From a virus, in the IMG/VR virus record IMGVR_UViG_3300013093_000167, positions 1 through 31,844 of that record: a stretch of 31,844 nt of DNA. One strand, written 5' to 3'. This document shows positions 1 through 31,844 of this stretch, piece after piece. The stretch's first letter is position 1, and every line of letters starts with the position of its first letter. A program made the position numbers and the translations under genes. The notes under the pieces were generated by a model. The model ran no database searches and was not told the DNA's origin. It was given only the letters and a program-made list of their open reading frames with translations.

Positions 1-819
1 CAGGATATCTTCTTCGTGATAGCTGATCCTCCGGGTTCATTGCCAGCTGATACTACCAGCCTGCAGAATTGGGCAACCAATGCTAACAACGCAGCAGAAG
101 ATGGTCCGGATGGATTGATCACTCACAGCTCGTATGCTGCGGTTTACTATCCTTGGGCGCTTGAAACCAATCTTGATGGACAGAACGTGTTTGTTCCTCC
201 TAGCGTGATGGCACTGACCACTTATGCATACAACGACCAAGTGGCATACCCCTGGTTTGCTCCTGCTGGATTCAACCGCGGACTTGTAAATGGTGCGTTG
301 AGCGTTGGCTATCTCAAGGCAGATGGTACATATCAACCTGTAACATTGAACCAAGGACAGCGAGATGTATTGTATGTGAACAGCATCAATCCAATCAGCT
401 TCATACCAAACCGCGGATTGGTTATATTCGGACAGAAAACGTTGGATCCAATCACTACTACGTTGGATCGAGTCAACGTAGCACGTTTGATTAACTACTT
501 GTCTTACAATCTAAACACTCTGGCACAGCCGTTCTTGTTTGAACCAAACGATCAACAGACTCGCCAAGCTGTAACAGCTGCTTTCAACAGCTTCATGGGT
601 AATCTAGTTGGCTTGCGTGCCATTTACGATTACTCAGTGGTGTGCGATACCAGCAATAACACACCGGCTAGAATCGCAGCCAATGAGCTTTGGATTGACA
701 TAGCTATACAGCCAGAGATTGCTATCGAGTTCATCTACATACCGATAAGGGTGTTGAGCTTGACGCAACCTCTGCCAGGTGGGGCACAAACCACAGGCAG
801 TACACAGACTGCAATATAA
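1..819 (+). CDS. gp18: Tail sheath protein, C-terminal part (5' end outside window)
   Basis: The reading frame is open from base 1, so the gene begins upstream and only the last 272 codons are present. The protein matches the C-terminal half of T4-type contractile tail sheath: an early PPGSLP segment, a long middle part with YYPW and PPS, then GLVIFGQKTL followed by RVNVARLINYL, and an ending on a beta-rich segment with an IEFIYIPIRV stretch. In the family this C-terminal region forms the conserved inner sheath domain that packs on the tube and links neighbouring subunits. The first in-frame GTG at base 16 is not a believable start because homology continues before it. A strong terminator follows directly. 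In T4 the tail tube gene would come next; here it is 17 kb away. Confidence 0.92.
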   Translation, partial: QDIFFVIADPPGSLPADTTSLQNWATNANNAAEDGPDGLITHSSYAAVYYPWALETNLDGQNVFVPPSVMALTTYAYNDQVAYPWFAPAGFNRGLVNGALSVGYLKADGTYQPVTLNQGQRDVLYVNSINPISFIPNRGLVIFGQKTLDPITTTLDRVNVARLINYLSYNLNTLAQPFLFEPNDQQTRQAVTAAFNSFMGNLVGLRAIYDYSVVCDTSNNTPARIAANELWIDIAIQPEIAIEFIYIPIRVLSLTQPLPGGAQTTGSTQTAI

Positions 820-825
820 GCTAAT

Positions 826-859
826 GATAAACCGGGCTAAATGCCCGGTTTATCTTTTT
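826..859 (+). terminator. Rho-independent terminator after tail sheath gene
   Basis: A perfect 12-bp stem (826-837 with 843-854, core AAACCGGGC/GCCCGGTTT) closes a 5-base loop and is followed by five T residues. This is the best intrinsic terminator in the window. It isolates the sheath transcript from the accessory cassette. Confidence 0.9.
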
Positions 860-887
860 ATCCATTGCGATTGATCGCGTTTGATCA

Positions 888-894
888 TTAAATA
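888..894 (+). promoter_or_regulatory. Possible T4-type late promoter box (TTAAATA)
   Basis: TTAAATA differs by one base from the CTAAATA boxes seen elsewhere in the window. Its last base is 5 nt before the ATG at 899, and there is no Shine-Dalgarno, so any transcript from it would be nearly leaderless. Just upstream is a 12-nt palindrome at 867-878 (GCGAT-TG-ATCGC). A weak sigma70 reading (TTGCGA at 865-870, 17 nt, TTAAAT) is also possible. Confidence 0.35.
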
Positions 895-898
895 AATC

Positions 899-1183
899 AT
901 GGATGAACAAAAGACGATAGAGCTCAAGAACGATCTCAGTGCTGCTCTTTATACCTATCTAGCTGGCTTACATGTTCAACTAGAAACAAGTGCTAGCACT
1001 GAGATAGCCAATGACGTTCTGTTGACAGTTCTCAGCTTGAACCTAGGTCATATAATCGGACAGCTAGATCCGTCGCACCACAAAAAGAACATCAAGCTAG
1101 TGAACAAGATCATCAATGATCAGATCACGGAAGTCAGCAAGCTTGCTGATATACAGCATTTTGGAATCATAGGTCACGCCTAA
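899..1183 (+). CDS. Small helical protein of unknown function, first gene of the cassette
   Basis: This 94-residue protein is not recognised. It has no Cys, no signal peptide and no clear membrane segment. Predicted character is mostly helical: an acidic/basic N-terminus, a hydrophobic stretch around residues 41-55 (LLTVLSLNLGHIIG), a His/Lys-rich patch near 60-65 and a second amphipathic helix. The start at 899 is the only sensible ATG and has no Shine-Dalgarno. Its stop codon overlaps the ATG of the radical-SAM gene by one base (TAATG), so the two are translationally coupled. Its position ahead of a radical-SAM/SPASM-like enzyme makes it a candidate partner or substrate, but nothing in its sequence looks like a typical RiPP precursor (no Gly-Gly cleavage site, no core repeats). 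Confidence 0.7.
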   Translation: MDEQKTIELKNDLSAALYTYLAGLHVQLETSASTEIANDVLLTVLSLNLGHIIGQLDPSHHKKNIKLVNKIINDQITEVSKLADIQHFGIIGHA

Positions 1184-2085
1184 TGCTTTCTCATGTTACC
1201 AATGAGAATCTCGATTGCGCATTGGTAACGCTGTTCATGCACAATTATTGTAACTACTCCTGTTCTTACTGCAGCCCGATACATCACAATAAAAGCAACA
1301 GGTGGCCAGATGATCCTGCTCCTTTTGTAGATTTTTTAGCCAAGGTTAGGCAGCGTAACAAATACACCTACGTGGAATTCTTGGGCGGTGAACCAACCAT
1401 ATGGCCGCAGTTTAGAGATTTCGTGTCAATGGTCAGTGACCAAAACACTTACATAGAATTCAGCACAAATGCATCGCGCAGCTTGCGCTATTGGGATTCA
1501 TTTGCGGCAGGTCCGATGTATATCATGATGAGTTGGCATCATGAGCAATGCGACGATGATCATTTCGTAGAGGTAGCAAAGATACTACAAGACAAGGTCA
1601 GCTGCGGCGTAGCTCTCATGGTAGTTCCTGAAAATTTTCAGAGAGCGAGAAGATTGGCAGGACGATTAGAAGGGTTAAACATCGAGATATTGCCTCGATT
1701 TGTGCGTGAGGAAATAGGGTCAACTGTGTTCTTGGGATACACAGACGAACAACGGCAGTGGATAACAAATTATAGATATCTAAAGATGAAACCTCATGCT
1801 ATGAACTGGCAACTACCAGTAAATCTGCATCTCGACGGTGAGCGCATCAGGTTTCCGTCGATACTTGACAGAGGCCTACATGCCTTCAACGGTATGAAAT
1901 GCCAAGCAGGGGTTAGACGTTTCTACGTTGATCTAAACGGCGATATACATCGTTGTTCTCGCAGAGTTGGTAGCACGGTTGGAAACATATTTGGCGACTA
2001 TGATCTACCCAGCAGCGGGGTAATATGTGATCAAGATCTATGCCCGTGCAAGTGGGATGCTCTTGTAGAAAAGATCAGTGTTTAG
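1183..2085 (+). CDS. Radical SAM protein with SPASM-like C-terminal cysteines
   Basis: This 300-residue radical-SAM protein has the CxxxCxxC [4Fe-4S] motif at C23, C27 and C30 and the SAM-binding GGEP motif at 68-71, followed by the S-T-N strand near 94-96. The C-terminal part carries extra cysteines (C240, C258, C282, C287, C289) around a DLNGDIHRC segment, arranged like a SPASM/twitch auxiliary cluster region. Families with this layout (MoaA/PqqE/SkfB-like) reductively cleave SAM to a 5'-deoxyadenosyl radical and often modify peptides. The ATG overlaps the stop of the preceding small gene. The stop codon interlocks with that of the opposite-strand aminotransferase (4-bp overlap at 2082-2085). 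The substrate is unknown. Confidence 0.88.
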   Translation: MLSHVTNENLDCALVTLFMHNYCNYSCSYCSPIHHNKSNRWPDDPAPFVDFLAKVRQRNKYTYVEFLGGEPTIWPQFRDFVSMVSDQNTYIEFSTNASRSLRYWDSFAAGPMYIMMSWHHEQCDDDHFVEVAKILQDKVSCGVALMVVPENFQRARRLAGRLEGLNIEILPRFVREEIGSTVFLGYTDEQRQWITNYRYLKMKPHAMNWQLPVNLHLDGERIRFPSILDRGLHAFNGMKCQAGVRRFYVDLNGDIHRCSRRVGSTVGNIFGDYDLPSSGVICDQDLCPCKWDALVEKISV

Positions 2086-2936
2086 GATTTAACCAGACAG
2101 CGCAGCAGTGGTCTCACACCAACCGGTTGACCTGTGGCTGTTTTAGCTAGGTGTATAGCTTTGGTAGCAGTGAGATCAAAATCGTCGCAGACTTTTTGAT
2201 AGGCATCACCGTACTTTTTCCAGAAGTATTCTGGGCCTATTTGTTTCATGAATGCTGTACCAATGTGTAGCAAACTCTGGCAATTCATGTTGAAATCGTT
2301 CATGATGCTGATAGCACCTTCTGGTCTGGCTCTTGCGAATCTCAGCGCTATTCTATCATTGCCTAGCCCGCCTTTGCTGAGGCTAATAGCAAATGTAGAT
2401 ATAGCCGGATGGTCAAAATCAAAATCTATTCCTCTGCTACAGGATACCCAGGCCCCGTCGATGTGAACTGGTATTCCAAGTACTGCGCAGCGATCTAGTA
2501 TCTGATGCATCTCAGGATGGACATCGCCGTATGCAGGAAATGGCATTGATATCAACAGCTCTTTACTGGAATCCAATGTTTCAACAGTTGCATATTCTAT
2601 GTTTTCGTTCAGTCGCCAGTGATATTTGTACTCGTTTTCAAATATCATGAGGCGCTGTCCGCCCACTCTTTGATACAAATCGTCAATGAATTGAGTGCAA
2701 CCAACGCATGCGTCTAACCTCTGAAACGCGCCATATCCTCGTAGATTGCTCAAGCTATGTCCGTCTAGGTATTCAATGAATGTATCTTTGAAATCATTGA
2801 AGATATTTGACGAATCTACTAGATTTTCGTTATACAGCGCACCGTATAGCTTGCGAATGCCGTTGTCGTACATTGGTTGCGGCCTTTCGACCTGTAACCA
2901 TTCTGCTGTGTACCGTCTATTTGGACCATCTCTCAT
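2082..2936 (-). CDS. PLP-dependent aminotransferase-like protein (fold type I)
   Basis: The 284-residue product has the hallmarks of the aspartate-aminotransferase fold: IPVHIDGAW with D160 as the residue expected to pair with the PLP pyridine nitrogen, and SLSKG with K188 as the Schiff-base lysine, followed by basic residues (R195, R199) near the phosphate site. It is about 100 residues shorter than usual class I/II enzymes, mainly at the N- and C-termini, so it may be a minimal or altered PLP enzyme. It is the only - strand gene inside the left half of the cassette. Upstream of its ATG there is no good Shine-Dalgarno; a palindrome (2940-2953) lies 4 nt before the start. Donor and acceptor cannot be predicted. 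Confidence 0.72.
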   Translation of the reverse strand: MRDGPNRRYTAEWLQVERPQPMYDNGIRKLYGALYNENLVDSSNIFNDFKDTFIEYLDGHSLSNLRGYGAFQRLDACVGCTQFIDDLYQRVGGQRLMIFENEYKYHWRLNENIEYATVETLDSSKELLISMPFPAYGDVHPEMHQILDRCAVLGIPVHIDGAWVSCSRGIDFDFDHPAISTFAISLSKGGLGNDRIALRFARARPEGAISIMNDFNMNCQSLLHIGTAFMKQIGPEYFWKKYGDAYQKVCDDFDLTATKAIHLAKTATGQPVGVRPLLRCLVKS

Positions 2937-2939
2937 GGT

Positions 2940-2953
2940 ACAAGTTTACTTGT
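2940..2953. promoter_or_regulatory. Palindromic site (possible operator)
   Basis: ACAAGT-TT-ACTTGT is a perfect inverted repeat with 6-base arms. It lies between divergent genes and overlaps the proposed -35 box of the rightward promoter. It is also in the leader of the leftward aminotransferase, so one repressor could control both. No matching regulator gene is seen in the window. Confidence 0.4.
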
Positions 2954-2973
2954 GTGCTGGGATATCTTATAAA
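2945..2973 (+). promoter_or_regulatory. sigma70-like promoter for the radical-SAM operon
   Basis: TTTACT (4 of 6 matches to -35), a 17-nt spacer and TATAAA (5 of 6 matches to -10) at 2968-2973 place a transcription start near 2980, about 22 nt before the ATG at 3002. The same place also reads TATAAATT, one base from the T4 late consensus, so late transcription is an alternative. Confidence 0.5.
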
Positions 2974-3001
2974 TTAACATGGACATATCTTTGGATTTTA
3001 T

Positions 3002-4279
3002 ATGATGTGGTGCCCTTTACCGTGGACACATCTCGGTGTCAAAAACAACGGAGACCTACGCATGTGCAGCCACAGCCAAAGCGCTGGGCAAGGCAACACA
3101 TTGCTGTACAAAGGACCAGATATTCTAAGCATAACTGACCTTGATCGAGAAGATGTGTTAAATTGCGACACTCTCAAAGAAGTGCGTCGTACGATCCTAG
3201 ATGGACAATGGCCTGATCAATGCCGGCGTTGCCAACAAGAATCTTCTATAGGATCTAACAGCCGAGACAAATGGGAAACTGAGAGACACAAGGAAAGTTT
3301 CACCAAAGACATGGCATTGAAATCCACTGCACCTGACGGTTCAGTCACAGGTCTCAAGTTCCAAGATTTTGATCTGCGCATAGGCAATCAATGTAATCTA
3401 CGCTGCGTGATGTGTTTTCCCGGAGAAACGTCTAAATGGTATGACGCTCATCAAGAGATCACAGGCACTGATTATTTCATGGTAGATGACAAGACCTACC
3501 ATCTAGATACATCTAAAGATGCGTTTGGTTGGTCAAAAGACAAGAATAACATAGACGCGTTGATGAGGGCTTCGAACGGCTTGCTCAAGATAAAATTCGG
3601 CGGCGGCGAACCGTTGTTGATAAAGCATCACAGATATCTTTTAGAGTCGCTGATATCCTATGGATATAGCAATAAAATGGAACTTGAATACAGCGTGAAC
3701 TTGACATATTTCCCTCCCGATTTGTTCAAACTATGGAAAGAATTCAAGAAGATACGCATTTGTGCTAGTGTTGATGCTATAGGTACTGCTAACGAAGCGA
3801 TAAGATATCACAGCAACTGGGAAAGCATAACCAAGAATTTAACCATGCTCGACGAAAGCGATGATAACATATCAGTTTTCATATCGACCACTGTTAGCCT
3901 ATTGTCATTGGAACATTATGGTGCTTTATTAAGATGGGTATCTGATCAAAGATTCAAGAAGATCAAAGAACATTTCAGCCATATGGTTTACAATCCCGTT
4001 TATTTTAACATCAACATACTAGAGCCCGCGCAGATAGATGAGATGTTCAATTACTCTAGGCAACATATCATTGCCGCGCCCGATCTAACACGTAAATTAG
4101 ATCATTATGAGAAACTCTATCACCGATATCGTATGTCAGACGACGATGCCTTGGAACATAGGCAGCGGCTGGTGATGGTATGGGATCGTTTCAAGAAAAA
4201 TCAAAGACAGGATTGGGATGCTATTTTTCCAATAGCAGCAAAGGCTGTGAACGAATGGCGAGATAGATACCATGTCTGA
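3002..4279 (+). CDS. Twitch-domain radical SAM protein (first of a tandem pair)
   Basis: This 425-residue protein has an N-terminal twitch-like domain ahead of the radical-SAM core. C4 (in WCPLPWTHLGV), C22, C74 and C77 would hold an auxiliary Fe-S cluster; then CNLRCVMC gives C131, C135 and C138 for the SAM cluster, and FGGGEPLL (199-206) is the SAM-binding strand. This order, twitch before core, defines the twitch-domain radical-SAM family seen in marine phages. The reaction is not established. A second in-frame ATG follows directly (3005). Only a weak GGA precedes the start. The gene overlaps the next one, a clear paralogue, by 8 nt. Confidence 0.9.
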   Translation: MMWCPLPWTHLGVKNNGDLRMCSHSQSAGQGNTLLYKGPDILSITDLDREDVLNCDTLKEVRRTILDGQWPDQCRRCQQESSIGSNSRDKWETERHKESFTKDMALKSTAPDGSVTGLKFQDFDLRIGNQCNLRCVMCFPGETSKWYDAHQEITGTDYFMVDDKTYHLDTSKDAFGWSKDKNNIDALMRASNGLLKIKFGGGEPLLIKHHRYLLESLISYGYSNKMELEYSVNLTYFPPDLFKLWKEFKKIRICASVDAIGTANEAIRYHSNWESITKNLTMLDESDDNISVFISTTVSLLSLEHYGALLRWVSDQRFKKIKEHFSHMVYNPVYFNINILEPAQIDEMFNYSRQHIIAAPDLTRKLDHYEKLYHRYRMSDDDALEHRQRLVMVWDRFKKNQRQDWDAIFPIAAKAVNEWRDRYHV

Positions 4280-5585
4280 TACATGGTGTCCTATACCATG
4301 GAATTTCCAAGCAGTTCGCAGCAACGGCGACCTTAGAGTCTGCTGCCAGGCCAACATCACTAAAGATAGAGGTGTGCTGCGTAAATCTGACGGTAGTACC
4401 TATAACGCAGCACGCGATAACATGGACGAATCTAGAAACAGCGATCTCATGCGTTCTATAAGACGCAACATGATAGCTGGTGTATGGAGTGAAGAATGTG
4501 GTCGATGCCGATCAGAAGAGTCTTCTGGTATGGTTAGCCGTCGCATGTATGAACACGATCGTTGGTCGTTGCGACTAGAGGATGTAGCTAGCCAAACCGC
4601 AGAAGATGGGTCCATAAAAGTAGAAAATTTCCCAATAACCTATTATGATCTTCGTTTTGGAAATCTCTGTAACCTAGCCTGCCGAATGTGCGGACCACAG
4701 GACAGCACAGGGTGGTATGACGATTATAACAAGCTTGAAGGAAAAGATTGGTTCATCGATACCCACGGTAGAGAGCAGATGACCAAGCATAACGGAAAAT
4801 GGATTAGCCATAGTTATAATTGGCATAACAGTGATAGCTTTTGGCATCAGATAGAATCAAATGCAGATGCTGTGCAGCATGTTTATATGGCAGGAGGAGA
4901 GCCTCTGCTCATAGAGAGACATTATGAGTTCTTGGAACGCTGCATTGACAACGGTGCAGCATCGAACATGAATGTGGAATACAATACCAACATGACCAGC
5001 ATATCCACGAGAGCATTAGATCTTTGGTCTCACTTCAAACAGATCCAGATTGGTGCCAGCATTGATGGATACGGTAAAGTGTTCGAATACCAACGCTACC
5101 CTGCTAGCTGGGACAAGGTTTGGCGAAACATACAGAAGGTTGATCAAGCGTCTGATAATATCAAAGCGTGGTTTGCCTATACTGTAACAGCATATAATGT
5201 GCTACACATGCCGGATTTCATGAGATGGAAACTTGAAACAAGTGGATTGAAGAAGTTTAATAACTCCGCATTACAGCCTATAATAACCTATCATATGGCG
5301 CATCTACCCTACGAGCTAAATGTGCGGGTGTTGCCCAAGATGGTCAAAAACATGGTTATGCACAAGTTCGACCAATTCTTAGAATGGTTAGAATTAGCAG
5401 GCTATGATGATATCGTGGTTAAGAACGCTAATGATATCAAAAACAGCGTGTGCGGTTACATGAATGCTGCGCATACATATAGAAAAGATTGGAATACTTT
5501 CAAGTCGGTAACAGATAATCTCGACAAGATACGCAACCAATCTGTGCTAGACATCATACCTGAACTACAACCCTGGATGTTATGA
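4272..5585 (+). CDS. Twitch-domain radical SAM protein (second of a tandem pair)
   Basis: This 437-residue paralogue of the preceding gene has the same layout: N-terminal C6 (WCPIPWNFQAV), C24/C25, C76 and C79; the SAM-cluster motif CNLACRMC (C133, C137, C140); and AGGEPLLI (207-214). It shares with its neighbour the W-Y-D segment after the cluster motif and an A-S-x-D strand in the later half of the barrel. The pair probably arose by tandem duplication and may act on the same or successive substrates. It overlaps the upstream gene by 8 nt, and the next gene starts 13 nt after its stop with an AAGGAC ribosome-binding site. Confidence 0.9.
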   Translation: MSDTWCPIPWNFQAVRSNGDLRVCCQANITKDRGVLRKSDGSTYNAARDNMDESRNSDLMRSIRRNMIAGVWSEECGRCRSEESSGMVSRRMYEHDRWSLRLEDVASQTAEDGSIKVENFPITYYDLRFGNLCNLACRMCGPQDSTGWYDDYNKLEGKDWFIDTHGREQMTKHNGKWISHSYNWHNSDSFWHQIESNADAVQHVYMAGGEPLLIERHYEFLERCIDNGAASNMNVEYNTNMTSISTRALDLWSHFKQIQIGASIDGYGKVFEYQRYPASWDKVWRNIQKVDQASDNIKAWFAYTVTAYNVLHMPDFMRWKLETSGLKKFNNSALQPIITYHMAHLPYELNVRVLPKMVKNMVMHKFDQFLEWLELAGYDDIVVKNANDIKNSVCGYMNAAHTYRKDWNTFKSVTDNLDKIRNQSVLDIIPELQPWML

Positions 5586-5598
5586 TAAGGACAATGAC

Positions 5599-6879
5599 AT
5601 GAGTTTCTGCGCAGTAGATGACGACCACACCAAGAGCCTATTGGTGATCTGGGACCTAGGCCGCAGATGTACATATTCTTGTTCATATTGTCCTCCGCAT
5701 AGGCGAAATAATTGGAGTCCGCTAGCTAGTTTTTCAGAACTGGCCAAGACCGCGGACAACGTAGCAAGATACGGTGAGATTTACAACAGACACCGGGCAA
5801 AACCATTTAAGATATCATGCAGCTTCACCGGCGGTGAACCAACCGTAAATCCAGATTTCTTCTCATTTTTGGAATACCTCAGTGAGAAGCATCCAGACAT
5901 GCATAGGACCTTGACAACCAATGGTTTCTATACTGAGAGACGTTTAGAACAGGTCATGAACAACACAACCTTTTCTACCATCAGCTATCACTGCGAAAGC
6001 ACTGTTGAACAAAAAGCACAGGTGCGGTTAAACATCAAGATAATGCACGAACGAGGTTACAGATTCAAAGTCAACGTCATGTTTCATCAAGACGACGAGT
6101 ATTTCAAAGAATGCATTGATCTCTGCCAATGGTTTGACGACCTTGGTATCTCGTATACTCCTCGGGTGATCGGAGACGAGGGTACCATAAAATTAGGTCT
6201 AAAGGACAAGACCGTGCACCTCTATTCAGATTGGCAGATGGAGTGGTTTAAGCAATATTGGAATCTTAAGAGTTCCAAGGTTCTGCGAGAAGATCAAGCA
6301 GTTGCTAGAACCTCTAATCAGCAACAAGCGCAACATTTCAACCAATCTAACACACCTCAACAAGAAAAGAATCTAGTTGGTCAAACCATTGGTAGACCCT
6401 GTTGTGGTGGTCGCAAGATGTCATTGCTTGGCGAGGATGGCCAATGGGATGATGCCAAATTTGTCACGGATAACAACTTCCAAGGTTGGAACTGCATGAT
6501 CAACTGGTATTTTCTTTACATACACCAGGAGATTGATCAAGTTTGGCATCATCAAACCTGCCAAGTGGATCTAAATGGTGAAGTGAATCCAATATGTAAG
6601 GTCAGCGAGCTTGACAAATACTGCGACAATCTCGAGTCAACTATTAACCAAACAGGGTCGATACCGTTGATTCGTTGTCCTAAGACGCATTGCGGCTGCG
6701 GCTTGTGTGTGCCAAAGAGCAAACGAGATGACATAGCGTTGGGTATTTTCCAAAAGCATACCAATGGTGTCATAAAACCCAACCTGATGGAAATGAAAAC
6801 CAATTCTGAGGATGGTCAGACTCTGAAACACATGGTGACTGCCTGGGATATTGAAAACGGGCATACGCATGGACACTAA
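5599..6879 (+). CDS. Radical SAM protein with long Cys-rich C-terminal region
   Basis: The 426-residue product carries CTYSCSYC (C24, C28, C31) and FTGGEPT (76-82). After residue 260 it has many cysteines (C268, C269, C299, C321, C333, C342, C360, C365, C367, C370), including a CGCGLC cluster, enough for one or two auxiliary Fe-S clusters of SPASM type. A Gln/Asn-rich linker lies around 236-258. The N-terminal sequence (WDLGRRC, then CPPHRR) is closely matched by the 7431-8549 protein, so these two are relatives. The SDR gene begins 10 bases before its stop codon. Confidence 0.88.
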   Translation: MSFCAVDDDHTKSLLVIWDLGRRCTYSCSYCPPHRRNNWSPLASFSELAKTADNVARYGEIYNRHRAKPFKISCSFTGGEPTVNPDFFSFLEYLSEKHPDMHRTLTTNGFYTERRLEQVMNNTTFSTISYHCESTVEQKAQVRLNIKIMHERGYRFKVNVMFHQDDEYFKECIDLCQWFDDLGISYTPRVIGDEGTIKLGLKDKTVHLYSDWQMEWFKQYWNLKSSKVLREDQAVARTSNQQQAQHFNQSNTPQQEKNLVGQTIGRPCCGGRKMSLLGEDGQWDDAKFVTDNNFQGWNCMINWYFLYIHQEIDQVWHHQTCQVDLNGEVNPICKVSELDKYCDNLESTINQTGSIPLIRCPKTHCGCGLCVPKSKRDDIALGIFQKHTNGVIKPNLMEMKTNSEDGQTLKHMVTAWDIENGHTHGH

Positions 6880-7438
6880 CAGGATCCTGATTACCGGAAA
6901 TCGTGATAAAGGTTTGGCAAAATCATTAGCCAACCTGTGGCCACATGCCACCTTTGCTAGCAGAACAACTGGGTATGATCTCACATCTGATCAGGACCAA
7001 GATAGGCTAGTTGATCTGTCAGCTGAGCATGATATTTTCATTAACAACAGTGCGTTGTGGAAATTCAATCAAACTCTTTTGTTGGAAAAGGTTTACAAGC
7101 GTGCTAAGCGCGACAAACATGATCTGCGTATCATATGTGTGGGTAGCACCACAGACAGAGCCACAGGCGCTAAAGACTGGATGTACCAGCAGGAAAAGAA
7201 AGCCTTGCGAAATTACTGCACTGGCATTTCAATGATGAGCGTGTGGGCAGGCGGTCCACACGTCACGCTGATCAGTCTAGGAACATTGGATAACAATCAA
7301 GAAAAACATCCTGATAGGAAATGCATGAAACTAGATGCAGCTGCTGATTACATAAGATGGTTGGTTGATGCCCCGGCTGGCTTGGCAATAAATGAACTTA
7401 GCATAGATCCAATGCAGATGGAAAATTGGCATGAATGA
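6869..7438 (+). CDS. Short-chain dehydrogenase/reductase (compact)
   Basis: The 189-residue protein has an SDR Rossmann layout: TGNRDKGLA (9-17) as a variant of TGxxxGxG, SRTTGYDL near 31-38 at the cofactor-specificity strand, INNSA (58-62) matching NNAG, S93 and Y106-x-x-x-K110 as the catalytic Ser/Tyr/Lys. NAD(P)H-dependent oxidation or reduction of a carbonyl/alcohol is expected. It is some 50 residues shorter than classical SDRs. I use ATG 6869 because the upstream TTG at 6851 would add six residues ahead of the first strand without support. It sits between two radical-SAM genes, overlapping the first by 11 nt and the second by 8 nt. Confidence 0.8.
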   Translation: MDTNRILITGNRDKGLAKSLANLWPHATFASRTTGYDLTSDQDQDRLVDLSAEHDIFINNSALWKFNQTLLLEKVYKRAKRDKHDLRIICVGSTTDRATGAKDWMYQQEKKALRNYCTGISMMSVWAGGPHVTLISLGTLDNNQEKHPDRKCMKLDAAADYIRWLVDAPAGLAINELSIDPMQMENWHE

Positions 7439-8549
7439 CGCCCTAAGTCAGTATGATTTCACGCAGATACCGTTTGAACGCATAACACGTTTTGGTCAGC
7501 GCACGCTTTTATACAGAGATCTATTCTGCGTGAGCTGGCTACTGGGAAGATACTGCAACTACAACTGTAGCTATTGCTGGCCTTACGCACGCAGCAATAC
7601 CAAAGATTATCGACCAATAGAACTAAATCTCATGACCATGGACGAGATAAAGAGGCAGAGCAGAGAACGCAATTTCAACAGCTTTCACTTCAGTTTCAGC
7701 GGCGGCGAGCCCACTGTATATCCTGATTATCTGCGTCTGTTGGAACATTACAGCAATGATACTGCTAACTGCAATTACCAAAGCGTTCACATGACCAGCA
7801 ACATCTCTCAGGGCTTGAGATGGTTTGAGAAATACGTTTCGGCTACCAAAGATCTGCATCGTGTCAGTGTGACGGCTAGCTGGCATCGAGAGCAGGGGAT
7901 CAAGCAAGGCGATCTAAAAGGTCACACTGAAAAGTTTGCCGACAAGCTGGTGTTCCTTCAAGAGAACGACGTGCAGGTTACTGTAAACACGGTCATGGTG
8001 CCAGAATGGTTTGATACGCTGTATGCTGAAGCTGAGTACTTCCTCAACCGAGGTATAAATGTCACTCTTAAACCACAGAGCGATCCAACTGCCAGCAAAG
8101 TAGTTGATGGTTACAGCAAAGATCAGATGGCTATCCTGCACAATGGCATGCCGCAGAGAGATTTTACTGCTGTTAAAAGCAAGATAGCTAGACCTAAACC
8201 AAAGGTCAGCATGCAGAAAATGAGCATCGACAAGGGCGACGATGCTACTGTACCTCAGATAATGCAGGTAGAGTTTGAAGATGATACTGGTAAAAAATGG
8301 TACATGGATCAAGCTGAGAGATTCAACGCATTCAACTTTAACAATTTCAAAGGTTGGGATTGTGAGAGCGGTTATCGCAGCATAATCATCCGAGAACCAG
8401 ACGGTTCTATCAAGCGCAGCTACAGCTGCCAAGATAAACCCTTGGGTTATATAGAAACTGGATTCTCCCTGTTTGATTCTCCCATGCCCTGCATCAGCGA
8501 TGCTTGTGTCAGCAGTGCTGACAGCAAGATACCAAAGAGTCGACGTTGA
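7431..8549 (+). CDS. Radical SAM protein
   Basis: This 372-residue protein has CNYNCSYC (C42, C46, C49) and SGGEPT (90-95). The context WLLGRYC...CWPYAR parallels the 5599-6879 enzyme. The C-terminal third contains a GWDCESGYR segment, a SYSC, and MPCISDAC, a thinner set of possible auxiliary-cluster cysteines than its relative has. The ATG overlaps the SDR stop by 8 nt. Both the family relationship and the shared neighbourhood suggest that it works on a substrate related to that of the 5599-6879 enzyme, but this is inference. Confidence 0.87.
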   Translation: MNDALSQYDFTQIPFERITRFGQRTLLYRDLFCVSWLLGRYCNYNCSYCWPYARSNTKDYRPIELNLMTMDEIKRQSRERNFNSFHFSFSGGEPTVYPDYLRLLEHYSNDTANCNYQSVHMTSNISQGLRWFEKYVSATKDLHRVSVTASWHREQGIKQGDLKGHTEKFADKLVFLQENDVQVTVNTVMVPEWFDTLYAEAEYFLNRGINVTLKPQSDPTASKVVDGYSKDQMAILHNGMPQRDFTAVKSKIARPKPKVSMQKMSIDKGDDATVPQIMQVEFEDDTGKKWYMDQAERFNAFNFNNFKGWDCESGYRSIIIREPDGSIKRSYSCQDKPLGYIETGFSLFDSPMPCISDACVSSADSKIPKSRR

Positions 8550-9283
8550 GATTTCCTTTTTTAGAAAATAATCAATTGGTTTTAATAGAATATGTTCCAG
8601 GTAGTTCTGGCCAACTATTAACGCGCCTATGGTTTGAGCTTGATGCTAGGATAGGTTATGATAATCCTGAGATCATGAACCAAACGCACAAGACTGCGCA
8701 TCCGGCATCGGGGGAGATCAATCTAGATATACTGTTACCAAAGCGAATGCATGATTGGTTTTTAGACAAGTGTGAACCCGGATCTTGCTACGATTACATG
8801 TCATATTTGGAAATTTTCAGTGCGTCGTTGTATGCCCTGCGTTATCGAGATCCTTGCTACGGTGTTGAGAACGAGTTCTATAAATCTCGAGATGCAGCAC
8901 CAATTGGTAACGTTGTGTTACATTCGCTACACGGCTGGGACCATGTGCTGCCAATTGAAGAGATCAGAGACCATGGTTGTAACGTTAGACTGATCAGGCT
9001 GATACCAAATAGTCCTGTTGGTAGAAGGTATCAGTATGCTAGAGCACAAGCATGTTATCCTCTGGATCCTCATAGCTGGCGCAGTTCAATAAGACGATTC
9101 AATGCCAAACCAACTGATGATGCTTTTGATTTTGTCTCATTGTTGGTGAGCAAAGACAGCGACAGCATAATAGATTGGTTAGTGTCTCAGATTGGCCAAC
9201 ATTTGCGACAAGACAAATTGACTAAAGTACGCCAGATATTAGAAATCTATTATTCAAGAGTAGTGGATAATTTGGAGATATAA
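8546..9283 (+). CDS. Unknown protein with a Gly-rich N-terminal loop
   Basis: This 245-residue protein is not confidently recognised. Its N-terminus (residues 9-27) is a hydrophobic strand followed by PGSSGQ and a helix, which recalls the first strand and loop of P-loop or sulfotransferase-like proteins, but there is no proper GxxGxGK[ST]. Later parts contain a VVLHSLHGW segment and an RLIRLIPNS strand. The start is TTG at 8546, overlapping the upstream TGA; the next ATG (MNQTHK) would delete the conserved-looking strand. It ends with a one-base overlap (TAATG) with the kinase-like gene, so it is co-translated with it. Confidence 0.65.
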   Translation: MRFPFLENNQLVLIEYVPGSSGQLLTRLWFELDARIGYDNPEIMNQTHKTAHPASGEINLDILLPKRMHDWFLDKCEPGSCYDYMSYLEIFSASLYALRYRDPCYGVENEFYKSRDAAPIGNVVLHSLHGWDHVLPIEEIRDHGCNVRLIRLIPNSPVGRRYQYARAQACYPLDPHSWRSSIRRFNAKPTDDAFDFVSLLVSKDSDSIIDWLVSQIGQHLRQDKLTKVRQILEIYYSRVVDNLEI

Positions 9284-9849
9284 TGAGTTTCACATTATGG
9301 CAAACTGATAGATCATCTAGAGGATCGCTAGCTGAAGTGTGGATTGATGTAGAAAACAATCTATGCCAAAAATTATATAAAACAGATGGTACTTCGATAA
9401 CTGGTAAGCAACCCTACCATACAGATAAAAATGAAATCGAAAAGCTATGGAACAATGAAATCCATTGGAGCAGTCGATTAAAAGGAGAATGGCTTTTAGA
9501 AACGCTTGAATTCGGAGCATTACCCGATGATGCTGGTTTCTATATCATACAGCCTTATTCTCCAGACCTAATACACTTGTATGAAGGTGGTTTGACCATA
9601 AAGCAACACATACCAGATGTGGTTGATCAGATCATAGAAATGTTCAAATTTTTCCAACTACATGATATGTACAAGTTCAATCATGCTATGAGCAATCTAA
9701 CAGCTGTATCGGGCAAGATAAAAGCCTTTGATTTCAAATATGCGTCTGCAAGGATACCAGCGCATCGACCGCAGGAGATACACTGCATAGATGCTTGGTT
9801 ATCTAAGATAGATCCAACACTAAAAGAAAAACTGAGACCCTACGTGTGA
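9283..9849 (+). CDS. Kinase-fold-like protein (possible small-molecule kinase)
   Basis: The 188-residue product resembles a shortened protein-kinase-like fold: a beta-rich N-terminal lobe, NEIHWSSRL with E59 as a possible helix-C glutamate, a hinge-like YIIQPYS (87-93), then HDMYKFNHAMSNL (127-139) in the place of the catalytic loop, with D128 and N138, and AFDFKYA (148-154) with D150 in the place of DFG. The glycine loop is poor. Such features are typical of lipopolysaccharide or aminoglycoside kinase relatives. It could be a sugar or metabolite kinase, or an inactive pseudokinase. It is coupled to its neighbours by 1-nt and 4-nt overlaps. Confidence 0.5.
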   Translation: MSFTLWQTDRSSRGSLAEVWIDVENNLCQKLYKTDGTSITGKQPYHTDKNEIEKLWNNEIHWSSRLKGEWLLETLEFGALPDDAGFYIIQPYSPDLIHLYEGGLTIKQHIPDVVDQIIEMFKFFQLHDMYKFNHAMSNLTAVSGKIKAFDFKYASARIPAHRPQEIHCIDAWLSKIDPTLKEKLRPYV

Positions 9850-10607
9850 AAGATATCTTGTTACAACAGAGCAACGCGATCAGAACTTTGGTCTTGCCAG
9901 AGGTGTTATCTGTGGTCAATTCCGTGCCTGTGGATTACGATAGCGTAATCAAATACACCACTGGCATTATTGCTTGGCTTAAACCGATGATCGATCTATC
10001 CGATTTTAGTGTATATCCAACCAATGGCATTACCGAAGGATTGAATTGGTGGTATGGACGAGAATCTCGATCTGTTGAGATCAATGCTGGAGACTATCAA
10101 TGGATAGAAAGCAAGACTGTTGGTTCACAGGAAATACATTACATGAGTGTTCCCAGTGCTATAGATGGCAATCATGTTGATATACCAACTCATGTTCCTG
10201 TAGCACTAGATATAGCATATGTAGGAAGCACTGCTATCAAGAAAATAGATATTGCAGACAACGTGGAATATGTGTTCTATAGCCTGAGCAAGAGTTTTGG
10301 TATTAGGAATGTGCGAACAGGATGGATCTTCACACGAACGCCTGATCGCAAATTAGAAGAATTAGTGTACGGAGCAAAGTATTACAACTATCATGCTCGT
10401 AACGTATCTGAAAAAATCATATCGAGTTTTGCTCTTGATCATGTCTACAATAGATTGCGTGATCAGCAAGAGGATATCAGTAGCAAGCTAGAACTACAAC
10501 CCAGCGACAGCGTCTGGTTAGCAACTACTACTCACGACGATTACCAAAAGTTTCGAAGAAAAGATAACGTGGCGCGATTGTGTTTAGCGCCACTATATAA
10601 AACATAG
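9846..10607 (+). CDS. PLP-dependent aminotransferase-like protein (compact)
   Basis: This 253-residue protein has TNGITEGLNWW (59-69), equivalent to the phosphate-binding loop before the PLP-stacking residue; VALDIAY (119-125) with D122 and Y125; and YSLSKSFGIRNVRTGW (145-160) with K149 as the Schiff-base lysine and R154/R157 near the PLP phosphate. It is shorter than usual class I enzymes and lacks most of the C-terminal domain. The start is GTG at 9846, overlapping the upstream stop by 4 nt. Together with the - strand gene at 2082-2936 it makes two minimal PLP enzymes in one cassette. Its substrate is unknown. Confidence 0.76.
   Translation: MKDILLQQSNAIRTLVLPEVLSVVNSVPVDYDSVIKYTTGIIAWLKPMIDLSDFSVYPTNGITEGLNWWYGRESRSVEINAGDYQWIESKTVGSQEIHYMSVPSAIDGNHVDIPTHVPVALDIAYVGSTAIKKIDIADNVEYVFYSLSKSFGIRNVRTGWIFTRTPDRKLEELVYGAKYYNYHARNVSEKIISSFALDHVYNRLRDQQEDISSKLELQPSDSVWLATTTHDDYQKFRRKDNVARLCLAPLYKT
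10569..10593 (+). other. Hairpin at the end of the aminotransferase gene
   Basis: GTGGCGC (10569-10575) pairs perfectly with GCGCCAC (10587-10593) around an 11-nt loop, inside the last codons before the stop at 10607. The following bases are TATATAAAAC, not a T run, so it may be a transcript-stabilising or attenuating hairpin ahead of the oxygenase gene, or it may have no role. Confidence 0.3.
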
Positions 10608-10621
10608 AAGGGATATCAGTC

Positions 10622-11269
10622 ATGCACAAGCCTTGTTACGAATTAAATCTCGACATACCGTCCGATCTAAAATCTCGTGTATCTGATATCTGGGAAGAGA
10701 TAAAGAACAAGAACAGAAAATATCTGCAACCAGAAGCATTGAAATCTGAATATCCAGACCTTTGGGAGGTTCTTGGACCCTTAAAAGATTGGTTTGCTCC
10801 CAAGGTACGATTGATAAACCATGTAGCAGATGAGCTTGGCACATCAGCTATACATCTTGATGTCAATGAACATCTCCAATATGAGAATGTCAGCGCAGAT
10901 TCTATCACTCAGTGTGCTCTAAACATTCCACTGTTCGAGCCAGTTGGTGATATCACTCGTTGGTGGCGTCAGAAAAATCCAGATATAATCATGCCATACG
11001 ATTTTTGGATAGGTGATGGCACTGATCTAGCTTCTCACAAGACCAACAACAACAAGTATGAGATGGAATGCATCTACGAGTTTGAAATCAAAAATCGTCC
11101 TGTGCTGTTTAGGACAGGGATCTGGCATAACGTTGAGCAGGTTAAACCAAGCATTAGGACCATGCTAAGCTTCCATGCGCACTATACTATAGACTGGGAT
11201 AGCCTGGTAGATGTTGCCAAGCGCACTGGTTTGCTTATTGAGCCGACTTATTCTGCTTATAACGATTGA
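10622..11269 (+). CDS. 2OG-Fe(II) oxygenase-like protein (AspH-like)
   Basis: The 215-residue product fits a double-stranded beta-helix dioxygenase: H78-L-D80 as the first two iron ligands, then LFRTGIWHNV with H169 as the third ligand, and R179 in the 2-oxoglutarate-binding position on the last strand. The C-terminal third aligns by eye with the 11765-12352 protein (shared F-x-T-G-x-W-H-x-V and a G-x-L-I-E ending), so the two are paralogues on opposite strands. An AGAAGGG ribosome-binding site precedes the ATG. The last 35 bp overlap the end of the - strand operon. Confidence 0.72.
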   Translation: MHKPCYELNLDIPSDLKSRVSDIWEEIKNKNRKYLQPEALKSEYPDLWEVLGPLKDWFAPKVRLINHVADELGTSAIHLDVNEHLQYENVSADSITQCALNIPLFEPVGDITRWWRQKNPDIIMPYDFWIGDGTDLASHKTNNNKYEMECIYEFEIKNRPVLFRTGIWHNVEQVKPSIRTMLSFHAHYTIDWDSLVDVAKRTGLLIEPTYSAYND

Positions 11270-11768
11270 AAACTTCATTGCTGGCGTACGGCCAACCAGA
11301 GATATTCAATCTTCGGCCTGAGCAATGATCCACAGCATGCATGAATCCAGTGGTGCACAACAGCAATCTATTGCGTCTTGGCAAGATTGAAAAGCCTTCT
11401 GCTGTGAAGGCCCCGTCTTGCTCATCGGTCAGATACAGCATGAATACCCAGTCACCGTAGATCTCTGGATCTTCTTTGTGAGGAGCACAAAAACTGTTCT
11501 CGTCAAATTCTTTGGCAAACAGATGAACCGGTGTGAGATTCTCTCGATCAATTGGTTTTGAGGTTAGCTGTTCTATCTTATCCAGCAGTTGATTCTTGAG
11601 ATTGCCATTTTGAATGCCAGAATTGATCATGAACCAGTCATACTCAGTTCGTTCTTTCATAACATGGGGGCCTGATGAATCTAAATGTATGCGCTTGCCC
11701 TGATCTATGACTTTTTCCAATTCGCCGAGGTATTCCTCTGACAGGAAGTTATCTTGTATGATAATCAT
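11235..11768 (-). CDS. 2OG-Fe(II) oxygenase, prolyl-4-hydroxylase-like
   Basis: This 177-residue protein begins MIIIQDNFLS, typical of small prolyl-hydroxylase-like oxygenases. The expected ligands are visible: H97 with D100 (or E99), then GFMHAV with H144, and R152/R153 for 2-oxoglutarate, inside strands with VFMLYLTD and RRLNISGW. Start 11768 is chosen because it gives an ATGA overlap with the preceding gene; a longer frame to 11885 would lie wholly inside that gene. It is the last gene of the - strand operon, and its 3' end overlaps the convergent oxygenase gene. Substrate may be a protein proline or a free metabolite. Confidence 0.75.
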   Translation of the reverse strand: MIIIQDNFLSEEYLGELEKVIDQGKRIHLDSSGPHVMKERTEYDWFMINSGIQNGNLKNQLLDKIEQLTSKPIDRENLTPVHLFAKEFDENSFCAPHKEDPEIYGDWVFMLYLTDEQDGAFTAEGFSILPRRNRLLLCTTGFMHAVDHCSGRRLNISGWPYASNEVFNRYKQNKSAQ

Positions 11769-12352
11769 CGTTCTATCAAGAATCCTTTCTCTCTGCAGTA
11801 TTCTACTGCGCCCTGCCACGTCACAAATGGATGGAAATGGAAACCAGCCATCCATCTTTCCTTGGTATATTTCACCGAATGCCATTGCCCTGTGTTGAAC
11901 AATATTGGTGGTTCACCAAGCGAGTATTCGTCAACGACTTTCAATTTCATCTTGTGCGCAATGTCTCGATGGGTCTTCCAGTCGTACTTTTTGGCTTCTA
12001 AATCAATGTACCACTTGGTTACTGTCGGATCTGGGTCTCCTAGGAGGATGTTAATCGTAGCATTGCGTGCCATGTTAGGTGGTATCTCACCTTCAAAGTG
12101 ATCCAGTTCATGTGCGTCAATATCAATATGCGGACCATAGTAGGTGTCAGCTGGTGCTCTCAAGAATCTCATGTTATTGAGAAAGCAATTATCAAACAAC
12201 TCATAAAAACGCGCCGTTTCGGGTCCAACCTGCTTGTAGTTTAGATATTCCGATGCTTGCCACGTTGCTGGCTGGTTTGGATAGAATTCGCGCAATTCAT
12301 TCTTGAGCTCTTCCAGTCTCGGAAAATCTAGTTCATAGGCACAATAGAACAT
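11765..12352 (-). CDS. 2OG-Fe(II) oxygenase-like protein, paralogue of 10622-11269
   Basis: The 195-residue protein has H75-I-D77 in a PHIDIDAH segment, followed by an N-rich strand (ATINILLG), then LFNTGQWHSV with H158 and R166, matching the H-x-D...H...R set of Fe(II)/2OG oxygenases of the aspartyl/asparaginyl hydroxylase type. The ending (GFLIER) and the F-N-T-G-x-W-H block parallel the + strand oxygenase ending at 11269. It overlaps the methyltransferase gene upstream by 20 nt and the next gene by 4 nt. Confidence 0.75.
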   Translation of the reverse strand: MFYCAYELDFPRLEELKNELREFYPNQPATWQASEYLNYKQVGPETARFYELFDNCFLNNMRFLRAPADTYYGPHIDIDAHELDHFEGEIPPNMARNATINILLGDPDPTVTKWYIDLEAKKYDWKTHRDIAHKMKLKVVDEYSLGEPPILFNTGQWHSVKYTKERWMAGFHFHPFVTWQGAVEYCREKGFLIER

Positions 12353-12953
12353 GTTCTTTATCCTTCATTTTGATACTCTTGGTAAGAAAACCGTATCTAT
12401 TTTTAGCTAGCTCATAGAATTCCAATTGATGAGTCCATGCGCCAACCATCAAGACTCCGCCGTCGTTGGCATATTTGATCCAGTAATCAGCTTGCTTTTG
12501 ATTCTCTTCTATTTCCGTGGTTATGTCTAGGATGCAGAGATCATAACCTATCTTCCATGGATAGGAAAACGGAGACGTGTCGAGTATCAATGTCGCATTC
12601 TCCATCTGTTGGAATGATTGTATGGTTAGATTGAAATCATAATTTCCATGATACTGTGTTGGAAAATACTTCTTGACTGCTTTCTTCCAATCGTGTTTCT
12701 TTAGTCGAGGGTCGATATTACCTTCGGCTTCACCTATGCTATAATCGCCCATGTTTGAGTTTGGTACATGTATGAGCTTGTCCTCATCTATGGTCTGCAC
12801 TCCGTAGACATGTCCTTGACCCTTTAGAAGTTCGTGGAACTTATAAGACAATCCGCCATAGTATGTCCCAATCTCTACGATGGTTTTTGGTTGATACTCG
12901 TCAAATACTTCCTTGAAGACCGGCCAATAAGAGCCTTCATGCATAGTGTACAT
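12333..12953 (-). CDS. Class I SAM-dependent methyltransferase-like protein
   Basis: The 206-residue product carries TIVEIGTYYGGLS, the motif I strand and glycine loop of a Rossmann methyltransferase, with a second acidic position in VQTIDED and a late DLCILDIT strand, followed by GGVLMVGAW. The pattern recalls the cephalosporin-hydroxylase/rhamnosyl O-methyltransferase group and other metabolite O-methyltransferases. The frame stays open to 13025, but the part before 12953 lies inside the preceding gene. ATG 12953 has an AAAGG about 11 nt upstream; ATG 12944 is an alternative with an 8-nt overlap. Confidence 0.68.
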   Translation of the reverse strand: MYTMHEGSYWPVFKEVFDEYQPKTIVEIGTYYGGLSYKFHELLKGQGHVYGVQTIDEDKLIHVPNSNMGDYSIGEAEGNIDPRLKKHDWKKAVKKYFPTQYHGNYDFNLTIQSFQQMENATLILDTSPFSYPWKIGYDLCILDITTEIEENQKQADYWIKYANDGGVLMVGAWTHQLEFYELAKNRYGFLTKSIKMKDKEHVLLCL

Positions 12954-13590
12954 AATCTTTGTAAACCTTTTCACTTCTGGCGATGAGTTCTTGATGCCTT
13001 TCCGGATTGAGCCATCCGATAACAAACACCAACAATCTATTATCGTCGCCTGGCGTTTTATCTACTCCGTGCATGCTGCCGTATGATTTCAACACAAAGC
13101 TGTCTGTGGTTTCCGGTACGTGGCAATACTTTTTCTCGGTTATCTTATTGTAAACCAACTGACCGTCTCGGACTTCTGGGTGGCCGTCAGACAGATATAA
13201 GCTGCTTCTGTCGCCAGCAATTATCATCCTGTATCCGCATGGTTCGGTCTGTAGCTGATGCTGTCGATAGTCTTCTGTTATTAATCGACAATTATCTTTA
13301 GGACCTTTATAGGTGGTATAACTGTCGTCTACGTGTGCAGCAACATCTTGATTGGCCCTCAGTAATTTGAGTAGAGTGATGCTTTCAAATGGAAAATATT
13401 CTTTGATATATTCAACCAATTCAGTGTGGATCGGTTTGAGCTTAGCTGGCGCATGCAGGGGCTCGCTAAGAGTCCATTCTGATATGTACTCTTCTTTCCA
13501 AAAATAGAAATCTACGTCGGGATTGAACTCATCGAGCACCTTCTGCTTGTGTTCAAACACTGGCAGATCCAATGGCATAAATCTAATCAT
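12937..13590 (-). CDS. 2OG-Fe(II) oxygenase-like protein
   Basis: This 217-residue protein has AAHVDDSY with H86 and D88 as the first iron ligands, YGSMHGVD with H174 as the third, and DNRLLVFVIGW with R185 as the 2-oxoglutarate-binding arginine. This spacing is normal for the prolyl-hydroxylase/AlkB-like superfamily, and cyanophages are known to carry many such enzymes. The 5' end overlaps the SDR gene by 8 nt and the 3' end overlaps the methyltransferase gene. It is a separate branch from the AspH-like pair, judging by the absence of the F-x-T-G-x-W-H block. Confidence 0.75.
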   Translation of the reverse strand: MIRFMPLDLPVFEHKQKVLDEFNPDVDFYFWKEEYISEWTLSEPLHAPAKLKPIHTELVEYIKEYFPFESITLLKLLRANQDVAAHVDDSYTTYKGPKDNCRLITEDYRQHQLQTEPCGYRMIIAGDRSSLYLSDGHPEVRDGQLVYNKITEKKYCHVPETTDSFVLKSYGSMHGVDKTPGDDNRLLVFVIGWLNPERHQELIARSEKVYKDYVHYA

Positions 13591-14095
13591 TTACCGCAGT
13601 CCTTTTGACGCCGTTGCCTATATGAATGCGTTTGATCTCATATGGCTTATTGTATATATAATGGATTGTTTCTACGATATCATTAAACTCGATGTCGCCG
13701 CCGTAGTTTTCGACGAATCCCAAGCAGATGTTGGTTATGCGGCAAGATCTTGCCAACGCTTGTAGTTCCTCACACATGGAATGTGCTGCTATTTTTTCTA
13801 CGGGATAGGTTTCGCTCACCAGTTCCCAGCTCTTAAGGCTTACCTTATCTACTCCGATGTTGAAGATGTGTTTTGGTTGGTAGCGCCAGCTATTAAAGAT
13901 GGCCTTGAGCATGGTAGCTTGTCCAAATCCACCATGTGCGGAGTTGATAAACACATCTATATCGCGGCAGTGTTCTACGATCTTGTCAGGAGAATTGATG
14001 TCAAATCCGTTTGTCCTACTGAAGCCCGCAGCATGGAAATGTTCAAAACAGGCTTTGCCTATGCCAGACGTATGTCCTGTGACTGCTACCTTCAT
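13583..14095 (-). CDS. Short-chain dehydrogenase/reductase (compact)
   Basis: The 170-residue product has TGHTSGIG (6-13), a clean SDR nucleotide-binding motif, FINSAHGG at 49-56 in the NNAG position, and Y97-x-x-x-K101 followed by AAHSM, the usual active-site helix. The catalytic serine position on the preceding strand (NIGVDK) is not conserved. It is well below the 230-250 residues of classical SDRs, so the C-terminal substrate loop is reduced. It follows the cobalamin-type radical-SAM gene with a 4-nt overlap, mirroring the radical-SAM/SDR pairing at 5599-7438. Confidence 0.8.
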   Translation of the reverse strand: MKVAVTGHTSGIGKACFEHFHAAGFSRTNGFDINSPDKIVEHCRDIDVFINSAHGGFGQATMLKAIFNSWRYQPKHIFNIGVDKVSLKSWELVSETYPVEKIAAHSMCEELQALARSCRITNICLGFVENYGGDIEFNDIVETIHYIYNKPYEIKRIHIGNGVKRTAVND

Positions 14096-15585
14096 TTCAA
14101 CACCGCAAAAGGACTCTGAAGTTCCTTGTCCGGATTGTTGATGGGATATCCTGCTTGTTTCATATAGAGCAATTCTTTACCACGTCCTAGATGATAATGT
14201 AAGAAATTCAAATCATAGTTCTCCAAATGATACGTGTCCTCTGGTTTGAATATTCTTTCTAACGCTGCTTCTACTTCGTATATCTTCATCTCTGGCGGCG
14301 GATTCAAGAGAAACTGTGCAAGAGTGTCCTTGGTTATGTTTTTATCAAGTCCAAAATTATAGAATGTATTGAAATACAGCCAAATCAGATAGATCTTCTT
14401 TATTTCTGCTAGATCGTAACTGTAACATTCGTAGATCATTTCAAACGTCTCACCATCTGGTAGTATTAGACGTTTGGTCTTGATCTTATATCTGTCTTTG
14501 TATTCTTGTTTGGCCATCGGTGTGTTAGGGAGTATGTACAACGGATAACTGCGTGCGAAATCTATACCCAGTTCCTGATGCTTGAATAGAGTATCTGTCC
14601 AAGAAGCAGCAGTCTCACCTGGCAGCCCTAGGATCAGTTCGCTGCTAACGCTGACGTCTCGTAGTTCATTCAAGATGTCTAACAGTTTCTCGGTCTTGAT
14701 ATTTTTCCTGTCAATGGTATCCAACACTTCGGGTGACAGCGTCTGCAGGCTGATCTTTACATTGCGCTTCTTATCGTTGAAGTTATCCATAACTAGGTTC
14801 ATTATTGGTGCCATCCAAGGGCTGCCGTTCTTGGTAAATCCTGCGAATGTCAGCAGCATGTCGTTGCGCTGCTTGTGCTTAACGATAAATTCAATGAAAT
14901 CTAAATCTCGCTTGAATATGCCATAGTTGGCATCTAACATCTCTAGTCTTTTGACTTTATAGCCGAGGATGTGTAGAAGATTTGCGTAGACACTGTTGTC
15001 TTCTAATTGGGTAATCTTGCTTCTGCTAACGCCGCCCCAATCGCAGAACGCACAATGATATGGACAGCCACGGTTTGTTTCGATAGCAACGTTTACGTCC
15101 TTTTCCATTATCTTATCTAGGATACCGTCGCTATATGGAGTTGGTATCGAATAGACTGAATCAGCATTGGGATCCAACAGCTTTTCAAACTTTAATTCGC
15201 CTGGACCTGTGATGTAATGATCTACGTATGATCTCTTGTATTGCTCTAGGTCATCTTCTGGAACGTTGGGTCCGCCGTAGATTACGATGCCAGTTGGATT
15301 GTATGATTTGAATATCTGTGCTATCTTATCATTGGCAACTTGATTCCATACATAGCAAGTCATGCCTAATATATCGGCAGACTTCAACTTGTCGTGGAAT
15401 TCCGCATCGTCCCATTTGTAGCGATATTCTGGTTCAAGAAATTCATAATGATTGCGTATGAATTCGTTTTTCAAACAATGCGATATGAGACAGGCCACTG
15501 GATACGGCGCCCAATCTTCGTAGACTGAAGATATGGTCGTTAGTAGAATCTTACGCTTTGCGTAGGACATATTGATACTGTCCAT
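14092..15585 (-). CDS. Cobalamin-binding-domain radical SAM protein
   Basis: At 497 residues this is the largest cassette enzyme. Residues 1-140 resemble the B12-binding Rossmann domain (ILGMTCYVW, then GIVIYGGPNVPED and a late ITGPGE), without the DxHxxG cobalamin ligand motif, as in many class B radical-SAM enzymes. The core follows with ETNRGCPYHCAFCDWG (C174, C178, C181) and a later DANYGIFKRD and ISLQTLS. Class B enzymes often methylate unreactive carbon or phosphorus centres or rearrange rings. Start 15585 is used; ATG 15570 (MSYAKRK) shortens the overlap with the GNAT-like gene and is equally likely. It is followed by an SDR gene. Confidence 0.86.
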   Translation of the reverse strand: MDSINMSYAKRKILLTTISSVYEDWAPYPVACLISHCLKNEFIRNHYEFLEPEYRYKWDDAEFHDKLKSADILGMTCYVWNQVANDKIAQIFKSYNPTGIVIYGGPNVPEDDLEQYKRSYVDHYITGPGELKFEKLLDPNADSVYSIPTPYSDGILDKIMEKDVNVAIETNRGCPYHCAFCDWGGVSRSKITQLEDNSVYANLLHILGYKVKRLEMLDANYGIFKRDLDFIEFIVKHKQRNDMLLTFAGFTKNGSPWMAPIMNLVMDNFNDKKRNVKISLQTLSPEVLDTIDRKNIKTEKLLDILNELRDVSVSSELILGLPGETAASWTDTLFKHQELGIDFARSYPLYILPNTPMAKQEYKDRYKIKTKRLILPDGETFEMIYECYSYDLAEIKKIYLIWLYFNTFYNFGLDKNITKDTLAQFLLNPPPEMKIYEVEAALERIFKPEDTYHLENYDLNFLHYHLGRGKELLYMKQAGYPINNPDKELQSPFAVLK

Positions 15586-16006
15586 GATGAAGTTTTTCTA
15601 AGTTAACGTTCCAGTTGTACTTGCTGTGCTTGCCGAAGTATTCTAACAGTTTAGGGCTTTCTTCTCGAGAAACCCATATGTCTGTATAACCTAGGCTCAT
15701 GGCCATATCTGTAGAAGCATCTAGGGTTTCTAAACCGCGATTTAGATCAGCTGCGTATCCACCAAAGTCGTAGGTTACGTCTCGAGTATGCCTTGACATT
15801 ATGCGTATGGAACCATTATATTGCGGGCGTTCTATGCCAGCTGAATAATAGATCAAATGTGGATCAAACGCCATTCTTGCGAAAACAGTGTATTCCAGCA
15901 ATGAATTCTTCAGATAATTCTCAGCGTGTTTGTGATTGATGTTTTGCTGGAACAGTTGACGTATATCATCCTTAAAGTCGTCTATCTTAGAGATTCGCCA
16001 TAGCAT
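15551..16006 (-). CDS. GNAT-like acyltransferase (tentative)
   Basis: This 151-residue protein shows an alpha/beta pattern compatible with a GNAT fold: a first helix, the LIYYSAGIERP strand pair, GSIRIMSRHTRD, then a helix containing LDASTDMAMSLGY and a C-terminal VLRK strand preceded by HGQYQY. Similar sequences in phage genomes are usually called GNAT-family, but the acetyl-CoA loop (Q/R-x-x-G-x-G/A) is not clear, so the call is weak. It lies 5 nt after the sulfotransferase gene and overlaps the radical-SAM gene by 20-35 nt. Confidence 0.45.
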   Translation of the reverse strand: MLWRISKIDDFKDDIRQLFQQNINHKHAENYLKNSLLEYTVFARMAFDPHLIYYSAGIERPQYNGSIRIMSRHTRDVTYDFGGYAADLNRGLETLDASTDMAMSLGYTDIWVSREESPKLLEYFGKHSKYNWNVNLEKLHHGQYQYVLRKA

Positions 16007-16011
16007 TGATG

Positions 16012-16560
16012 TTATAACACGGGTTTAGCGAAGTTAAATCGCTTGATGTCGTTTATGTAATAGTCGCCTACTAGATCAGCTGTGCGTTTGTTATAGTAGC
16101 TGTTATGATCGTCTCTAACCGAGACATTATCGCGGAATTTGAAATCATATTCGTCAAATTTATAGACAACTGTGTCGTCATTCAACCATTCGATCTGTTC
16201 TGTCCATGCGACAGGCCCCCATTTAGCATAGCCAGGATCGTTAGCGTATTTCTTGTCAACATAACGCTGTTCAACGAAATCTTCAAATGATATATCCATG
16301 TTTTTCGTGCGTTTGTTGTAGACGTATCGAGAAACAGTCCTGTCCCAGGGATTGCGCACGATAGCAAAGGTTGGTAGCAGCTTGAACCTCTTGGGTACGC
16401 TAGCTGCTGGCAAATGGCAATGGTCGCCGTCTACATATAACAATGCTTCGTGGACATTACCCCTGTGTGGGGTCCAAGCATTAACGCCATATTCGCGCAT
16501 TATGCTATTGCACCCATTCTTGGGTATCAATATGAAAATGCGATCACTGAATATTATCAT
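16012..16560 (-). CDS. Sulfotransferase family protein (PAPS-dependent)
   Basis: The 182-residue product begins with IFILIPKNGCNSI (8-20), the 5'-phosphosulfate loop of the carbohydrate sulfotransferase (Sulfotransfer_2-like) family, and has FAIVRNPWDRTVSRYVY (65-81), the 3'-phosphate-binding segment with R69 and S77. Both PAPS-contact elements are intact. It would move sulfate from PAPS to a hydroxyl or amine of a sugar, lipid or other acceptor. The ATG overlaps the preceding oxygenase stop by 4 nt. Confidence 0.82.
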   Translation of the reverse strand: MIIFSDRIFILIPKNGCNSIMREYGVNAWTPHRGNVHEALLYVDGDHCHLPAASVPKRFKLLPTFAIVRNPWDRTVSRYVYNKRTKNMDISFEDFVEQRYVDKKYANDPGYAKWGPVAWTEQIEWLNDDTVVYKFDEYDFKFRDNVSVRDDHNSYYNKRTADLVGDYYINDIKRFNFAKPVL

Positions 16561-17195
16561 AGATCCTCTATATCATCGGTTCCGTCAAGACTGAACATCA
16601 GCGCGATTCTTGGATTTTTGCTCATGTTAATGACTGCGTGTGGATATCCTATGTTCAAGAAATAGGCATTGCCTGGTTCCAGTGTGTAGGCTTCTAACTT
16701 GCCGTCTCGCCTGAACAAGTTTACCACCTCCTTGTCGCTGTAGATAGGCACTATGCATCTTACAGCATAGCTAACGTCGTAGTCTACATGGAATGGGATG
16801 ACCTTTCCGCTAGCAAGCTTGGTTATGCGCACTCTGCTCGCTGGGGCTTTGCACTGGGTTACAATTTCCTGGAAATAACTACCGGTGTAATCCTCGGTTG
16901 GTACGTTATAAAGATGTTCCTCGCGGCGGCGCAACCTTTCCTTTATGCTAGCTTCGAACGGCAATATTTCACTAGGTACTGTGAGATTGATCTGTTCAAA
17001 ATTTTCGTAGACATCTTTGACCAGCTGTTCGTGGTTCATGCAGAGCATGGGATTAGCTGATTCTACGTCGATGAATTTGTTTGCTAGTTTATCGCAAGCC
17101 TGCTGTAACTTCTCAATATCAATTGATAGATTGAGATTAGCCATGCTGGGTAGTTGATGCTTGTTGATTGATTTGCTCACGTTCTGATTCCTCAT
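16557..17195 (-). CDS. Aspartyl/asparaginyl beta-hydroxylase-like 2OG-Fe(II) oxygenase
   Basis: This 212-residue protein is the clearest AspH-like member: IPFHVDYDV with H136 and D138, VRCIVPIYS (the usual strand after the ligands), PGNAYFLNIGYPHAVIN with H186, and R196 in NPRIALMFSL for 2-oxoglutarate. In this family the enzyme hydroxylates Asp/Asn side chains or related small molecules. ATG 17195 is used; a shorter start at 17144 (MANLNLS) is possible, and neither has a good ribosome-binding site. It follows the desaturase gene by 39 nt. Confidence 0.82.
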   Translation of the reverse strand: MRNQNVSKSINKHQLPSMANLNLSIDIEKLQQACDKLANKFIDVESANPMLCMNHEQLVKDVYENFEQINLTVPSEILPFEASIKERLRRREEHLYNVPTEDYTGSYFQEIVTQCKAPASRVRITKLASGKVIPFHVDYDVSYAVRCIVPIYSDKEVVNLFRRDGKLEAYTLEPGNAYFLNIGYPHAVINMSKNPRIALMFSLDGTDDIEDL

Positions 17196-17234
17196 CCAAA
17201 ATAATTATGTTTTACCCGAGAAGGCGAATCAAGA

Positions 17235-17993
17235 TTAAGATTTTGTCTTGGTACTGAGTCTATCTATGAACCAACCGCCTAGGTCAAATTCCCACCATTT
17301 TTCGCCAAATTTTGCTGATGTCGGCCTGTTGTGATGATTGTTGTGCCAACCTTCGCCCCACATTAGATAACCTAACCACCAAATGTTAGTGCTATCGTCT
17401 CTGGTATTGTGGTTTCTATATCCGACCATATGCGTCAAGGTATTTATGAATGACCCTGCGTTCCATAAGATAGCAGCTGGGGTGAGATAACAGCACAGCA
17501 TCAGCATTGGATCTATAGCAAACCATGCGCATAGCACTACGAGATGTATGGCAATGTAGTGTTGCTGTAACCATAGATGAAAAGGATCTCGTATCAAATG
17601 GACAGCATATCTTGGTTTTGGAGTTTCAAACATGCTTAGCCATTGTGCTGAGAAGAATCCCTTGTGTTTGGGACTGTGTGGATCTAGCTCGTCATCTGTG
17701 TGATGATGATGTTCGCGGTGCACTGCTACCCATGCTATACTGCTGCCCGTGAGGCCGTAGATACCGCAGAGTGTTCCTAATATCTCAAACCACCGAGGTG
17801 CAGGCCAGCTTTTGTGACTTAACAGTCTATGATAGGTCATGGTCATTCCGAAGCAGCCCGTCACGAAGTAAACTGCAAATGATATGATCCAATGGTACCA
17901 ATGACCGTATATCACCTGAGCGACCAACCCGGCGTGTGCTACCACCTGTAACACAGCAAGCGCATGCTTATCTGACCAAAATCTCCTGGACAT
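17235..17993 (-). CDS. Acyl-CoA/acyl-lipid fatty-acid desaturase
   Basis: This 252-residue membrane protein has all three histidine boxes of the delta-9 stearoyl-CoA desaturase class: HRLLSH (55-60), HREHH (92-96) and HNNHH (217-221), which hold the di-iron centre. Hydrophobic segments around 11-50, 70-90 and 148-185 fit the four-helix membrane layout. It inserts a cis double bond into a fatty acyl chain using O2 and an electron donor that is not encoded here. Length is normal for bacterial DesC-like enzymes, so it is probably active. It is the first gene of the - strand operon, with AGGAGGT ending 3 nt before the ATG and a sigma70-like promoter close upstream. Confidence 0.92.
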   Translation of the reverse strand: MSRRFWSDKHALAVLQVVAHAGLVAQVIYGHWYHWIISFAVYFVTGCFGMTMTYHRLLSHKSWPAPRWFEILGTLCGIYGLTGSSIAWVAVHREHHHHTDDELDPHSPKHKGFFSAQWLSMFETPKPRYAVHLIRDPFHLWLQQHYIAIHLVVLCAWFAIDPMLMLCCYLTPAAILWNAGSFINTLTHMVGYRNHNTRDDSTNIWWLGYLMWGEGWHNNHHNRPTSAKFGEKWWEFDLGGWFIDRLSTKTKS

Positions 17994-17996
17994 GAT

Positions 17997-18003
17997 ACCT
18001 CCT
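17997..18003 (-). promoter_or_regulatory. Strong Shine-Dalgarno of the desaturase gene
   Basis: The - strand reads AGGAGGTATCATG, a full anti-16S complement at short spacing. It fixes the start codon at 17993 and predicts heavy translation of the desaturase. Confidence 0.85.
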
Positions 18004-18008
18004 ATACT

Positions 18009-18037
18009 ATTTTAGCACATGCGTGGTCTTCATACAA
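18009..18037 (-). promoter_or_regulatory. sigma70-like promoter of the - strand cassette operon
   Basis: On the - strand TTGTAT (18037-18032, 4 of 6), a 17-nt spacer and TAAAAT (18014-18009, 5 of 6), the latter preceded by TG to give an extended -10, form a good bacterial promoter. Start of transcription would be near 18002, right at the Shine-Dalgarno. It is back to back with the late promoter at 18068. Confidence 0.6.
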
Positions 18038-18067
18038 TCTACCCCTAATTTTATCAAGACCATTCCG

Positions 18068-18075
18068 TATAAATA
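18068..18075 (+). promoter_or_regulatory. T4-type late promoter (TATAAATA) for tail tube gene
   Basis: TATAAATA is the exact T4 late -10 consensus recognised by the gp55 sigma factor. With T4 geometry the start of transcription falls at 18081, giving a 19-nt leader that includes AGGAG before the ATG at 18100. Confidence 0.8.
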
Positions 18076-18099
18076 CTCTGCAAGACAGGAGATTAGGAC

Positions 18100-18696
18100 A
18101 TGGCTTTTACACCAACACTCAGCCAGTTTGGCGTGCCAATAGTACCAGGAGTTAGCGGTAACGGCATCCTCATGCCGAAGCTGAAATATCGCTTCAGGGT
18201 GAGCATGCAGAGCTTTGGACCCCCGGGTGCTGCCACAGAACTCACTGTGCAGGTGGCTACAGCTGGACGTCCTCAAATCCAGCATAACAGCACACCGATC
18301 CACAGTTACAATAACATCATGTATCTGGCGCAGAAACCAGAGTGGCAAAGCATAGAAATAACCGTGCGCGACGATGTCAACAGCAGCGTCAGCACGCTGG
18401 TAGCTTATCAGCTACAGAAGCAGATGAATCACTTCAATCAGACATCATTCCTATCGGGTATCAACTACAAGTTCAATACTCAAATTGAAACGCTTGACGG
18501 TTCAAACGACGGTGTGCTTGAAAACTGGTATCTCGAAGGTTGCTATCTCGAGACAGTTGCTTATGATACTTTTGATTACAGCAACAGCGAATCAATGATG
18601 ATCACGCTTACAATACGTTACGATAACGCTACACAGGATCCAGACATCATGACAACCAATCCTGTACGTACTGGATTTGGACCACAAGTCGGTTAA
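18100..18696 (+). CDS. gp19: Tail tube protein
   Basis: The 198-residue protein has the T4 gp19 pattern: an N-terminal segment ending in a KLKYRFRVSM strand, a central block with IEITVRDDVNSSVSTLVAYQLQKQ, and a C-terminal half with a LDG-containing loop, LENWYLEGCYLE and MITLTIRYDNA. It forms the inner tube of the contractile tail through which DNA passes. Length is close to that of T4 gp19 (about 163) with small insertions. A late promoter and an AGGAG site precede it and a terminator follows. Its normal neighbour, the sheath gene, is separated from it by the whole cassette. Confidence 0.88.
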   Translation: MAFTPTLSQFGVPIVPGVSGNGILMPKLKYRFRVSMQSFGPPGAATELTVQVATAGRPQIQHNSTPIHSYNNIMYLAQKPEWQSIEITVRDDVNSSVSTLVAYQLQKQMNHFNQTSFLSGINYKFNTQIETLDGSNDGVLENWYLEGCYLETVAYDTFDYSNSESMMITLTIRYDNATQDPDIMTTNPVRTGFGPQVG

Positions 18697-18718
18697 TTCG
18701 ACGATCTGATGCAGGACT

Positions 18719-18742
18719 AAGCCGCTGTTATAGCGGCTTTTT
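18719..18742 (+). terminator. Rho-independent terminator after tail tube gene
   Basis: AAGCCGCT pairs with AGCGGCTT (8 bp) around a 5-nt loop, followed by further T residues. This would end the tube transcript, which suits a gene needed at high level. Confidence 0.85.
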
Positions 18743-18748
18743 CTGTGG

Positions 18749-18755
18749 CTAAATA
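18749..18755 (+). promoter_or_regulatory. Late promoter box (CTAAATA) abutting a start codon
   Basis: CTAAATA is the common late box variant in marine T4-like phages. Using T4 spacing (last base at -6), transcription would begin at 18761, exactly the A of the ATG. No Shine-Dalgarno is present. Confidence 0.6.
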
Positions 18756-18760
18756 TCTGC

Positions 18761-20443
18761 ATGGCTACGATCTTACAAAATACTTCTTACGCATCGGTCT
18801 TTTTTGGAGCGAATAATCCCGGCCAAGTCATGTACCAGATCCCCAGGGTCAAGTACATGTTCTATGCTAACTTCGTGGTAAGTCCAGAAGCTCTTAGCAT
18901 GTTTTCAAATCTTTTCTCCATCAGCAACTGGCAAGGTGGAGTGAGCTTCAAGATCCGTACAGTTGACAAGCCTAACGTTGATCTACAACAGAGAGAACTG
19001 AACCAATACAATCGCAAGCGTTATGCTTATACAAAGACCGAATACAAGCCGGTGACGCTGTCTATATATGATACTGTAGACAACAGCCCGCTGACCATGT
19101 GGGTTGAATATTTCAACTATTACTTTGGTGATGCTAGAGCTAAATCTGCTATGACCATGGGTACAAGTCCTGTTGATCCCACATTTGATGACAGCACCGG
19201 TTGGGGTCTGCGTCCGTTGGTTAACCAAACAAACTTTTTCACTCAGTTGAACGTGTATAGCCTATTCAACAGAGAATATGCGTTGGTTACCTATCTGAAT
19301 CCAAAAATAGCCAGTGTTGATTGGGGTAATCATGATACTTCCAGCAGCGACATGGAAGATTTCAGGATGACGTTAAACTATGAAACCCTGCAGTATGACA
19401 CAGGAGTCATCACGCCTGAGCTAGCTAGTCAATTTGGTTTCGATGCTTCTCCTTACATAGAACCAGATTACACGCCCGCTCCAATACCAACTTCCTCTGG
19501 TCCCGGTGCTCTTACAGGCACAATCTATCAACCTAGTAATTTTGCTGATCGTCCTAGCATTGTAAGTCCAATAGCTAGCGTGACTTCTGTTTCGGGAGTA
19601 AGTGGTTCTAACTACACAGCTCTATTGAATGGATCTCAATACACTCCCGGAACACAGGTAAGTCGTCCGCAAGGTCAACAGGTATATGCTAGCGCACCGG
19701 GTGCAGGTGACCTAGTGGCCACTGATACAGATGTTGGCATCAATCCGAGCGATCAACCAATACCAGAAAACTATGGTCTGTCAGGGTTGCCTGCGGGTCA
19801 GTTACCCGATAATAATCAATATCTACCGCTGGAAAGCAGCGACGAATTTGTACCAGTAAGCGGTTTCGGTATCTACAATCTGTTGGGTTCATTTGGATCA
19901 TTTAACTTTGGCGGTAATATGGTACCTCTGGCAGTTGGTGGTAATTTTACCAACAGTTATGATCCAATAACCGGACAAGTGAGCTATCGTCCAGGCGTGC
20001 CAAATGATAGCGCACAGAGAAGAGCTCAACCTGTCATAGTACCAGGACAACGAATACCAAATCAAGCAAGCGGTTATCATAACGCTAACAATACCAATTA
20101 TGGACCAAACGGTCCGAGATATCTCACACAATATCAACAACTTCAGCAAGCAAGGCGCAGGGTGCAGCAGGGTGAAGTAAGCCTAACTGTTAGCATTGGC
20201 GATCCTACATACGATCAATATGGCACCTATGTTGGATATGATCAAGCTCCTTACCAGCCTGCTCCTTCGCCTGAGTTTGGCTTGAGCTTGTCTGCGGCAG
20301 CAGCGCTGAGCAACAACACAGTCGCTGGATTTGCTTACTTGGATGACCCGGCAGTATACGGAGGAGATCCTGATGATAATCTACCACCTCCTACGGTTTA
20401 TCCTTATCAAAATGAAAACTTCAACAGCGAGGAGTTTGATTGA
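18761..20443 (+). CDS. Tail-tube-fold structural protein with long low-complexity C-terminus
   Basis: Residues 1-220 of this 560-residue protein look like a second tail-tube-fold domain: PRVKYMFYANFVV, RTVDKPNVDL, an LNQYNRKR and KPVTLSIYDT pair, a WVEYFNYYFGD helix and WGNHDTS...MTLNYETLQYDTGV near the end, all typical of large marine-phage tube proteins. From about 235 to 560 it turns into a Gly/Ser/Asn/Gln/Tyr/Pro-rich tail with short motifs such as PAPIPTSSGPG and YQPAPSPEFG and no obvious fold. It may be a tube-tip, baseplate or decorated tail protein. The start follows a late box by 5 nt and lacks a ribosome-binding site. Confidence 0.7.
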   Translation: MATILQNTSYASVFFGANNPGQVMYQIPRVKYMFYANFVVSPEALSMFSNLFSISNWQGGVSFKIRTVDKPNVDLQQRELNQYNRKRYAYTKTEYKPVTLSIYDTVDNSPLTMWVEYFNYYFGDARAKSAMTMGTSPVDPTFDDSTGWGLRPLVNQTNFFTQLNVYSLFNREYALVTYLNPKIASVDWGNHDTSSSDMEDFRMTLNYETLQYDTGVITPELASQFGFDASPYIEPDYTPAPIPTSSGPGALTGTIYQPSNFADRPSIVSPIASVTSVSGVSGSNYTALLNGSQYTPGTQVSRPQGQQVYASAPGAGDLVATDTDVGINPSDQPIPENYGLSGLPAGQLPDNNQYLPLESSDEFVPVSGFGIYNLLGSFGSFNFGGNMVPLAVGGNFTNSYDPITGQVSYRPGVPNDSAQRRAQPVIVPGQRIPNQASGYHNANNTNYGPNGPRYLTQYQQLQQARRRVQQGEVSLTVSIGDPTYDQYGTYVGYDQAPYQPAPSPEFGLSLSAAAALSNNTVAGFAYLDDPAVYGGDPDDNLPPPTVYPYQNENFNSEEFD

Positions 20444-20925
20444 TGAGTGGACGTAAGGATATCATCCAAAACAACATTCGCAAGCAATTAGCTCTACAAA
20501 GTGGTCAGCTGCAGGCAACGCAGCAGGGCGGCTCTTATCAATGGGCGAATGCCAAAGGCGTACCGCTGCCTTCTAGCCAAGGTGGTTACACAGATTATGC
20601 GCTGTCGCAAGCCCCAGCACGTTATGTAACAAACATGAATACCAACGCATATCAGCTAGCGTTGGGTGTGTTTAGCGGCCAGGGTGTTCCAGATGAGTTG
20701 ATCCAAGTGTTGGCTAACATGGCAACATATTATAGCAGCCAAACCGGACAGCCTGTGAGCAGCCTTTTTCAAAATGGTGTGCTGTTGAACGATTTCATGG
20801 CTACTATTAACAGCATAAGATTACCAACTAGCCAAGTTGGCTATGTCGGTATAAATCCAAATCCAGTGTGGACTGGTAATCCGACCCTAGGTCCTACCAT
20901 AGCAGCAGCGTTCACAGGCGCATGA
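20443..20925 (+). CDS. Putative virion protein, unknown
   Basis: The 160-residue protein is not assigned to a family. It begins with a basic helix (RKDIIQNNIRKQLAL), has a Gln/Gly-rich linker, a hydrophobic middle helix (DELIQVLANMATYY) and a Pro/Gly/Asn-rich ending. ATG 20443 is chosen over the TTG at 20440 because GGAG lies 8 nt upstream and it gives the common TGATG coupling with the previous gene. It overlaps the gp4-like gene by 4 nt. Position between tail and head-completion genes suggests a structural or assembly role. Confidence 0.65.
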   Translation: MSGRKDIIQNNIRKQLALQSGQLQATQQGGSYQWANAKGVPLPSSQGGYTDYALSQAPARYVTNMNTNAYQLALGVFSGQGVPDELIQVLANMATYYSSQTGQPVSSLFQNGVLLNDFMATINSIRLPTSQVGYVGINPNPVWTGNPTLGPTIAAAFTGA

Positions 20926-21362
20926 CAAAATATAGCCAAGGACGGTTCGTACCAAAGAATCCAAGCAAGCTGATAGGCAAAGCTGAGGTAGTGTTTCGCA
21001 GCAGCTGGGAATTGACCGTGATGAACTTCCTCGACACGCATCCCAGCGTGATACAGTGGGCCAGCGAGAGCATACGCATACCCTACATCAATCCCCTCAC
21101 GGGTAAACCCAGCCAATACGTGCCAGATTTCATGGTGCTGTATCAAGACAAGAACGGAAAGCGCCGGGCAGAGATAGTAGAAGTCAAGCCTGCCAAGGAA
21201 GCCATGGTAGAAAATGCCAAGAGCAAGCGCGATAAGATCAGCCTCATACTAAACACTGCTAAATGGGCAGCGGCTATGAGCTACTGCAAGAAGAACGGTA
21301 TGACTTTTAGAATCCTCACTGAAAGCGACATATATATCACAAAGCCCAAGAGGAAACGCTGA
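20922..21362 (+). CDS. gp4: Head completion nuclease, T4 gp4-like
   Basis: This 146-residue protein matches the gp4 head-completion family: VVFRSSWELTVMNFLD (with E30), WASESIRIPY (46-55), then YVPDFMV with D69 and EIVEVKP with E87 and K89, which together make a PD-(D/E)xK-type nuclease centre. In T4, gp4 acts after packaging, before the tail joins the head, probably to trim or protect DNA ends. The fold resembles the TnsA N-terminal nuclease, but the phage context rules out a transposon. It overlaps its neighbours on both sides (4 nt and 1 nt). Confidence 0.85.
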   Translation: MTKYSQGRFVPKNPSKLIGKAEVVFRSSWELTVMNFLDTHPSVIQWASESIRIPYINPLTGKPSQYVPDFMVLYQDKNGKRRAEIVEVKPAKEAMVENAKSKRDKISLILNTAKWAAAMSYCKKNGMTFRILTESDIYITKPKRKR

Positions 21363-21835
21363 TGGCCAATCGGTTCAAGACCCTAGAAGATACCTTTGAT
21401 ATGGAATCTGTGCCAGAAACTGAATCATCTAAGCCCGACGAGGCGGAAATTGAAGCCGCATTGGCAATGGCTGAAGATATTGATAGGCAGCTGAGCGCAG
21501 TGCGCGGTAAGGATCTACACGATCAAGAGATGGATGAGCTAGCTGGCATGGCTATCAAGGCACATCAAGATCTACAGGATCTTGGCATGAACGTTGAGAT
21601 CAGGCATGCTGGAGAAATATTCAGCAGCAGCAGCCAAATGCTTAAGATAGCAGTGGATGCTAAGAATGCCAAAGTTGATAAAAAGCTCAAGATGTTGAAA
21701 TTACAGTTAGATAAGCTCAAGCTAGACCGTACCACCAAGAGCAATAACGATGATGCGCTGGACGTGAAAGCAACCTTGATGGATCGTAATGAATTGTTGA
21801 AACAGCTGAGTGAAATAGATAACGACGCTAAATAA
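21362..21835 (+). CDS. gp16: Terminase small subunit, T4 gp16-like
   Basis: The 157-residue protein has an acidic N-terminus, a long helical middle, and a segment (NVEIRHAGEIFSSSSQMLKIAVDAKNAK, about residues 75-102) followed by a KKLKMLKLQLDKLKLDR coiled-coil-like helix. This matches the helical-hairpin core of T4 gp16, where similar A-[KG]-[IE]-F and helix blocks occur. Length (T4 164) and position upstream of the large subunit agree. It recognises phage DNA and stimulates the gp17 ATPase. Family divergence is large, so the call rests partly on context. Confidence 0.72.
   Translation: MANRFKTLEDTFDMESVPETESSKPDEAEIEAALAMAEDIDRQLSAVRGKDLHDQEMDELAGMAIKAHQDLQDLGMNVEIRHAGEIFSSSSQMLKIAVDAKNAKVDKKLKMLKLQLDKLKLDRTTKSNNDDALDVKATLMDRNELLKQLSEIDNDAK
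21828..21834 (+). promoter_or_regulatory. Late promoter box (CTAAATA)
   Basis: CTAAATA overlaps the last codons of the gp16-like gene. The predicted start (21840) would give a 15-nt leader that contains TTGGAGC, a good Shine-Dalgarno for the ATG at 21855. Confidence 0.5.
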
Positions 21836-21854
21836 CAGTCACATTGGAGCATCT

Positions 21855-22679
21855 ATGGCCATGAAGTCGTTCAGAGAATATCTCGCTGAAAGTACCCGAG
21901 AATACGGATACGTTCTTAAATTGTCAGCAGAACCAAGCGATGAGCAGCTAGACGCTGCGGAGAGATATCTCTCACAGTTTGGGCTCGTTGAGATGACTCA
22001 TCCCGTGTTGTTAGCAGACGACAAGCTAGATTTTGTTGATCAACCAAACGAGATGGTATGGCAGGTTAACTTTGTCACCACCATGCCGTTGAGCAGTTAC
22101 ATCACCATGGAAGGCCTACGTGAAGTGCTGAATGTTCCTGAAAAGAACATCGTGGTTCGCACAGCTGTTGAGCCAGTTGAAATACATGTAGATGACGCTA
22201 TGACCGATCGCGGGTTTGGCAAGATAGCACGCGATGACAGCCTCACACCGATGGGCCGCATCAGCACTGATCGATTCTATCAAGATATTGAACAGCCTAT
22301 AGTCACCGACATATATGGCGATGCTTACAACAAGCGTTTCTTAGATTATCTCGCAGGAGTGAAAGCAACCCGTCCAAGCGATGAAGTTGATTCTAGCCAA
22401 CCTCTGTTTAGCTGGCTGGAAATGAACAAGGTTGCTCCGCGCGAACCAGTGCAGGATATGGCAGATTTCAATGCCGGATACGACACACCAAAGCCAGTTT
22501 ATAAGCCATCTAGCAAAAACGTAGCAGATCCAACGCCTCGTAGCGGATTGGGTCCAGAAGGCAATTTTGATGATGGCGCAATGATAAATTACCGATTCTA
22601 TAAAGATCGTGACGGTAAGAGAGTTAATCTTGGGGCTCCAAAAGCTCCCGACAAACCAGAATTCGTAAGGAAGGGTTAA
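21855..22679 (+). CDS. Conserved marine T4-like phage protein, probable virion component
   Basis: The 274-residue protein starts MAMKSFREYLAES, a leader seen on many structural and prohead-associated proteins of marine T4-like phages. Residues 15-115 form an alpha/beta part (YGYVLKLSAEPSDEQLDAAERYL, then VWQVNFVTTMPLS); the rest is loop-rich and ends in a basic Pro-containing tail. TTGGAGC lies 6 nt before the ATG. It is placed between the two terminase genes, which suggests a head-assembly role, but no function can be named. Confidence 0.62.
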   Translation: MAMKSFREYLAESTREYGYVLKLSAEPSDEQLDAAERYLSQFGLVEMTHPVLLADDKLDFVDQPNEMVWQVNFVTTMPLSSYITMEGLREVLNVPEKNIVVRTAVEPVEIHVDDAMTDRGFGKIARDDSLTPMGRISTDRFYQDIEQPIVTDIYGDAYNKRFLDYLAGVKATRPSDEVDSSQPLFSWLEMNKVAPREPVQDMADFNAGYDTPKPVYKPSSKNVADPTPRSGLGPEGNFDDGAMINYRFYKDRDGKRVNLGAPKAPDKPEFVRKG

Positions 22680-22682
22680 ACC

Positions 22683-23873
22683 ATGGATTTCCATAGCATA
22701 TTAGGCAAGCTTAGGGCTATTGAGTCCTTGGGACGCAAAGACAGTGTATACGAAGCAGAAGAATGCAACATGACAGCTGAGGGCGAAATGTGCCCCGTGC
22801 ATGGCATGGAAGAATGCGCCGGTTATGCCGGAACCATACAGATGGAAGACAGCCGCGGTGAAATGATGGATGAAGAGTCTGATCATGAACGCGATGAACG
22901 TGCTGAAAAGGCCGGTCGCAAAGTAGCTCACGACATTGAGTATGACGAACGCCACAAGGATCACATACACGGTCACAAGCGTGGTAGCGAGGATGACAAG
23001 GCAGAACATGCTGGGCATGAAGTTACCAAAGACATAGAACATGATGAGATGCATGAAAACATGGAAGAAGGCGAGTGCAACATGACTGCTGAGGGCGAGA
23101 TGTGCCCAGTGCACGGCATGGAAGAGTGCTGGTCAGCTAGCATGGAAGAAGACGCACCGCTTGGTCCAATACCATTTACTCCGATCGGAGCTACCAACAA
23201 TGGTCCTAGCATGGATGGTTATGTGTATGCGTATACAGAAAGCCAGAAGCAGTTGCGCGAGAGCCTGAACATAGTGATTAACCAGAACATTGACGACCAA
23301 GGCAGCCACAAGAGCATGACTGTAACGGCCACAGATGAGGACTTTGACTCTCTGGAGCGTTTGTTGGCAATGAGCGGTATAGGTCGCAGCCGTGCGCCAA
23401 CAGAAGTTGTAGTAGCTGAACCTCAGGCAGGTATGCCATATGGTACAGAAGAACCAACCTGCCAGCATTGCGGTAATCCGCAGAGCCAATGCACATGCGA
23501 AGAAGTTACCATGGAGAATGCCGATCATGATTACGGACATGATGAGCATTTAGAAGCAGGCGAACCTGTAGATGTTAAGGATTACATCTACAACGGACGC
23601 CACATCAATCAGCGATTCGGTAAGATCGGCGACAACACGTTGATGGCAGAACAAGCTGAGAGAGCAGATAGCTTGTTCAACGTTCTCAACGAAGAATACA
23701 CTAGCTATCTAATAGAGGCAGAGTTAGAAACTAGCAATGCTGGTTCGCAAAGCCCTCTCACAGCTACGTCGCGCGATACCTTTGACAAGGATCCGTTCAG
23801 CGATGAGGAGCCAGTTACAGACGGTAGCCGCAGTCCTCTTAGCCATATCGGCCGCCAAGACGTCATGAATTGA
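22683..23873 (+). CDS. Acidic protein with duplicated Cys/His motif, probable virion component
   Basis: This 396-residue acidic protein carries the motif CNMTAEGEMCPVHGMEEC twice (residues 28-45 and 132-149) and a further C260-x-x-C263...C270-x-C272 knuckle. Between the two copies is a highly charged Asp/Glu/His/Lys region (about 60-130). The C/C/H/C pattern looks metal-binding. A single copy of this sort of motif occurs in structural proteins of marine T4-like phages. The C-terminal part (from about 290) is predicted helical and ends in a Ser/Asp-rich tail. It follows the preceding gene by 3 nt and ends before a hairpin. Confidence 0.68.
   Translation: MDFHSILGKLRAIESLGRKDSVYEAEECNMTAEGEMCPVHGMEECAGYAGTIQMEDSRGEMMDEESDHERDERAEKAGRKVAHDIEYDERHKDHIHGHKRGSEDDKAEHAGHEVTKDIEHDEMHENMEEGECNMTAEGEMCPVHGMEECWSASMEEDAPLGPIPFTPIGATNNGPSMDGYVYAYTESQKQLRESLNIVINQNIDDQGSHKSMTVTATDEDFDSLERLLAMSGIGRSRAPTEVVVAEPQAGMPYGTEEPTCQHCGNPQSQCTCEEVTMENADHDYGHDEHLEAGEPVDVKDYIYNGRHINQRFGKIGDNTLMAEQAERADSLFNVLNEEYTSYLIEAELETSNAGSQSPLTATSRDTFDKDPFSDEEPVTDGSRSPLSHIGRQDVMN
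22761..22817 (+). repeat. 57-bp coding repeat, copy 1 (Cys/His motif)
   Basis: Encodes a 19-residue motif identical to copy 2 at 23073-23129. Of 57 bases 6 differ, and all six changes are synonymous third-position changes. Confidence 0.9.
23073..23129 (+). repeat. 57-bp coding repeat, copy 2 (Cys/His motif)
   Basis: Same encoded 19 residues as copy 1, 312 bases downstream in the same frame, with only silent differences. Confidence 0.9.
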
Positions 23874-23899
23874 TAGATTTGGAAAAATTTACCATAAGT

Positions 23900-23922
23900 A
23901 ACAGCGGCATAATGCCGCTGTT
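23900..23922 (+). terminator. Hairpin before terminase large subunit
   Basis: AACAGCGGCA pairs perfectly with TGCCGCTGTT (10 bp) around TAA. No T tract follows, so it is a weak intrinsic terminator at best and may instead be an RNA processing or stability element before the gp17 gene. Confidence 0.5.
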
Positions 23923-23936
23923 CGCTTGAGTGACAC

Positions 23937-25523
23937 ATGGCTAAAAACGACATAGACTTTCAATTAGTAAAGCAGGCTCACAAGAAGACTGCTTATACAT
24001 CTGAACAGATACGCGAGATAGCACGCTGCGCAAAAGATCCGCTGTACTTCATGGAAAATTACATGAAGATACAGCATCCTACAAAAGGGCGCATGCCTTT
24101 TGAAGCGTATGAGTATCAGAAAAGGTTGGTCCATTGCTATTGGAAGAACACTTCTGTAGTAGCACTGCTACCTAGGCAGAGCGGTAAGACCACTACCGCA
24201 GCAGGTTATCTGTTGTGGTATGCAATGTTTAACGATGACGTGACTGTGCTGATAGCAGCTAACAAGTTCCGTGCTGCTAACGAGATTATGGATCGCGTGA
24301 AATTCGCATATGAGGAATTGCCAGATTGGCTACGTGCTGGGGTAGCTACCTACAATGTGCAGGACATCAAGTTCGATAACGGTTCGCGCATCAAAGCAAC
24401 CACAACAACGCCAGACAGCGGTCGTGGTATGTCCATATCACTGCTATACCTAGACGAGTTTGCGTTCGTTAAGCCGCGCATAGCTGACGAGTTTTGGACA
24501 GCTATGAGTCCTACGCTAGCAACGGGTGGTAAGTGCATCATCACCAGCACACCAAACAGCGACGAGGATAAGTTTGCTGAGATCTGGTTTGGGGCTAACA
24601 AGACTGTAGATGATTACGGCAATGATACTCCAGATGGTCTAGGCGTCAACGGTTTCGCTGCATTTACAGCTCACTACAGCGAAGTACCTGGCAGAGATGA
24701 AGTCTGGGCCGACAAGGAACGTGCTAAGATAACAGTTGATAGATTCCGCCGCGAATATGGATGCGAGTTTGTAACCGCTGATGAGACGCTCATCAATGCC
24801 AGCACACTGCTGCAGCTTCAGGGCACTGAACCACTTTTCAAAACTGGACAGACCCGCTGGTATGATCAAATCAAAGCAAACAAGACCTACCTCGTGGCGC
24901 TAGATCCAAGCGCAGGCGTTGGTAAAGATTTCAGCTGCATACAGGTGTTTAGCTTGCCTGACATGGTGCAAGTAGCAGAGTGGACGCACAATCGCACCAG
25001 CATACCTCAGCAGGTCAAGACCATGCAGAGCATCATAAATTTCATACACAGTGAGATGCGCAAGCTGAGCGAGCAGCGCGGCGAGCCTGAGATATATTTC
25101 ACTTTGGAAAACAATAGCTGGGGTGAAGCAGCCATCGTTACAATAGATGAGATGGGCGAAGAAAGTTTCAATGCTATATGGCTCCATGAACCAAAAGTGC
25201 GCGGAGTGTCAAGGCTGCGCAGAGGTCTCAACACCAATGTGCGCAGCAAAGCCATGGCATGTACCAAGCTCAAGAGCCTAATCGAAAGCAACAAGTTAGT
25301 TTTGCGCAGCAAGACCTTGATACGACAGCTCAAGTTCTTCGTAGCCAAAGGCAACAGCTTTGAAGGCAAGGCCGGCGAAAATGATGATGCTGTGATGGCT
25401 ACGATCCTTTGCGTGAGAATGATGCAGATGGTCACGCGCTGGGACGAGAGCATAGGAACTCTCATGAAGGATGATTTTGCCGAAGAGTTTGACGAACCCA
25501 TGCCAATAAGCTTTGGCTATTAA
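23937..25523 (+). CDS. gp17: Terminase large subunit (packaging ATPase/nuclease)
   Basis: This 528-residue protein is a clear gp17. The ATPase domain has LPRQSGKTT (78-86, Walker A), LLYLDE (169-174, Walker B with catalytic E) and TSTPN (203-207, coupling motif). The nuclease domain has ALDPSAG with D323, TLENN with E391 and ENDD with D483/D484. It pumps DNA into the prohead and cuts concatemers. Length is shorter than T4 gp17 (610) but usual for marine relatives. The start at 23937 has only a weak upstream GAGTGAC. Confidence 0.96.
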   Translation: MAKNDIDFQLVKQAHKKTAYTSEQIREIARCAKDPLYFMENYMKIQHPTKGRMPFEAYEYQKRLVHCYWKNTSVVALLPRQSGKTTTAAGYLLWYAMFNDDVTVLIAANKFRAANEIMDRVKFAYEELPDWLRAGVATYNVQDIKFDNGSRIKATTTTPDSGRGMSISLLYLDEFAFVKPRIADEFWTAMSPTLATGGKCIITSTPNSDEDKFAEIWFGANKTVDDYGNDTPDGLGVNGFAAFTAHYSEVPGRDEVWADKERAKITVDRFRREYGCEFVTADETLINASTLLQLQGTEPLFKTGQTRWYDQIKANKTYLVALDPSAGVGKDFSCIQVFSLPDMVQVAEWTHNRTSIPQQVKTMQSIINFIHSEMRKLSEQRGEPEIYFTLENNSWGEAAIVTIDEMGEESFNAIWLHEPKVRGVSRLRRGLNTNVRSKAMACTKLKSLIESNKLVLRSKTLIRQLKFFVAKGNSFEGKAGENDDAVMATILCVRMMQMVTRWDESIGTLMKDDFAEEFDEPMPISFGY

Positions 25524-25524
25524 A

Positions 25525-25531
25525 CTAAATA
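25525..25531 (+). promoter_or_regulatory. Late promoter box (CTAAATA) near a start codon
   Basis: CTAAATA begins just after the gp17 stop. T4 spacing puts the transcript start at 25537, two bases before the ATG at 25539. No Shine-Dalgarno is seen. Confidence 0.6.
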
Positions 25532-25538
25532 TGACATC

Positions 25539-26576
25539 ATGAATCACAACTGGGACATCATAGGCGACAAGATCTTTGGCATACTGCGCGGTAGAGGATA
25601 TCGCGTTCAGATGTTTGACAAGGGTGGCGCCAAGACCATGGACCCACATGATGCGACACGGTTCTTTGCTACCATACCCAGCCATGATCCCAATCTTGAT
25701 AGCTTTAATATCTTGATCAGCCTACACAACGAGGACACCAACAGCCATTTGGACATCAAGTCGCCTGATCTCGCAGATGACAACGATTTCAACACGGTGA
25801 TAAAGCTAAAAGACAGCCTACAGAACAATATCGGCGATCGTGAGAATCTCAGCGTGAACTGGTATAAGTTTGATCATGACATCGATCCACGCGAGGACGC
25901 AGTGAACAACATCCAAGAAAGCCGTGATATCAGCAAGCCATATGGTAGCACCAAGAGCAGCTATCAACAGATTGGTAACAGCAAGCTGATCATACGCCAT
26001 ACTGACCCTGTCAACGAGGAAAAGAAAGGCAGCCGTTGGCGCCATATCAAGAACATCTTCATTGAAACCAAGCTAGGTGAACGCTTCAACTATCCTCATC
26101 CGCACATAGCAGGTGCGCGTGCTATGGCAAGGCATCTCGCCAACGAGGGACGTTTCAACGACCAGACTGCCAAGGCCATACTAAAGATGAGCGAAGATTA
26201 CATCAAGCTCAAGAAGGCCAACAAGTTGATGCGCGGCAAAGATGACGATCTCAGCTTAAAGGTTAAAGGTGCGCTTGAACAGCTAGCCAAGGAAAGCAAG
26301 CGTCTCAGCGGCAGCAAGGGTTATGCCAAGGGCATAGCTGAACTTGCTAATCGCACCACAAACAGCCCAGCTGAGAGAGTGATAGAACTGCGCGATAAGT
26401 TGGCTGAGACCTGTGGTTGCCAAAAGGACGATGATAGCGATCTAAGTTCGCTTGAAGCAGCAGCTAGATATCTAATCAGCCGCGGCTATGAAGTAACCCC
26501 GGTTGAACCAACAGCTGATCAGGATCCGATCGATATCGAGATCTTGCGTTTGGAGGAGTTGGCCGGCATCATATGA
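25539..26576 (+). CDS. Conserved marine T4-like phage protein, function unknown
   Basis: The 345-residue protein contains a block recalled from marine T4-like phages: SYQQIGNSKLIIRHTDPVNEE (141-161), an RHIKNIFIE strand, and FNYPHPHIAGARAMARHLANEG (183-204). N-terminal residues 1-60 have a nuclease-like alpha/beta look (ILRGRGYRVQMFD), and a helical Lys-rich region follows 210. The combination of an early D and later E-T-K suggests, weakly, a restriction-endonuclease-like fold. No function is established. The start lacks a ribosome-binding site but follows a late box. Confidence 0.68.
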   Translation: MNHNWDIIGDKIFGILRGRGYRVQMFDKGGAKTMDPHDATRFFATIPSHDPNLDSFNILISLHNEDTNSHLDIKSPDLADDNDFNTVIKLKDSLQNNIGDRENLSVNWYKFDHDIDPREDAVNNIQESRDISKPYGSTKSSYQQIGNSKLIIRHTDPVNEEKKGSRWRHIKNIFIETKLGERFNYPHPHIAGARAMARHLANEGRFNDQTAKAILKMSEDYIKLKKANKLMRGKDDDLSLKVKGALEQLAKESKRLSGSKGYAKGIAELANRTTNSPAERVIELRDKLAETCGCQKDDDSDLSSLEAAARYLISRGYEVTPVEPTADQDPIDIEILRLEELAGII

Positions 26577-26577
26577 C

Positions 26578-27033
26578 ATGCTGGTCATTGCGTCTCTATT
26601 CCCACAACTCGGCGACTTTGTTGACCTTTCGCAGATAATCCATCTTACGCCAACCGTGCGATTGGGCGATTCTATACCCACTAAAGTAGCTAAACTTGGT
26701 CTTGCCTTGGAAGAACAGCTAGGTAGTGCAGTGTCTGATAGGGCTCTGTTGTTATGGTCACAGTATGAAATACCAACCATTGGCGCTGTCATAGCCAATA
26801 TGAGACCATTCCATAGAGATCAGGTTATGCTGCCAACTTTAGACCTTCAGCAGACAGTTGGATGGGCAGCTGGACATAGTGTGGCAGTGATAAGATTGGC
26901 AGCAGTTGCTCAAGAAGCGGACACGATGGATTGGACTCCGTGGCCCCATTACATGACCAAGCGAGATATCACTGCCAACATCACATGGTGGGCCCAAAGA
27001 ATAAATCTCAGAATCTATGAGGGTTCTCAATGA
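26578..27033 (+). CDS. Unknown protein
   Basis: This 151-residue protein is not recognised. ATG 26578 is chosen because it lies one base after the previous stop; the frame extends upstream to 26503 but only inside the preceding gene. Features: hydrophobic N-terminal strand (MLVIASLFP), a helical middle with LGLALEEQL, then a Trp-rich C-terminus (DWTPWPHY, ITWW). No signal peptide is convincing. The 4-nt overlap with the glycosyltransferase-like gene suggests a shared job. Confidence 0.55.
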   Translation: MLVIASLFPQLGDFVDLSQIIHLTPTVRLGDSIPTKVAKLGLALEEQLGSAVSDRALLLWSQYEIPTIGAVIANMRPFHRDQVMLPTLDLQQTVGWAAGHSVAVIRLAAVAQEADTMDWTPWPHYMTKRDITANITWWAQRINLRIYEGSQ

Positions 27034-27869
27034 GAACTGCTGTTTTCATGCATGGGCATGCTCGCACTTGGAATTATACCAAGAACAACACCATAGAACT
27101 GATGACAGAGATCTATGGCAGCATAGATTGGTATTTTGGCGCGCCTCAGACGCAAACCATTAGCACTGAATCTATAAAAGAAGATTTTGCTGGACGCAAT
27201 CTTGTGGCTTGCGAGTTATTAGATGAAACTACCTATCCATTGCCAACCGGCCATGATGATTTGTATAATTGGCGATTTTATAGTCCGGCATATTGGAAAC
27301 TAGCATGGACAGATTATCGTCTTGGTATCATCAAGCGCAAACATGAACTGCTGAATGGATTTCGATATGACAATGTGCTGTTCCTCAGGCCAGATTGTTG
27401 GTATCTACCTCCGCATGATATGAATACTGCCAGATACAAATTACACAACATGGCCGTATCACAGATCGGTCCATCTGGTGGCATGTATGTGGACGATTGG
27501 GCATGTGATGATCTAGCATATAGAGCTGGCAGCGTAGCAGCTGACCTATTAAGCATGCGTTGGCATGATCACCATTATGATATACAAGATCCGCGGCAGT
27601 TGGTATCTGGAAACAGCCAAGCCCTGTTGGCACAATATGTAAGCAGATGCCAGATGAGCCAACACCCTGGTGGCGGATTTTTCAAGATGTTGTTGGTGCG
27701 TCCGGATCATGTTGATCAGTTGCCGTGGAGCTGGGAAAAACACGATTTATCACACAATGACAGCCCTACGTGGAGCTATCTAGCCACTGATAAAAAGATA
27801 GAGATATGCAGGAAGTTGGGAATAGACCCGCGGGATTACGACATGAATCCCAGTGATTATAGCCTGTGA
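27030..27869 (+). CDS. Glycosyltransferase-like protein
   Basis: The 279-residue product opens AVFMHGHARTW, the pattern (hydrophobic strand, H/S-G-H/Q-x-R-[TS]) that starts a family of viral and bacterial glycosyltransferase-like proteins. LFLRPDCWY (117-125) and YVDDWACDD (153-161) give possible metal/nucleotide-sugar aspartates, and a GPSGG turn lies before the latter. It may glycosylate a virion or host surface component. No donor can be inferred and the assignment is moderate. It is coupled to the preceding unknown gene, and the pair sits between virion and replication blocks as an accessory insertion. Confidence 0.5.
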   Translation: MRTAVFMHGHARTWNYTKNNTIELMTEIYGSIDWYFGAPQTQTISTESIKEDFAGRNLVACELLDETTYPLPTGHDDLYNWRFYSPAYWKLAWTDYRLGIIKRKHELLNGFRYDNVLFLRPDCWYLPPHDMNTARYKLHNMAVSQIGPSGGMYVDDWACDDLAYRAGSVAADLLSMRWHDHHYDIQDPRQLVSGNSQALLAQYVSRCQMSQHPGGGFFKMLLVRPDHVDQLPWSWEKHDLSHNDSPTWSYLATDKKIEICRKLGIDPRDYDMNPSDYSL

Positions 27870-27871
27870 TA

Positions 27872-27900
27872 TTGACACTTGACAAACCCTGCAGCATAAA
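27872..27900 (+). promoter_or_regulatory. sigma70-like promoter of the ssDNA-binding protein gene
   Basis: TTGACA (27872-27877) is a perfect -35 with a 17-nt spacer to CATAAA (4 of 6). A second perfect TTGACA at 27879-27884 pairs with TACACT (27901-27906) at 16 nt. Two overlapping host-type promoters are therefore possible, which fits a replication gene needed before late expression. Confidence 0.5.
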
Positions 27901-27902
27901 TA
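27895..27902 (+). promoter_or_regulatory. Late promoter box (CATAAATA) of the ssDNA-binding protein gene
   Basis: CATAAATA differs from the T4 late consensus only at the first base and overlaps the sigma70 -10. The predicted start at 27908 leaves a 77-nt leader ending in AGGAGG (27970-27975) before the ATG at 27985; this leader could hold the autoregulatory site known for T4 gene 32, but no pseudoknot was resolved by eye. Confidence 0.6.
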
Positions 27903-27984
27903 CACTGTCAGTTAGCAATATATCGTTGCTGGCTGTCTATAGCACAATTAGGCACATGAAAGCACACATAGGAGGCACATTATC

Positions 27985-29028
27985 ATGGCATTAGATCTTA
28001 AAGCAATCCAAGCTAAGCTGTTGGAACAGCAAGCTCGCAAAGACCGCTCCAAGGGCGGCACATTTACCGGTGACAATTCAATCTATCCATTCTGGAACAA
28101 CCCAGAGGGCTCCACTGCCACTCTTAGGTTTCTCCCGGACGGCGACGACACCAACGACTTCTTCTGGGTGGAACGACTCATCATCAAGATCCCATTCCCT
28201 GGAGTCAAGGGGCAAAATGATGCTCGTCCAGTTGAAGTGCAGGTTCCTTGCATGGACATGTGGAAGCCAGGCAGCTGCCCCATCGCAGCCGAAACACGTC
28301 CGTGGTGGAAGGACCCTACTTTGGAAGATATGGCTCGCAAGTACTGGCGGAAGAAGAGCTATGTGTTCCAGGGTTTTGTCACGCAGAACCCTAACAAGGA
28401 TGATCAAACACCGGAAAATCCAATCCGGAGATTTATCATCAATCCTAGCGTGTTTGATGCTATTAAGGCAATCCTTATGCGTCAGGATCTTGAGAATAGC
28501 CCTACTGATTACCAATCTGGACGCGATTTCTATCTATCTAAGACAACTAAGGGTGGCTATGCCAATTATAGCAGCTCATCTTGGTCTATGAAAGAACGTG
28601 CGCTCAGTGAAGATGAGATGAGTGCTATTGAAAAGAACGGATTGTTCACGCTCAACAGCTTCCTTCCAAAGAAGCCAGATGATGCGCATCTCGCAGCTAT
28701 CATGGAGATGTTCGAAGCCAGCGTTAATGAAGACCTCTATGACGCAGAACGTTGGGGACAGTTCTATCGTCCAAACGGCATGCGCATGGATGCTTTTGCT
28801 AACAATGACGAAGCTACTGCCAACACAGTCGCAGCACCTGTGACCAAGCCAGTCACAGCAGCCAGCATCATGGAACGTGCAGCTCCAAAGGCAGCACCAG
28901 TTGATGATGCTCCGTTCGATGCTGATCCTCCAAAGGCAGCAGCACCAGCAGGTGACAAGCCAAAGATGAGCTCACCAGATGACATCTTGGCAGCCATCCG
29001 CGCACGCAAGCTCGGCGGTCAATCGTAA
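27985..29028 (+). CDS. gp32: Single-stranded DNA-binding protein
   Basis: This 347-residue protein has the gp32 layout: a basic N-terminus (LLEQQARKDRSKGG) for cooperativity, an OB-fold core with FWNNPEGSTATLRFLPDG, VERLIIKIPFPGV, KYWRKKSYVFQGFV and a late DAERWGQFYRP, and an acidic Ala/Pro-rich C-terminus ending in a DDILAAIRARK segment for partner binding. Of the T4 zinc ligands only C89 and C98 (VPCMDMW, SCPI) are present, so the zinc site is probably lost, as in marine relatives. The gene has a strong AGGAGG and its own promoters. Confidence 0.93.
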   Translation: MALDLKAIQAKLLEQQARKDRSKGGTFTGDNSIYPFWNNPEGSTATLRFLPDGDDTNDFFWVERLIIKIPFPGVKGQNDARPVEVQVPCMDMWKPGSCPIAAETRPWWKDPTLEDMARKYWRKKSYVFQGFVTQNPNKDDQTPENPIRRFIINPSVFDAIKAILMRQDLENSPTDYQSGRDFYLSKTTKGGYANYSSSSWSMKERALSEDEMSAIEKNGLFTLNSFLPKKPDDAHLAAIMEMFEASVNEDLYDAERWGQFYRPNGMRMDAFANNDEATANTVAAPVTKPVTAASIMERAAPKAAPVDDAPFDADPPKAAAPAGDKPKMSSPDDILAAIRARKLGGQS

Positions 29029-29041
29029 TCCATAAAGTAAT

Positions 29042-29064
29042 GGATGGGCGAATCTCGCCCATCC
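29042..29064 (+). terminator. Hairpin between gp32 and uvsX genes
   Basis: GGATGGGCG pairs perfectly with CGCCCATCC (9 bp) around AATCT. There is no T tract after it, so it may only partly stop or protect the gp32 transcript, letting uvsX be read at a lower level. Confidence 0.5.
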
Positions 29065-29089
29065 TGCCACATGATCACAGGAGCAAAAC

Positions 29090-30178
29090 GTGAAACCATA
29101 TGATCTATCTAAATTCCGCAAGGACATAACCAAGACAATTCCGAGCTTAAGCATTGGATTCCATGATCCCAAGACTTGGATCCACAGCGGCAACTACGCT
29201 CTCAACTATGCTATCAGCGGCGACTTTAAGAACGGTATTCCGTTAGGCAAGGTCACCATGTTTGCTGGACAGTCTGGTTCCGGTAAAAGCTATATCTGCT
29301 CAGGCAACATCATAAGAAACGCTCAGCGAGCGGGTGTGTTCCCGATCTTGATCGATACAGAGAACGCACTTGATGAGAACTGGCTCAAGCCACTGGGCGT
29401 TGATACTAGCGAAGACAAGCTGCTTAAAGTCAACATGGCCATGATCGACGACGTTGCTCGTTTGGTCAGCGATTTCATGAAAGACTACAAGAGCAGGTTT
29501 GACAAGGAAGATCCAGAGAATCGTCCAAAGATCCTGTTCGTGCTAGATTCTCTGGGCATGCTGCTGACTCCAACTGACGTGAATCAGTTTGAAGCTGGCG
29601 AGATGAAGGGCGACATGGGTCGCAAGCCCAAGGCACTGGCAGCACTGGTGCGTAACTGCGTGAACATGTTCGGTGAATATGATGTTGGATTGGTTGTCAC
29701 CAACCATACCTATGCTAGCCAAGACATGTTTGATCCGGATGATAAGATCTCAGGCGGACAGGGTTTCGTATACGCTTCATCTATCGTAGTAGCAATGCGC
29801 AAGCTCAAGCTCAAAGAGGACGAGGAAGGCAAGAAAGTCACAGACGTTCGTGGTATCCGTGCTGCCTGTAAGATCATGAAGACTCGCTACAACAAGCCTT
29901 TTGAGAGCGTTGAGATCAAGATCCCTTGGGACACTGGTATGAACGAATACAGTGGTCTGATCGAGATGTTTGAAAAGAAGGGCGTGTTGGTCAAGGACGG
30001 TAACAAGCTCAAATACACTGATAAGACAGGCAAGGAACATAAGTACTTCCGGTCTAGTGTCAGCGATGAATTGCTTGATCTGATCATGACTGAATGGGAC
30101 GAGAGCAAGGTCACTCTCGCTCAGGATGTTGCTGATAAAGACGCTGACGATCAAGAGATTGTACCATCGGAGGATTGA
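29090..30178 (+). CDS. uvsX: RecA-like recombinase UvsX
   Basis: The 362-residue protein has GQSGSGKS (60-67, Walker A), a PILIDTENALD segment with the catalytic glutamate region, ILFVLDSLGML (Walker B), the LVVTNH strand before loop L2, and a GGQGFVYASSIV segment. It forms a filament on ssDNA and drives strand exchange in replication and repair. The start is GTG at 29090, preceded by AGGAGC; the ATG at 29071 is out of frame. The C-terminus is acidic, as in UvsX. Confidence 0.95.
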   Translation: MKPYDLSKFRKDITKTIPSLSIGFHDPKTWIHSGNYALNYAISGDFKNGIPLGKVTMFAGQSGSGKSYICSGNIIRNAQRAGVFPILIDTENALDENWLKPLGVDTSEDKLLKVNMAMIDDVARLVSDFMKDYKSRFDKEDPENRPKILFVLDSLGMLLTPTDVNQFEAGEMKGDMGRKPKALAALVRNCVNMFGEYDVGLVVTNHTYASQDMFDPDDKISGGQGFVYASSIVVAMRKLKLKEDEEGKKVTDVRGIRAACKIMKTRYNKPFESVEIKIPWDTGMNEYSGLIEMFEKKGVLVKDGNKLKYTDKTGKEHKYFRSSVSDELLDLIMTEWDESKVTLAQDVADKDADDQEIVPSED

Positions 30179-30179
30179 T

Positions 30180-30428
30180 ATGAACGTAAGCGCTGGCTTA
30201 TTGCTAGAAGTTTGGGAAGTGGTCAGTGAACTGCTTCCAAACAATAAACGTGAAGACATGGCTCGCAAGTTGGTCAACATCTTCGCCGACAAGGGTATGG
30301 ACAGAGATGACTTCGAAGCCATACACGGCGAAGATGAGCACCTTGACAGCGCGATAGAGGCCCAGTACACTGGTGAGTCGCATGGTTATGATGACTATGA
30401 TGATGAGCTGGGATACGAGGACGAATGA
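30180..30428 (+). CDS. Small conserved acidic protein
   Basis: The 82-residue protein begins with an amphipathic helix (LLLEVWEVVSELLP), then NNKREDMARKLVNIFADKG and a strongly acidic tail. Similar short proteins sit near recombination genes in marine T4-like phages. ATG 30180 is supported by GGAGG 7 nt upstream. The longer frame from 30126 lies inside uvsX. It overlaps the next gene by 4 nt. It could be a protein-binding partner of the recombination machinery, but this is inference from position. Confidence 0.72.
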   Translation: MNVSAGLLLEVWEVVSELLPNNKREDMARKLVNIFADKGMDRDDFEAIHGEDEHLDSAIEAQYTGESHGYDDYDDELGYEDE

Positions 30429-30625
30429 ACGACAAATCTGACCTGCTGTCCATACAAGGCGACGCATTCATTGAGCAGCTACGAGAGAAAGTAAATAACG
30501 CCATTGAATCACGCGAAGCCAAGGAAGTAGCTATAGTCCAGTTGGAGATACAGTTTGCCATGCTGCAGTATCTCCAACGCTTGGATTGGAAACTCTGGGA
30601 ACTCTACAACAAGTTCGGTATCTAA
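30425..30625 (+). CDS. Small helical protein, unknown
   Basis: This 66-residue protein is almost wholly helical (FIEQLREKVNNAIESREAKE, then a hydrophobic LQYLQRLDWKLWELY). It overlaps the previous gene by 4 nt and abuts the uvsY-like gene exactly. The tight packing between uvsX and uvsY suggests a role in recombination, but the family is not recognised. Confidence 0.65.
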   Translation: MNDKSDLLSIQGDAFIEQLREKVNNAIESREAKEVAIVQLEIQFAMLQYLQRLDWKLWELYNKFGI

Positions 30626-31090
30626 ATGTGGTACAACAAGATAGTCGATGACATGGGATTGCTTCCTGATGCCATCGACTGGTACCAGAAGCAGTTGGAA
30701 ACTGCCTGGGTAGAAGCCAAGATAGTCGGTAGCATTGAACGAGCTTCTCAGGAGCTCAGTGGTATCATGGCCTATCGCTTTGGACAGCTACAAGAGATTG
30801 AAGCCATACTCAAGCATCTAAACATCAGATATGACAAGATGCGCAGCGATCATTATCGCAAATATCTAGAGAGATACCAGCGAGAGCTGACCGATCGTGC
30901 CATAGAAAAATACATCGACGGCGAAGATGATGTGGTCACTATGGCCACACTGGTCAACGAAGTTGCGCTGGTTCGCAACAAGTATCTGGCGCTGATCAAG
31001 GGGTTAGATGTCAAGCAGTTCCAGATCAGCAACATCGTACGCCTACGCATACAGGGCATGGAAGACGCGCATCTGGACACCAGAGGCTAA
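30626..31090 (+). CDS. uvsY: Recombination mediator UvsY
   Basis: The 154-residue protein matches UvsY of marine T4-like phages: ELSGIMAYRFGQLQEIEAIL (63-82), RYDKMRSDHYRKYLERY, YIDGEDDVV, and NEVALVRNKYLALIKGLDVKQFQISNIVRLR. UvsY loads UvsX onto gp32-coated ssDNA. Having gp32, uvsX and uvsY within 3.2 kb makes a compact recombination module. The ATG directly follows the preceding stop. Confidence 0.88.
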   Translation: MWYNKIVDDMGLLPDAIDWYQKQLETAWVEAKIVGSIERASQELSGIMAYRFGQLQEIEAILKHLNIRYDKMRSDHYRKYLERYQRELTDRAIEKYIDGEDDVVTMATLVNEVALVRNKYLALIKGLDVKQFQISNIVRLRIQGMEDAHLDTRG

Positions 31091-31105
31091 ATCTGCTGGA
31101 TTTTG

Positions 31106-31126
31106 ACGGTTTTTTCCGTATTTTTG
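31106..31126 (+). terminator. Weak T-rich terminator-like stretch after uvsY
   Basis: ACGG pairs with CCGT around a run of six T residues, followed by ATTTTTG. The stem is only 4 bp, so termination is uncertain; the T-rich base bias is plain. Confidence 0.3.
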
Positions 31127-31163
31127 CCAATGATTTCAATAGCATAATTGCGCAAATTAATGC

Positions 31164-31191
31164 TTGACAGACCGTAGCAGTATGCTAATAT
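31164..31191 (+). promoter_or_regulatory. sigma70-like promoter of the ATPase gene
   Basis: TTGACA (perfect -35), a 16-nt spacer and TAATAT (4 of 6) preceded by TG (extended -10) point to a start near 31198 and a leader that carries ACGGAGA 8 nt before the ATG at 31225. The 8-bp palindrome TTGCGCAA at 31148-31155 lies just upstream and may be a regulator site. Confidence 0.6.
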
Positions 31192-31224
31192 GCACGTATT
31201 AGAGCAACAGCTACGGAGATTCCC

Positions 31225-31844
31225 ATGGAACAGTATGTGCGCATTAGCTCGGGTTGGACTCGCGGCGGGGCTACCATCACGGATCGTTCGTTCCGCTTGC
31301 TAGACAATCTCAAGCGCGACAAGGATGGCATGTATATCACCGTGGAAAGCGACGGTGGTGCAGATCTCCGTGCTGGACGCAATCGCATTTACATGGAAGC
31401 CATCCACTGCTTCCAGCCCACGACCAAGGATTCTGCGCAGACCATTTCTGTACCTGTGATGGCCAAGACTGATGAAGAGATCGCTCGCGACCAGCGCGAG
31501 ACCTTTGAGATCCTGGGCGAGATGACCAAGGCAGTTGCCAGCAACACGGTCAAGGGACTTGTAGTAAGCGGGCCTGCTGGTATCGGCAAGAGCCACACTG
31601 TGGAAACCACGCTGCACGAAACGCTGGACATGCTGGGCAAGCTCACAGGCCAAGGCCAGATGTATGAGATCATCAGCGGCGGCATCAGCGCTGCTGTTCT
31701 CTACGAAAAGCTCTGGGAATACCGCGAAGACAGCCAGGTGCTGGTGTTTGACGATTGCGACGGTGTGCTCTACGACGAAGACAGCCTCAACGTGCTGAAA
31801 GCAGCGCTGGATAGCAAGAAGACACGTCGCATCAGCTGGAACAC
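31225..31844 (+). CDS. AAA-type ATPase, N-terminal part (3' end outside window)
   Basis: The frame from ATG 31225 stays open to the last base, giving 206 residues. VVSGPAGIGKSHT (113-125) is a Walker A P-loop and QVLVFDDCDGV (171-181) a Walker B strand with two acidic residues. Residues 1-95 form a separate N-terminal part with a Gly-rich repeat (GGATITD, GGADLRAGRN). Relatives in marine T4-like phages are annotated as AAA ATPases of unknown role, possibly remodelling replication or recombination complexes. The start is set by GGAG at proper spacing. The GC content looks higher than in the cassette. Confidence 0.82.
   Translation, partial: MEQYVRISSGWTRGGATITDRSFRLLDNLKRDKDGMYITVESDGGADLRAGRNRIYMEAIHCFQPTTKDSAQTISVPVMAKTDEEIARDQRETFEILGEMTKAVASNTVKGLVVSGPAGIGKSHTVETTLHETLDMLGKLTGQGQMYEIISGGISAAVLYEKLWEYREDSQVLVFDDCDGVLYDEDSLNVLKAALDSKKTRRISWN

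Follow-up and report, generated by a model that had tools for sequence, protein, structure and literature searches.

Cassette location and phage backbone

The window analysed here is a stretch of 31,844 nucleotides that constitutes the complete IMG/VR record IMGVR_UViG_3300013093_000167 and originates from a T4-related jumbo phage. It carries an enzyme cassette of approximately 17 kb (899-17993), flanked by tail sheath and tail tube genes and containing six radical-SAM (rSAM) enzymes together with about a dozen helper enzymes. The cassette thereby extends to 17993, past the end at 15585 that a first-pass annotation of the same DNA had set. Its left border is the C-terminal part of a gp18-like tail sheath gene (16-819, + strand; Pfam Phage_sheath_1C, E 7e-16; PHROG tail sheath, E 1e-116), and its right border is a gp19-like tail tube gene (18100-18696, + strand; PHROG tail tube, E 6e-50) whose product shares 49-53% identity with the tube proteins of Phosso, Atu_ph07 and PA5oct. 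A strong hairpin resembling an intrinsic terminator, a consensus match only, lies between the sheath gene and the cassette (826-854, + strand; a 12-pair stem followed by TTTTTATC). The T4 late-promoter motif TATAAATA occurs in one copy, 25 bp 5' of the tube gene, which is not above chance expectation, and the number of sigma-70-like promoter matches equals that expected by chance.

The backbones of PA5oct, Atu_ph07 and Phosso display sheath, cargo, tube, second tube and head closure genes in the same order as the window, but their cargo is a homing endonuclease or an RNA-binding protein, whereas that of the window consists of rSAM enzymes. The sheath/tube site is a general cargo hotspot in jumbo phages, and given the other cargo found there in these three phages, the position of the cassette implies no function.

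Radical-SAM enzymes

All six rSAM genes proposed in the first-pass annotation were found in place and in the proposed orientation. Each contains one CxxxCxxC motif and exceeds the gathering cut-off of PF04055 (Radical_SAM); GGEP is present in the five enzymes on the + strand and missing from the one on the - strand (14092). The proposed division into three designs, namely, N-terminal twitch, SPASM-like C-terminus and cobalamin type, was likewise borne out, with a putative N-terminal domain in the last.

rS2 (3002-4279, + strand) and rS3 (4272-5585, + strand) are of the N-terminal twitch type. They are paralogues (E 3e-58) that match NCBIfam NF033640 over nearly the full length with 281 and 387 bits, respectively, against a cut-off of 170, below which the other four rSAMs of the window fall; the name of this family, twitch domain-containing radical SAM protein, carries no functional meaning. 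A second family (mutual E 1e-11 to 1e-13) with SPASM-like C-terminal cysteines comprises rS1 (1183-2085, + strand; 300 aa; GGEP; Cys 240, 258, 282, 287 and 289), rS4 (5599-6879, + strand; cysteine cluster at Cys 321-370) and rS5 (7431-8549, + strand), the signature gene of the islands described below. In 21 homologues of rS5, CX3CX2C, GGEP and C311/C333/C354/C359 are invariant. The dN values of rS1 to rS5 range from 0.06 to 0.15 with dS above 2 or saturated (rS1: dN 0.06, dS saturated), and the dN/dS of rS2 is 0.06.

The sixth enzyme, rS6 (14092-15585, - strand), resembles class B (cobalamin-type) methylases. It matches the cobalamin rSAM methylases TokK (E 3e-41) and CysS (E 1e-28), and with a family profile its radical-SAM domain is of the TokK/CysS type (E 1.3e-56 and 4e-37, respectively). 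We infer an N-terminal cobalamin domain, for which the Pfam B12-binding model gave no match and the B12/rSAM model TIGR04013 a partial match (residues 71-183). rS6 scores far below the cut-off of the KedN5 family (NF033712; 150.8 bits against 700). Viperin identity was rejected, as the best score in the window was 40.5 bits (rS5) against the NF038283 cut-off of 180; viperins top the list of fold matches of rS5, but with TM scores of about 0.5 or less. A QueE or simple 7-deazaguanine role was rejected for the six rSAMs, all of which score far under the curated QueE cut-offs. The best PDB profile matches include anSME and SkfB.

Helper enzymes

Two modules can be distinguished in the cassette. 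Module A comprises rS1 to rS5, a short SDR and a short PLP enzyme, and module B comprises rS6, 2OG-oxygenases, a methyltransferase, an acetyltransferase and a further PLP enzyme. The cassette opens with a small conserved ORF of 94 aa (899-1183, + strand), which gave no Pfam or PHROG match and has relatives of 48-84% identity at the same place. The PLP enzyme of module A (2082-2936, - strand; 284 aa) is a short fold-type I protein, aminotransferase- or decarboxylase-like on the basis of its predicted structure (AlphaFold pLDDT 88). Foldseek returned 854 matches at E<=0.001, with L-Thr-O-3-phosphate decarboxylase as the best (E 3e-10), followed by aminotransferases. Lys188, Asp160, Arg195 and Arg279 are conserved, the Schiff-base Lys188 (SLSK) is invariant, and dN/dS is 0.07. 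The short SDR-type oxidoreductase (6869-7438, + strand) lies in an ORF that opens at 6851, with the start at 6869 suggested by homologues; Ser99, Tyr112 and Lys116 (numbering of the 6851 ORF) are invariant in 16 homologues. Two genes without a family match follow, and inspection of their sequences tentatively points to a sulfotransferase-like or P-loop protein (8546-9283, + strand; 45% identity to the related contig G001) and a kinase-like protein (9283-9849, + strand; found in 6 of 59 rS5 loci).

Several families of the right part are present in all 13 rS6 contigs examined, including a short PLP aminotransferase-like enzyme (9846-10607, + strand; weak match to Aminotran_1_2, E 0.003, below cut-off), three 2OG-Fe(II)-oxygenase-like proteins on the - strand (11235-11885, with a weak PHROG 274 match, HxE and a distal His; 11765-12352, with an HID motif; 12937-13590, with an HVD motif), a SAM methyltransferase resembling CmcI and sugar O-methyltransferases (12333-13025, - strand; TIGR04371, E 0.003, below cut-off; PDB CmcI, E 0.003) and a candidate GNAT-like acetyltransferase recognised by eye (15551-16006, - strand). 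An Asp/Asn beta-hydroxylase-type 2OG oxygenase of the same module (16557-17195, - strand) is above the PF05118 cut-off (E 6e-6) and retains 70-79% identity over 13 contigs. A further 2OG-Fe(II)-oxygenase-like protein with an HxD motif (10622-11269, + strand) gave no family match and is homologous to the protein encoded at 11765-12352 (E 8e-16). The remaining genes encode a second short SDR-type oxidoreductase (13583-14095, - strand; adh_short, E 0.003, below cut-off), which is a paralogue of the 6851 SDR (E 4e-9), a sulfotransferase (16012-16560, - strand; Sulfotransfer_1, E 1e-4, barely above cut-off; PHROG galactose-3-O-sulfotransferase, E 5e-6) and a fatty-acid desaturase (17235-17993, - strand; PF00487, E 2e-14; DesA-family match). 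The cassette genes retain their catalytic residues and are under strong purifying selection where this is measurable.

Distribution and exchange of the modules

Homologues of rS5 were detected in at least 598 viral stretches; searches of 50,697 phage records and 72,556 plasmids gave no homologue. The rS5 islands, represented by 59 distinct loci, have a median rSAM count of 6 over no more than 21 kb, and some large phages of 200-519 kb carry 13-20 rSAMs. rS3 is present in 53 of the 59 loci, the SDR in 30 (adjoining rS5 in 18), QueC-like PP-loop enzymes in 24 and the 2082-type PLP enzyme in 19. Asp/Arg hydroxylases, QueC-like PP-loop enzymes, methyltransferases and a carbamoyltransferase are island neighbours in other contigs. 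Cargo of this kind was present worldwide in large uncultured phages, at least dozens of them distinct; this occurrence of the rSAM arrangement in dozens of independent viral contigs excludes chance, and such viruses therefore appear to run a conserved pathway during infection.

The eight core families of module B are all kept in the 13 related contigs examined, although gene order and genome position are altered, and their divergences are correlated (Mantel r 0.45-0.95, p <=0.015; 13 contigs). The conserved co-occurrence anticipated by the first-pass annotation thus holds for module B, as it does for the rS5 island over its 59 loci, and with a conserved gene set the case of separate origins and no conserved co-occurrence does not apply. 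Its view that this phage cargo is denser than isolated auxiliary genes is also supported. Module B lies at the sheath/tube site in the window and in G001, and in a second island of the same backbone in marine contigs; the related contig G012 has module A without module B. A tract of low dS (11765-14095; dS 0.01-0.05) within saturated flanks shows recent exchange, and the genes at 8546 and 9283 are swapped between close relatives, with 45-48% identity against 80-99% for their neighbours.

A profile scan of 84,980 species for rS6 recovered a near relative only on the MAG contig L090. A bacterial origin was rejected, since 20 of the 22 ORFs of L090 match viral loci, many with 84-97% identity to the phage contig L192, and L090 is therefore a misbinned phage. 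A search for rS5 in Verrucomicrobiota, which had no positive control, gave no match.

Proposed function and alternative explanations

Confidence is high in the gene content, its conservation, the intact active-site residues, the co-inheritance of the families and the mobility of the modules. The whole gene set represents tailoring-type chemistry, and the cassette most likely encodes a pathway that can be interchanged and that synthesises or tailors a small metabolite or glycan. We propose a cargo island inserted at the sheath/tube hotspot and made up of two co-inherited enzyme modules. Module A, with the N-twitch rSAMs at 3002 and 4272, the SPASM-like rSAMs at 1183, 5599 and 7431, the short SDR and the short PLP enzyme, would build or radically remodel a small scaffold. 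Module B, with the rS6 methylase, four 2OG-oxygenase-like proteins, the CmcI-like methyltransferase, the PLP enzyme, the acetyltransferase and, as optional members, the sulfotransferase and the desaturase, would decorate a scaffold through C- and O-methylation, hydroxylation, transamination, acylation and sulfation. As substrate, a small metabolite or glycan residue produced in the infected cell is most likely. That the two modules act jointly on a product of this class is a tentative reading with a little under an even chance. No enzyme of the recognised scaffold-forming classes (NRPS, PKS, nucleotidyltransferase or glycosyltransferase) was seen in the cassette; the occurrence of the modules apart, as in G012, means that one shared pathway is not required; and the correlated divergence within module B would be expected from co-transfer alone too.

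The first-pass annotation had suggested a peptide, sugar or nucleotide as the substrate, of which a peptide product is disfavoured. Unoccupied DNA in the cassette amounts to 242 nt of 17.2 kb, spread over six gaps; this leaves no space to encode a precursor peptide, and a RiPP cluster was rejected for the cassette on this ground. The missing precursor gene would suit post-translational modification of virion or host proteins, in which peptide-type rSAM maturases and Asp/Asn hydroxylases would act on tail or other phage proteins. SPASM and twitch rSAMs are commonly peptide maturases, the profile matches to anSME and SkfB agree with this role, Asp/Arg hydroxylases recur in the islands, and tail genes adjoin both islands. 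However, an argument from position is weakened by the homing endonuclease and RNA-binding cargo at this site in PA5oct, Phosso and Atu_ph07, the terminator-like hairpin parts the sheath gene from the cassette, and the sulfotransferase, desaturase and CmcI-like methyltransferase suit protein substrates poorly; we consider protein modification unlikely. The latter enzymes, with the second sulfotransferase-like protein, the acetyltransferase and the CmcI/NanM-like character of the sugar O-methyltransferase, would fit remodelling of host surface glycans or lipids (LPS/O-antigen) in infection, with exclusion of competing phages as one possible benefit, and sister islands with an FkbM methyltransferase and a UDP-sugar dehydrogenase point the same way. 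This explanation is quite unlikely: no glycosyltransferase is present in the window cassette, the families listed for 71 proteins of the islands likewise include none, and known surface-glycan clusters use far fewer rSAMs than the six to twenty of these islands.

It is improbable that the enzymes supply phage DNA with a hypermodified nucleotide or produce a nucleotide-pool signal, an elaborated 7-deazaguanine being one example. FolE, QueD and a QueE-like protein are encoded in the backbone of relatives, QueC-like enzymes occur in the 24 loci mentioned above and beside the two rSAMs of KVP40, and the closest folds of rS5 include viperin and MoaA, both of which act on nucleotides. The FolE-QueD-QueE set is nevertheless separate from the islands (in G012, whose backbone includes the QueE-like gene, queuosine-type genes lie at about 175-179 kb and islands at 80-89 and 160-163 kb), and the window rSAMs fall far under every QueE or viperin cut-off. 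The model for the 5-hmdU DNA kinase of thymidine hypermodification, HMUDK_hel (PF18723), matched none of 11 large relatives, in a search whose control also gave no match. Least probable is an accumulation of unrelated auxiliary genes at an insertion hotspot with no common pathway. Such a process would account for the general cargo at the site, the separability of the modules and the swapping of the genes at 8546 and 9283, but not for the completeness of module B in all 13 contigs even though it was reordered and relocated, for the recurrence of the SDR-rS5 pair and the N-twitch rSAMs over dozens of loci, or for the strong purifying selection.

The preferred reading of a small-metabolite or glycan pathway can be extended to a bolder and rather doubtful one, namely, that large phages carry a virus-specific secondary-metabolite pathway without bacterial counterpart. 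B12-dependent C-methylation, a number of 2OG oxidations and several radical reactions of the twitch/SPASM type would then yield a new small molecule or residue found only in infected cells, with the cassettes swapped between lake and ocean jumbo phages.

Relation to known phage systems

The first-pass annotation considered a new pathway, which is too strong, because multi-rSAM modules had been described in CP220/CPt10 and in a T4-like Tara genome. The virulent, T4-related Campylobacter phages CP220 and CPt10 encode 11-12 rSAM proteins, and a cluster of five is exchanged as an interchangeable module (Timms et al. 2010, PMC2853527). The 183-kb uncultured T4-like phage TARA_ERS488813_N000010 carries 12 rSAM genes (Nishimura et al. 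2017, PMC5332604); it was described only by gene count and Fe-S assembly genes, without cluster anatomy or pathway. As in CP220/CPt10, the window has five or more clustered rSAMs in a T4-related phage and module exchange between relatives, the latter indicated by the low-dS tract in saturated flanks and by module B at two different islands. The rSAMs of CPt10 are weakly similar to rS1, rS4 and rS5 (E down to 1e-13), and near its rSAM cluster is a gene whose annotation includes a threonine-phosphate decarboxylase domain. A profile comparison of this PLP-like gene with the 2082 family gave no significant match. The amidinotransferase of CPt10/CP220 has no counterpart in the window but distant homologues in the sister islands L118 and L146. 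In contrast to the window, the CPt10 stretch examined displayed no N-twitch rSAM, B12-type rSAM, 2OG oxygenase set or sheath/tube placement. The kind is therefore already known, and the present islands are a new, much wider variant of it; no analysis of these islands was found in the literature on phage-encoded biosynthetic clusters and huge phages with rSAM islands.

In the usual picture of viral genomes, auxiliary metabolic genes come singly. The islands described here are whole multi-enzyme units with up to 20 rSAM genes per large phage contig, conserved over freshwater and marine jumbo phages, and their enzyme families have essentially no representatives in cultured phages. Identification of the product would provide the first function for phage rSAM islands, unexplained since 2010. 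Among cultured phages, the Vibrio jumbo phage K566 has five N-twitch rSAM genes in 17 kb, and the Schizotequatrovirus KVP40 has two adjoining a QueC-like gene. Their N-twitch rSAMs share about 19-28% identity with rS2 and rS3, and neither an rS5 relative nor module B was seen in these two phages. With KVP40 and K566 in culture, the question is testable now.

Radical SAM genes and cassette content

The six radical SAM (rSAM) genes reported in the first-pass annotation were confirmed in the window, which is a complete IMG/VR record of 31,844 bases: all six ORFs were found on the claimed strands, and each carries CxxxCxxC and scores above the Pfam Radical_SAM cut-off. GGEP is present in all five plus-strand genes and absent from the minus-strand gene, rS6 (14092). 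The proposed division into three designs was borne out. rS2 and rS3 (3002, 4272) are N-terminal-twitch enzymes above the NF033640 cut-off; rS1, rS4 and rS5 (1183, 5599, 7431) are related to one another and have SPASM-like C-terminal cysteines; rS6 is similar to the cobalamin-type methylases TokK and CysS. The cluster ligands and four C-terminal cysteines of rS5 are invariant.

The proposed cassette span of 1183-15585 held for gene presence but ended too early, as enzyme genes run on to 17993. Only 242 nt in total are unoccupied within 899-18099. Of the other genes, two encode short PLP-type enzymes, two encode short SDRs and five encode 2OG-oxygenase-like proteins. Single genes encode a CmcI-like methyltransferase, a sulfotransferase and a desaturase, and a GNAT protein, a kinase and a second sulfotransferase are tentative assignments. 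Ser99/Tyr112/Lys116 of the SDR are invariant; the lysine and companion residues of the PLP enzyme are conserved, and a confident model confirms its fold.

Genomic position and borders

The cassette lies between the tail sheath (16-819), which is followed 3′ by a 12-pair terminator-like hairpin, and the tail tube (starting at 18100). Other neighbours are a second tube-like protein (18761-20443, 560 aa), a head closure gene, the large terminase (23937) and a UvsX-like recombinase (29090). The nearest isolate tail tubes belong to the jumbo phages Phosso, Atu_ph07 and PA5oct, which likewise run from sheath through cargo, tube and second tube to head closure, with one extra structural gene ahead of head closure in PA5oct. 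Their cargo at this site is a homing endonuclease or RNA-binding protein, so the cassette fills a cargo hotspot common to these phages.

The second tube-like protein has a long, low-complexity C-terminal region and diverges much faster (45-73%) than the tube and head closure proteins (mostly 75-96%). Two ORFs at 26503-27869, between the terminase region and an ssb-like gene, had no match on the related viral contigs G001 or G012, and their 176-aa and 279-aa proteins had no PHROG match.

Module A islands, module B and exchange

rS1-rS5, a short SDR and the PLP enzyme at 2082 form module A. At least 598 stretches homologous to rS5 were found in IMG/VR, and none among 50,697 phage records or among plasmids. 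Eighty loci were kept, giving 59 after dereplication at 95%, with 1-10 rSAMs within 21 kb (median 6, n=59). N-twitch rSAMs occurred in 53/59 loci, an SDR in 30 (immediately upstream of rS5 in 18), the 2082-type PLP enzyme in 19 and a QueC-like PP-loop enzyme (SGGxDS and CxxCxxC motifs) in 24. Sixteen large contigs (110-519 kb), all chosen via rS5 loci, hold 5-20 rSAMs each, most with a T4-type terminase or sheath gene. All examined sheath-to-tube contigs of the window's lineage, several of them near-identical, hold an N-twitch rSAM, SDR and rS5 in between. At 11-17 of the 59 loci, rS5 islands are flanked by a MoxR-like AAA ATPase paired with a DUF2201 metallopeptidase/VWA protein (L109:2639-4905 and homologues).

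Module B comprises rS6, the PLP enzyme at 9846, oxygenase-like genes (11235, 11765, 12937, 16557), a methyltransferase (12333) and a GNAT-like gene, all present in 13/13 related contigs, a few of which are near-duplicates. The order rS6-12937-12333-11765 is constant, and the remaining genes are reshuffled and inverted. Module B lies at the sheath/tube site in the window and G001, and in a second island in marine contigs (GC 34%). The second island of G012 (216 kb, freshwater lineage), whose backbone matches the marine contigs at ~27-73% identity outside the cassette, holds two other rSAMs instead. Since all genes are kept despite differing location and order, module B is mobile yet complete, as a pathway would be expected to be. 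Its pairwise divergences are correlated (Mantel r 0.45-0.95), which is also expected from co-transfer alone; the change in gene order argues more strongly for a pathway.

Selection was estimated pairwise against G001, the nearest relative (64 kb). For rS1-rS5, dN was 0.06-0.15 with dS >2 or saturated; dN/dS was 0.06-0.07 where computable (PLP enzyme 2082, rS2). The tract 11765-14095 shows 98.6-100% identity to G001, a co-occurring phage, and dS 0.01-0.05 amid otherwise saturated surroundings, so this part of module B underwent recent homologous exchange. The genes at 8546 and 9283 share only 45-48% identity with same-place copies in G001 and were thus swapped.

A profile scan for rS6 in genomes of 84,980 species returned one close match, on a contig whose ORFs agree with a 242-kb viral contig. 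This contig, L090 (17.6 kb, binned in a Puniceicoccaceae MAG), is misbinned phage DNA: viral loci account for 20/22 of its ORFs, many of which show 84-97% identity to L192. rS6 is likely absent from bacteria, and only likely because seeding patterns limit scan sensitivity.

Relation to known phage clusters

Phage rSAM clusters are not new. Campylobacter phages CP220 and CPt10 encode 11-12 rSAM proteins, with an interchangeable five-rSAM module, and a putative amidinotransferase (Timms et al. 2010, PMC2853527), and a 183-kb T4-like genome carries 12 rSAM genes (Nishimura et al. 2017, PMC5332604). The N-twitch family has relatives in cultured phages. Vibrio phage K566 (255 kb; L205, record 161548-178915) carries five of its genes within 17 kb, some of them labelled hypothetical in the annotation, and offers a cultured handle on the rSAM islands. 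In Vibrio phage KVP40 (L255:5435-9098, KVP40.0258-0261), two N-twitch rSAM genes stand beside a QueC-like gene, which repeats in miniature the association in uncultured islands. The novelty here lies in the jumbo-phage system of sheath/tube site and second island, in rS5 as a signature, in a B12-rSAM/2OG module that is conserved, and in the scale.

In CPt10 (L256:3497-10552), the five rSAM genes and amidinotransferase lie 3′ of base-plate genes, together with a gene whose annotation includes a threonine-phosphate decarboxylase domain. The amidinotransferase has distant homologues in uncultured islands L118 and L146.

Putative function

The cassette is multi-enzyme cargo that is mobile, is under selection and keeps its active-site residues intact. 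Its enzymes may make or decorate a small metabolite or glycan residue, a product class that we propose tentatively, at somewhat below an even chance, from the chemistry of module B, the sulfotransferase and methyltransferase relatives, and the absence of a precursor peptide gene from the cassette and of any glycosyltransferase among the genes seen. Protein modification, to which anSME and SkfB among the weak profile matches and Asp/Asn hydroxylases point, is unlikely but deserves some weight. Alteration of a surface glycan or lipid is unlikely as well, and slightly more so. A hypermodified nucleotide would fit the QueC-like neighbours, viperin and MoaA among weak fold matches, and the FolE, QueD and QueE-like genes that relatives carry in their backbone, and is nevertheless improbable. 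A pile-up of unrelated genes, to which the pathway-like pattern of module B is opposed, is highly improbable.

In the G012 backbone, outside the islands, FolE, QueD-like and QueE-like genes adjoin at ~175.2-179.0 kb (L052:15208-19004) and probably serve 7-deazaguanine production; QueD/PTPS occurs in 10/12 relatives searched.
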